Part shown: positions 1 through 64,000 of the stretch, piece by piece
Layout: the number at the start of each line of letters is the position of its first letter
How positions within the stretch are numbered: the stretch's first letter is position 1
NCBI RefSeq assembly: GCF_000002985.6
Contig: NC_003283.11
Location: forward strand, 8,804,001-8,868,000
Source of the DNA: Caenorhabditis elegans
Lineage: Eukaryota > Nematoda > Chromadorea > Rhabditida > Rhabditidae
Reading direction: 5' to 3'
Length of the DNA stretch: 64,000 bases
The notes under the pieces: generated by a model
The model's input: the letters and a program-made list of their open reading frames with translations, nothing else
What the model was told of the DNA's origin: nothing
Database searches by the model: none
Translations under genes and position numbers: made by a program

Positions 1-381
1 GATCAATTGGTTTGTTTTTTCCTCAAACGTTTTTACATGATTTGAAAAATTGAAAAAGAGTCAACTTTTAAAACAATTTGTGTTAAAGAGCAAAATTTGT
101 GGAGAATCTCTTCGGGTAAACCTCCAACAATAAAATAATTCCAGTAGATTCTGTTTTCAAATTCTTAGGTTCCATAAATTATTTTTACCGTAATCACATG
201 ACACAACTTTGAAACAAATGGAAAACTATACACTTTGCAACGATTTGCCTCAATTCGATTTCCGTTCCCATAACAGTATTGCTTCTCGAACCGTAATTCA
301 ATTATAATCATAAGTTTTTTTTTAGTTTTTTCCACATTTCCGCCCACATAAAACACAGATACACCTCCATTTGTATTCAAT
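1..381. other. AT-rich upstream spacer
   Basis: No convincing gene is seen. The segment is AT-rich and precedes the small secreted peptide gene at 382. Short open frames here lack signal peptides, splice structure or recognisable motifs. It presumably holds the promoter and 5' leader of that gene, but no clear TATA box or acceptor could be fixed. Confidence 0.5.
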
Positions 382-594
382 ATGCGGTTCCAATTCAATC
401 TTCTTCTACTCTCTATTGTTCTATTTTCGCTTTTCACTGTTCCAGTGGATGCTTGCCGTAAAAGGAACAGAAAAGCTCAGTGTGAGACACTTTTGGATTG
501 TGAGCAGTTTTCAAATGGATTCAGAAAAGTTTATTGCGTCGACGGAGTTTGTAACTACGCGAGAAAGTTTCGAAGAGTTTCGTTCATAATATGA
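382..594 (+). CDS. Small secreted cysteine-containing peptide
   Basis: A 70-residue single-exon frame opens with a strong signal peptide. Residues 1-24 run from MRFQF through a leucine/isoleucine/phenylalanine-rich core to a likely cleavage after VDA. The mature part is short and basic with five cysteines at about residues 25, 34, 40, 52 and 57, ending in a CVDGVC-like motif and a basic tail. Such compact, Cys-containing secreted peptides are common in nematodes and may be neuropeptide-like, antimicrobial or toxin-like; I do not recognise the family. The ATG at 382 was chosen because it alone gives the signal peptide. An overlapping frame starting at 371 has no such property. An odd number of cysteines leaves one unpaired or in a dimer. 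Function is unknown. Confidence 0.55.
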   Translation: MRFQFNLLLLSIVLFSLFTVPVDACRKRNRKAQCETLLDCEQFSNGFRKVYCVDGVCNYARKFRRVSFII

Positions 595-1925
595 TTTTAT
601 TGTCAAAAGCTTGAATGAACAGTTTGATATATGTTTTCTTTTACCTTCAACCTAGCGTTTTTTTTAATTAGATTCATGATTAAACAAATAGGATTAACAA
701 AAAAAATTGTTTTCACTCTAAAAATTTTAGAACATTTTTTAGGATAGTCATTAAATTATTATTATTATAAACCTTATTTACTCCGTGTTTTGAATAGTCT
801 TACAACCCTTATTGTTCTATTAGTCAGTTTTTGATTTTCTTGCTTTCTTGCAAAACAAGTTAAATTATTATCAAAACCTTTATTATATCTTTACGTATAG
901 TTGTTGAAACACTTAAAATAGAGATAAAAGCTGCTATAGCAGGGTGCAACACTAATAGGAACTGCAATTTATGTGTTTTTTCCCAAAATATTCTAGATTC
1001 AAAGTAAATACATAATTTTCAGTCAAAAAGTTTGGAATTTAAAAATTGCACTAAATTCATTGTAATACTAAAATATAGACTATGTAATAAAAATGACCAA
1101 GCAATTTTTACAATTTCTTTATTGCTTTTTTTAAATGAATTTAGTGTAAATCTAGATGATCAATTGAGTGTACATTCCCAGATAACTCATTCTCCTCCTC
1201 TCTTCAGATGCTTTGAAGGTCCAACGTTTTTGTTTCAATGTGATTATCGCCACAAATAATGGGAAACAGCGAGAAACTCCATCTTTTCTTTTTCCCTCGT
1301 GAGTTGTTAGCTAATTCGATTTGTTTTTGAAAAGAAGAGCACAATTACTGTGTGGGTTGAATCTATAATAGCCGCGTCTGGCCAGTGATCACAAGGAGTA
1401 CTATTTGTTTAAAGAAATTTATTCAATAGATCTATTTAATGTGTAAGTATCAATAAAAATATAATTTTCTTTATAGAAATCAAAACAACACTAAAAGCAA
1501 CCCGTGGTCAATTTTTAAAAAATAAATTTTTGGAAATGGTAAGACAGAGAGATCAATTTGTACTGAACAGAGGCAATAGGGAATAATTTCTATTTGAACA
1601 TTTGATACAATTCAGAAAGACTGACTGCTATAAGAGGCTTTACCGGATAGATTTAAAAATAAAATTATGAATCAAAAAGTACTAATATTTCTACAAATTC
1701 CACAACCCATTGCAAATTCATCACCAGTTGGAGGATGCTTCATCTTCAGGGGGCATGTTTGTTCTTCCATTGGTGTTGATCGAGGGCCAACTGGACATGT
1801 TGGAAGAAGATGTTTTGGAAGAGACATTAAACGCTGGAAGTCATCATGGCAAGGTGCGCAGAAATGAGTTGTACCAAAACTGAAATGTTTAATTTACAGA
1901 TTTGTGAAATCATTTTTTCTATTAA
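595..1925. other. Spacer between peptide gene and rpm-1 3' end
   Basis: About 1.3 kb of AT-rich sequence. I see no gene with supporting motifs. The two frames longer than 60 codons (near 1032-1259 and 1667-1867) look like chance reading frames. The right end holds the rpm-1 polyadenylation region. Confidence 0.5.
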
Positions 1926-1931
1926 TTTATT
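1926..1931 (-). promoter_or_regulatory. Polyadenylation signal of rpm-1
   Basis: On the minus strand AATAAA lies 22 bases after the rpm-1 TGA stop (1953-1955). This spacing is typical of the very short 3'UTRs of nematode genes. Confidence 0.6.
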
Positions 1932-1952
1932 TTTTGAATAAAGTTCGTTATC

Positions 1953-4900
1953 TCACCAGAAATAAACAGCAATAGAGCAACAGAATCGGCATTTGTACTC
2001 CAGATATTCGACTCCATGTCTTGGGCAGACTTGAACTCCGCTTGTATCTGAACAACCACCACATAGTAATTCTTCAGGATTGAACTGCGAGCTATCTAAT
2101 GCCTGAAATTGGAACAATATTTTCAAAAATTAGTTCTGGGAAAAAACTCACGGCTTGACAACGACTTTCTCCACCAAAGTAGGCTTTCTTACACTTGTGA
2201 CACAAGACATACATATATCTATCAAGAGCATATTCCTCTGGTTGATTGTAAAACTCGGATCTTGGATCAGTTAGAGCTGGAGTTGTAAGGAGACCATCAT
2301 ATTCCAAACGCATTTTTGCTTTATCTACAACTTCTTGTCGAATTGTTTTCAATGGTTCGATAAGATCTTGTAATCCAGAATGTTCAATAGGTTGAATGCA
2401 CAATGGACACTGCATAAAACGGAAAACAATTCTTGGACCATTCCATCTTCTTTCCAAAATCATTCGAACACAATGGAAATGGAACATATGACCACATCCG
2501 AGGCGAATACATGGTGCTGCTCCAAGTCTTTCAGTGAAACAAATTACACAAACATCGTCTCCATCTTGAGCTGCATCTTCTCGTTTACAGGTCATACACG
2601 GAAGACATTCTTCTTCGTTTCGAATTCCACCACAGAAATGGTTGCAAGTATGCATTACTTGACACGCGGTTTTTGCATAATTAACACAATCCTCATGAGT
2701 ACAAGTTCCATCAAGACTCTGATCTTCCACTGGAACATTATTTCCACAGAACCGACATGTCATGGGATGGATGCCAAGAAATGCACTTGAACTTTGCATT
2801 GCCGGTTGTATGGAAGAAGTTGACGTGGGAAAGAGAGTGTCAGCGGCGACTTCTACCATTCCGTTGAGAGCTTCTCCGTGGAATAGAATCTAGAAAAAAA
2901 AATAGGTAAGTTTCAAATTTCGTAACACTTACTAAAAAGTTGAGGAACTTCATTCTCGCACATCCTTGATGAATATTGATATCATGTTGGGTACTCGATT
3001 GCACTAGATTTTTCACTCCGTGATTTCTATTCTTTTTATGCAAATGCATCACTGTGAAACATTCTTTGCACAGTGCCACATCACAATCCACACAGAACAC
3101 TTGTGCTACGGTATGTCCATCATCATGATTTTCACACAATAAAACCGGTTCCTGGTCCTCTTCATCTTGAACTGTCTTCCATCGTTCCGAAAGTTCCAAC
3201 CATGACTTGTCCTTGATTAGCGATAGTGATGAGATTGCTGTCCAAAAACGTTTTGAGCTAACCACAGCGACTGCTTTACTCTTTCCTCCAGTTGACAATG
3301 TTTCCGTGTAAGACACCGATTCAGGCATTTGTATCAAACTCAGAAGGCAATTGGCCAATTCACATTTTGTGGCATTTGACCATTCTGGCGTATATGTCCC
3401 ATTGCAAAGGTTTTCAACAAGTACTGCGGTTTGCCGTCCAATGTCCATATCGATTGATTTGTCAACTCGCCAATTTTGAGGCGCATTCAAGACAGATGAC
3501 TGAAAAATGGAAATTTGTTTAGACCTATCAAAAATTAACTTATTTTAAAGGAAAAACCTACACAAAGATGAACAGTAACAACTGTATGGGCTGCTTTGTC
3601 TCTCACTTGAAGTTGAATAACTTTTCCAACGACGACCAGAAGATTGCGAATAATTTTTGGTACCTCTACATTACTTGGAGTGAATGATGCAAAAATACAT
3701 TCCAAAGAATTGAGACATTGTCTTTGAACAACCACTGGGGAGAATATAAGAAGTTGAGTAATTGAAGTTAGAACTGAATTTCTTTGTCCAAAACTATCCA
3801 TATTGCCTCTTGAGTCACAAATCCTGACCAACAAACTCATCAATCCACAACAATACGAATAATTTCGCTTCGATTTATCACAAAGCAGCTCGACCTCTTT
3901 TTCCATCGCTTGAACAACTTGAGTGTACACGTAATTTTGAAGTGGATAAAGTTGAACTCTACTGAATAGTAAATCTATAACCCGTTCTCTTAGAGTATCA
4001 TCTTCGGATAGTTCGCCACAAAAGGCTTGAGATGATATTGCTTGGAAAAGTGCAAACGCGTCACGTTGAGTATCGCTGAAGAATAAATGATGGGAAGTAG
4101 ATGGAGCTAATCTCGGGGTTCCAGTAGTTTTTGCCGGGTAACCGAGAATCATCAGCTGCCTAATCCGAGATGCTGGGTTTGGTCCTTTGAATTGAATTTG
4201 AATGTGACTGATGTCTTTGATGCAACATTTCAACCATCCACAATATGCCTGAAAATTCAACATGAGATGAAACAATGTATGTATAATCAAAAACTCACGG
4301 ATTCAAGAGTCAAACTAGTCAGATCCTTTCTCCTACCGTCCTCGAGAATTGCTTTAAAAGCAATCGAACTGATTCGGTACCCTTCATCTCGGGCATTATC
4401 TATAAAAAGTGAGAGGATCTCGCCATGAGCACTTTCGTCAAGCTGAACTGATAGGGAACGGCTTCGATTCTTGTCCTGAAAAACGTATTTTTATGTTATG
4501 TTTCCAGTCATGAACTATAAATAATCTCACCTCCTCTCCGCTTTCCCAAAATGTTTCTCCACTTTCATCAGTCAAACAAATTACCATTGCTTGTCTGCTA
4601 CTCGCAGTGATATCCGCGAACTTCGTTATATCTTTCATCTCCTTCACAAATCGGTTATCGGAATCAAGAATTGAAGTGTCTGACAAAATACCACCGACAG
4701 TCCCAAGTATGTTGCATGTCAGAATCAGCAAATCTTGCTCTTGTGCAGTCAGTTGAAGTGTCCAAGACTTGAAGCATAACGATTTAAGTCTACCATCTAC
4801 TCCGGCAGATTGCAAAATAATCGAAACAGTATGGAGGAATGCGTGAAGTTGAGTGACCATGTCAGCAGCAATTGGACCGGCTAAAAAACAAAGTCTCCAT

Positions 4901-7900
4901 GGGTGAGGCAAAATGTTTGAGTTTTTCTTGGCAGAGAACATGTATTCAGCAAGTCGATTATAAGATGTCAACGTAGTTAGATACTGTAGAATGATATCAG
5001 ACACACTGTATTCAGATGAAACCATTCGAAGTAGCCAATTCCAGACACGAAATGCGTGAGAAAATGCAACAGCTCGACGAACAGATTGAACGCATGCAGA
5101 TTTAATTCTCTTCAGATCGTGGTGCTCTACGCAAAATGCTAGAACAGGACGTTTCAAAAGTGCAGAGGTTGATGGATTGGTGTTTGAGAATAACGTTCGA
5201 AGAGCAGCTGATGGAGACTGCAAGACTTCGGCAGGCTCGTTAATTGCTGAAGGACCAGGCCTGTTCAATGAAGCTGATTGATCTGCGCCTTGGTTTGGAG
5301 GCGACATGATCACGTTGACTTTTGGGCCGGGATCTGAGGAATATCCAAGTTTCATGTAAGAATTCTGATGAACGGAGTTGTTCGGAGGAACATCCAATCT
5401 TTTCTGTTGACTTCTGGGCATTGTTGAGGGGGTGCTCAAGTGAGTTGGGAAGAGATTAATGGTCCATCCAGATGTAGCTGTTGACGAACTCTGCAAACAT
5501 AAAAAAATGAAATTTCTTTTTTCACACTTACAAGGGAAGTCTTTGAGGGGGTCCGTAGATTTGGGGTTCTCATGCTAAAATTCCTACAGAAGAGTGTTAG
5601 TTATGATCTCTCCAAAAAATTTAGCTGCCCCGGTCAAGTTTCAGCAAAGTTATGACGTTTTTAAATTTCAGTTAAAAACACCATTGAAATCCACTGTCTT
5701 ACCATGCAATCCACGCAAATCTCAGCTTGCGTGACCACCGAAAATGTGACACCCACCACATTGAGTTGAAAAATGTCCTCGGTGGCCGAGTTGGGAGTGC
5801 GCGGGTCTGATAAGATTTAAGCTTTGGTTCGATTCCTTCTATTTTTGAAATATTTTTGTAAGTTGAATAAAGTTGTAAAACAACTCATTCAAACATTTTT
5901 GCGCATTTTTAAAGTGATTTTATTCTTATTCGGGAACCTAGAATCATTGTCCGCACTTTTTAGAAATTTTTATTTTTTTCATTTTTACTCAAAATTTCTT
6001 GATCAACTCCAAGCAAAAAAATAAAAAAATTTCATTTTTCTAAACAATTATGAAATTGCTATGTTGTTGTTCAGAAATGTATGAAACGTACATTACACAA
6101 GTTTTAACTCTCTATTCGCAAGTAAACCGTCGAAATGATCTACATCTCACGAACTTTGTGCAAAATATTTAACCAACTTTGAAGTTGCATAACTTCGTTG
6201 AGATAAATTATTTTGAAAAATGATCACCCAACAAAATGTTTGTTGAATAACAGTGAACAAAGTTTTAGTTATAAACTTTTTGATACCTCCAGCTACAAAG
6301 AAGAAAACAAGGTTGGCATTTGGCTAGTTTTTCTATTAACATTGTGTTTTGGAAAACGGTCACAACTTTTTGGTGGCTGAAGGTATCAAAAAGTTTATAA
6401 CTAAAACTTTGTTCACTGTTATTCAACAAACATTTTGTTAGTTGATCATTTTTCAAAATAATTTATCTCAACGAAGTTATGCAACTTCAAAGTTGGTTAA
6501 ATATTTTGCACAAAGTTCGTGAGATGTAGATCATTTCGACGGTTTACTTGCGAATAGAGAGTTAAAACTTGTGTAATGTACGTTTCATACATTTCTGAAC
6601 AACAACATAGCAATTTCATAATTGTTTAGAAAAATGAAATTTTTTGATTTTTTTGCTTGGAGTTGATCAAGAAATTTTGAGCAAAAATGAAAAAAATAAA
6701 AATTTCCAAAAAGTGCGGACAATGATTCTAGGTTCCCGAATAAAAATAAAATCACTTTAAAAATGCGCAAAAATGTTTGAATGAGTTGTTTTACAATTTT
6801 ATTCAACTTACAAAAATATTTCAAAAATAGAAGGAATCGAACCAAAGCTTAAATCTTATCAGACGCGCGCACTCCCAACTCGGCCACCGAGGACATTTTT
6901 CAACTCAATGTGGTGGGTGTCACATTTTCGGTGGTCACGCAAGCTGAGATTTGCGTGGATTGCATGGTAAGACAGTGGATTTCAATGGTGTTTTTAACTG
7001 AAATTTCAAAACGTCATAACTTTGCTGAAACTTGACCGGGACAGCTAAATTTTTTGGAGAGATCATAACTAACACTCTTCTATCGGAATTTCAATATGAG
7101 AACCCCAAATCTACGGACCCCTCAAAGACTTCTCTTGTTAAGTTTTTGAATACTGCTAATAATTGTTTTGAAATTCGTTTAACAAACTTACATTTGATTC
7201 TGTTTGTAATCTACTATTCAAATCCAACAGGAACATTGCATTTTGCCGAATAATAACCTCCGGTCTAGCATCTGATGCTGATGTTGAAAATCTAAACTCT
7301 CTCCATCTTCTTGTTCTTTCTTGATGGTGCCCAGCTGGTGTTTTCTTGAGATATTGAGATCGACAGGTATTACATAACAAATACCAAGGAGACTGTCCTC
7401 TACCACCAGCTCCACACTCTCCAGACCACCCAGTGGTGAACTTTCCATTTGAGTTGTAACCATATCCAAGACAATCTCCTCCACAACCAGGATGTGCCAT
7501 TCGGAGATGAACAGTCAATGGAACAGTAATGTTTGCATCACAAAGTTCACATCCACCGCTTCGTGATGGTGGCTTCACAGTTTCTGCACGCATGGCTTTG
7601 TTTGAAACTGGGGGCATTATCAAATGCTGCTCTACACTGGTTTCCACGACTTCACATATTTCTCTCCAAATTTTCACTATTGGTTGGAGAGCTGCAGGAG
7701 CATTAGTACACGACGGAATTTCACAGGACTGCCAGATCTGAAATTATTTTTTTATTTAATTGTAAGGAAACAACGTTTACTTTACTCACATTATGAAGGT
7801 TTTGATGAAATCTCAAATATGCTGCTGCTGCCATTAAATCCTTAACTAAATGTTCGTGCCATACAAATGCTGCAAATACTGCTCGAATACAATCAGCAAC

Positions 7901-10900
7901 TGATGGTGTCAAAGCATTTGGAAGCCTTGTCTTCTTTCGTTCAATCGGCCTTTCCAAGTCTTCTTCATCATTGCCATTTGTCGAAAAGCTCAGTGACGTT
8001 TCAGAAGATGGGTCATTCTTTTGGAGCACATACTTCTCAACGCCAGTGAGTTTTATCCAGACTCCATGACGATTTGCTAACCAGCCACTGCTCATCAAAT
8101 CACAAGGTCCAATAATTTTCTCACCGTCAATCATTGAATGAGGTGCAGGAGTGGAATATACTTGAAGAACATCATTTGGTGATAAAATATATGTTTCCTT
8201 TGCATCAATTGAAACACTATGATGCTTACTTCCATTCGATTCTTTTTCAATTTCCTTGCGTCTTAACTTCACAGCTTTCTCTCGATCTGTATCAGCTTTC
8301 AGTGGAATTAATTCTCGTTGAAGTGGTCTGTGATAAGCAAGACACCAAACTTGGCCAACTCCTTGGTTGCATCCATACAGTAACGCTGTTTCGTCCGTAA
8401 GCCGAATCCATTTTCCATCATCATTGTCCATTTCTTCAATAAACTCCACCAAAGCTCCACGTGGTATAACACCCACTGATGTTGATGCTAACGTTGTTCC
8501 TAATCGCATTCGTATTCCTGAGAAATCACTTGAAAACGGAATGGAAACAGTTCTCGCTACAGTCATCTGTGCACCACGTCGGCTTCCACTTGGCTTCGTA
8601 ATTGTCCCTTTGCCAGCTCGATGAGGCCGTTCAGTTACTTCAACAGTGTAGGTATGGGAAATATCAGATCCGTCAACTTTGCATTCAATCCGGTATTTGC
8701 CAGCAGTAGTGGGAGTCCAAGTACCAGAGAACAAGGAAGAATCAGATGATTTTAAAGGAACCCGATCTTTGACAAGTTCTTCTATCATGAATCCCAATCG
8801 AATCTCCTCCACGGAATAATTTGCATATGCAGGCATTGCAGCAATATTCATATACCTTGTGTGATTAACGATAATCGGTTGGAATGGATTCTGGTGGATT
8901 AAAAGTGAGGACGGAAGGTTTCCAATGTGCAGGTTTTGATGGATAGTGGAACTAGGATTCCTGTGCCCAAGCGAGGCAAATACTTCAACTTGAAGCTTCG
9001 GGCAGTCAACTTCTCGATCATATTGATCCTTGCATAGAAGTTTCAAAGTAACTGCCTTTCCAACAATCAAGTCGTCGTGAGATAAGGATAGCTGACATTT
9101 TGAAGCATCAACAACAGATCCAGTAGGAAGCCACTTTGCTAAAAATCCAGCAGATGTTGATGTATGTCCAGAAAGAAATTCTCGTAAGAACTGAAGATCA
9201 GCAGATTGTGCTGGAGGTGGTTGTCCCTTTGTACACAGCTCACTGAGAGTTGGTGAATGACTCAAGCTAAGACCTTTTTTCAGAAGACTTCCGTGTTTCT
9301 CAAATAGATGACGAGTGTCGTCTTCAGCTGTGCTCAAATGTTCAATGTTGCTCGGATTGATCGGTAATTGTGTCATTATTCGACAAGCATTAGCTGACAA
9401 CCAAACGAGATCTTGTTCCAGTCGCATAGTAGAATCATTGTAACCAACTAAATATCCGGTTACTGTCACGTGGTAACCGAACATCTGTTCAGAAGTTGCA
9501 CCTTCAACAGCAGAAGATGCATCCAAAACAAACATCAGACAGTTTCCAGGCAATATCATTGGATAGGACGGCCATTCGCTCCCATAACAACGTTCAATTG
9601 GCATGTAAGAATGCTCATCGATTTTGAGATAAATTGTCAGTTGATCATCAAATTGTGCAGTTTGACAATCCGGTGAAAATCGGACACAAATGTAATCAGC
9701 TTCCTCGAACAACAAAACCATTGAGCTTGATGTATTTGGTTTGTATGGATGTTGACTCTCAACCACAGTTGTCACAATTCCAGAATATGGTGTATCACAG
9801 CCACTGTCATCTGAATCGTATGAATGGAAAACCTGAAAAAAAAACAAAAATTTTTAATGCAAATATTATTTTTTAAACTCACTCTTTCAACTCCGTTCAA
9901 ATTTGAAACCATTGGGATCAACTGTTCCATTGTTGACATCATCTCTAAAGCTTTATCTGGGAATCTTTCCATGTATACCATGACATGAGGATTTATATGA
10001 GACATCAAATGTTGACAGCATGCAGGAAGTGCTCCACCTTCTGTTATTGCGGCACCAATTTTGTTAGCCATCAATCGAAGAAGTAGAGTGAATGTATCAT
10101 AAATTGTTTCTTGTTTTATTTGAAGACTGTTTGATTGATCAAGGATTGAATATATCAAGTATGGTAGTTGTCCGCGTTGAACTGTTGTTCCATTTTGGCT
10201 CATTGAGCATCCTGAGAAAAACAAGCGGGCTCCATTGAGTAGATGCACTTGAGTGACTCCACCTTCTCCGCAGAATGTCTTTGTATTTTTCATCATGTTA
10301 ACTTTGACAGCGTAAGTGACACCTGGAGAAAGAAGTACATATTCTGGAAATCTAACAATTCCAACTTCTTTTTCTTCAGACGACATTTCAGCAGTAACCC
10401 GAAGAAGGCATGTCCATTTTTCAGATGAATCTGGAGACAACATCATTATTTCTCCAACGAAATTCCGTCGGTCTGGTTCAGTTGGAAGATATATTCCAAA
10501 ACCGTGTAATTTTATCCCTTCGGAGTCCACTCTAAAAGCAATTGCATCTGCACATCCATCAGACATATCCCAAGTAGGTTGTGCACTTCTTCTTCTGAAC
10601 CTCGACGAAGTTTGATGTACTACTGGTCCCATAAGAGTATCATCTGTCGGAATGGCAAGATCTCTCGATACCTTGACCAAAATGGCCTCAGCCAAACTTG
10701 ACGTGTTTTCGTACGCATTTCTCATAAAAGTTTGATCGTAAAGAAATCGAAGAATATTTGGAAATGAAGTGAGAGACGCGAGTGTTTCTTTCTCACAATT
10801 GAAATGTTTCAGAAGAAGTGATGACAGCATTGGAAATCTTTCAGTTGTGGTAGTCGAGCATAGAAGTTGATGAGCAAACCGTTCAATTTTAGCAAGGGAT

Positions 10901-13900
10901 CCAATAATTGCAGATGTTAGGATCAAAGCTTCATGATTTCCTTTGTTCATGACAGCGATAAGATGAGCATTCATGAGACTTCTTGATCCCATAAAGCAGT
11001 GAGAAAGAGAAATGAATAGCTTAACCGCTTCCGACACACACTTCATCAGAGTATACCCTTCTTCAACAACCTTTTCTTCTTTTTTAATTAATGGACGATT
11101 TTCATATCCAGTCATATCGGTTGAAAAGAAGAATTCTAAGAGCATTGAGTGCAGATTTACCAACTTATTAGCAAAATCAATTCCTGGTTCATCATGACAT
11201 CCCTTCTCTTTGTACACTGTTCTTACGAATCTTGATATAAGCTTCATGCTTAAAATAGCAACAAATCCTGCTCTTTCCTGACTCCATTGATTTTCAGCAC
11301 TTCCTTCAACTTGATTGTTTGTATCTTCATCAATTTGAACGCGTTGTAAAGCCCACTCCAAAAGTATCAGCAAATTACCAATTCCTTCCGCTGTGACATT
11401 TTTCAGTGCAGCAGGTGAAAAGAGATTTGACATGTCTCTACTGATTGACAGCTGTTTATTCGAATCCGATTCGTCACGACTTTCAGATCCACCGACAATT
11501 TGATAATACAGCTCCGGAATCTGTCCAACATCTACGTCAGTTCCATTGTTTGACACAGCAGATTTTCGAAACTGAAATGTTACTCCATCGCACTCGACAT
11601 GACGTTTTCCATTTGCTCCACAATCAGAAGAAGGACCACTTATCTTTGCACTGACTACATGCCAATGATTTGGTTGAATAACTATTGGTTGTGAGAATAA
11701 AAGAGTTGCAGTCTCATGTGCTCCACAATCATAAACTGTTTCATCAGTCTCAGTGATCTGCTCCACATATAACTCATCAGCTTCTGTTCCAATTTGTCGA
11801 TATAACTTGAGCTTCGATATGTATTCTCCTCGTCCTCCATACAGCCCAACTCCTACTAATCGAATTTCCTTGGAGACTTTAAATTGGATAGCTTCAACAG
11901 AATTTGCCGAGTATCCCCAACCACCTCCCGTACCATCAAATCGATTTGCAACTGAATAACCATCCATAATTGTTTTCTCGTGATCCTGTTCTCGTTCCCC
12001 ATGTTTTTCCTTCCAGAATTCAGATAAATTGATAACATTTGCTGAGAATGTTGCTGATAAAAGTTGCATTCCAAGACTCATCGAAGTTGCATAAGCAGGA
12101 CTGTCGTACACTTGGACAGCAAATTCGGCACCAGCTAGGAAAGTTAGGGAATCAAATGCATCGCCCACAGATTTTTCAGATTTTTTGAAAATGTCATATC
12201 CTTTGATTTCCATTTCTGCTGAATTGTAATACCACAGCATGTCATACTTCGGATCAGTGGCCCATGATGTATACCAACATTTGTAATCGCTCGCATGATG
12301 TTCAAAAACATTCAACTTTCGTCTTATTACAATGTAGTCTTTACCAACTTCTCTTGGGAAAATGAAAATATTCGTTTTGTTTGCAACAATTTGAGCTTTC
12401 AGAATATTATCAGAAGATAATAAAGCTGTATGACTATGGATGATTGAAGAATCACCATCGGCTCCGATCCATCCAGCGAATGCATTGAATCCAGGACCAA
12501 AACCAGAAACTTTTTCAGGGATCGCATTCCATCCAGCTTTCTCGCCAGCTGGTCGTGCTAGCTGACCTTTTCCAAATGCACCAAATGTGAAAACGCTTCC
12601 ATCATTTGCCCTCAAAATTGTGTGATTTGAACCAGCGGCAACTTGGACTATAACTGTATCAGATGGAAGAATGACTTGCTGCGGAGTGTTTTTGCTAAGT
12701 GTATCTCCAACTCCTAATTGGCCATGGCAGTTGGATCCAAAAGTGAAAACTCTTCGATCAGATGCAAGAAGTACTGTATGAAAATTTCCACAGCTTACGC
12801 TTGAAACTTTTACATCATGAGGTCCTTGACTTAAAATTACACGTGACGGATGTAGAGTACTTCTTTGAGGAGCAGCTGTTGAACTGAATTGCACATGCTG
12901 AGCTCTACCAGGCTGTGCTGGTTCTGTAACCTCTCCACATGGTCTGCAAAGTCCACATCGAAGGCATGTTGACTCTCCAACACCGCAATGACACATGGTT
13001 CCCTTTGGTCGAGGAACTCTTCCACATGCTACTCCTCGTGCGGAGCAAAGCCCGCATTGAGCACATACCGAGGGTGTGTCAGTTAGCCACGTGTGTTCTC
13101 CGATAGGACAAATCTGATACTCTTGACGACCGGAATGTCTTGGAGAAGACGTGGTTGAAGTTGATTCAACTCTTCCACATTGATTCATATTGTTCAATCC
13201 CCATGTAAAAAGATGGCCATTTCGAGTCACAGCAACACCGTGAGATTTTCCAAGCGCTAATGAAGAAATCATCACATTATCCAGTCCATTTAACATTTGA
13301 CTTGAAACATTCACTCTCATTGTATGAAGTCCTCCCATGAAAATCTTTCCATTTTCAGATACATATCCATAGACATGACCAGAGGCGCAAACATGAACAA
13401 TTTTCCGGCGATTAGATGGAACAAGTCGACGTAGTCTTCCATTTCTTTTCTTATCGTCTACACTTGCAATCCAACCATGCCCTGCACCAGAACGAAACAT
13501 TATTGTATCAATTCCAACAGAAATTTGAACTATTGGCTCGGGAAGACACAGTTCCATCCAGTTGTTCCCAGTTTCAAATAATCCGAACCTTGTCCCGTTT
13601 CCAGCGTAGTACACTTTTCCAGAGCGAGCTTGAATGAATGCCATTTCTCGAGTGAAGTGAAGATCAACAGTTTGAGCTGAAAATTGATATGTTCAAATTT
13701 CCATGTAAACAAAACTACTATTCTTACGATGAAGGTTTGCAGGTAGAAATTCGGGGAGTTGGTGAGGAACTTGAAGATCTCCTTGAATCGTGAACTTCAC
13801 ATCAGTGAGTCGATGACTTCTTCGTGATGATGGCTCATTGGAAGGGGAAAATGAATCATTTAGTTGAATTGTCTGAAATATGTTATTTATAAACTTTTTT

Positions 13901-15955
13901 GAGCTGTCATGTTATGTGTTTTTATTTCTAACAATAAGTAGAATTTTCACGATTAAAAGTGTTTAAAAATAGTTTCAATTAAATATCTTAATTTTTAATT
14001 TGAGAGAATAAATCCTACCGATAGTGTAGAATTGGCAATCAGAGTTGCACTGTAAAAGTATGTTCCATCCGTGAACAGTGCATGTTGTACACAACTTGGT
14101 GGTAGAATCACTTCTCCAATATCCAACAATGAATCCGTGTCAATCACTGATATGCATGATGAGTAATTTCTTCGTAAATACAATGATCCATTGCATAAAT
14201 ACATTTGCACATTTTTCGACGATTGTAAACTCTGATTCGCTGCATACAACTTTCCAGAAATTGTTTCATTCAGGCCGGTCCCCAACTTGTAGAGTCCAAC
14301 ATAATTAAGAATGTAGAGAAATGTTCCATCACATGCCATTGTGCTATGTATTCGATTGTCATCGTCGGGAGTGTCGGAAGACGGAGAGCTATCAGGAAGA
14401 CTAGGTAGACTGAAACTGCTTGCTACCGAGTGCTCGTGAACATCTACCATTGCCCAGTTTGGTCTGAAATTTTGCATTTAATAAAATACTAATAAAACTA
14501 TCATGGGATTTTGCAAGCTTCTAAGAAATTCTACTAAAAGAAGAAATTTGTGAACACAATACTACATATTTGAATACTTTCAACTTGAATAAAATACTCA
14601 CGGGGAATTGGCAGTGTTGTCTCCGCCTAAAGCTTTCCTCCTCACTTTCAGTAGTAATTTTCTCAAATTTTCTGGCATTTGGATCATATCATACGTCGAA
14701 TCGGCGCTCATTCGAATATTTTTCTTCATACAAATTAATGATCGAATTGTGCTTCCTAAATGCTCCGGCTCTCCACATGCAACTGATAAAGCCACAAGGC
14801 ATGAGGTAGCTTTTGAGCTCACTGAGGGACAGGCATCTTCTCGAAGCGTTTTCAGAACGTGCATCATTGCAGACATTGATAAACGGTTTTCGGACTGAAG
14901 ACAATCGATTGGCATCGATTGGATCAATGATAACAATGATTCGAGAGCTTGAACACAAAGTTCGGCGTCACGTCGACTTAATTGCTCGAGAACTTCGAAG
15001 ATACATGTTAAACTAGCTCCAACCAGCTGATCAGTCTGAAAATTCATGAGAGCTGAACCATTTTTCACCTTTTAAAACAGTTTTTAATAAGAAAAAGTAT
15101 TTCACACACGGGTTCCAAAAAGTTGTAGAGTTATATGTTCAGTTCCATTTTGAAATTTATGGTAATTTAGTATTCCAAAATTGTTTTATTACTCACCGGT
15201 TCAATTTCAAATAATTATTTTTCAAACCATATTCTATTTTTAGCGTTTAAAAAGGAAACAATTTTGAATCTAGCTGGGGGGATATCGTCAATGTGTAAAA
15301 CACGGTTTCATAATTGTTTTTTCTGGTTTCCTTGCCGACCTATGTCCCAGTTTTGCAAGCTTCTTAACTACGTTTCGAAAAAAAATTTAGAAAAAATTTG
15401 GCTGTTGACTTTGAAACTTAATTAGAAATTTCAATGTATTTTTCATTTAATACTTTTTAACATTATAAAAACTCACATTTTTGTATTGCTTTCCCTCTTC
15501 ATCAGCTCCACTGGTTCCGGCTTCCTCTTCGCTTCCATCTTCTTTTTCAGAAACTTCTTCTGGATTCCCAAACCGTGCAAGAATTGATTTGGCAATTGCT
15601 ACTAAAGCAAAAGGCGAAGGTGGTCCCACAACAAATTTTGAGTTCAGAATATCATGAAAATTAATTTGTTGTTGCTGGTCCAGAGGTGTTTTGGATTTCT
15701 CTGAAATTAAAAATTATTTTTATTTTTATTATTTTATACTTCTCCAAACTACAAAAAAATATACTAACCTTCTTCTTTATCGAGTTTCCCGCAATGTGCT
15801 GGAACCCTGAGAATATCCGGTTTGCATGTGTTCTCGGCACATTTGTATAGCAATTTTCTCAGTCTTCGTGCACTTTTCCTATCTTCAGGAATCGACGTTT
15901 CGGTGCTCGTGGAACACACTCGTTCACCATCAATTTCTCGCAAGAAGAACGACAT
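1953..15955 (-). CDS. rpm-1: RPM-1 (Highwire/PAM/MYCBP2) giant RING E3 ubiquitin ligase, complete
   Basis: I joined 14 exons with GT/AG borders: 15769-15955, 15477-15700, 14602-15035, 14019-14463, 13728-13872, 9883-13676, 7790-9832, 7192-7737, 4531-5490, 4299-4475, 3562-4248, 2933-3499, 2152-2889, 1953-2102. All phases agree, giving 3,698 residues; worm RPM-1 is about 3,770 as I recall, so a small exon may be missed. Visible domains: RCC1-like repeats (about 490-900, with [12 protein letters not shown]), PHR domain 1 (about 1050-1210), PHR domain 2 (about 1500-1640), a filamin-like segment, a DOC/APC10-like region near 2900-3050, a B-box-like zinc site near 3335-3375 and RING-H2 near 3505-3565 ([19 protein letters not shown]). 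The C-terminal tandem-cysteine domain ends in YKCRFCC. The family limits DLK-1 MAP-kinase signalling at synapses and uses a cysteine relay in that last domain. The start [10 protein letters not shown] is the first ATG after a likely splice-leader acceptor near 16027. Confidence 0.93.
5783..5836 (+). other. tRNA-like pol III A and B boxes in left arm of fold-back element
   Basis: TGGCCGAGTTGG (5783-5794) matches the tRNA A-box and is typical of Leu/Ser tRNAs. GGTTCGATTCC (5826-5836) matches the B-box. Their spacing is close to that of a compact tRNA gene. I do not see a full cloverleaf with a paired acceptor stem, so this is tRNA-derived rather than a functional tRNA gene. Confidence 0.6.
6833..6886 (-). 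other. tRNA-like pol III A and B boxes in right arm of fold-back element
   Basis: Mirror copy of the tRNA-like segment in the left arm, on the opposite strand: B-box complement at 6833-6843 and A-box complement at 6875-6886. The two copies point towards each other, so pol III transcription from either would read into the palindrome centre. Confidence 0.6.
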
Positions 15956-16026
15956 TTGGATATTCTTTGGAAAGTTAATAAAATTGGTTAAATATTGTGG
16001 ATAGATTGATTCTCATCATTAGTGAT

Positions 16027-16037
16027 CTGAAAAATTT
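16027..16037 (-). promoter_or_regulatory. Candidate splice-leader (trans-splice) acceptor of rpm-1
   Basis: On the minus strand AATTTTTCAG lies about 70 nt upstream of the rpm-1 ATG with no donor-like exon obvious upstream. It matches the worm 3' splice consensus and fits an SL1 acceptor. A cis-spliced non-coding first exon is the alternative. Confidence 0.4.
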
Positions 16038-17865
16038 AACTGTGGCATTTAGAAAAAAAAATAACAGAGAAACTCTGAGGCGTCAATTTCTCTGCAATTA
16101 TGTGCATTCAGGAAATATGAGGAAAATTGAAGGAAAAGAAAACCATGAAACAATAACTAAATTTTAAGATCACAGGCTTAGTATATGCGCAGATGTGATT
16201 TTGAACGTAGCGCCAGTGGGATTTTTCTTGATTTTTTTAAGATTTGAAAGAAAATTGCAATAATTTAACATTTATCCTTACTTTTTGTCACAAAATATTT
16301 GAAAGTTTGACAAAAAAAAGGTTCGAATCATATCGCAGCTTTAAAAAATGAAGAAAATCGGATGAAGTTAGCAGGAAAGCGAAATTACTTTGATCGCTTA
16401 TTCAAGAATAATTTAGGTACGATAATCCAACTCCAATTGAAGAAATTTTTTTTGAATTTTCAATTATCGTAAATATTATAGGCGTTTGAATGAAAATTAC
16501 CCAAATTACAAGAAAAGAGGAAAAAGGGAAAATTGTGAAAGATTTTTGTTCACCAAGGAATAAAAAAGTATAAAGCCGAGCAAAAGCAATATTGACAGAC
16601 TTTACTGTTTTCCGTTCGCTCACAAACCACGTGCCTATCCCTTGTTCTGTCCGATCACAAAACGATATTTCTCCGAGACAAAAACGTTTTTTTTAAATAA
16701 ATGAACAAAATCTAGAACTCCGGGAAATTAAGTTTCCTGTCCGAATCATTTTGCTGATCTGCGAAAATCGAGGGACATTCATAGAAGAGACGAAGAGAAG
16801 AAGGTCCCACCCCCCGTAAAAGGGTATGCGCCCGTTTTGTTGAGAAAGGAAGAGAAGTGAGAGAGACACAGAAAGTGAGATGAAACCAAAACGGAGAAAA
16901 GAGAACGAGACATAGTGTTGTCTTTGTTGGAGACAGACTCGCTTGTAATGGACAGCCGGTCAGACATGAGAAATAGGACGCAAGGAGATGGAAACGGAGA
17001 GCAAGGGACGGGTGTCCCTAGATGGACGAAGAAGAAGGGCTCCGTGCGTGTATTTGTGTGTGTATCTGTGAGAAGTGTCGAAAAGCGGAGATGAGGACAG
17101 AAGAAGGAGAAAATTGGGTGTGGGTCCGGAAAAAAGGGAAAAAGATTTGAAATTAGATATGCCAGCTTGGAGAAGCTTTTGTTATTTCTTGAGAGGTATC
17201 CAAATCAGATTGTTTTTTTTTGCTGTGGGATATCTGAACAATATTCTAAAATACGGTATGTATTAAGTACCTTAAAATTTACCTGTTATAAGAGTTTGAT
17301 GGCAGTGTTATTAACAATCTGAAATATAAATATGTATACTGAAATAGAAAAGTTGTTTTCAGCTATTCGAAAATAGACGTAGGTACATAAATAAATCTTG
17401 GATTAAGAAAGGTGTAAACAGTGACGTATGTGATTAATCGTATAAGCACCAAATTTTATCAAGTTTTTTTAAAACTTTATTGCAGCAAATTATTTTATTA
17501 ATGTGGCGTATCCAAAACTATTAAAATTGAATACTTTTGATCTAGTGTTATGTCTTTCAATGTTGTCAACTGCTGAAACATCTGATATTCATCAAGAGTG
17601 TCTATACTGATCTATTTTGTTAAATATAATTTATTAAAAATTTCTGAAAATAATTGAGACTCTTGAAAAAATCCATTTAAAACAATCAAAATAGTTCAAA
17701 AAGTTCACATATTTTTATTGTTATAAAAATATAATAAAATTGCAATGTTTATCGAAAAAATGAAATTTCATAATTATTTAAACAATCCAAATTGTATAAA
17801 CAGAAGGCACTCAATAAGTTCACATATGACTGAAAATTATGAAAAACTGGATACATGGATACATG
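16038..17865. other. Spacer upstream of rpm-1
   Basis: About 1.8 kb without a supported gene. The stretch 16770-17150 is strongly purine-rich on the + strand (pyrimidine-rich on the rpm-1 strand) and contains a run of C at about 16808. It may belong to the rpm-1 promoter. The rest is AT-rich with no recognisable motif. Confidence 0.45.
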
Positions 17866-18558
17866 TTAGAGATTTTGAAAATCGCATTGCTTTGTAATGT
17901 TGCTTAATGAAACGAAATGCTGAAAAATTGTATAATTTTTGAATTAAAAAGTTATCTTACATCTCTAAATCCTATCCATTCTCCTTCACTGCATGAGCTC
18001 ACGATTTCTTCTTTCAAACAATTATCTTTTCCAAAAAAGTTTTGGCATGCAGATTTTCTCATTTCTTCCTTTTTCTTTTGATCAGTTTCTTTTTCGATAT
18101 CATTTGGAAATGGATCCCAGTTTTCAAAGCATTGCGAGCTTTTTTCTTCTAATTTATCACTACATTCAACAAACTTTGTGGAGATGTAAATGATGGTATC
18201 ACAATAGGTTTTGATCATTCCAGAAATATCAGAGGTTTCGTGATCAGTTGATGAAGTTTGACAATCAAGAGCATCAAAACAGTTGTGAAGAGAGTCACAG
18301 GAGCCTTTAAAATCATTTGTTTCTTCTTTATTGTCTAGGTCAAGTGCATCAATTTTCTCCAGGAAATCTTGCATTCTCTAAGAAAATAATGTTATTATAA
18401 ACAAAAATATTTTAACTCACAAAAATACATGACAATGCTTTAAGTCCATCTCCAAGTGTGCAGTTGTGATCCTTGCTCTCTGCAGTTGCTAAACTTGCCG
18501 AATCTACCAGATAAAATGATATCGCCGCAAAAACCACAATTGAAAGAAATCTTCGCAT
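17866..18558 (-). CDS. DUF19 (T20D4.11-like) secreted protein, gene 1
   Basis: Three exons, 18421-18558, 17961-18377 and 17866-17919, separated by introns of 43 and 41 bp with GTGAGT/TTTCTTAG and GTAAGA/TTTTTCAG borders; they join in phase to 202 residues. Exon 1 encodes a signal peptide (MRRFLSIVV...) and the first conserved cysteine. Exon 2 holds the cysteine-rich DUF19 core with the family hallmark CFENWDPFP and CLKEEIVSSC. The short third exon (HFVSLSNI...) aligns with the last exons of the neighbouring paralogues, which is why I prefer it over the read-through stop at 17952. The family is nematode-specific, secreted and of unknown function. It belongs to the same local minus-strand array as the genes at 19257, 20559, 41312 and 42203, but is the most diverged. 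Confidence 0.8.
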
Positions 18559-19256
18559 TTTTCTAGAACGAGGATTGTTAAGTCTTTCCAGAAATGACCA
18601 GAGGCTGAATAGCAGAAATCGAAAATGTTGACCAAATCGAGTACCGAGAACAAGCGGTGGTTCTCAAATAAAAAGGATTTAGAATTAAAAAAAAAGCAAA
18701 CTTCGTTTTTCGTTCAGAAAGTTTTTTAATAAGAAAATAATTATGGTAAAACGTTAGGTACCAACAACAAAAAATAGCTATAAAAGAATGATTGCCTTTG
18801 CCGCCGGAAACGGCTTTCCGGCATTGAACCAAAAACATTAAAGGCTCCTTTCAAGACATTGAAAGCCGAGGAAAATAATAAATCTTATGGGAACTATATA
18901 AATGTCAAGAAAACATGTTTTTATCTTTTCACCCTCTCCCTATATCCTAGTTTTCAATTTGAGGTCCACTGGCAACTGCTCAGGATCAAATATTGAAACA
19001 CGTGTAAATCTTTATTTTTAGTTATTGCATCTAAATTAACAGCGACAACTGAATTAATGTTTTTTTGTGTTATATTATTGGTTTTTTTGTTTTTTTCTAA
19101 TAATACATATTACATCTAATTTTTTTTCAAGCAAAACATATTATATCAAAAATAAAGTACTTCATTCAAAGAAACAATCTTAACTTGTTTATTTTCAAAC
19201 GAAATCCAACAAATCAAAAAGCATTGAAATATGTATGCATACTTTGATATATAACT
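18559..19256. other. Spacer between DUF19 genes 1 and 2
   Basis: AT-rich, with homopolymer T runs near 19060-19125. The open frame at 18578-18838 has no family signature. No RNA gene is seen. Confidence 0.4.
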
Positions 19257-19893
19257 TCAGAAGTTTTCGCATGCTCCGATTATTTTGTGCAGTGCAAGGA
19301 GGTGCTGAAAACCACATATTTTGTGCATTTTGATTACTTTTGCACAGCTTACCTTGCCAAAATTCACGGCCAATTCAGAATTGCAACTTTCAGTTATTTC
19401 CTTCTCCACACAGCGATCTCTCCCCAATACTGTCTTACACCCTTCTCTCTTAATTTTAGCCATTACAACTGGGTCGTCTGGAAATGGTTTCCATCCTTGA
19501 AAACATGTGGAGTTTTGCACGTATAATTTTTGATAACACTCTTTGAAATCAAATGAGAGGAATCTAACACCAGTACAAAGTGAGCTAACTTTGTCGATGT
19601 ATGTAATTGATTACTTCAACATCAGCCTGGCATTTGAACGACTCTGCACACACTGGAAAACCTTCACAAAGCGTGTTCAATTTTTCAGCATTTTTCTTGT
19701 AAAACCGATGGAATTAGCGTTTATTTTTATATCACGAAGTGTCTAAATGAAATAAAAACATTGAAAGTTGATCACAATAGAAGAAACAACTCACCTGACG
19801 GCACTGAAACAACGTTGGCCCTTCAAACTGCACACATGTCTTCTCATTTTCTCCGACTGTTGATCGTGCCAATAATAACAATATAATAAACAT
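19257..19893 (-). pseudogene. DUF19 gene 2, frameshifted
   Basis: Exon structure matches gene 3: exon 1 19795-19893 (signal peptide MFIILLLLARS, CVQFEG motif), exon 2 19353-19742, exon 3 19257-19304 (HLLALHKIIGACENF). The final intron of 48 nt is a multiple of three, so splicing is optional. Compared with gene 3, exon 2 has lost one base near 19704 and gained four near 19597-19604 (an ATAC duplication). Between these two points the family reading frame is broken by a stop; outside them it is well kept, including STCFQGWKPFPDD. The two indels sum to +3. The same lesions are present in the second copy at 61351-61987, so they predate the large duplication. A sequencing error at one of the sites remains possible. 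Confidence 0.7.
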
Positions 19894-20558
19894 TTCTAAA
19901 TAATAGTTGCAAAAAGAGTGATATAGAATGGAAGTGAACGTACTGTGAACATTATATAGACTGAAGTTCAAATGTGAAAAACAATCTGTCAAATACTGGA
20001 TCTTGATACTAAAATGGTAATTAAAATGATTGACCGTAAAGAAAATGAATGAACATCAGTAACTTGTGAACTTTTTGATGAGAAAAAAACAAAGAGACAA
20101 ATTGTTATCAACATTTTAATCCAAAATTTTGATGAGATAAACTGACAATTTGTTCTGGGTAAAATCCGGAAACTCAAATGTATCATTATGATTCCGATCT
20201 AACATCAACTACACCGGTGATCACAATTTAACAAATTTTGTTTAACTTTCTCAGTACAAGAAAATTGAGGATTCAACAGAAATAATCATAAAAAATTTTT
20301 CTACAAAAATATTTATAGCAACTGGCTAATAATTAGCGCCCGCTTGATCGTGCCTTGTGCAAGTTATATCCTATAGGCCTGTAGTTATAAATATTTTGAT
20401 TTTAATTTCATTTTGCAAAAACTTTTAATTTTCCAGCTGATGGGATTACAAATTAATTTGAATGAATCAATAAATGTTTATTTAAATACATATATATGCA
20501 TATTTTTGTATATAGTATGTATATATTTGTATATATGCATATTTGGAAATATATATGA
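19894..20558. other. Spacer between DUF19 genes 2 and 3
   Basis: AT-rich; contains a TATATGCATAT-rich low-complexity stretch at about 20480-20550. Nothing gene-like is seen. Confidence 0.4.
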
Positions 20559-21203
20559 TCATAGATTCTCACATGCTCCAATTATTCTGTGCAGTGCGAG
20601 GAAGTGCTGAAAAAAAGCTTTAAGTTTCTTTATCTCTTTTTTAAAATTAACTTTGCGAAAATTCACGGCCAATTCGACATTACAATTTTCAATTATTTCC
20701 TTTTCCACACAACTTTCCTTTCCCAGAATATTTTTACATGCTTCTTTTTGAATCGCTGCCATTTCCACAGGGTCCTCCACTGGATCGGGTAGTGGTTCCC
20801 ACTCTTGAACACACGTAGAGTTTTGTACGTATAGTTTGTGATTACATTCTTTGAAATCAGTTGATAGGAATCCAGTGGCAGCACAAAATGAAACAATTTT
20901 GTCGATGTAATAAACTACTTTAATTTCAGCTTTGCATTTCAAATACTCGGCGCACACTGTAAATCCTTCACACATCATGTTCATTTTATCAGAATCTTCT
21001 TTCTTGTAAAAGTCAATGGAACCTGCATTTTTACTGATATCATGAAGTGTCTAAATGTAAAAAAAATTAATCAGAAGTGTATTACAATAAAAAAGAACTC
21101 TCACATGTAAACACTGAAATGCTTTTGTTCCTTCAAACTTAACACATGTTTTCTCATCGTCGCCAACTGTAGATCTTACCAGTAATATCAAAAGAAAAAA
21201 CAT
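20559..21203 (-). CDS. DUF19 (T20D4.11-like) secreted protein, gene 3
   Basis: Exon 1 21105-21203 encodes the signal peptide MFFLLILLVRS and CVKFEG; exon 2 20652-21050 and exon 3 20559-20606 follow. The last intron (20607-20651) is 45 nt, divisible by three, so retained and spliced forms both stay open (196 or 181 residues). The cysteine framework and the CVQEWEPLPD motif identify DUF19. It is closely related to gene 2, with the same lengths and intron positions, and both end in IIGACEN, pointing to local tandem duplication. It is the best intact member of the array here and serves as reference for the lesions in genes 2 and 4. Predicted secreted; function unknown. Confidence 0.82.
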
Positions 21204-21402
21204 TTCAAAATAAAAATTGCAAAAGAAAGTAAAGTAGATCGTTTTGTGTGATTTATATGGATTGAAGTTCAAATGTGGAAACAATTGGCCAAATACTGAA
21301 TCTTGCCACTAGAATGTAAATACAAATGATTGATCGCCGAAAAATTTATTTTCAGAAAAAAATTCTTGAAATACGAAAAACAAGTGAATTGCTTTTGACA
21401 TT

Positions 21403-21451
21403 TTATTCTGAATTTCCACAAGCGTCCATTATGATGTTTAACGTCAGATAA
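21403..21451 (-). pseudogene. Severed 3' end of DUF19 gene 4 (last exon remnant)
   Basis: Read on the minus strand from the LTR border, this piece gives a short family-like tail ending in a TAA at 21403-21405, with an AATAAAA signal overlapping the stop. It aligns with the last-exon tails of genes 2 and 3 (shared pattern H-[LFY]-L-x-L-x-x-I-x-x-A-C). The other side of the exon, including its CAG acceptor, lies 19.9 kb away at 41312-41320. The retrotransposon therefore landed inside this exon. Confidence 0.75.
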
Positions 21452-21965
21452 TGTTGTGAGATGGTCCCATCTCCCAACTATCTGGTACTCTGAGACACTC
21501 GCGAATACTCCCATCGTGTTCGCCGTACCAGAAAACCTATAAACCGCTCCTTCCAGTCGCTCTATCTCCCCCTTTCTCCAATCTAATGCGCGCCCTCATT
21601 TGAATCTCCCGCCAAGCTCAATGGTCTCGCAGCGAGTGTGCGCCGCGGGTCTCACCGCGCGCGCCCTCCTTGCTCGTCCTAATTCGCTGGCCTAAATTAG
21701 TTTCGCCTCAACTCGCTTCACTCGTCTCGTCACCGCACCAGCGGCACGTTCCTTCCTTTAATTTAATTATTTTATATTAAACACTTCCCTTTCTATCATT
21801 CTTTAGCTAATAAATGGGGTTTCATGGTAAAACATGTGTTACTCGTTCACACCGCTTATCCTCCTCTTCGCTCGGCACTCTGCAAACGCCAGTTCTCTCT
21901 TAGACTCTTATTCCGGCTTGACCCCAGTTGCGGCTCCCCAACCCGCTTACACTGGGCGGTCAACA
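21452..21965 (+). repeat. 5' LTR
   Basis: 514 bp, TGTTGTGAG at the start and GGTCAACA at the end. It contains an AATAAA near 21809 and an initiation-prone CT-rich first half. It differs from the 3' LTR at offset 26 (C here, T there). Three CCGCT cores lie in it, but none is an exact copy of the internal octamer. Confidence 0.92.
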
Positions 21966-21983
21966 TGGTGCATCGACCGAACC
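21966..21983 (+). other. Primer binding site
   Basis: Directly after the LTR end comes TGGTGCATCGACCG. The first ten bases are complementary to the 3' end of a tRNA-Gly(GCC)-like molecule ending CGATGCACCA. The match beyond ten bases is imperfect. The tRNA sequence is recalled, not searched. Confidence 0.55.
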
Positions 21984-22116
21984 ACCCCAGAGCTCCTAGT
22001 GACTCTGGAGTGGAATCGAGCCGTTGGGAAAGAGAGAGCTGTGTGCCCAGAACTAGAGTAGGAAAAATTAGGATCTGAACGAAAACGTGTGATCTGCCAG
22101 GACCTCTAATTTATTA

Positions 22117-22420
22117 GCGTCCGCTTCACGTTACTGCTTAATCTGGATCCCCCGGAGGAAGATCTTGATCACCTTCGGAGAAACCCCACTCGGGGCCGCG
22201 GAGGCGATCTAATACCACCGGAGGGACCAAGCGATAACTGTAATGACGAAGAGGTTCATGGACGATTCGCATCCGCTTCACTTTACTGCTTATTCTGGAT
22301 CCCCCGGAGGAGAGGAGATCTGGATCACCTTCGGAGAAACCCCACTCGGGGCCGCGGAGGCGATTTAATATCCCCGGAGGGACCAAGCGACAACGGTAAT
22401 GACGAAGAAGTGCGTGGACG
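22117..22420 (+). repeat. Two tandem ~150-bp units in 5' leader
   Basis: Two consecutive similar units each run from a TCCGCTTCAC block through GGATCCCCCGGAGG and CACTCGGGGCCGCGG to GACCAAGCGA and a GACGAAGA stretch. The CCCCCGGAGG core recurs at about 28662 and 28783, tying distant parts of the element together. Confidence 0.75.
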
Positions 22421-22760
22421 ACGACAGGACGCTAGCCTAGTCGAGATTTTCTCCTTCGGGGGATTCTCCTTCGGCTGGCTGCTGCTTCTTGGCTCGGGAC
22501 GACGACAGGACGCTGGCCAAGTCGAGATATTCTCCTCCGGGAGATTCTCCTTCGGCTGGCTGCTGCTTCTCGGCTCGGGACGACGACAGGACGCTGGCCA
22601 AGTCGAGACATTCTCCTTCGGGAGATTCTCCTTCGGCTGGCTGCTGCTTCTTGGCTCGGGACGACGACAGGACGCTAGCCAAGTTCGAGACATTCTCTTT
22701 CGAGAGATTCTCCTTCGGCTGGCTGCTGCTTCTTGGCTCATGACGACGACGGGTCACTTG
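22416..22760 (+). repeat. ~81-bp tandem array in 5' leader
   Basis: Four to five units of about 81 bp each contain GACGACGACAGGACGC, a CAAGTCGAGA block and TTCGGCTGGCTGCTGCTTCT. The unit length is a multiple of three and open frames exist on both strands (22410-22847 + and 22325-22741 -). These are probably a by-product of repetition rather than real genes. Confidence 0.8.
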
Positions 22761-23044
22761 CTGGCCAACTTCGGGACTTCTTCTCTTCGGAGAACCGCTG
22801 CCCGCTGTTGGCCCACCGGGACGACGGGACGCTGGCCATTTTCGTGATCTTCTCCTTCATCCGTTTTTGGCTCTTGGCTCATGACAACGATCGGGACATT
22901 GGCCAGCCGCTGCACAATCTCCGTCATCCGCTGGTCTCCAATTTGCTTCAATTCGGATTTCCCCACGATTAAGATCGATCGGGATATCCAGAACATGAAG
23001 CAGATCACCCCCTTCGTTGATCATCGGAACTCCTCTCTCTCACC

Positions 23045-23255
23045 TCGACACGACTTTGAATTTAAGCATCTTGACGTTTTCTTCTAGGGGGTTTCGTTCA
23101 GCATCTGCCTGTAAATACACCGGGTGCCATGCCATCTCAAAACTCATCCAAAAAATTCTTTACTCCCACAGATTCTAAATCATGGGCGAGAGAATTACAT
23201 GAAATTTTGGGATGGCGAACGCACCTTTAAACGATCCTGATGATCAAGTTTCAAA
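23045..23255 (+). ncRNA. Dispersed structured element, copy 1
   Basis: First of three ~200-bp copies. A long imperfect hairpin is visible: GGTGC (23123-23127) with GCACC (23221-23225), then GCCATCTCAAAA (23131-23142) with TTTTGGGATGGC (23205-23216, one G-T wobble), then inner pairing of AATTCT with AGAATT and CCCA with TGGG. It starts with a CGACTTTGAATTT...TTTTCTTCTAGGGGG lead-in resembling a 3' splice site and ends near CGATCCTGATGA. No coding potential. The RNA class is unknown. Confidence 0.6.
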
Positions 23256-24164
23256 GCCGACGTCTTTCGATTCGACCAGCATTTAAACCTGCAATAACAG
23301 TAATTATTTGTTGACGAATCAATCTTCACCCCTCCTTATTCGACTATGCGTCACTTGGATCCACTAAGCTCATTAGATATCCAAAATGGCAGCACAAGTA
23401 ATTCAGATTTTGATCATTATTCGGAAAACAGCTAAAATGCATTTTGTACTTAATGACGAATCTATCTTCTCCTTTTTTCAATTTTTTCAGGCACTGCTAC
23501 AGGTTCACTAAGCTCGGGAAGTGACCAATCGTGTAGATTCCGGAATTAAAATACGCGTGGCTGAAGGAATCTGCATGCATTGACGCTCCCCAGAGTTTTA
23601 ACGAATCCAAGCGGAGCCCATCCTTTCATCTAGTTGAGCGGTTTCTATTTTCCCTTGAGCTGACTTCTCGTTGACTATTTTCCTCGAAAATCTGTGACGA
23701 AACGCATTTGTGACAATTCTCACTAAATTCAGTGATTTTCCACCTCATCTGGAGAAAATTATTGAAGAAATTGTTATTAAAATGTGATTTCAATTTAATT
23801 TTAACCAGAAAAAGTCAATTTTATCCGGAAATACTCCGATACACGCTGAAAACTCCTTAAAATTCCACTGAACCACCTCTCGAAACGATTGAAATTCAAA
23901 TTTTGCGCGGGTTACGGTAGGCGGCGGTGATAGCACAGAGTACGCAGTACGCAGAGTGAACATTAGTCTAAGGTTCCCCCCCCCAAAATTCACACGAATT
24001 TTGGGATTTTTGGGGATTTCCACGGATTTTTGATTCATTTTAGCTCAATTTTTGTGTTTTCTCCTCCGTTTTTTTCGAAACTTTTCGTAATATTTTTTGT
24101 TTCTTCAATTGATCTCTTGAATATTCATCGTGAATTACAGTAAAACAGCCGGATCCCACCGAGA

Positions 24165-24374
24165 ATGAGAAGCTCAACCAGCAAAACAGGACTCCATCCT
24201 CTCCAAACACCCGCTCAGCTCCCAATCGTAAGACTTTTCGTTGAAAATACCATTATTATTCAATTTAAAATGCTTATATCACACCGAGAGACAGTTACCC
24301 TGATCTCTCAATCCTCGAATTCAGCTCCAAAAGCCCGGCAACCCCGGAGCACAGGGGATGAATTCAAAAAACGA
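24165..24374 (+). other. Possible short leader exons upstream of gene A
   Basis: An ATG at 24165 opens a 21-codon frame ending at a GTAAG donor (24228). An acceptor ...AATTCAG at about 24324 would join it to a short open stretch ending in TAA near 24374. It lies downstream of a TTACAG acceptor-like site. It could be a leader exon or chance. Weakly supported. Confidence 0.2.
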
Positions 24375-24739
24375 GTAAATTGGTTCTCGATCTGCGCTGG
24401 CTGGCACAGATCTGCCAAATGAGATTCGAAATTAACAATTTCACTCGTTACCTGAAAATTAATAACTTTTAAATACTACTGAAAAAAAGCCCTTACCTTT
24501 TCGTGGGAAATTTTTTCTCTTGTCATTATTTTGGACAGCTATTTTGAAATGCGTGAATTCTTATCGAAAATGATGATTAAGATTAAGTCACAAAGAAGAC
24601 AGACCGAGCACAGTCTCTCTGATTTCACTTAGCTTAACTTAATTATCCATTACCTTTTTGTTCGCTCATGCTTAACTCGCTCACACTCAACAAAATCTTC
24701 TTTAAAATCACTAGTTTTACGAACGTTTATATTTTCTAG

Positions 24740-25909
24740 ATGGAAGAAAACCAATCGTCCCACACACTTGAGGAAAAGGTCGAGCCAACCGCTTCTCCCG
24801 ACACTCTTTGCGACGATCCTGGTCAGCTTGCACAAGGAATGAGAACATCCGAGGAACATCAACCGCTCAAGCAACACTTGGGAGGTTAGTGAATTTTAAT
24901 GGAGAAAACACGATCAAAAGAAGAAGAAGACGAAGAATTTTTGGTGTTAGAAAATGTTTTTCAAGAAATAGAAAAGATTTCAAAAGTCATGGTGGTGACT
25001 TCACAATTACTGAGCATACTCAGTGATTGGAAACGCCATCAAACTACGAAAATCACCTCGCTTCTTGAGAAACGGCCCTAATAATCAATTATTAATTCAT
25101 TCTCTTTTCAGAGATCACCGAGATGTGCAGCAACATGCAATTGACCGTGGAAGAATCCAAGCTGAAGGTGGATAGTGTCTCCTCGATGATAGCCACCCAC
25201 ATGGGAAGAGAAAAGTCATCATCCGCTACCACATCAGCATCGCTCCACTACATTTGCGGAGCAATCGCCAACATACAGGGTATCGTAAAAGTTTTCGTTA
25301 ACAATCTCGTAAATTATTGATTTTTGATTTTTAGAGAGACTTGCGGCCAACCACACGACGGTGATAAACGACTTGGACGAGTGCAAAAGGGATAGGGAGG
25401 ATGTACGTGTCTCCCTCGAGAACATCATCAACCGCTGTACCCGGAACACCTGCTTCTCTGTGACTGTCCACGCTTTTGGAATCTTCGACGCGTCTGGTCT
25501 AGGCCAAGCCAGGCTGGTCGCGGAGGCCCAAACCGCGAATGGTAAAGAGGTGGCGATCTTTGTAAAAGACACACCGAAGTACTACTCGCGCGCTGGCTTC
25601 GCGAAGATCCATAGCGACGACAACGCGGAGAACCATCGTGCTTCAGCACTTCGACAAGGAGTCATGGAATGGGCAAGAGGACACGACAACTGGTATGAGC
25701 ACTACGCAGATTGGATGGATTATCATCCGAACCAAATCCCGCTCACATGTCCATGCATCAGTACCCGTACGTCACCAACCGCTCTACATGATCGCCGCGA
25801 ACAATGCATTATCCGAAAACTTGCACAACTCTCCACGATCGTCTTGATCGACGGAACACGAGTGGTCCCGTTTGAGGAAATGCAGACGCTCGTTATCGAC
25901 CTCCAGTGA
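24740..25909 (+). CDS. Retroelement accessory gene A, spliced, unknown function
   Basis: Three exons, 24740-24884, 25112-25279 and 25335-25909, with borders GTTAGT/TTTTCAG and GTATCG/TTTTTAG, join in phase to 295 residues. The ATG comes directly after a TATTTTCTAG acceptor, so this reading frame begins at a splice junction (cis- or trans-spliced). Residues 1-48 are polar and probably disordered. About 50-150 look helical and coiled-coil-prone (EESKLKVDSVSSM, DECKRDREDVRVSLEN). The C-terminal half is more globular, with several cysteines and aromatic residues (MEWARGHDNWYEHYADW). I recognise no enzyme motif. The gene carries five exact CANCCGCT octamers, as in the rest of the element, so it has long been part of it. 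Possible roles are structural or RNA-binding; not assigned. Confidence 0.65.
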
Positions 25910-26182
25910 CTGGCTCAACATTTGGCTCCCTCAAAATAACAAGAACAATAATTCTTCATCAACCGCTGGAAAAAACCGATTAAACAACTAATACTTGATT
26001 ATCACTTCTAATTTTTTCTTTGCTCTAATGTCTGATTAATTTTCTTCGTTAAGATCTGTTGCTTATATCTCTTGGATTATTGATTATTTTGCCACGGTTT
26101 ACTTCCGAACTCCACTTATCTATATTCGAACTAATGCACGTTCAAAGTTCATTAAACTTGAATTACAGCATACACTTGAAAC

Positions 26183-27441
26183 ATGGGAGGCAGAAAGTCC
26201 AACAAAGCAAAAAATCAACAACCGCTGAACAACGACGTCACTTCGTCTCAACTCAGTGAGAATACCGACGGTGAAGTAGAGGCGACCCCTCCGAAGAACA
26301 TCCAAATCGACGAGTGCCCACTCAACACATCAGGTGCAGCGGAATACCACGGAGATTCCAGTCCACTCATCCGCTCCGCGTCTCTCCTCGATAGCAGCAT
26401 TTCTACTATTGAGCACGAAGAGATCGTGGTTATGGACATGGACACGGAACACCCAAATGAAAGTGACAATTATGGTAGAGGTATGATTTTCGGTTGCAGA
26501 GAAAAAATATTCTTACAGACGACCCGAATGCATCATCCGCTCTCGAAGCATGGATGAAGGAATGGAAGGAATTCGCGACGGTGAACGAAAGGGACCGATT
26601 CGAGGCACAAGCATCATTGACAGCTCTGAATGGCTCCATGACGGCACTCAAAGCGCAGTTGCACACGGTCGAAAGCATCTGCAATCGCCTGGAGACGCAA
26701 ATAATGCATGAGCACCACGTGGACAACGATTCAAGACAAGCACAAGCCCGCCGCTCATCATCCGCTGAATCCACCGGAACTTCTTCCAAGGGAAATCTGC
26801 AAAAGAACAAGGACAAAAAGCCGGCAAAAGCCTACTCAGGCTCAGTAAGTAATTTATCAGTACATTCATTTCATCAACACAAGGAGATTATCTCACCCAC
26901 GTCCTTTTCCAGTATTGCATCTTCTGCCGCAGAGCCTCCCACAAATCCATCGACTGCAGAACAACGACATTCTACCTCCACAGAGAGAATCGTGCCCGCT
27001 CCAATGGATACTGTAACAAGTGCCTTCAACCGCTGATTCAATCCGACGCAGGTCACCACTTGAGCTGCACAGAGCCGAAAGTCTCGTGCGCCTACCGCCA
27101 CGAGCACTCGGAGAATCAAGCCAAGAGTGGTCACAACGAGGTATTCTGTCCGCTCCAATTTGGCAAAAAACCGGAAAAGGCCACCGTGGCCGGGAACAAC
27201 TCCAACAAGCGCGCTAGGACTGCTTCACCAACCGCTGTCAAGGCAGACGTTAAGCCAAAGGATTCGAAGGCTAATTTATTTTTTTATTCGGGAAAAAATG
27301 AAACAAAAAATTATTTATTGCGGAACTTTTCGAGACGTCAACTTACACCGGCTTTCTTTACAGGTTGAGACCAAGCGTTCCAAAACCCAACCGCTCGCCA
27401 CTGTTCCGGCGGTACAGGGTACGGAAATCACCATAGATTGA
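26183..27441 (+). CDS. Retroelement accessory gene B, spliced Gag-like CCHC protein
   Basis: Exons 26183-26480, 26519-26844 and 26913-27248 join in phase. A last exon 27364-27441 (acceptor TTTACAG) is likely, giving about 345 residues; if that intron is kept, the frame stops at 27368. The protein starts MGGRKSNKAK, matching an N-myristoylation signal (G2, S6). The N-terminal third is acidic and Ser/Thr-rich; the middle (about 100-165) is helical and probably coiled coil. After the splice at 26913 a knuckle of exact CX2CX4HX4C spacing appears (CIFCRRASHKSIDC), followed by a second Cys/His cluster (CNKC...HHLSC), then a basic Lys-rich tail. This order (membrane-binding N terminus, helical core, zinc knuckle, basic tail) resembles a retroviral Gag, separate from the gag of the pol frame. 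An ATTACAG acceptor lies about 14 bp upstream of the ATG. Confidence 0.65.
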
Positions 27442-27984
27442 GCCAAGCGCCGGTCTACTCCCACATCTCACCACATAAGGACCGTACCCCATTGTTGATT
27501 TTTAATTTATTTAAATTATTGTCTCCCCGTTACCCAATCATCCAAAAAGTTGTTTACCACCCGCTAAAAAATCTCATAATACTCGTCTCACCCCCCTTTG
27601 TTCTTAACAGTCTCTGTGATAGCCAGAGGCGGCTGTTCCATCGCTATCTTTCACCCCAATAAACCCTTTACGAGTAGCCTTATCATTCCTTCAATTTCGT
27701 TCAAAAAATGAGTTTAGATACTCAATAACTATATTTATAAATTCTCAATTGTAAATTTAAAAAGGGAGTGAAAGGCACCAGCCTACTTGTATAGAAACCT
27801 AAAAAATACCAATCTAATTTCCTGAAGCAGCTTAAAAAATTCGGGGCCGTGTTAATCACCTCCAGAAACTTAAAAGATGCCCTCACAATGGAAATTAAAA
27901 CACAAACAACAAATAAATTATTATCTTTTGGAAAAAAAAAGTAGCACATCCGCTCCTTTTTCAAACAAAATTTCTTGATCACCG

Positions 27985-28205
27985 TCGACGCGACTTTGAA
28001 TCCAACATCATCTTGACGTTTTCTTCTAGGGGGTCTCGTTCAGCATCTGCCTGTAAATACACCGGGTGCCATGCTATCTCAAAATTCATCCTAAAAATTC
28101 TCTACTCCCAACAGATTCTAAATCATGGGCGAGAGAATTACATGAACCTTTGGGATGGCGAACGCACCTTTAAACGATCCTGATGACCAAGTTTTCAAAG
28201 CCGAG
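27985..28205 (+). ncRNA. Dispersed structured element, copy 2
   Basis: Same segment as at 23045 with about 90% identity by eye. Outer stem GGTGC (28075-28079) with GCACC (28164-28168). The middle stem GCTATCTCAAA pairs with CTTTGGGATGGC using two G-T wobbles, one where copy 1 has C-G. The internal AATTCT/AGAATT pairing is kept. Confidence 0.6.
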
Positions 28206-28653
28206 ACTTAACAAGAAATTACAAAAAGTAATAATTACAACAGTTTCTTGCTTTTTGTAGAAGTAGGTACAATACATCCGCTTCATAAAAAGAAATAAAT
28301 ATGAGTAACTTTTCCTATACTTCTAACGACTGTTTTAATTAACACGTACACAATTAGACTAACAGGAATAATACCATAATAAAGAAACTACAACAAAACT
28401 TAAAAATCTAAAAAAAGATTCTTCACAATTTCTTGTGCAGTAGTGACATGGTAATACATACACTTCTAACATAAATACGAAATCACAAAAGAATCTAATC
28501 AAATAAATAAAAAGTTCGACATAAGAGCAGATACCATCCGCTTTTATACAAAAGTTTCTTCCCGACAATGGCTCAAATAAGACTGAAAGATCGTTCGAAA
28601 CATCTGAAGACTTAAGAAGACATTACGAAGTAACTCAAACAAGAACCTTTTAT

Positions 28654-28870
28654 ACCTAAACCCCCGGAGGACATCCACCTTTAATTGGAATAAGTGCACA
28701 TGACTCTTAGGTCCAATAAGGAATTGATCCAACGGGAAAACATATAAAAATTTAAAAATCACTTAAGAAGTTTTAAACCTAAACCCCCGGAGGACAATCA
28801 CACCTAATTGAAGTAAGCAACACATGACACTTACATTCAATAAGGAATTGATCCAAAGGAAAATCATAAA
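28654..28870 (+). repeat. Pair of ~100-bp repeats with CCCCCGGAGGACA core
   Basis: Two diverged copies starting near 28654 and 28773 share ACCTAAACCCCCGGAGGACA, a CACATGACNCTTA block and CAATAAGGAATTGATCCAA. The CCCCCGGAGG core also occurs twice in the 5' leader repeats. Confidence 0.7.
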
Positions 28871-29220
28871 AAAAAAGAAAAACGGGTTGCGACAGCAACC
28901 TTTGCTGGTTAATAAAAATTTAGTCTAAATTATAAAAGGTTACTAGGAATTCTGGTGCTAGTCTACGTTTTTTTTTCAACTTTCGTTCATTCAATGATAC
29001 CTCTGAGCTAACTCATGAAAAAGCTGCTATCCGAATTCAAAGAAGTTTATTATACCACGTGATCACTTAGCGCACAGTCAGAGTGGCAGATTGACACCGG
29101 CTATCAAGTAGACATCCGTGCTGACTACGACTTTAGGACGTCGACATCCTATGACCGCTAGTTCAGAACATAATACAAACATCCTTCGAATTAGATTCCT
29201 TCCTCATATTACTATCCGCT

Positions 29221-29436
29221 TCGACACGACTTTGAATTTGACCATCTTGACGTTTTCTTCTAGGGGGTCTCGTTCAGCATCTGCCTGTAAATACACCGGG
29301 TGCCATGCTATCTCAAAAGTCATCCAAAAAATTCCTTACTCCCAACAGATACTTAATCATGGGCGAGAGAATTACATGAAATTTTGAGATAGCGAACGCA
29401 CCATTAAACGATCCTGATGAACAAGTTCAAAGACGA
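29221..29436 (+). ncRNA. Dispersed structured element, copy 3
   Basis: Third copy. The middle stem GCTATCTCAAAA / TTTTGAGATAGC is a perfect 12-bp match: relative to copy 1 two positions on each side changed together (C-G to T-A, and a T-G wobble to T-A). Outer GGTGC (29299-29303) and GCACC (29398-29402) are retained. Covariation across three copies argues for selection on RNA or cruciform structure. Confidence 0.62.
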
Positions 29437-29940
29437 TGTCAAATCAAGTAAGATAGTGGTAATCAGGAACAGTAGTTGAGAAGACAGAGTAGGAAGACAA
29501 ATTGACAAAACTCCAGAATATCCAAAACCCTCAGTAAAATCAAACTAGACCGGTGAGAAGTCCACGAGTATAGTATGAGCTAGCGCAACAAATTTTAGAG
29601 CAAATAAGTTTCCACGTCACCGATTAAATCCTAAATTCCCTCATACCGTTTCACGCTTTAATTCAATTCTCTCACTTCTTCTCTTCTTATCTCTCTTCAA
29701 TATCTCATTTGACCACGTGATACACGTAAACGTTATGAACCACTGCCCCAATTTCCAGCATATATAAAGGCGGAAATATCAGACTTTGGTCATAATCCTC
29801 TCTTCTTCTTCTCTTCTTCTTCTCTTCTTGCACTCCTTGATTCAGTTCTGCTCCAGCTGATCGTAAGTATTTGATATTCTGTTGACTACTATTCCTACAC
29901 TCACCGACTAAAGGTTCACAGTAACTTTTTACAGTGAAGT

Positions 29941-30921
29941 ATGGGGGATCCAGACGAGAGACCCTGGGAAATAGAACGTGTTCCGATACAGTTGCCACGA
30001 CAACATCCAGCTCCGATAGTAGAAGACATCCGCTATGAAGCCCTTAACATATTCCAGTTTTTTGGTATACGGTTTCCCTTTGATGAGCAAACGATCATTC
30101 GTTTTGCTACATTGGAGGAAAATTTTCCGCCGGAATTCAAACCGAATAATGTTATGGAGCGAGGTGGAATCCTTCTATTCATTTGGGCGGACCGGTTACC
30201 AACTCCAGCTACACATCTGCAACAATCCATCATCCGCTTACCACTTCTGGGACAGATCGCTGACCTTCCGAGATTTGTCTTTCTATATGCTCGTGCACAA
30301 AACGAACCTCGAGAAGGTGACAGAACAAACAGGTGCCCTCTATGTGGTTCACACTTATTGGGACTCCCCCTTGCTGATCACCGTCTTGAGAATTGCCCAT
30401 TTGGTATACTTGAAGGCGAACAACGGCTGGAATTCTTGGCCATAAACCACGTTTCCTACTGCCACATGTGCAACAGCCGCTCAGCCACTCATAGCCAATG
30501 CGCAAGACCACCATGTCGCCAATGTAACATAGTCGGACACACCGTAGCCTCAGGACTATGCGAATCTCCCATGGGCACCACGAATCTTGGACAACAACAT
30601 CTACTTCAACAAAGGGTCACCACCTTTCGTCGAAATCATCTGCTTCGCATCCGTGCACTGACCAACCGTCAGGACAGACCACTCCAATATAGATCGTACA
30701 CCGACCAGGCCTTCATCTATCTTGAGAGACGAGTGCAAAACAGACGAAATGAGATGATTGGATGGAGCTTCTACCACGATGACGCCGGCGAATTCCCTCA
30801 ACATCACCCTGGGAGATACTCCAACTACTTGGAAGAACGTCCGGTCCATTATCTATCACTCGCCCCACCTGAATATCATTCTCAGGCAGTGAATAGAATT
30901 CCAACGTTTGCACCAAGATAG
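29941..30921 (+). CDS. Retroelement accessory gene C, zinc-knuckle protein
   Basis: Single open frame of 326 residues whose ATG follows a TTTTTACAG acceptor by about 6 nt. The N-terminal 130 residues are hydrophobic-aromatic and probably globular. The middle contains three Cys/His clusters: CPLC...DHRLENC, CHMCNSRSATHSQC (CX2CX6HX2C) and CRQCNIVGHTVASGLC (CX2CX4HX6C), the last close to a CCHC knuckle. The C-terminal third is Arg/Tyr-rich and basic. A nucleic-acid-binding, nucleocapsid-like role is inferred. The stop is only 110 bp from the ATG of gene D, the spacing typical of genes inside a nematode operon. No homologue recognised. Confidence 0.65.
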   Translation: MGDPDERPWEIERVPIQLPRQHPAPIVEDIRYEALNIFQFFGIRFPFDEQTIIRFATLEENFPPEFKPNNVMERGGILLFIWADRLPTPATHLQQSIIRLPLLGQIADLPRFVFLYARAQNEPREGDRTNRCPLCGSHLLGLPLADHRLENCPFGILEGEQRLEFLAINHVSYCHMCNSRSATHSQCARPPCRQCNIVGHTVASGLCESPMGTTNLGQQHLLQQRVTTFRRNHLLRIRALTNRQDRPLQYRSYTDQAFIYLERRVQNRRNEMIGWSFYHDDAGEFPQHHPGRYSNYLEERPVHYLSLAPPEYHSQAVNRIPTFAPR

Positions 30922-31031
30922 GTTCTCTACCTACAGAGTGTGAGTGAGGTTATCACCGAATTTCGTCGCACAGGAGAGGTATACTGATTACGTTCTTTTT
31001 TGTTAGCCTTTATTGGAGATTTTAGCTTCAC

Positions 31032-32710
31032 ATGGAGCAACTTCTACCACACGAGATAAACATGAGAGAACAACAACCTGATGTACCACCCGCTGAACCG
31101 GCTAATGATGTAGTCGCACCACCACCACTCATGGATCTCGGACCACCCGTGAACCCAATGCTACCATTGGACCTGCCTTATAACGTAGTGAGAGAGATTG
31201 GAATCGCTGTAAGTAGCAAAATCACAATTTTGTTACTCAGAACACCCAACTACAAACTTGATTAAGGCTGCCATGCAACTGCACCGCATTCCCGCTCCAT
31301 TTCATCTGATTCCTTTTGCACTGCAATGGGTACACAATGAACAGGGCAGGGCACGGGCCAGGAGACATGAGCGACCACCAATGGCAGTGGAGGAACATCC
31401 AGTCGAAGTGCCTGCATCACCCGCTTTATCAGTCAACAACTCCGAAGAAGTATGTTCATTCCTTTCTAATTCCTCCCCTTTCTAATATCTAAACTCTACA
31501 TACAAGTATTTCTTTCAGTCGAGTTCTGAAGAGGACGGACCCGATGATCAAATTCTCCGCAACGTCTCCCCCCCCCCCCCCCCAATGCAGCGGGGAACGA
31601 TCTGCAAGAAATGATCACTGAGGCCAGAATCAACGGAAACGCCTACATCAACTGTCAGGAATCCTTGACACTAGAGAACGACAGTGCCAGACCAGCGTTT
31701 CAGCACAGAGCTTTCGAAGGCCTCATCCAACACCCGCTTCCATTAGGACAGGACGCATTAGTATCGAGAGTTCGAGCACTACAGGTCATTCTATGTGGCC
31801 GCGCCGACCCAAGATACGACGCTCCATTCAATGGTTCGCCCATCTTACTTCGTCAGTACGCCGAGGACATGATTCAATATGGTCATGCCTTGAAGGCTGA
31901 AGAATGTTTGATGGTACAGTTGGAAGAAAACGAACCGAACAAAGTCATGCGAAAACAGCGTTACGGAGCTGACACTGTCACACTTCCTACATTCGATCTT
32001 TGGTGCATTCCGGAGGTTCGGCAATCATTATACGTGCTGTTTCAACCACATCCATTTGGGGATGAGTCTACACGGTGTTTAGACAGATTTGGAAATACCA
32101 ACCGCTACTGGTTTACGCTTCCAATCTCTGGCGAATACACCCTTCTTGAACAACTTCAAGAAGACGAGGAAAGGAGGTAACCCCTTCATTCTCGTGTACA
32201 GTAAAATAAAGAGGACATCTTTGTTACAGACTTACCTTCCGATTTACGCCTACAAACCGGTGCATTTGGGAATCCCCACTTCACGATGTAACGAAACTCA
32301 GACGAGCCCTGAATACTCCACTTCCCACCGGACAACAAGCTTTGCGACTACGATTGGCATGGATGATTAACCTACTTACTGGTCAGAAACCTCCCGAAAC
32401 CGTCTTCCAAGGTACATACGTTGAAACACGTAACTTCCTGAAGATAGTACGAGGAGCGACTATGCTGGTCCTGGGCATCCGTGAAGAAGCCTCAACTGTC
32501 AAGGTTGAGCTTTCGACTTGTGTACGTCACATCGCAACATCATCCGCTAGAGGCCACAATTTAGTCCTACCGACTTTTACCCTCTTTACGATGTACTCCA
32601 TGGAGAAGTGGGAAGCTTGGCTCAACGGCTGTTGGAATCACATCTTCAACGAAATCACGGGAAGAGACATCGAATCCTGCACCTGTCACCAAGACGAGGA
32701 GATGGAATGA
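31032..32710 (+). CDS. Retroelement accessory gene D, four exons, frame broken at a C16 run
   Basis: Exons 31032-31208, 31267-31449, 31519-32176 and 32230-32710 have good GT/AG borders; the ATG follows a GATTTTAG acceptor by 6 nt. Exon 1 is proline-rich (PPPLMDLGPP). Exons 3-4 encode a long globular part with no motif I recognise, ending in an acidic tail after CTCHQDEE. In exon 3 a run of 16 C (about 31568-31583) puts the frame entering from exon 2 out of register with the long frame that follows, so translation would stop shortly after. This may be slippage mutation, a sequencing error in a homopolymer, or tolerated frameshifting. Downstream of the run, exon 3 and exon 4 agree in phase. Several CANCCGCT octamers lie in it. 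Confidence 0.55.
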
Positions 32711-32960
32711 TACTCTTTTCACATTTCCGATTATTTTCAACAACCGCTTATCGCTTGCCAACCACCCGCTGTTCATCAATAAACTCTCTTTCTTCCAAAA
32801 TCATCTTAAAAACGGTCTCTATTCCTATCGGTGGCTACAGAAAACAATATTTGTCTATCCAAAAAATTTATGCGCATAGTTACCACTACAACTCACGAAT
32901 CCGCTAATTAACCAACAACAAAAAAAAACCTATTTCCCTAGCCTTGATCAAGCTGTGGGC

Positions 32961-33192
32961 CTCCCGTTTCGCCCTGAGCGATTCACCTCCCGTTTCGCCC
33001 TGAGCGATTTACCTCCCGTTTCGCCCTGAGCAATTCAACTCCCGCTTCGCCCTGAGCAATTCAACTCCCGCTTCGCCCTGAGCGATTCACCTCCCGTTTC
33101 GCCCTGAGCGATTCACCTCCCGTTCGCCCTGAGCGATTCACCTCCCGTTTCGCCCTGAGCGATTCACCTCCCGCTTCGCCCTGAGCGATTCA
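32961..33192 (+). repeat. 26-bp tandem array upstream of gag
   Basis: Nine units of 26 bp (one of 25), each with CTCCCGYTTCGCCCTGAGC followed by RATTCAMY. Units vary at a T/C in CCGTTTC versus CCGCTTC and at GCGATT versus GCAATT. The array ends about 260 bp before the gag open frame and precedes the TTTCTTGTAG acceptor at about 33271-33280. A packaging, enhancer or splicing role is possible; unknown. Confidence 0.85.
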
Positions 33193-33455
33193 CTAAATAA
33201 GTAGCACTGGTAGCCTTATACCCCCTTCCTCTCTACTTTCCTCATCACCTTAACCTCTTATAAATTCTAATTTCTTGTAGGTTACTGGTTTAATTATTGT
33301 CTTCGGACAATCACCCTCATCTCTCCTAACTATCTCTCGGATCTTCCCGATCTCCCTCACCGGGACGGCGTCGCCACGCCTCAGAAGGCGGCACGGCGGT
33401 CCCACCAACTCCAGCCAATTGCGGAAAATCAACGAAAAAACGTACACGAGGACAG

Positions 33456-36400
33456 GTGTCCTTGGCGACACGTATCGTTGGCCCCCTCAAAAGGCGTATC
33501 AACCACAAGGTTGACGCAGCCAAGCGTATCTTGGCCGAGACTGAGGCTAAAATGGAAATTCTCCTGAACATGCCTCAGGATCAACTCCTCAGCAGCGAAG
33601 ACTCGACTTACCTCGACGCACTACTGATTCGTCTCCAGACGATCTTAGTTGCGCTCGAAGGTATGCGCGACCTTATCTCTGACAAATTCCGTGACCCGGA
33701 AATGATGGTCGATACTAATCGCCATCAATATCACCAGGAGGTGCTCGACTACCTCGAAAAGTCATCAACCGCTAGATTCGTAGACCACTTGACTCACGAC
33801 ATCCAACAGCTTGAGACTGAAATGAGAAGCCGAAACATCCCCATCACCCACTTCGATCCATCTCTGCTAGCAACCACCGACGTAGAAACAGGGGCCACCA
33901 CCGAGGACGACGCCAACGACGAGGAAAGGAGAGACATTGAGGCAACGATCGAGGACCACGCTCAGAACAATGGGCCGTCCGATCATCGTGTCATCTCTGA
34001 TCTTCGAACTCCTCACGGTAGCACGCCGTCTACAGGAACCCCTCGCCTATCTTCACCAGGCATGGTTTGGGACAACGAGGGACTGAGCCTGCACGATGAA
34101 TTACACCTCGCGAACTTGCTCGACCCCGCGAACCCACAGAGATCTCCAATGGCTCCTGCTGCTCCAACATCATCTGCTGCTGTTCCGACTCAATCTGCCG
34201 CTGCTCCGACGTCGTCTACCACTGCTCCGATGTCATCCGCTGCTGCTTACCATCCACATGGTCAACATGGTCAACATGGTCTACAACTCGGTGCTCCAGC
34301 TCATACCAATGGTGGTACTACTCGTCTACAGCAGCCGCTTGATCAAAGGATCCAGACAACTACACAAGGGGTACTCCAAGGGAAACGTGAGCAGCTCGAA
34401 CAGGGCCCGACGGAGACCCCACTCCTCGTCCAGCAAGCCCCTACAACTACGGGCCCAGGTACGCGAATTACACCACAAAGAGTTCTGAACGCGCCTGCCT
34501 TGCAAACACATCAGGTTTTAAACAGCCAGATGGGTTATCCAAGTGCAGGAGCTCATGATTACTCGACTTTTCACCCGCTCCTCCAATACGCACAACCTCG
34601 CGGTGAAGACACACTCACGCACAGACTCCTGGCGGCAATCGAAGCTATTGCCACAAGTCAGAGTCAGATGCAATCAGAGTTGACGTCACAAGGCCGCTCG
34701 GTACACGTGCTCACCGACAGAATGGAAGCTACAGAAAAGTTAATTGTGGAACCCAAAATCTTAAATACTACCGTCGCCGAAGAGACCAGTAGACCAGCTA
34801 TGCCACAGCCAACCCATGAAACGGCTCAGCAACAGCAAACCACTGGCTCCGAGTACGAATATGAGCCCGAGTCCGACGACAACAACCAACAACCGCTTAC
34901 TCCTCAAACACGCACCGAAATCCGGTACATCGAGGTGAAGAATAATGGTAGTCACGAGACTCAAAACTTATTAAAGTACCTCGGCAAATATGATGGTAAC
35001 TCAAATATTGACTCATTCCTCACCGACTTCAAAGAATCGGTCATGGAAAACGAAAACCTAAATCAAGCAAATAAATTCATGATCCTAAAAACTCACCTAT
35101 TAGGCAAAGCGCGTGACTGTATCTCTAGAGACCACGTAGCGGCTAAGGCGCTTGAGAAGACCATTACGTCTCTCAAATCTGTGTTTGGGAAGGATGAGAA
35201 TAAGACCAGCCTTCTAGCCCAAATCCACGCCATCGGTTTCCCTCAATCAGACGTGCGAGAAATGCGTAGGGCGATCGCAAAACATTCTATTCTTGCCGAA
35301 CAACTAGTGAACTCCGGCTTAGCAGCGAATGATGAGAGAACATTCACACCTCTCACATCTCGCCTACCACCCGCTATCCGCACAAGAGTCACTCAGTTCT
35401 GGGGCTCGAAAGGAGAAAATGCGACATTCCAAGAAATCTTTGACTATGTCACGACCTGCGTTGACGACATGGCCAGAGAATCAATCTTGGCCCTTAGACA
35501 TTTACCAACCGCTGAAAGCGAAACCGAAGTAGGACCACTCGGGATCCCATACTCAGGTCAAATCAATCACGCCTACGCCACCACCCAGAATCAGGAAAAC
35601 CCTAATGGAAAAAAGAAATCGATCGGCTGGACCGACAAACCGGTATACAAACCAGAAGATCACCCAAAGACCTACTACGACAGAAACACAGGGGAATCTT
35701 TACCAGGGTACTACGCTCCGGGACAGAAAGGACCACTGCTCCGCTTACTCCCGAGAACGTTCCCCCTGTACGAAGGTACCGCCAAAAAGACTTGCAGAGC
35801 ATGCAAAGGGAGCCATCACTCACTAAGATGTACGCTCTCTAGCAAAGACTTCAGGCAAGCCTTAATGGCATCTCGTCTATGCCCAATCTGCACTGGCACA
35901 CACAACGTGGAGCAGTGCAAATGCTTGATGAGATGCATTCTCTGTCAAGGGTTGCACCACACGGGAGGGTGCACACTGAAAGAGTATTATAGGGACTTGA
36001 AAAACTATCCGCCAACGCTCCGCCGCCCCAGCAGTTTTTTCGAGATAGCCGGGAAGGCCGGCATTTGGGACAAAACCAGCAATAAGCGGTTTTGGGCAGG
36101 CAGGGGGACAAATGTACCGAGCCCCCTGTCAACAGCTGTTTTGCCGCCAGCCTCAAATGTCTCCGATTCTTTTCATACCCACAGTACTCTTTCTCCAACA
36201 CCCGCTATCCCCACTATCAACCCGCTCCTAACTTTTATTCCAACGTTTTCCGATTCTGCACAAGTCCTAGCAAAACAAGAAATTTCACAATTCGTAGCAG
36301 TGCTTTCAAGATCAAATCCAGCTCACCAGCTGGCCGCGATTGTTGAGAAATCTGCGCAAGCCTCCCGCTTATCTTTCATATGCATTCGCACAAAGTCAAA

Positions 36401-37745
36401 TGATTGCATCCTGGCCCTCGTGGACTCAGGAGCTTCATTATCACTCTTGTCGCATCAACGAGCTGAACAGCTTCATATGAAAATCCTAGCCAGCACGAAT
36501 ATGCACTTATCTGGTTTCAACGGTGCAGTTACCCAAAAATCCCACGTATTCAAACTGCAATTAAAGATGAGAGCCTCTCAAAGAACTCTCACGCTAATGA
36601 TTGCCGGAATACCAAATATGCCAGAGACACCCTACAGCGCACCATTCTTTTCCGATGAGGACTTAGCTTACATGAATCGTCATAACATCGACCACTTTGA
36701 GATTACTTCTACCAATATTTACAATGGTAGACGAATCGATATGATTCTTGGTAACGATCTACTGGCATGGCTTAACGCTAACCCAGAGACCAAGAAACAT
36801 ATTCTTCCGTCTGGGAGGTTGGTAGAAATCACGGACTTTGGACACATTGTACATCCAGTCCCTGATACAACAATCTACCAAAACCACACCCAGATCGAAG
36901 TCATCAGTGAAACATTCATGCATGCATCCGCTCTCATCAACGGCCTCAATCCAGAAGACTCGAATCAAGCCCTAACACTTCAGGTAGAACAACAGTGGAA
37001 GTTAGAAAACATTGGCATCGAGGCACAGCCCTGGAATGACCATACTACAACATCCGCTAAAGATCTACAGGCATCATTCGAAAACTCCCTAAGGTATACA
37101 CCAGAAGGGATTCTCGAAGTTGCTTTTCCATTAAATGGAAATGAAGTACGCTTGAAAGACAATTATGAGGTGGCTGTGAAAAGATTACACGCTACGGTTA
37201 ACGCTCTCAAAAATTCCAAAAATCCAAATTTACTTAAACAATACGACGAAATTTTTAAAACCCAGGAAGCAAGTGGGATCATCGAATCTGTTACCCCAAA
37301 CATGAAATCAGAGACTAAGTACAACTATAACATGCCTCACAGAGCCGTGATCAAAGAGTCCTCAAATACCACCAAAGTGCGGGTCGTCTACGACGCATCT
37401 AGCCACGCAGTAGGTCAATTGAGTCTCAATGACGTGGTCCATGCGGGAGCAAACATGGTTATTCCTCTTTTCGGCATCCTCATCCGCTCACGGTTCATTA
37501 AACTGATGATCGTAGGAGATCTTGAAAAAGCCTTTCATCAGGTTCAAGTACAGCCCGAATTTAGGAACTTAACTCTATTTCTATGGCTAACGGATTTAAA
37601 TAAGCCGATTACGAGGGATAATATTTGCACCAAACGGTTTGTGCGCCTACCATTTGGCATGAGTTGTAGTCCCAATTTATTGGCTTCAACGATTGTAAAT
37701 TTCTTGGTACACAATCCAGATTCGGGAATTTGTGGTAAACCATGA
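33456..37745 (+). CDS. gag-protease-RT (N-terminal part) of BEL/Pao element, truncated RT
   Basis: The frame is open from about 33330, has no ATG until 33552 and has an AG acceptor at 33455, so translation probably begins on an upstream exon or at 33552. Order: helical N terminus; Pro/Gln/Ala-rich linker; a Gag core of the DUF1759 type (KYDGNSNIDSFLTDFK...); three knuckle-like motifs (CRACKGSHHSLRC, CPICTGTHNVEQC, CILCQGLHHTGGC); an aspartic protease with DSGAS at about 36425; then RT with the first catalytic aspartate region (VGDLEKAFHQV) and the RLPFGM motif. The frame ends at 37745, soon after FLVHN, where the YXDD catalytic region is expected. That block is absent and the reading frame changes, so the enzyme cannot be active as encoded. 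Family: BEL/Pao polyprotein, processed in virus-like particles. Confidence 0.85.
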   Translation: MSLATRIVGPLKRRINHKVDAAKRILAETEAKMEILLNMPQDQLLSSEDSTYLDALLIRLQTILVALEGMRDLISDKFRDPEMMVDTNRHQYHQEVLDYLEKSSTARFVDHLTHDIQQLETEMRSRNIPITHFDPSLLATTDVETGATTEDDANDEERRDIEATIEDHAQNNGPSDHRVISDLRTPHGSTPSTGTPRLSSPGMVWDNEGLSLHDELHLANLLDPANPQRSPMAPAAPTSSAAVPTQSAAAPTSSTTAPMSSAAAYHPHGQHGQHGLQLGAPAHTNGGTTRLQQPLDQRIQTTTQGVLQGKREQLEQGPTETPLLVQQAPTTTGPGTRITPQRVLNAPALQTHQVLNSQMGYPSAGAHDYSTFHPLLQYAQPRGEDTLTHRLLAAIEAIATSQSQMQSELTSQGRSVHVLTDRMEATEKLIVEPKILNTTVAEETSRPAMPQPTHETAQQQQTTGSEYEYEPESDDNNQQPLTPQTRTEIRYIEVKNNGSHETQNLLKYLGKYDGNSNIDSFLTDFKESVMENENLNQANKFMILKTHLLGKARDCISRDHVAAKALEKTITSLKSVFGKDENKTSLLAQIHAIGFPQSDVREMRRAIAKHSILAEQLVNSGLAANDERTFTPLTSRLPPAIRTRVTQFWGSKGENATFQEIFDYVTTCVDDMARESILALRHLPTAESETEVGPLGIPYSGQINHAYATTQNQENPNGKKKSIGWTDKPVYKPEDHPKTYYDRNTGESLPGYYAPGQKGPLLRLLPRTFPLYEGTAKKTCRACKGSHHSLRCTLSSKDFRQALMASRLCPICTGTHNVEQCKCLMRCILCQGLHHTGGCTLKEYYRDLKNYPPTLRRPSSFFEIAGKAGIWDKTSNKRFWAGRGTNVPSPLSTAVLPPASNVSDSFHTHSTLSPTPAIPTINPLLTFIPTFSDSAQVLAKQEISQFVAVLSRSNPAHQLAAIVEKSAQASRLSFICIRTKSNDCILALVDSGASLSLLSHQRAEQLHMKILASTNMHLSGFNGAVTQKSHVFKLQLKMRASQRTLTLMIAGIPNMPETPYSAPFFSDEDLAYMNRHNIDHFEITSTNIYNGRRIDMILGNDLLAWLNANPETKKHILPSGRLVEITDFGHIVHPVPDTTIYQNHTQIEVISETFMHASALINGLNPEDSNQALTLQVEQQWKLENIGIEAQPWNDHTTTSAKDLQASFENSLRYTPEGILEVAFPLNGNEVRLKDNYEVAVKRLHATVNALKNSKNPNLLKQYDEIFKTQEASGIIESVTPNMKSETKYNYNMPHRAVIKESSNTTKVRVVYDASSHAVGQLSLNDVVHAGANMVIPLFGILIRSRFIKLMIVGDLEKAFHQVQVQPEFRNLTLFLWLTDLNKPITRDNICTKRFVRLPFGMSCSPNLLASTIVNFLVHNPDSGICGKP

Positions 37746-38385
37746 TGAGAGTATGGAGAAAATAGACCCAAAAGACAGAGTATCCGATAGAACAATCAAG
37801 TTACTAGGAATGAAGTGGAATTCAAGCCCAGACGCAGATACTTACACCATCAAAATCGCCGATGTCCAAACCATTATGCATCCCACCAAAAGAGACGTTG
37901 CTTCTAAAATGGCTGAAACCTTTGACCCATTGGGACTAATCTCACCGATTCAAGTCTTAATGAAAAGGTTTATTCAAAAGCACGAAGTAAACTGGAAAGA
38001 CCCTATCCCTAAACACCTGCTAGATGACTGGCAAGCAATCCAAGCTTCCTTCATAGATCGTACAATAACGGTACCGAGAAGACTGACAACTGATTTCGAA
38101 TACAAAGAAATACAGTTACTGATCTTCTCGGACGCTTCTCAAGACATCTATGCAGCAGCCGCTTACGCCTACTTCTCATATGGTGACGATAGACCTCCAG
38201 TGATCTCCTTGATCACAAGCAAGAATAAGATTAAGCCATCCAAGGAGACCAATTGGACGATCCCAAAATTAGAATTGTTAGGAATTGAGATTGGATCAAA
38301 TCTGGCTTCTTCCATCGTGAAGGAGCTCAGTTGTAAAGTAACCAACATCCGCTTATTCACTGATAGCTCTTGCGCTCTGTACTGA
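37732..38385 (+). pseudogene. RT connection and RNase H fragment, out of frame with gag-RT
   Basis: This frame resumes with the typical segment after the BEL RT palm (MEKIDP..., TIKLLGMKW, FDPLGLISPI) and continues into RNase H (LLIFSDASQDIYAAAAY, KLELLGIEIG, LFTDSS). It overlaps the preceding frame by 14 nt in another register as the result of the internal deletion. It ends at an in-frame TGA (38383-38385) inside RNase H; the same register continues as the integrase frame. Without the YXDD block upstream and with this stop, no complete polymerase can be made. The lesions are described only as breaks. Confidence 0.85.
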
Positions 38386-38388
38386 ATT

Positions 38389-40839
38389 TTGTCGAAAAAG
38401 AACACACGTGTTTGGGTAGCAAATCGAATTGACCAAATTCACCTCAATCAAACACGAATGAGGGAATGCGGCATCGATACTTCCATTCACCACTGTCCGA
38501 CAAAAGACAATCCCGCAGACATCGCGACTAGAGGCATGAGCACATCAGAACTACAGAATAGTGACTTGTGGTTCAACGGACCGGAATTTCTTAAACAGAA
38601 ACCGGAAGACTGGCCATGTAAGATTGAAGGAACATTTACGTGCCCAGCTGAATTCCAGGCAGTGGTATTCGCAGAGATTCTTGACCCAAAGACCAAGAAG
38701 ACAAAGAAACCTCTCATGGAAAAAGCTGAAAAACCACCCGCTTCCGAAACAGTCTTACATATTCTTGAATTACCTTCCAAATTCGAATCGACCATCTCCT
38801 TTCGGTACACCAACTCTCTACGAAAATTAATGTTAATCACCTATAGGACCCTCTTAGCTATCAGTAAAATGCGTAAGGGAAAAGTTCCGACTTCTCGGAT
38901 TCTGGAGAAGTTTATGATGGCACCCAATCTTCTCGAGAAGAGAAGGGTCGCACGACATTATATCTTCCTCCAGCATTACAAAGAATGCGCGGAGCAAGGG
39001 CTCACATTTCCATCATCATTGAGGTATTATGTTGCACCTGACGGGCTATATCGTGTGCTGAAGCAAGCTAAGTCACCGACTCTGCCCGCTGAAGCTAACG
39101 AGCCAATTCTGGTTCACCCGAAACATCCGCTTGCTAATCTTCTAATGCTCGAAACTCACGAGATCAACGGTCATTTACCGGAACAGTACACTAGGGCAGC
39201 TCTGCGCACAAGATACTGGCTACCGAACGACAGTTCAGTAGCTCGATCTGTAATCAGCAAATGCGTTCAGTGCAAAAAGGTTCATGGATTACCCTTTCCA
39301 TACCCGCACTCTATGGCTTTGCCTGAAAGCAGAACAACGCCTTCAACCCCGTTCCAAAATGCCGGTCTTGATTACATGGGGCCTGTAGAATATAGTAAAG
39401 ACGACGGAGTTTCAACTGGAAAAGCCTACGTGCTAATCTATACGTGTTTCACCACTAGGGCGGCCATCTTAAGAGTAGTGTCTGACGGCAGTACGGAGAG
39501 ATTCATTATGGCTCTAAAAACCATCTTTCATCAGGTGGGAGTCCCGAAAATGGTCTACTCTGACAACGCTCCAGCATTCATCTTAGGTGGATCGATTCTA
39601 AACGACGACATCTCAACGTGGGAACATCATTCCGACCCTCTGACGTCCTTTATGGCCACGCAATCCATCCACTTTTTCCGTATCACCCCCGTGTCTCCAT
39701 GGCAAGGCGGGATGTATGAGAGAATTGTAGGATTGGTGAAGCATCAGATCCTTAAAGTATGCGGAGCGGACAGGTTCGACTACTTCACGTTGTCATACAT
39801 TGTCTCTAGTGCTCAAGCTATGGTAAATAATCGCCCGCTCATGCAACACTCGCGCCAACCGGATGATATGATCGCCATCCGACCATGCGATTTCCTGAAC
39901 CCGGGAGTCATGATCGAGACGCCACCTACTGAGTTCACACCATCCGCTCCCAGCGGTGTCCCCGAACAAAGAGTACGTGCTCATCTTGCAAGCCTGGAAG
40001 AAGCCATCGAGCTTCTCTGGAAATACTGGTCACTAGGTTACATAATCAATCTCAGACAGAACCATCACAGAAATGTGAGATGCGCTGATCTGAAACCAAC
40101 GGTCGGACAAGTAGTGCTAGTAAACACCAACCTGGTCAAGCGACAGAATTGGCCTCTAGGAGTAATCGTACAAGTCAATAGGTCAGAAAGGACGGATGAA
40201 ATCCGTACAGCAGTGGTAAAATGCAAGGGGAAGTTGTACAAAAGGTCTGTATGCCAACTCATTCCACTCGAAGTCCAATCTTCGGATATGGACAGTCTTC
40301 CTGATACGGAAAATCGGGAAGATGGTCAAGAGCGTTTGATGGATGCAGGAATGGCCGTTCAACATCCGTCGGCTCCCCCTTTGACTATTCCATCCGCTGC
40401 CCTTTTCGACTCACCGGACGAACATTACTCTCCGGAGCTTTTTCCTCGTGAGACTTGCCCAAACGTAACTGAAGCTACTGAGAACCCTTCATCAAAAATT
40501 CAAAATAATACCATGATCCCCTTAGTCCCCAATACTTCTACTATTCAAAACGCCCGCTTAGATTTACACGAAAGGGTAGGAGAAGAAGATAATTTCGAAA
40601 ACCCCGACTTAGACCAAGTCCACGTTGACAGTGAGGACGAAGTTGAGTACCAGGACCCGAGCACAACCGAGGAATTGCCCACAGCAATTCCTGGTCGCTC
40701 AAGACCTCTTCTACCACGAAAGGTCAAGAAGCCTGTGTACTACAACTACTTCCTTCACACAACGACGGCCGTCAAGTCGACGTTTTCAACCCTGGAGTGT
40801 TGTGAGATGGTCCCATCTCCCAATTATCTGGTACTCTGA
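38389..40839 (+). CDS. RNase H end plus integrase of BEL/Pao element
   Basis: 816-codon frame in the same register as the RNase H fragment, separated from it only by the TGA at 38383. It begins with the end of RNase H (HHCPTKDNPADIATRG) and then integrase: the zinc-binding H-H-C-C part (THEINGH...CVQCKKVHG), and the catalytic D, D, E in LDYMGP, SDNAPAF and GGMYERIVG, all present. A DUF5641-like C-terminal domain (VRCADLKPTVGQVV...VYNRSVC-type region near 40080-40265) follows, then an acidic tail of about 190 residues that runs 14 codons into the 3' LTR. No envelope-like frame is found downstream. Integrase itself looks intact, but there is no start for separate translation. Confidence 0.85.
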   Translation: MSKKNTRVWVANRIDQIHLNQTRMRECGIDTSIHHCPTKDNPADIATRGMSTSELQNSDLWFNGPEFLKQKPEDWPCKIEGTFTCPAEFQAVVFAEILDPKTKKTKKPLMEKAEKPPASETVLHILELPSKFESTISFRYTNSLRKLMLITYRTLLAISKMRKGKVPTSRILEKFMMAPNLLEKRRVARHYIFLQHYKECAEQGLTFPSSLRYYVAPDGLYRVLKQAKSPTLPAEANEPILVHPKHPLANLLMLETHEINGHLPEQYTRAALRTRYWLPNDSSVARSVISKCVQCKKVHGLPFPYPHSMALPESRTTPSTPFQNAGLDYMGPVEYSKDDGVSTGKAYVLIYTCFTTRAAILRVVSDGSTERFIMALKTIFHQVGVPKMVYSDNAPAFILGGSILNDDISTWEHHSDPLTSFMATQSIHFFRITPVSPWQGGMYERIVGLVKHQILKVCGADRFDYFTLSYIVSSAQAMVNNRPLMQHSRQPDDMIAIRPCDFLNPGVMIETPPTEFTPSAPSGVPEQRVRAHLASLEEAIELLWKYWSLGYIINLRQNHHRNVRCADLKPTVGQVVLVNTNLVKRQNWPLGVIVQVNRSERTDEIRTAVVKCKGKLYKRSVCQLIPLEVQSSDMDSLPDTENREDGQERLMDAGMAVQHPSAPPLTIPSAALFDSPDEHYSPELFPRETCPNVTEATENPSSKIQNNTMIPLVPNTSTIQNARLDLHERVGEEDNFENPDLDQVHVDSEDEVEYQDPSTTEELPTAIPGRSRPLLPRKVKKPVYYNYFLHTTTAVKSTFSTLECCEMVPSPNYLVL

Positions 40840-41311
40840 GACACTCGCGAATACTCCCATCGTGTTCGCCGTACCAGAAAACCTATAAACCGCTCCTTCC
40901 AGTCGCTCTATCTCCCCCTTTCTCCAATCTAATGCGCGCCCTCATTTGAATCTCCCGCCAAGCTCAATGGTCTCGCAGCGAGTGTGCGCCGCGGGTCTCA
41001 CCGCGCGCGCCCTCCTTGCTCGTCCTAATTCGCTGGCCTAAATTAGTTTCGCCTCAACTCGCTTCACTCGTCTCGTCACCGCACCAGCGGCACGTTCCTT
41101 CCTTTAATTTAATTATTTTATATTAAACACTTCCCTTTCTATCATTCTTTAGCTAATAAATGGGGTTTCATGGTAAAACATGTGTTACTCGTTCACACCG
41201 CTTATCCTCCTCTTCGCTCGGCACTCTGCAAACGCCAGTTCTCTCTTAGACTCTTATTCCGGCTTGACCCCAGTTGCGGCTCCCCAACCCGCTTACACTG
41301 GGCGGTCAACA
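40798..41311 (+). repeat. 3' LTR
   Basis: 514 bp, identical by eye to the 5' LTR except T at 40824. The bases just upstream (CCTGGAGTG) are a poor polypurine tract. The right flank ATAA duplicates the left flank of the element. Confidence 0.92.
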
Positions 41312-41917
41312 ATAATGCTGAAATCAATGCTATTAGTGAAAAAGAGAAATCAAGTTTCCTGGTTAAAGGATTAAAGGAAGTCCACACATCGATGTTACAG
41401 GTTTCTGTTATCTCTTTCTCCATGCAGTTTTCTTTACCAAAAAAGTTAGCGCATGCTTCGTTTTGAATTTCTTCCATTTCTGCCGGATCGTCAACTGCAT
41501 CTGGGAATGGATCAAAGTTTTGAAAACATGTCGAATTTGCCACGGTTAATTGAGATTCACAACTTTTGAAATCAATAGTGAGATACTGAATAGCTTCACA
41601 ATACGAGGTTACTTTATCCACATAATCTCTAACTTCTTCTTTTGCCTCACATTTTAAATGCTCACAAGTATGAACACCTTTACAAAGCTTGTTTATTCCA
41701 TCCACAATTTCTCTCTCTGGTAAGTTAACAGATTTGGCAATTTCAAAAATGTCATGAAGTTTCTGAAGTTCATGTGAAACAGAAGTTAATATAGCTTTTT
41801 TACCTGCGGAAAACTCGCTTGTAAACATTTTAAGGCTTTTGGTCCTTCTGATCGTACACATTTTGTTTCCTTTGTGGCCAGCGTAAAACTTAGGAATAAG
41901 AGTGGTATAATAATAAT
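41312..41917 (-). pseudogene. DUF19 gene 4, disrupted by the retrotransposon
   Basis: Exon 1 (41804-41917) shows the family pattern of hydrophobic leader then KETKCVRSEGPKALKCL, but the codon where the paralogues have ATG reads ATT, and a TAA lies a little upstream. Exon 2 runs from 41762 towards 41330 and has the full cysteine framework with STCFQNFDPFPD. Its 3' end lacks a clear GT donor. A TTGATTTCAG acceptor (41318-41320 on the plus strand as CTG) opens the last exon, which is cut after six bases by the LTR and continues at 21451-21403. So the gene has no evident start codon, a doubtful donor and an interrupted last exon. It may have been decaying before the insertion. Confidence 0.7.
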
Positions 41918-42202
41918 TTCAATTTCAATTAAATAACAAATGTATTATATGAACGTATAGGATTAAAAATAAACATTCAACTAGACATACATTTTTATAG
42001 GTAAAAACATATGAGACTAACAACCAAATTTAAAAGAGAATGTCAGTTTGAATGATGGATAGTAATAAAAAATTTCAAGAATGATGATTGATGTAATGGA
42101 TTTTTTTGGAAGCTTTCTGATTTGCGAAAACTTGAAAACAAAAAAATGAATTCAAGGTAATAGAACTGAAAAATAATACTCATTTAAAAAAACTTTCCAA
42201 AT
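41918..42202. other. Spacer between DUF19 genes 4 and 5
   Basis: Short AT-rich interval; nothing recognised. Confidence 0.4.
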
Positions 42203-42835
42203 TTATTGCAAGATGCAACAATCGTGTTCAGGGAACATGTAGTGCTGAAACCAACCAATTTCAACATAATCTTTTAGGGTTTTACCTTTATAAATTGTAT
42301 CCACATGGCAGTATCACAAATCTCAATCATCTTCTTCTCAATGCAATTATCTTGTCCTAGGAAAATCTTGCATGATTCCATTAATTTTTCATCGATTTTC
42401 AATGAATCGCTAATTGGATCTGGAAATGGAATCCAGTCTTGAATGCACGTTGAGTTATCCGCCATTAGTTTTGCCTCGCATTCTTTGAAATCTACTGAGA
42501 GAAAATGATTAGCGTCACAGTAGGAAATTGTCCTGTCCATAGACTTCATTGCATCTCTATTGGCCTTGCACTTTGTGAAATCACATTTTTTGAAGTCGTC
42601 GCAGAGTTTATTCATTTTTTCCGTGCTGGCTTTGTTATCTATGTCAGTTGATAACTCATGGTTTGAAATTTCGTGAAACTTCTGAAATATTGAAATTCTG
42701 GAGTTTTATAGTTCTAGTTTCAAAATAAAACTTTACATCTAAACAACTGAAAATACCCGGGCCAGCTGCATTTAAGCACATCATTTCTTCATAACCAAAT
42801 GCAAGATTTATAAACAACAAGATAAGTATTATCAT
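42203..42835 (-). CDS. DUF19 (T20D4.11-like) secreted protein, gene 5
   Basis: Exons 42737-42835, 42286-42681 and 42203-42244 join in phase to 178 residues. Exon 1 encodes a signal peptide MIILILLFINLAFG. Exon 2 carries the DUF19 cysteine set with STCIQDWIPFPD and CIEKKMIEIC. The 13-residue last exon (starting HYMFPEH) is diverged but placed exactly as in the paralogues, after a GGTTTCAG acceptor; read-through would stop at 42274 instead. AATAAA overlaps the stop. It lies just beyond the retrotransposon-disrupted gene 4 and is outside the repeated part seen in this window. Secreted; role unknown. Confidence 0.78.
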
Positions 42836-43334
42836 TTTGCGTGTAGTAAATGATTAAGAACATCAAACATTTCACTTAAATACTCTTCAATGTTTTCGTG
42901 TCAATTAGTGTTACCTGAAGAATGTAAATTGGTTCTCAGAAACAAAGTGTTTCCGCACGTTGGCAGAAACATTGCACTCTTGGTTCGCCAAATTATGTTT
43001 TTGTCTGTTTATCACATTTGAAGAACTATTGTGATACAATGTAGTCTTTGCAAGATTTATCATTATTGTTGAAACATCCCGATTTTTCAAATTAATCATT
43101 ATTTTAGACATTTCAATAACTGGTGTGTAAGAGAAATAGATCTGTACTTTACCTCAAAACTAAAAAAAAATTTCATAAACACTTAACACTTCATCCTCAA
43201 GAGAAGAGCGAAAATAATCCAATATCAGAAGAATAATGCTGCAACAAATAATAGCATATGGATCACCAAAGGAAAAAGACACAAGTCAAAGAATTAATAT
43301 TTATTATACACATAAATTGGGATTTTTGAATTGT
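42836..43334. other. Spacer between DUF19 array and histone cluster
   Basis: AT-rich, about 500 bp; no gene or RNA recognised. Confidence 0.4.
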
Positions 43335-43350
43335 GGCCCTAAAGAGGGCC
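43335..43350 (-). terminator. Histone 3' stem-loop of H4
   Basis: GGCCCTCTTTAGGGCC on the minus strand, about 45 nt after the H4 stop: a perfect 6-bp stem with a 4-nt loop. It is preceded by the CCGAACCCAACG flank shared by all histone 3' ends here. This is the SLBP-binding element of replication-dependent histone mRNAs. Confidence 0.92.
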
Positions 43351-43392
43351 GTTGGGTTCGGTTGGTTTGTTGTATGAAATCGAGAGATAAAA

Positions 43393-44353
<961 letters not shown>

Positions 44354-44409
44354 ATTTCTGATTTTCAGAGTTTGAGACCGTTTCGATTCAAACCCCCACC
44401 GAACCCAAC

Positions 44410-44425
44410 GGCCCTCTTTAGGGCC
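44410..44425 (+). terminator. Histone 3' stem-loop of H3
   Basis: GGCCCTCTTTAGGGCC, perfect 6-bp stem, 57 nt after the H3 stop, with the CCGAACCCAACG flank. Replication-type histone mRNA end. Confidence 0.92.
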
Positions 44426-45739
44426 ACATATCTATGATCCATCGAATTTACTTTGAATAAAAATTGCCATCTTTTCTTGTATAGTTCTAAAATTTTTCTT
44501 AGCAGCTGTTAAGAAAACAAAACATTTTTACATTTTACTAAAACATTTTACATATACATATTCAGAACCTCAATTTTGATTTTGATAGTAAAAAAAGGTT
44601 CTACTGTCCTCACTGAAGCTGCCATTAGTGACGTTACCAATTTTAGTCGGAATCCAGCTCAATTAGGCAATTATCTGAGTTGTGACGTCACTATACTTTG
44701 ATTGTATGAGAAAGTCCATCTATGTGTTTTTTTTTGTAAGGATAGGTTCTACAGACATACCAGCAGATGGTACTAGTGACGTCATCAACTTTATATCCAG
44801 CACAAGAAAATATGTCTGGTAAATCTATACTACTGGAACAAGGAAATGTCACTTAAAACTTCCCGCCACAAATTTAATTTGAATTTTACATGCCTAGTTT
44901 CATACAGAGCATTGACTGCAATTGATTGAAATGATGATATCGTCAGCGATTGCAGAGATGACAAAGTATAATGTTTAAAAAATGATTAATGGGCTTCTCA
45001 TTGATATGATCTCATGAGAAAGAAAGAAAATGCATTTTATTCAGAAAGTATACATTTGAACGCATATTTGCCCCTAAAGAGTGCAGTACAGACCAAACGA
45101 CAAATGTTATTAGTGACGTCGCAAATCGCTTATCTTAAAAAGTTCCAGGTCTGTCCACAATTATTATTTGTTTATTTCTTCTCAACCATTCAAAATTTCA
45201 AAATAAAGTAATCAATTACAGACAAAAATCAAAATATAAAACAAACGATTGAATAGTGGGAGAGGAAGAAACAATTTAAGATGACCGATTGGAACAAGTC
45301 CGTGGCCAAATGTGGGTGGGGGTGGTTGTGAGATTCATTGATGAGATTCATAGGTAAAGTGGGATAAACAACACATTATATCAATTGTATGTGTTGTGAC
45401 GTCACTATAAGTATACTTCTGAGAGAACTCCAACAAGGCGTGTTAAAATACATCATATCAAGGGCTCTCTCTAAAATCATAGTGTTCAGCCATTCAAGAG
45501 CAACTTTGAATTTGGCGCCAATTTGTTTGAATTTTTAATGAAGAAGTCCAATTTTGATTAACAATTGTAAGAGAAAATATTGGAAAGCATTAAAAATTCT
45601 TTTGTGAATCAACTAATTTCGAGAAGAAGTTTCTTGATTGCAAACGTTGAAAAGATTTTCAATTAGTAATAAAGTACAAAAAAAAAATTGAAATACTATA
45701 ATATATTTATTCAGTCAATAGAGGATTTGAAATATTTGT
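44426..45739. other. H3-H2A spacer with CRE-like TGACGTCA cluster
   Basis: 1.3 kb without a supported gene. It contains five TGACGT palindromes: TGACGTTA (44629), TGACGTCA (44683, 44777, 45397) and TGACGTCG (45114), several inside longer repeated phrases such as TTAGTGACGT and GTTGTGACGTCACTATA. From 44537 onward the sequence is duplicated in inverted orientation at 50102-51303. The frame at 45014-45211 has no coding signature. Confidence 0.55.
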
Positions 45740-45755
45740 GGCCCTAAAGAGGGCC
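45740..45755 (-). terminator. Histone 3' stem-loop of H2A (left copy)
   Basis: Minus-strand GGCCCTCTTTAGGGCC, perfect stem, about 32 nt after the H2A stop. The right copy of this site carries a substitution. Confidence 0.92.
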
Positions 45756-45787
45756 GTTGGGTTCGGTAAAATGTTTTAAGAAGGCAT

Positions 45788-46171
45788 CTATTCCTTGTCT
45801 CCTCCAGTCTTCTTTGGAAGAAGAACAGCTTGGATATTTGGAAGAACTCCTCCTTGGGCGATGGTCACTCCAGCCAACAGTTTGTTCAACTCCTCGTCGT
45901 TACGGACGGCAAGTTGGAGATGTCTTGGGGCAATTCTGGTCTTCTTGTTGTCACGGGCAGCGTTTCCAGCCAACTCGAGAACCTCAGCAGCGAGGTACTC
46001 AAGAACAGCAGCCAGGTAAACTGGGGCTCCGGCTCCAACACGTTGAGCGTAGTTTCCTTTACGGAGAATACGATGAAGACGACCAACTGGGAATTGGAGT
46101 CCGGCTCTTGATGAGCGGGACTTGGCTTTTCCTCCGGTCTTGGCTTTGCCTCCCTTTCCGCGTCCAGACAT
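45788..46171 (-). CDS. Core histone H2A (left copy)
   Basis: 127 residues from [15 protein letters not shown] to [11 protein letters not shown], canonical replicative H2A with the acidic-patch region (NDEELNKLL) and without the SQ tail of H2A.X or the features of H2A.Z. Intronless, minus strand, divergent from H2B across a 292-bp promoter. It dimerises with H2B on the nucleosome surface. An identical protein is encoded at 49670-50053 in the inverted copy. Confidence 0.97.
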
Positions 46172-46463
46172 GGTGATGATTGGTTGGTAGATGTAGAAAC
46201 GATCTGAAGAAGACCATTAGACAGCACCCTTTTAAACACAGCTGCGGTGACTAGGCGGGCACATAGAGATAAGACAGATGGGGGAAGTGGCAGAGTGACC
46301 AAGAAAAACTATGCACTTTGTACATTCGGCATGAGAGACAGCATAGAAAGGTGTCCCCACAGAATGTCAATAGGCTCCTCCTTCCCACCGAAAAATTGTT
46401 ATAAAGGTAATGGCCAACAACCCATTCCTTACACTTGTCCAACGACCAGTCCAATCAATCGAA
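46172..46463. promoter_or_regulatory. Bidirectional H2A-H2B promoter (left copy)
   Basis: TATAAA at 46400-46405 serves H2B. On the H2A side GTTTAAAAGGG at about 46229-46239 is the TATA-like site. GGTGTCCCCAC near 46350 and GGCTCCTCC near 46373 echo the H4-H3 promoter module. Confidence 0.65.
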
Positions 46464-46835
46464 ATGGCCCCACCAAAGCCGTCTGCTAAAGGAGCAAAGA
46501 AAGCCGCCAAGACCGTCACCAAGCCAAAGGACGGAAAGAAGAGACGTCATGCCCGTAAAGAATCCTACTCCGTGTACATCTACCGTGTGCTCAAGCAGGT
46601 TCATCCAGACACTGGAGTCTCTTCCAAGGCTATGTCCATCATGAACTCTTTCGTCAACGACGTCTTCGAGCGTATCGCTGCTGAGGCATCTCGTCTTGCT
46701 CACTACAACAAGAGATCCACCATCTCTTCTCGCGAAATTCAAACTGCCGTCCGTTTGATTCTTCCAGGAGAGCTTGCCAAGCACGCCGTCTCTGAGGGAA
46801 CCAAGGCTGTCACCAAGTACACCTCTAGCAAGTAA
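46464..46835 (+). CDS. Core histone H2B (left copy)
   Basis: 123 residues from [16 protein letters not shown] to [17 protein letters not shown]; lysine-rich tail then the histone fold ([17 protein letters not shown]). The conserved C-terminal ubiquitination lysine lies in AVTKYTSSK. The ATG at 46464 is used; the upstream in-frame ATG at 46410 lies just after the TATA box. Intronless, with a replication-type 3' end. An identical copy is at 49006-49377. Confidence 0.97.
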
Positions 46836-46871
46836 GCATTCAATTGCTGAAAGCAAATCACCGAACCCAAC

Positions 46872-46887
46872 GGCCCTCTTAAGGGCC
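46872..46887 (+). terminator. Histone 3' stem-loop of H2B (left copy)
   Basis: GGCCCTCTTAAGGGCC: same 6-bp stem, loop CTTA instead of CTTT. It lies 37 nt after the stop. Confidence 0.92.
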
Positions 46888-47224
46888 ACAAATGTATTAA
46901 AATCCTTTTTCAATTAGTAGTTTATTTAATGAAATAAAGTTTTCTTCATTCTTCATCACTATTATTCTTATTTTTTCTTCTTATTTAAAATCTGATCAAA
47001 TAATTGCCAATGAAATAAATTTCTAAATTCCCGAGGCGCAACGGACCACGGCCTTCAAAAGAGTACCTCCGGTCAAAACTGAAATTTTAATCATATTTTC
47101 TGAAAGTATAAAAAATTTTTTGATATTTTTTCAACAAATATATATGTTTTTTCTTCAAGATATAACAGGTTTCATAGTTAAAACTATTGTTTTCAACTGA
47201 AAAAAAGCAAAATTTACTTCAATC

Positions 47225-47470
47225 TTTGGAAATTCTTAGAGACAATCATAGATTTTGAATGGATTTCTGATTTGGAAAACATACCGATTAACTGATTTTC
47301 CTAACTTGCACCAAAATTGAGTTTTTTTCTTACCCTCTTTACTGATTCTTGGAAATTCTTAGAGACAATCATAGATTTTGAATGGATTTCTGATTTGGAA
47401 AACATACCGATTAACTGATTTTCCTAACTTGCACCAAAATTGAGTTTTTTTCTTACCCTCTTTACTAATT
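47225..47470 (+). repeat. Tandem 123-bp duplication
   Basis: Two adjacent near-identical copies starting TTGGAAATTCTTAGAGAC at 47226 and 47349. Non-coding. Confidence 0.9.
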
Positions 47471-47819
47471 CTGTAATTAACTCAATACAGTTTTGGAAAT
47501 TCGCTTTCTCCCATTAGAAATTCTATGTTTGGATGAAAAAAAGAATCAGTTAACAGTAGTTTCAATAAAATCAATCATATGGATAAATTATTACTGGTTT
47601 CTTCGTCTTTAAGAATTTTAAAAGTCAAAAAAGCGACTCACAAGTTCAAAATGATTGAAGTTCTTATTTAACTCTTTTTTTACTTTCCAAGTTCAAGTTC
47701 GAGAGGAATGTGAGAAATGTGTTTTATTTGAATATATCAAAAGCTAAAAAATTGATCCAGTAATTACAATTTCGCCTTTCTTGAATCCTAAAATGCAACC
47801 AGCATATTTATTGACCTGT

Positions 47820-48815
47820 CACTCTCTTGCAGAAGGAGCAGAAGAGGATAGGAGACAGCCATGTTGTCTCCGTCTCCCTACACTTTCCTATTCACTCTCT
47901 CGTAGAAGAGTCTCCCACTTTTATGGCCAACGCCGTCTGCAGGCATGCATGCATGCATGCATGCATGCGAACACCTAAACATTTCCTTTAATTCATTCTA
48001 TCTTGATCCTCTTTTTGTCCTCATTCTCATTAGCATTTCTTGAGTCTTAACTCTTGATTCTTCTTCATTTTTCTTCTTCGATAATTCTTCGTTTATTGGC
48101 ATTTCGTCATTTTTTGAATTCCTGATTTTTAGGTCTATTTTTCTTCGAAAACAAATCAAAAAAGTTCTTTTAAATCTTACCGTGTATTCTCTATTAGAGC
48201 GGCATGCCGCACTAATTTCCGGGCCCTCCGCGATGCTTTTGAAAGTAGTTAATGCTTTTGAAAGTAGTAACCTCAAAATTTCCTTATAAAAGCTCATATT
48301 TTATGTGAAAATCATGAGAATTGTGTATTTTTGCCTCACAAAGACACTAAAATTCAATGTTTAAATGAAAATTTAAAAAGTTATTAAAGAATGAACAAAT
48401 ATACCATCGAAGTAATCGAATATTTGAGGTGGCTTCCGCATCCAAAAAAAGGGGTGCCGCACTAATACCGCTCTACCGCTCTAATTTTCGAAGGGCCAGT
48501 TAGGGTGCCGCTCTAATAGAGACGCCGGCGTTGGCCATAAAAGTGGGAGACGGAGACAACATGGCTGTCTTCTATCCTCTTCTGTCTCCGTCTCCCTACA
48601 CTCACCTATTACACGTCACTCTCTCGTAGAAGGAGCAGAATAGAAGACAGCCTCCGTCTCCCACTTTTATGGCCAACTCCGTCTGCAGGCATTTATCCAT
48701 GCGAGCACCTAAACATTTTCTGTAATTCAATTTATCTTGATCCTTTTTTGTCCTCATCCTCATTAGCGTTTCTTGAATTTTAATTCTTGATTCTTCATCA
48801 CTAAATAAGAATGGA
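47820..48815. repeat. Diverged repeated segment (47820-48060, 48600-48815; short inverted part 48530-48600)
   Basis: CACTCTCTCGTAGAAG, ACTTTTATGGCCAAC.CCGTCTGCAGGCAT and TCTTGATCC.TTTTTGTCCTCAT occur in both blocks in the same order. Between them AAAAGTGGGAGACGGAGACAAC is the reverse complement of part of the unit. This is a worn-down duplication at the centre of the histone palindrome. Confidence 0.7.
47943..47969. repeat. (ATGC)n microsatellite
   Basis: Six to seven uninterrupted GCAT/ATGC units. The sequence is self-complementary, alternating purine-pyrimidine and therefore prone to cruciform or Z-form DNA. Confidence 0.9.
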
Positions 48816-48953
48816 AAATAATAACTGACACATATTTGGCATCGATATCTGAAAAAGGATTGTTTGTGGCACAACTGTTGTATTGTGTCTATTTATAAAA
48901 ACTTTATTTCATTAAATAAACTACTAATTGAAAAAGGATTTTAATACATTTGT

Positions 48954-48969
48954 GGCCCTTAAGAGGGCC
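48954..48969 (-). terminator. Histone 3' stem-loop of H2B (right copy)
   Basis: Minus-strand GGCCCTCTTAAGGGCC, identical to the left copy. Confidence 0.92.
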
Positions 48970-49005
48970 GTTGGGTTCGGTGATTTGCTTTCAGCAATTG
49001 AATGC

Positions 49006-49377
49006 TTACTTGCTAGAGGTGTACTTGGTGACAGCCTTGGTTCCCTCAGAGACGGCGTGCTTGGCAAGCTCTCCTGGAAGAATCAAACGGACGGCAGTTT
49101 GAATTTCGCGAGAAGAGATGGTGGATCTCTTGTTGTAGTGAGCAAGACGAGATGCCTCAGCAGCGATACGCTCGAAGACGTCGTTGACGAAAGAGTTCAT
49201 GATGGACATAGCCTTGGAAGAGACTCCAGTGTCTGGATGAACCTGCTTGAGCACACGGTAGATGTACACGGAGTAGGATTCTTTACGGGCATGACGTCTC
49301 TTCTTTCCGTCCTTTGGCTTGGTGACGGTCTTGGCGGCTTTCTTTGCTCCTTTAGCAGACGGCTTTGGTGGGGCCAT
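49006..49377 (-). CDS. Core histone H2B (right, inverted copy)
   Basis: Encodes the same 123-residue H2B as 46464-46835, with no difference noticed in the coding sequence. The promoter and 3' stem-loop are also retained, so the copy should be functional. Its position on the other side of the 1.95 kb spacer, facing the first copy tail-to-tail, makes the locus a large palindrome. Confidence 0.96.
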
Positions 49378-49669
49378 TTCGATTGATTGGACTGGTCGTT
49401 GGACAAGTGTAAGGAATGGGTTGTTGGCCATTACCTTTATAACAATTTTTCGGTGGGAAGGAGGAGCCTATTGACATTCTGTGGGGACACCTTTCTATGC
49501 TGTCTCTCATGCCGAATGTACAAAGTGCATAGTTTTTCTTGGTCACTCTGCCACTTCCCCCATCTGTCTTATCTCTATGTGCCCGCCTAGTCACCGCAGC
49601 TGTGTTTAAAAGGGTGCTGTCTAATGGTCTTCTTCAGATCGTTTCTACATCTACCAACCAATCATCACC
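49378..49669. promoter_or_regulatory. Bidirectional H2B-H2A promoter (right copy)
   Basis: Mirror of 46172-46463 with the same TATA-like sites and GTGGGGACACC block. Confidence 0.65.
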
Positions 49670-50053
49670 ATGTCTGGACGCGGAAAGGGAGGCAAAGCCA
49701 AGACCGGAGGAAAAGCCAAGTCCCGCTCATCAAGAGCCGGACTCCAATTCCCAGTTGGTCGTCTTCATCGTATTCTCCGTAAAGGAAACTACGCTCAACG
49801 TGTTGGAGCCGGAGCCCCAGTTTACCTGGCTGCTGTTCTTGAGTACCTCGCTGCTGAGGTTCTCGAGTTGGCTGGAAACGCTGCCCGTGACAACAAGAAG
49901 ACCAGAATTGCCCCAAGACATCTCCAACTTGCCGTCCGTAACGACGAGGAGTTGAACAAACTGTTGGCTGGAGTGACCATCGCCCAAGGAGGAGTTCTTC
50001 CAAATATCCAAGCTGTTCTTCTTCCAAAGAAGACTGGAGGAGACAAGGAATAG
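49670..50053 (+). CDS. Core histone H2A (right, inverted copy)
   Basis: Encodes the same 127-residue H2A as 45788-46171. The coding sequence and promoter are intact. The 3' stem-loop, however, carries a G-to-A change that makes a C-A mismatch in the middle of the stem, which may weaken mRNA 3'-end processing and stability. The rest of the gene looks functional. Confidence 0.96.
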
Positions 50054-50085
50054 ATGCCTTCTTAAAACATTTTACCGAACCCAAC

Positions 50086-50101
50086 GGCCCTCTTTAGAGC
50101 C
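50086..50101 (+). terminator. Histone 3' stem-loop of H2A (right copy), mismatched
   Basis: GGCCCTCTTTAGAGCC: position 50098 is A where the other CTTT-loop stems here have G. This breaks the fourth base pair (C opposite A). The flanks CCGAACCCAACG and CACAAAT are unchanged. Confidence 0.9.
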
Positions 50102-51303
50102 ACAAATATTTCAAATCCTCTATTGACTGAATAAATATATTATAGTATTTCAATTTTTTTTTTGTACTTTATTACTAATTGAAAATCTTTTCAACGTTTG
50201 CAATCAAGAAACTTCTTCTCGAAATTAGTTGATTCACAAAAGAATTTTTAATGCTTTCCAATATTTTCTCTTACAATTGTTAATCAAAATTGGACTTCTT
50301 CATTAAAAATTCAAACAAATTGGCGCCAAATTCAAAGTTGCTCTTGAATGGCTGAACACTATGATTTTAGAGAGAGCCCTTGATATGATGTATTTTAACA
50401 CGCCTTGTTGGAGTTCTCTCAGAAGTATACTTATAGTGACGTCACAACACATACAATTGATATAATGTGTTGTTTATCCCACTTTACCTATGAATCTCAT
50501 CAATGAATCTCACAACCACCCCCACCCACATTTGGCCACGGACTTGTTCCAATCGGTCATCTTAAATTGTTTCTTCCTCTCCCACTATTCAATCGTTTGT
50601 TTTATATTTTGATTTTTGTCTGTAATTGATTACTTTATTTTGAAATTTTGAATGGTTGAGAAGAAATAAACAAATAACAATTGTGGACAGACCTGGAACT
50701 TTTTAAGATAAGCGATTTGCGACGTCACTAATAACATTTGTCGTTTGGTCTGTACTGCACTCTTTAGGGGCAAATATGCGTTCAAATGTATACTTTCTGA
50801 ATAAAATGCATTTTCTTTCTTTCTCATGAGATCATATCAATGAGAAGCCCATTAATCATTTTTTAAACATTATACTTTGTCATCTCTGCAATCGCTGACG
50901 ATATCATCATTTCAATCAATTGCAGTCAATGCTCTGTATGAAACTAGGCATGTAAAATTCAAATTAAATTTGTGGCGGGAAGTTTTAAGTGACATTTCCT
51001 TGTTCCAGTAGTATAGATTTACCAGACATATTTTCTTGTGCTGGATATAAAGTTGATGACGTCACTAGTACCATCTGCTGGTATGTCTGTAGAACCTATC
51101 CTTACAAAAAAAAACACATAGATGGACTTTCTCATACAATCAAAGTATAGTGACGTCACAACTCAGATAATTGCCTAATTGAGCTGGATTCCGACTAAAA
51201 TTGGTAACGTCACTAATGGCAGCTTCAGTGAGGACAGTAGAACCTTTCTTACTATCAAAATCAAAATTGAGGTTCTGAATATGTATATGTAAAATGTTTT
51301 AGT
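50102..51303. other. Mirror of the TGACGTCA spacer
   Basis: Reverse complement of 44537-45739, including the cluster of TGACGT palindromes. No gene. The end at 51303 joins directly to a piece of rpm-1. Confidence 0.6.
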
Positions 51304-54300
51304 GCTGGAGGTGGTTGTCCCTTTGTACACAGCTCACTGAGAGTTGGTGAATGACTCAAGCTAAGACCTTTTTTCAGAAGACTTCCGTGTTTCTCAAATA
51401 GATGACGAGTGTCGTCTTCAGCTGTGCTCAAATGTTCAATGTTGCTCGGATTGATCGGTAATTGTGTCATTATTCGACAAGCATTAGCTGACAACCAAAC
51501 GAGATCTTGTTCCAGTCGCATAGTAGAATCATTGTAACCAACTAAATATCCGGTTACTGTCACGTGGTAACCGAACATCTGTTCAGAAGTTGCACCTTCA
51601 ACAGCAGAAGATGCATCCAAAACAAACATCAGACAGTTTCCAGGCAATATCATTGGATAGGACGGCCATTCGCTCCCATAACAACGTTCAATTGGCATGT
51701 AAGAATGCTCATCGATTTTGAGATAAATTGTCAGTTGATCATCAAATTGTGCAGTTTGACAATCCGGTGAAAATCGGACACAAATGTAATCAGCTTCCTC
51801 GAACAACAAAACCATTGAGCTTGATGTATTTGGTTTGTATGGATGTTGACTCTCAACCACAGTTGTCACAATTCCAGAATATGGTGTATCACAGCCACTG
51901 TCATCTGAATCGTATGAATGGAAAACCTGAAAAAAAAACAAAAATTTTTAATGCAAATATTATTTTTTAAACTCACTCTTTCAACTCCGTTCAAATTTGA
52001 AACCATTGGGATCAACTGTTCCATTGTTGACATCATCTCTAAAGCTTTATCTGGGAATCTTTCCATGTATACCATGACATGAGGATTTATATGAGACATC
52101 AAATGTTGACAGCATGCAGGAAGTGCTCCACCTTCTGTTATTGCGGCACCAATTTTGTTAGCCATCAATCGAAGAAGTAGAGTGAATGTATCATAAATTG
52201 TTTCTTGTTTTATTTGAAGACTGTTTGATTGATCAAGGATTGAATATATCAAGTATGGTAGTTGTCCGCGTTGAACTGTTGTTCCATTTTGGCTCATTGA
52301 GCATCCTGAGAAAAACAAGCGGGCTCCATTGAGTAGATGCACTTGAGTGACTCCACCTTCTCCGCAGAATGTCTTTGTATTTTTCATCATGTTAACTTTG
52401 ACAGCGTAAGTGACACCTGGAGAAAGAAGTACATATTCTGGAAATCTAACAATTCCAACTTCTTTTTCTTCAGACGACATTTCAGCAGTAACCCGAAGAA
52501 GGCATGTCCATTTTTCAGATGAATCTGGAGACAACATCATTATTTCTCCAACGAAATTCCGTCGGTCTGGTTCAGTTGGAAGATATATTCCAAAACCGTG
52601 TAATTTTATCCCTTCGGAGTCCACTCTAAAAGCAATTGCATCTGCACATCCATCAGACATATCCCAAGTAGGTTGTGCACTTCTTCTTCTGAACCTCGAC
52701 GAAGTTTGATGTACTACTGGTCCCATAAGAGTATCATCTGTCGGAATGGCAAGATCTCTCGATACCTTGACCAAAATGGCCTCAGCCAAACTTGACGTGT
52801 TTTCGTACGCATTTCTCATAAAAGTTTGATCGTAAAGAAATCGAAGAATATTTGGAAATGAAGTGAGAGACGCGAGTGTTTCTTTCTCACAATTGAAATG
52901 TTTCAGAAGAAGTGATGACAGCATTGGAAATCTTTCAGTTGTGGTAGTCGAGCATAGAAGTTGATGAGCAAACCGTTCAATTTTAGCAAGGGATCCAATA
53001 ATTGCAGATGTTAGGATCAAAGCTTCATGATTTCCTTTGTTCATGACAGCGATAAGATGAGCATTCATGAGACTTCTTGATCCCATAAAGCAGTGAGAAA
53101 GAGAAATGAATAGCTTAACCGCTTCCGACACACACTTCATCAGAGTATACCCTTCTTCAACAACCTTTTCTTCTTTTTTAATTAATGGACGATTTTCATA
53201 TCCAGTCATATCGGTTGAAAAGAAGAATTCTAAGAGCATTGAGTGCAGATTTACCAACTTATTAGCAAAATCAATTCCTGGTTCATCATGACATCCCTTC
53301 TCTTTGTACACTGTTCTTACGAATCTTGATATAAGCTTCATGCTTAAAATAGCAACAAATCCTGCTCTTTCCTGACTCCATTGATTTTCAGCACTTCCTT
53401 CAACTTGATTGTTTGTATCTTCATCAATTTGAACGCGTTGTAAAGCCCACTCCAAAAGTATCAGCAAATTACCAATTCCTTCCGCTGTGACATTTTTCAG
53501 TGCAGCAGGTGAAAAGAGATTTGACATGTCTCTACTGATTGACAGCTGTTTATTCGAATCCGATTCGTCACGACTTTCAGATCCACCGACAATTTGATAA
53601 TACAGCTCCGGAATCTGTCCAACATCTACGTCAGTTCCATTGTTTGACACAGCAGATTTTCGAAACTGAAATGTTACTCCATCGCACTCGACATGACGTT
53701 TTCCATTTGCTCCACAATCAGAAGAAGGACCACTTATCTTTGCACTGACTACATGCCAATGATTTGGTTGAATAACTATTGGTTGTGAGAATAAAAGAGT
53801 TGCAGTCTCATGTGCTCCACAATCATAAACTGTTTCATCAGTCTCAGTGATCTGCTCCACATATAACTCATCAGCTTCTGTTCCAATTTGTCGATATAAC
53901 TTGAGCTTCGATATGTATTCTCCTCGTCCTCCATACAGCCCAACTCCTACTAATCGAATTTCCTTGGAGACTTTAAATTGGATAGCTTCAACAGAATTTG
54001 CCGAGTATCCCCAACCACCTCCCGTACCATCAAATCGATTTGCAACTGAATAACCATCCATAATTGTTTTCTCGTGATCCTGTTCTCGTTCCCCATGTTT
54101 TTCCTTCCAGAATTCAGATAAATTGATAACATTTGCTGAGAATGTTGCTGATAAAAGTTGCATTCCAAGACTCATCGAAGTTGCATAAGCAGGACTGTCG
54201 TACACTTGGACAGCAAATTCGGCACCAGCTAGGAAAGTTAGGGAATCAAATGCATCGCCCACAGATTTTTCAGATTTTTTGAAAATGTCATATCCTTTGA

Positions 54301-57300
54301 TTTCCATTTCTGCTGAATTGTAATACCACAGCATGTCATACTTCGGATCAGTGGCCCATGATGTATACCAACATTTGTAATCGCTCGCATGATGTTCAAA
54401 AACATTCAACTTTCGTCTTATTACAATGTAGTCTTTACCAACTTCTCTTGGGAAAATGAAAATATTCGTTTTGTTTGCAACAATTTGAGCTTTCAGAATA
54501 TTATCAGAAGATAATAAAGCTGTATGACTATGGATGATTGAAGAATCACCATCGGCTCCGATCCATCCAGCGAATGCATTGAATCCAGGACCAAAACCAG
54601 AAACTTTTTCAGGGATCGCATTCCATCCAGCTTTCTCGCCAGCTGGTCGTGCTAGCTGACCTTTTCCAAATGCACCAAATGTGAAAACGCTTCCATCATT
54701 TGCCCTCAAAATTGTGTGATTTGAACCAGCGGCAACTTGGACTATAACTGTATCAGATGGAAGAATGACTTGCTGCGGAGTGTTTTTGCTAAGTGTATCT
54801 CCAACTCCTAATTGGCCATGGCAGTTGGATCCAAAAGTGAAAACTCTTCGATCAGATGCAAGAAGTACTGTATGAAAATTTCCACAGCTTACGCTTGAAA
54901 CTTTTACATCATGAGGTCCTTGACTTAAAATTACACGTGACGGATGTAGAGTACTTCTTTGAGGAGCAGCTGTTGAACTGAATTGCACATGCTGAGCTCT
55001 ACCAGGCTGTGCTGGTTCTGTAACCTCTCCACATGGTCTGCAAAGTCCACATCGAAGGCATGTTGACTCTCCAACACCGCAATGACACATGGTTCCCTTT
55101 GGTCGAGGAACTCTTCCACATGCTACTCCTCGTGCGGAGCAAAGCCCGCATTGAGCACATACCGAGGGTGTGTCAGTTAGCCACGTGTGTTCTCCGATAG
55201 GACAAATCTGATACTCTTGACGACCGGAATGTCTTGGAGAAGACGTGGTTGAAGTTGATTCAACTCTTCCACATTGATTCATATTGTTCAATCCCCATGT
55301 AAAAAGATGGCCATTTCGAGTCACAGCAACACCGTGAGATTTTCCAAGCGCTAATGAAGAAATCATCACATTATCCAGTCCATTTAACATTTGACTTGAA
55401 ACATTCACTCTCATTGTATGAAGTCCTCCCATGAAAATCTTTCCATTTTCAGATACATATCCATAGACATGACCAGAGGCGCAAACATGAACAATTTTCC
55501 GGCGATTAGATGGAACAAGTCGACGTAGTCTTCCATTTCTTTTCTTATCGTCTACACTTGCAATCCAACCATGCCCTGCACCAGAACGAAACATTATTGT
55601 ATCAATTCCAACAGAAATTTGAACTATTGGCTCGGGAAGACACAGTTCCATCCAGTTGTTCCCAGTTTCAAATAATCCGAACCTTGTCCCGTTTCCAGCG
55701 TAGTACACTTTTCCAGAGCGAGCTTGAATGAATGCCATTTCTCGAGTGAAGTGAAGATCAACAGTTTGAGCTGAAAATTGATATGTTCAAATTTCCATGT
55801 AAACAAAACTACTATTCTTACGATGAAGGTTTGCAGGTAGAAATTCGGGGAGTTGGTGAGGAACTTGAAGATCTCCTTGAATCGTGAACTTCACATCAGT
55901 GAGTCGATGACTTCTTCGTGATGATGGCTCATTGGAAGGGGAAAATGAATCATTTAGTTGAATTGTCTGAAATATGTTATTTATAAACTTTTTTGAGCTG
56001 TCATGTTATGTGTTTTTATTTCTAACAATAAGTAGAATTTTCACGATTAAAAGTGTTTAAAAATAGTTTCAATTAAATATCTTAATTTTTAATTTGAGAG
56101 AATAAATCCTACCGATAGTGTAGAATTGGCAATCAGAGTTGCACTGTAAAAGTATGTTCCATCCGTGAACAGTGCATGTTGTACACAACTTGGTGGTAGA
56201 ATCACTTCTCCAATATCCAACAATGAATCCGTGTCAATCACTGATATGCATGATGAGTAATTTCTTCGTAAATACAATGATCCATTGCATAAATACATTT
56301 GCACATTTTTCGACGATTGTAAACTCTGATTCGCTGCATACAACTTTCCAGAAATTGTTTCATTCAGGCCGGTCCCCAACTTGTAGAGTCCAACATAATT
56401 AAGAATGTAGAGAAATGTTCCATCACATGCCATTGTGCTATGTATTCGATTGTCATCGTCGGGAGTGTCGGAAGACGGAGAGCTATCAGGAAGACTAGGT
56501 AGACTGAAACTGCTTGCTACCGAGTGCTCGTGAACATCTACCATTGCCCAGTTTGGTCTGAAATTTTGCATTTAATAAAATACTAATAAAACTATCATGG
56601 GATTTTGCAAGCTTCTAAGAAATTCTACTAAAAGAAGAAATTTGTGAACACAATACTACATATTTGAATACTTTCAACTTGAATAAAATACTCACGGGGA
56701 ATTGGCAGTGTTGTCTCCGCCTAAAGCTTTCCTCCTCACTTTCAGTAGTAATTTTCTCAAATTTTCTGGCATTTGGATCATATCATACGTCGAATCGGCG
56801 CTCATTCGAATATTTTTCTTCATACAAATTAATGATCGAATTGTGCTTCCTAAATGCTCCGGCTCTCCACATGCAACTGATAAAGCCACAAGGCATGAGG
56901 TAGCTTTTGAGCTCACTGAGGGACAGGCATCTTCTCGAAGCGTTTTCAGAACGTGCATCATTGCAGACATTGATAAACGGTTTTCGGACTGAAGACAATC
57001 GATTGGCATCGATTGGATCAATGATAACAATGATTCGAGAGCTTGAACACAAAGTTCGGCGTCACGTCGACTTAATTGCTCGAGAACTTCGAAGATACAT
57101 GTTAAACTAGCTCCAACCAGCTGATCAGTCTGAAAATTCATGAGAGCTGAACCATTTTTCACCTTTTAAAACAGTTTTTAATAAGAAAAAGTATTTCACA
57201 CACGGGTTCCAAAAAGTTGTAGAGTTATATGTTCAGTTCCATTTTGAAATTTATGGTAATTTAGTATTCCAAAATTGTTTTATTACTCACCGGTTCAATT

Positions 57301-58049
57301 TCAAATAATTATTTTTCAAACCATATTCTATTTTTAGCGTTTAAAAAGGAAACAATTTTGAATCTAGCTGGGGGGATATCGTCAATGTGTAAAACACGGT
57401 TTCATAATTGTTTTTTCTGGTTTCCTTGCCGACCTATGTCCCAGTTTTGCAAGCTTCTTAACTACGTTTCGAAAAAAAATTTAGAAAAAATTTGGCTGTT
57501 GACTTTGAAACTTAATTAGAAATTTCAATGTATTTTTCATTTAATACTTTTTAACATTATAAAAACTCACATTTTTGTATTGCTTTCCCTCTTCATCAGC
57601 TCCACTGGTTCCGGCTTCCTCTTCGCTTCCATCTTCTTTTTCAGAAACTTCTTCTGGATTCCCAAACCGTGCAAGAATTGATTTGGCAATTGCTACTAAA
57701 GCAAAAGGCGAAGGTGGTCCCACAACAAATTTTGAGTTCAGAATATCATGAAAATTAATTTGTTGTTGCTGGTCCAGAGGTGTTTTGGATTTCTCTGAAA
57801 TTAAAAATTATTTTTATTTTTATTATTTTATACTTCTCCAAACTACAAAAAAATATACTAACCTTCTTCTTTATCGAGTTTCCCGCAATGTGCTGGAACC
57901 CTGAGAATATCCGGTTTGCATGTGTTCTCGGCACATTTGTATAGCAATTTTCTCAGTCTTCGTGCACTTTTCCTATCTTCAGGAATCGACGTTTCGGTGC
58001 TCGTGGAACACACTCGTTCACCATCAATTTCTCGCAAGAAGAACGACAT
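51261..58049 (-). pseudogene. rpm-1: 3'-truncated second copy of rpm-1
   Basis: Exons 1-6 are complete (first ATG at 58047-58049; big exon 51977-55770) and exon 7 is cut at 51302. The open frame continues about 14 codons into the inverted histone spacer (ending ...YTYSEPQF) and stops at 51261-51263. The predicted product is about 1,965 residues: RCC1-like repeats and both PHR domains, but no filamin-to-RING C-terminal half, so no ligase activity. The sequence upstream of the ATG is duplicated for more than 5 kb, so the promoter is probably included and the copy may be transcribed. No stop or frameshift was noticed before the breakpoint. A truncated protein of this kind could titrate RPM-1 partners; whether it is made is unknown, and there is no normal 3' end. 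Confidence 0.85.
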
Positions 58050-58130
58050 TTGGATATTCTTTGGAAAGTTAATAAAATTGGTTAAATATTGTGGATAGAT
58101 TGATTCTCATCATTAGTGATCTGAAAAATT

Positions 58131-59959
58131 TAACTGTGGCATTTAGAAAAAAAAATAACAGAGAAACTCTGAGGCGTCAATTTCTCTGCAATTATGTGCA
58201 TTCAGGAAATATGAGGAAAATTGAAGGAAAAGAAAACCATGAAACAATAACTAAATTTTAAGATCACAGGCTTAGTATATGCGCAGATGTGATTTTGAAC
58301 GTAGCGCCAGTGGGATTTTTCTTGATTTTTTTAAGATTTGAAAGAAAATTGCAATAATTTAACATTTATCCTTACTTTTTGTCACAAAATATTTGAAAGT
58401 TTGACAAAAAAAAGGTTCGAATCATATCGCAGCTTTAAAAAATGAAGAAAATCGGATGAAGTTAGCAGGAAAGCGAAATTACTTTGATCGCTTATTCAAG
58501 AATAATTTAGGTACGATAATCCAACTCCAATTGAAGAAATTTTTTTTGAATTTTCAATTATCGTAAATATTATAGGCGTTTGAATGAAAATTACCCAAAT
58601 TACAAGAAAAGAGGAAAAAGGGAAAATTGTGAAAGATTTTTGTTCACCAAGGAATAAAAAAGTATAAAGCCGAGCAAAAGCAATATTGACAGACTTTACT
58701 GTTTTCCGTTCGCTCACAAACCACGTGCCTATCCCTTGTTCTGTCCGATCACAAAACGATATTTCTCCGAGACAAAAACGTTTTTTTTTAATAAATGAAC
58801 AAAATCTAGAACTCCGGGAAATTAAGTTTCCTGTCCGAATCATTTTGCTGATCTGCGAAAATCGAGGGACATTCATAGAAGAGACGAAGAGAAGAAGGTC
58901 CCACCCCCCGTAAAAGGGTATGCGCCCGTTTTGTTGAGAAAGGAAGAGAAGTGAGAGAGACACAGAAAGTGAGATGAAACCAAAACGGAGAAAAGAGAAC
59001 GAGACATAGTGTTGTCTTTGTTGGAGACAGACTCGCTTGTAATGGACAGCCGGTCAGACATGAGAAATAGGACGCAAGGAGATGGAAACGGAGAGCAAGG
59101 GACGGGTGTCCCTAGATGGACGAAGAAGAAGGGCTCCGTGCGTGTATTTGTGTGTGTATCTGTGAGAAGTGTCGAAAAGCGGAGATGAGGACAGAAGAAG
59201 GAGAAAATTGGGTGTGGGTCCGGAAAAAAGGGAAAAAGATTTGAAATTAGATATGCCAGCTTGGAGAAGCTTTTGTTATTTCTTGAGAGGTATCCAAATC
59301 AGATTGTTTTTTTTTGCTGTGGGATATCTGAACAATATTCTAAAATACGGTATGTATTAAGTACCTTAAAATTTACCTGTTATAAGAGTTTGATGGCAGT
59401 GTTATTAACAATCTGAAATATAAATATGTATACTGAAATAGAAAAGTTGTTTTCAGCTATTCGAAAATAGACGTAGGTACATAAATAAATCTTGGATTAA
59501 GAAAGGTGTAAACAGTGACGTATGTGATTAATCGTATAAGCACCAAATTTTATCAAGTTTTTTTAAAACTTTATTGCAGCAAATTATTTTATTAATGTGG
59601 CGTATCCAAAACTATTAAAATTGAATACTTTTGATCTAGTGTTATGTCTTTCAATGTTGTCAACTGCTGAAACATCTGATATTCATCAAGAGTGTCTATA
59701 CTGATCTATTTTGTTAAATATAATTTATTAAAAATTTCTGAAAATAATTGAGACTCTTGAAAAAATCCATTTAAAACAATCAAAATAGTTCAAAAAGTTC
59801 ACATATTTTTATTGTTATAAAAATATAATAAAATTGCAATGTTTATCGAAAAAATGAAATTTCATAATTATTTAAACAATCCAAATTGTATAAACAGAAG
59901 GCACTCAATAAGTTCACATATGACTGAAAATTATGAAAAACTGGATACATGGATACATG
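58131..59959. other. Second copy of the rpm-1 upstream spacer
   Basis: Duplicate of 16037-17865. The only difference noticed is T at 58789 for A at 16695 (T9A2 instead of T8A3). This lengthens a minus-strand chance frame (58496-58963) that I do not regard as a gene. Confidence 0.6.
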
Positions 59960-60652
59960 TTAGAGATTTTGAAAATCGCATTGCTTTGTAATGTTGCTTA
60001 ATGAAACGAAATGCTGAAAAATTGTATAATTTTTGAATTAAAAAGTTATCTTACATCTCTAAATCCTATCCATTCTCCTTCACTGCATGAGCTCACGATT
60101 TCTTCTTTCAAACAATTATCTTTTCCAAAAAAGTTTTGGCATGCAGATTTTCTCATTTCTTCCTTTTTCTTTTGATCAGTTTCTTTTTCGATATCATTTG
60201 GAAATGGATCCCAGTTTTCAAAGCATTGCGAGCTTTTTTCTTCTAATTTATCACTACATTCAACAAACTTTGTGGAGATGTAAATGATGGTATCACAATA
60301 GGTTTTGATCATTCCAGAAATATCAGAGGTTTCGTGATCAGTTGATGAAGTTTGACAATCAAGAGCATCAAAACAGTTGTGAAGAGAGTCACAGGAGCCT
60401 TTAAAATCATTTGTTTCTTCTTTATTGTCTAGGTCAAGTGCATCAATTTTCTCCAGGAAATCTTGCATTCTCTAAGAAAATAATGTTATTATAAACAAAA
60501 ATATTTTAACTCACAAAAATACATGACAATGCTTTAAGTCCATCTCCAAGTGTGCAGTTGTGATCCTTGCTCTCTGCAGTTGCTAAACTTGCCGAATCTA
60601 CCAGATAAAATGATATCGCCGCAAAAACCACAATTGAAAGAAATCTTCGCAT
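59960..60652 (-). CDS. DUF19 gene 1, second copy
   Basis: Same three-exon structure as 17866-18558 (exons 60515-60652, 60055-60471, 59960-60013). No difference noticed, so it encodes the same 202-residue secreted protein. Because the copies are so alike, transcripts could not be told apart by sequence. Confidence 0.8.
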
Positions 60653-61350
60653 TTTTCTAGAACGAGGATTGTTAAGTCTTTCCAGAAATGACCAGAGGCT
60701 GAATAGCAGAAATCGAAAATGTTGACCAAATCGAGTACCGAGAACAAGCGGTGGTTCTCAAATAAAAAGGATTTAGAATTAAAAAAAAAGCAAACTTCGT
60801 TTTTCGTTCAGAAAGTTTTTTAATAAGAAAATAATTATGGTAAAACGTTAGGTACCAACAACAAAAAATAGCTATAAAAGAATGATTGCCTTTGCCGCCG
60901 GAAACGGCTTTCCGGCATTGAACCAAAAACATTAAAGGCTCCTTTCAAGACATTGAAAGCCGAGGAAAATAATAAATCTTATGGGAACTATATAAATGTC
61001 AAGAAAACATGTTTTTATCTTTTCACCCTCTCCCTATATCCTAGTTTTCAATTTGAGGTCCACTGGCAACTGCTCAGGATCAAATATTGAAACACGTGTA
61101 AATCTTTATTTTTAGTTATTGCATCTAAATTAACAGCGACAACTGAATTAATGTTTTTTTGTGTTATATTATTGGTTTTTTTGTTTTTTTCTAATAATAC
61201 ATATTACATCTAATTTTTTTTCAAGCAAAACATATTATATCAAAAATAAAGTACTTCATTCAAAGAAACAATCTTAACTTGTTTATTTTCAAACGAAATC
61301 CAACAAATCAAAAAGCATTGAAATATGTATGCATACTTTGATATATAACT

Positions 61351-61987
61351 TCAGAAGTTTTCGCATGCTCCGATTATTTTGTGCAGTGCAAGGAGGTGCT
61401 GAAAACCACATATTTTGTGCATTTTGATTACTTTTGCACAGCTTACCTTGCCAAAATTCACGGCCAATTCAGAATTGCAACTTTCAGTTATTTCCTTCTC
61501 CACACAGCGATCTCTCCCCAATACTGTCTTACACCCTTCTCTCTTAATTTTAGCCATTACAACTGGGTCGTCTGGAAATGGTTTCCATCCTTGAAAACAT
61601 GTGGAGTTTTGCACGTATAATTTTTGATAACACTCTTTGAAATCAAATGAGAGGAATCTAACACCAGTACAAAGTGAGCTAACTTTGTCGATGTATGTAA
61701 TTGATTACTTCAACATCAGCCTGGCATTTGAACGACTCTGCACACACTGGAAAACCTTCACAAAGCGTGTTCAATTTTTCAGCATTTTTCTTGTAAAACC
61801 GATGGAATTAGCGTTTATTTTTATATCACGAAGTGTCTAAATGAAATAAAAACATTGAAAGTTGATCACAATAGAAGAAACAACTCACCTGACGGCACTG
61901 AAACAACGTTGGCCCTTCAAACTGCACACATGTCTTCTCATTTTCTCCGACTGTTGATCGTGCCAATAATAACAATATAATAAACAT
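61351..61987 (-). pseudogene. DUF19 gene 2, second copy, same frameshifts
   Basis: Duplicate of 19257-19893 with the identical one-base loss and four-base gain in exon 2. The lesions therefore arose before the duplication, or are real in both copies, which argues against random sequencing error. Confidence 0.7.
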
Positions 61988-62652
61988 TTCTAAATAATAG
62001 TTGCAAAAAGAGTGATATAGAATGGAAGTGAACGTACTGTGAACATTATATAGACTGAAGTTCAAATGTGAAAAACAATCTGTCAAATACTGGATCTTGA
62101 TACTAAAATGGTAATTAAAATGATTGACCGTAAAGAAAATGAATGAACATCAGTAACTTGTGAACTTTTTGATGAGAAAAAAACAAAGAGACAAATTGTT
62201 ATCAACATTTTAATCCAAAATTTTGATGAGATAAACTGACAATTTGTTCTGGGTAAAATCCGGAAACTCAAATGTATCATTATGATTCCGATCTAACATC
62301 AACTACACCGGTGATCACAATTTAACAAATTTTGTTTAACTTTCTCAGTACAAGAAAATTGAGGATTCAACAGAAATAATCATAAAAAATTTTTCTACAA
62401 AAATATTTATAGCAACTGGCTAATAATTAGCGCCCGCTTGATCGTGCCTTGTGCAAGTTATATCCTATAGGCCTGTAGTTATAAATATTTTGATTTTAAT
62501 TTCATTTTGCAAAAACTTTTAATTTTCCAGCTGATGGGATTACAAATTAATTTGAATGAATCAATAAATGTTTATTTAAATACATATATATGCATATTTT
62601 TGTATATAGTATGTATATATTTGTATATATGCATATTTGGAAATATATATGA

Positions 62653-63297
62653 TCATAGATTCTCACATGCTCCAATTATTCTGTGCAGTGCGAGGAAGTG
62701 CTGAAAAAAAGCTTTAAGTTTCTTTATCTCTTTTTTAAAATTAACTTTGCGAAAATTCACGGCCAATTCGACATTACAATTTTCAATTATTTCCTTTTCC
62801 ACACAACTTTCCTTTCCCAGAATATTTTTACATGCTTCTTTTTGAATCGCTGCCATTTCCACAGGGTCCTCCACTGGATCGGGTAGTGGTTCCCACTCTT
62901 GAACACACGTAGAGTTTTGTACGTATAGTTTGTGATTACATTCTTTGAAATCAGTTGATAGGAATCCAGTGGCAGCACAAAATGAAACAATTTTGTCGAT
63001 GTAATAAACTACTTTAATTTCAGCTTTGCATTTCAAATACTCGGCGCACACTGTAAATCCTTCACACATCATGTTCATTTTATCAGAATCTTCTTTCTTG
63101 TAAAAGTCAATGGAACCTGCATTTTTACTGATATCATGAAGTGTCTAAATGTAAAAAAAATTAATCAGAAGTGTATTACAATAAAAAAGAACTCTCACAT
63201 GTAAACACTGAAATGCTTTTGTTCCTTCAAACTTAACACATGTTTTCTCATCGTCGCCAACTGTAGATCTTACCAGTAATATCAAAAGAAAAAACAT
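62653..63297 (-). CDS. DUF19 gene 3, second copy
   Basis: Duplicate of 20559-21203 (exon 1 63199-63297, exon 2 62746-63144, exon 3 62653-62700), intact and encoding the same product. Confidence 0.8.
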
Positions 63298-63496
63298 TTC
63301 AAAATAAAAATTGCAAAAGAAAGTAAAGTAGATCGTTTTGTGTGATTTATATGGATTGAAGTTCAAATGTGGAAACAATTGGCCAAATACTGAATCTTGC
63401 CACTAGAATGTAAATACAAATGATTGATCGCCGAAAAATTTATTTTCAGAAAAAAATTCTTGAAATACGAAAAACAAGTGAATTGCTTTTGACATT

Positions 63497-63545
63497 TTAT
63501 TCTGAATTTCCACAAGCGTCCATTATGATGTTTAACGTCAGATAA
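63497..63545 (-). pseudogene. Severed DUF19 gene 4 tail, second copy
   Basis: Duplicate of 21403-21451, again ending at an LTR start. The duplication thus happened after the retrotransposon had inserted. Confidence 0.7.
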
Positions 63546-64000
63546 TGTTGTGAGATGGTCCCATCTCCCAACTATCTGGTACTCTGAGACACTCGCGAAT
63601 ACTCCCATCGTGTTCGCCGTACCAGAAAACCTATAAACCGCTCCTTCCAGTCGCTCTATCTCCCCCTTTCTCCAATCTAATGCGCGCCCTCATTTGAATC
63701 TCCCGCCAAGCTCAATGGTCTCGCAGCGAGTGTGCGCCGCGGGTCTCACCGCGCGCGCCCTCCTTGCTCGTCCTAATTCGCTGGCCTAAATTAGTTTCGC
63801 CTCAACTCGCTTCACTCGTCTCGTCACCGCACCAGCGGCACGTTCCTTCCTTTAATTTAATTATTTTATATTAAACACTTCCCTTTCTATCATTCTTTAG
63901 CTAATAAATGGGGTTTCATGGTAAAACATGTGTTACTCGTTCACACCGCTTATCCTCCTCTTCGCTCGGCACTCTGCAAACGCCAGTTCTCTCTTAGACT
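63546..64000 (+). repeat. Partial LTR at window end
   Basis: First 455 bp of the LTR. At offset 26 it has C like the 5' LTR (21478), not T like the 3' LTR, so it is a copy of the 5' side. Whether a full second element follows lies outside the window. Confidence 0.9.

Follow-up and report, generated by a model that had tools for sequence, protein, structure and literature searches.

Retroelements are usually taken to recognise their own RNA through a localised packaging site. In the Neisseriaceae, DNA uptake sequences occur as many copies of one word, form lineage dialects and have a specific protein reader; they serve bacterial DNA uptake, whereas the word described here would concern the RNA of a mobile element.

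In Arabidopsis, VANC21 binds the word YAGTATTAY, which is dense and one-oriented in VANDAL21 and has C-type and T-type variants, while the targets of VANC6 carry a different word (PMC5735166). As that source describes the system, it shares with the present locus a short exact word in one orientation within a mobile-element family, a different word for each family with one-base variants, and a reader acting in trans, which is element-encoded there and a candidate here. VANDAL elements are DNA transposons of a plant, whereas the present element is an LTR retrotransposon of an animal. According to the same account, VANDAL words lie mainly in non-coding tandem repeats; the sites here are single, and 27 of the 48 lie in eight ORFs. 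The strand split at the present locus points to RNA.

Dispersed packaging signals of MS2 and other single-stranded RNA viruses likewise place many short protein sites over the genomic RNA (PMC6281560), and many sites were found here on the sense genomic RNA, the protein partner being a candidate. In the viral cases covered by that source the sequences vary around a shared motif and are presented in stem-loops in MS2, whereas the word here is exact and structure prediction gave no sign of stem-loops around it; concerted switching of the word between lineages is a further difference. Sireviruses (plant Ty1/copia) are LTR retrotransposons in which an octamer likewise recurs. Their multiple polypurine tracts are described as clustering near the 3' LTR, and further repeated motifs as lying within the LTRs or upstream of env (PMC2829016), whereas the present word, the pyrimidine-rich CANCCGCT, is distributed throughout the internal region (22270-40398).

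The element and its octamer

The window (the whole 64-kb stretch of DNA analysed) contains at positions 21452-41311 a young BEL/Pao LTR retrotransposon of C. elegans belonging to the Cer8/Cer9 group, with a Pao-type peptidase A17 and an integrase between matching LTRs. Its location, C5:8825452-8845298, agrees with the published chromosome V element, given as 'Mixed Cer8 and Cer9 sequence (19.8 kb)' at chrV:8826000-8837000 (PMC4367959). The same paper lists the locus among the largest nuclear-RNAi silencing clusters and states that retrotransposition in C. elegans 'has never been reported'. The 514-nt LTRs (TG...CA; 21452-21965 and 40798-41311, both +), found by a repeat search as a 300-nt pair, are identical at 513 of 514 positions, and the 4-base target duplication ATAA was read by eye from the flanks (21448-21451 and 41312-41315). 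The element is C-rich on the + strand and contains tandem repeats.

All genes described lie on the + strand. The gene sdg-1 (W09B7.2/F07B7.2) occupies 24160-25909, the start being approximate and the last open stretch lying at 25328-25906. Three of the four sdg-1 oligos tried (from PMC11793870) match: P81 at 25872, P143 in reverse-complemented form at 24162, and P145 at 24065 through its first 30 bases; the typed form of P82 gave no match. It is followed by the small zinc-finger gene B (26479-27368), made up of overlapping ORFs in different frames (26479-27036 and 26853-27368) with an intron read by eye at about 26845-26912 and a zinc-binding part at about 26913-27150. An ORF with CCHC-like clusters (29938-30921) has relatives in the related elements R4 (57%) and R10 (42%). 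Two more ORFs (31548-32180 and 32210-32710) have relatives in R4 (60% and 66%) and more distant ones in R10 (28% and 23%). Gag and the start of pol are encoded at 33330-37745, where an aspartyl protease scored just above the cut-off, and DUF1759 and reverse transcriptase below theirs; three CCHC knuckles of Gag lie at 35793-35972. The Pao peptidase A17 domain (37699-38385, E 3.4e-54) is in another frame than 33330-37745 and is followed by the integrase region (Integrase_H2C2, DUF5641; 38386-40839).

The initial annotation of this DNA had reported from a hand count a dispersed octamer on the + strand of the element, with none noticed on the - strand or in the host flanks. Exact counting bore this out: CANCCGCT occurs 48 times on the + strand and 0 times on the - strand of 21452-41311, with 0 copies in the rest of the window, host flanks included. 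The skew noted for the shorter CCGCT was also real, the estimate of about 74 against 7-8 becoming 76 on + and 10 on -, and octamers are present at three sites cited as 27948, 28276 and 28536, but their true starts lie one base earlier (27947, 28275 and 28535). The N position is T in 20 octamers, A in 14, C in 10 and G in 4. The LTRs contain none of the 48, which are spaced at a mean of 386 (CV 0.77), an arrangement matched or exceeded in evenness by 5% of 2000 uniform placements. Over the whole genome (100,286,401 bases), the word is found 2230 times forward and 2088 times in reverse, or about once per 46 kb per strand.

The order-1 expectation for the element is 1.24 copies, and Markov simulations of order 1, 2 and 3 (200 each) gave means of 1.35, 2.14 and 4.68 with maxima of 5, 10 and 12. 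The claim that protein selection does not explain the sites held as well: the eight ORFs contain 27 octamers against a mean of 2.24 in codon-preserving shuffles (maximum 8 in 1000). Neither equal counts on the two strands nor a lack of excess over the null was found. Taken together, these ORFs carry the word in all three frames (5, 15 and 7 in frames 0, 1 and 2). The word is similarly dense inside and outside ORFs, with 27 copies in the 10.8 kb of the eight ORFs and 19 copies in 8.7 kb of sequence outside them; the octamers at 27027 and 27229 belong to neither set. The word is precise, since each of its 21 one-substitution neighbours has at most 6 copies on the + strand. Structure prediction put the mean unpaired probability of the octamers at 0.479; with shuffled flanks it was 0.541, and other GC-matched 8-mers averaged 0.441. 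These values give no sign of loop presentation and a slight excess of pairing. Known RNA families gave 0 matches at gathering scores. The counts support a strand- and sequence-specific signal beyond protein coding that appears to act in RNA. The interpretation given by the initial annotation is partly supported, for a signal that points to the RNA and not for spread by gene conversion, its alternative.

Conservation and the words of related elements

Counts for relatives refer to the stretches examined, the elements being partly covered. Four related copies carry CANCCGCT in the sense orientation only (31/0, 17/0, 29/0 and 27/0). In three of them, C2, X17 and X7, no integrase match was found and several sdg-1 matches contain stops; the octamers nonetheless persist. 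Conservation among relatives, proposed earlier as a check, was confirmed: across the copies the seven fixed bases changed in 28 of 525 cells, less than half as often as the flanks (340 of 2944), while N changed more (22 of 75). Octamers were kept in 59 of 76 cases versus 1170 of 2265 for local CpG 8-mers.

The main finding beyond the initial annotation is that relatives of this element use words of their own. CANCCGCG is the word of R4 (25 sense, 0 antisense) and R14 (15/1), GCTGCCC that of R3 (19/0), and TANTACC the probable word of R6 (11/1). Support for the R6 word was marginal in the stretch where it was discovered, 4 of 40 simulations being equally extreme, and 3 further copies lie in 2.0 kb outside the discovery data. 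The ORFs of R4 hold 9 copies of CANCCGCG against a codon-preserving null of 0.42, and five ORFs of R3 hold 14 copies of GCTGCCC against null means summing to 2.2. On the scale used for comparison, the best scores of the window element (W), R3, R4 and R14 range from -14 to -53. No comparable word was found in R1, R2 and R10 (best scores -4.9, -4.9 and -5.3; 1, 2 and 0 of 15 simulations each as extreme), the best word of R10, AGCGATAC with 5 copies, being borderline relative to its 15 simulations. R5, for which no simulations of its own were run, showed no word of comparable strength either. Best scores of -3.1, -4.6 and -6.0, again without simulations of their own, were obtained for the Ty3-type stretch L057 and both host flanks, that of -6.0 being a palindrome; L057 is presumably Cer1. 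A possible word of R9 was dropped, as it included locally duplicated stretches.

Where R4 or R14 retains CANCCGC at a site homologous to one in W, the final base is G in 11 cases and T in 1, and two sister lineages show the same single-letter difference at nine matching sites. Site turnover is high in the same alignments: neither word is present at 17 of the 24 W sites aligned to R4 or at 8 of the 13 aligned to R14, and words of R4 and R14 also lie at positions where W lacks one.

A candidate reader and the competing explanations

The preferred reading, to which a probability of about 0.5 is given, is that the octamer serves as a dispersed tag on the sense RNA, read in trans by an element-encoded protein, most likely that of gene B. 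We infer that the bound molecule is RNA, that gene B supplies the reader, and what its binding would do. A sequence-specific protein encoded by the family, with the gene B zinc-finger protein ranked before the Gag zinc knuckles, would recognise the octamer on the sense (genomic) RNA, and the many copies along the RNA could allow its cooperative coating. Coated family RNA, including that of defective copies, would be distinguished from that of the host and treated as 'self', which may mean packaging into particles, shielding from germline small-RNA silencing, or unspliced export. Reader and tag would change together, giving each lineage its own word (CANCCGCT; CANCCGCG; GCTGCCC; probably TANTACC).

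A wider reading is offered only tentatively: BEL/Pao elements of C. elegans may carry an RNA 'password', a family word with a co-evolving gene B reader that sets the RNAs of the family, defective ones included, apart as self from those of the host and from rival elements. The part of it in which words diverge like dialects, dispersed sites switching the same letter, is put forward with the same reserve. With an exact, dispersed, sense-only word, dialects among lineages and a gene that may encode the reader, the system would allow direct tests of self-recognition and co-evolution in a model animal, and heritable RNA silencing is already being studied at its locus (sdg-1). Scanning for strand-skewed dispersed words would be a simple means of seeking similar systems in other elements.

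Gene B was found in W, C3, R4, R3 and R6, all of them word-bearing, and was not found in the examined stretches of R1, R2, R5 and R10, which have no comparable word; the association covers few, related lineages and partly covered elements. In C2, X17, X7 and R14 the word is present and gene B was not found in the stretches examined, so supply in trans must be assumed for these copies. A lone relative of gene B lies at X:13601147, its surrounding 10 kb containing no word and no visible element. Further gene B loci were located at V:17571209, X:16833820 and V:20304392. Of the five sequences of gene B compared with Pfam, a single one gave a match, a weak one to Zn_Ribbon_TF (E 0.015); PDB gave no match up to E 5, and a single-sequence fold prediction of the zinc part was poor (mean pLDDT 38). 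The ORF at 29938-30921 was rejected as the reader: it has a relative in R10, which has no comparable word, and gave no tblastn match in the word-bearing stretches L041 (C3) or L055 (R14). SDG-1 was rejected as sole reader, having no match at R3, R6 or C3.

Sequence composition and codon usage, like tandem duplication and gene conversion, can be set aside almost entirely as the origin of the sites. The C-rich + strand and the tandem repeats agree with such an origin, but the Markov and codon-preserving nulls stay far below the observed counts, the flanks of the 48 sites are unrelated (25+25 bases; mean identity 26%, best pair 54%), and related words occur in divergent elements. Recognition by a host factor of the splicing, export or small-RNA machinery would fit the spread of sites over ORFs and non-coding stretches. 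It is improbable, given that the host flanks within the window lack the word and that sister lineages within one host differ in their word by a concerted one-base switch. The lineage-specific words and the concerted T-to-G switch likewise make it unlikely that the sole partner is a fixed host RNA, for which the initial annotation had allowed, or a fixed host protein.

Two further explanations, each doubtful, keep an element-encoded protein. By analogy with VANC, such a protein might bind the word in chromosomal DNA and lift germline chromatin silencing from the whole element; this would suit the silencing cluster at the locus (PMC4367959) and the presence there of SDG-1, which is enriched in germ granules (PMC11793870). 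Against it, the octamers are single, have unrelated flanks and occur in coding DNA too, in contrast to the tandem-repeat words described for VANDAL (PMC5735166), and a site in double-stranded DNA would not be expected to keep one orientation at 48 separately placed positions, unless its orientation matters. Alternatively, the three CCHC knuckles of Gag could bind the sites as packaging signals scattered along the RNA, with no part for gene B; for this unlikely arrangement the multiple coat-protein sites described in RNA viruses (PMC6281560) are a precedent. The knuckles are readable in W, C3, R4, R14, R2, R5 and R10; those of R1 are readable too but contain a stop. However, R1, R2, R5 and R10 keep them and have no word of comparable strength, the broken R3 copy has the word with the knuckle region apparently largely missing, and structure prediction gave no sign of a stem-loop context for the octamers. 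Profile comparison of gene B with the Gag knuckles aligned a single knuckle at a probability of 5.7%, and this gives no support for their common descent. Across the relatives, gene B as recognised in these sequences follows the word better than the Gag knuckles do.

Sense-strand octamer in W and related copies

The BEL/Pao LTR retrotransposon at 21452-41311 of the window, hereafter W, is the home of sdg-1. By exact count it carries the octamer CANCCGCT (seven fixed bases and one free position, N) 48 times on the + strand and 0 times on the - strand, and the octamer is absent from the rest of the 64 kb window. The initial annotation had given about 48 sense copies, none reversed and none in the host flanks, which is confirmed on all points. 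For its CCGCT estimate (about 74 versus 7-8), the exact counts within W are 76 on the + and 10 on the - strand. The six most over-represented 8-mers of W include CATCCGCT, CAACCGCT and CACCCGCT, whereas the remaining three derive from a C run or from the tandem repeat with a 26-base unit. The 21 substitution neighbours of the octamer have 0-6 copies each on the + strand, and a weaker extended form, CANCANCCGCT, is found at 23 of the 48 sites.

Markov simulations of W (200 for each of orders 1, 2 and 3) gave octamer means of 1.35, 2.14 and 4.68 with maxima of 5, 10 and 12. The shuffled controls proposed together with the both-strand count also left the excess standing: the eight ORFs of W contain 27 octamers versus a mean of 2.24 and a maximum of 8 in 1000 codon-preserving shuffles. 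Non-ORF stretches, 8.7 kb in all, contain 19 octamers; the last two (27027, 27229) belong to neither set. Spacing is slightly more even than by chance (CV 0.77; 5% of 2000 random placements were as even). The predicted RNA structure context of the octamers shows nothing special. The LTRs of W lack the octamer, and the copies X17 and X7 have two octamers just within the 5' end, where the LTR departs from that of W.

Relatives were searched for in this genome only (100,286,401 bases, 7 contigs; the window is C5:8804001-8868000). The LTR search revealed copies with LTRs 93-97% identical over the best stretch, and the integrase search gave 34 matches, none of them in C2, X17 or X7. Several elements are represented by partial sequence, and counts refer to the stretches examined. 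In these, sense/antisense CANCCGCT counts are 31/0 in C3 (C3:13229625-13243199), 17/0 in C2 (C2:2155239-2164772), 29/0 in X17 (C6:17116753-17129453) and 27/0 in X7 (C6:7344566-7365705). Octamers of W are retained at 24/27, 9/14, 10/14 and 16/21 sites in C3, C2, X17 and X7, respectively, versus 530/813, 180/424, 196/398 and 264/630 for local CpG 8-mers. Conservation of the sites above their flanks, also raised in the initial annotation, was found: by position, differences occur in 28 of 525 cells for the seven specified bases, 22 of 75 for N and 340 of 2944 for the flanks. Neither set of counts is independent, since the copies share ancestry and the background 8-mers overlap.

Words of other lineages

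Some other lineages possess their own dispersed sense-strand motifs (words). R4 (C5:18.44 Mb; 'Cer8-1', 19.4 kb in PMC4367959) contains 25 sense and 0 antisense CANCCGCG and two CANCCGCT. R14 (C5:5.18 Mb; 'Cer9-1', 11.5 kb in the same paper) contains 15 sense and 1 antisense CANCCGCG and no sense CANCCGCT. CANCCGCG is absent from W. In R3 (C5:19.27 Mb), GCTGCCC occurs 19 times in sense and 0 times in antisense; one copy is present in both LTRs and another in the 3' LTR. The best-word score of R3, R4 and R14 was equalled in 0 of 15 simulations each. Codon-preserving shuffles gave 0.42 versus 9 words observed for R4, and null means summing to 2.2 versus 14 observed for the five ORFs of R3.

Among 24 sites of W aligned to R4, six read CANCCGCG, one CANCCGCT and 17 neither; for the 13 aligned to R14 the numbers are five, 0 and eight. 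The switch from CANCCGCT to CANCCGCG is seen at nine distinct sites of W, and R4 and R14 also have words at places where W has none. In the first stretch of R6 (C2:13.25 Mb) TANTACC was the best word, yet a result at least this extreme came up in 4 of 40 simulations. A further 2.0 kb outside this discovery stretch yielded three more TANTACC versus about 0.3 expected (0.21 computed for 1.5 kb of locus L060), and the sense/antisense count over 6.0 kb is 11/1. No word of comparable strength was found in R1 (C6:3.75 Mb), R2 (C4:9.55 Mb), R5 (C5:8.48 Mb) or R10 (C6:9.2 Mb), with simulations for R1, R2 and R10; the best word of R10 lies at the edge of its own simulations.

Candidate readers of the word

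Gene B of W (26479-27368) encodes a zinc-binding domain in which Cys and His residues are conserved. Its relatives in C3, R4 and R3 are 82%, 39% and 26% identical to W. Further matches lie at X:13601147, V:17571209, X:16833820, V:20304392 and, upstream of the R6 integrase, at C2:13247231, whose identity to the X:13601147 copy is 33% (E 1.6e-6). With a profile built from W, C3, R4 and R3, X:13601147 (E 8.7e-13) was the sole match below E 0.5 among the loci searched, which included stretches of R1, R2, R5, R10, C2, X17, X7 and R14 and excluded C2:13247231. By these searches, therefore, the four lineages in which gene B was found (W together with C3, R4, R3 and R6) have a word, and the four without it (R1, R2, R5 and R10) show none of comparable strength. 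C2, X17, X7 and R14 have a word without gene B in the stretches examined and would need supply in trans. No word was found in the 10 kb examined around the lone copy at X:13601147. This relative (C6:13601123-13601392; 4123-4392 of locus L058) has ORFs upstream, no direct repeats or long element ORF were seen within 10 kb, and it is possibly a host gene or a relic.

Relatives of sdg-1 were matched at W, R4, R14, C2, X17 and X7, with no match at R3, R6 or C3. Gag knuckles can be read in the sequences of W, C3, R4, R14, R2, R5 and R10, and also in R1, with a stop inside.

The sequence pattern is consistent with a reader that the elements themselves encode and that acts in trans on sense RNA: the word is one-stranded, indifferent to coding and conserved at seven of its eight places, persists in copies that gave no integrase match, and has been switched in concert between lineages of one host. 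Judged by distribution, gene B is the best candidate for this reader. The main rival is a DNA-level system like that of VANC, the Arabidopsis VANDAL-encoded anti-silencing protein that binds DNA words. Binding by the putative RNA reader might serve packaging, protection from silencing or export. The main text of PMC11793870 and PMC4367959 does not mention packaging, an octamer or CCGCT. No paper on a Cer9 packaging motif in C. elegans was found in the literature searched, which covers few subscription journals.

Identity and setting of W

W has 514-nt LTRs with one base different between them, a target duplication ATAA, and a Pao peptidase A17 domain and an integrase in the internal region. 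In PMC4367959, chrV:8826000-8837000 and the identical interval 8868000-8879000 are both labelled 'Mixed Cer8 and Cer9 sequence (19.8 kb)' and belong to the sixteen largest nuclear-RNAi silencing clusters of that study. Cer8 and Cer9 are united in one cluster in PMC1858694. Three of four oligos tried from PMC11793870 matched the window, including P81 at 25872 and P143 at 24162; these matches locate sdg-1 to approximately 24.16-25.91 kb.

The window is part of a tandem duplication with a period of 42,094, which is 99.99% identical from 9208 onward for the part in the window. The duplication (9208-51301 and onward) takes in W, H3- and H2B-like ORFs recognized by eye and a portion of a large ORF. 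Another copy of the element begins at 63546. The pol of W shows a frame change near 37.7 kb and an in-frame stop before 38386 (37699-38386), and C3 has open reading over the integrase stretch matching that of W. The 26-base repeat (32961-33193, about 10 copies) resembles units of a many-tens-copy array inside X7 (L044/L045). A 185-base segment is present three times (23067-23251, 28009-28193 and 29243-29427; similarity to the reference copy 66% and 94%) and is repeated in related elements as well. The H3-like ORF is flanked on both sides by the arms of an inverted repeat (43320-43365 and 44395-44440) whose core is GGCCCTNNNNAGGGCC-like; these are perhaps histone 3' stem-loops.
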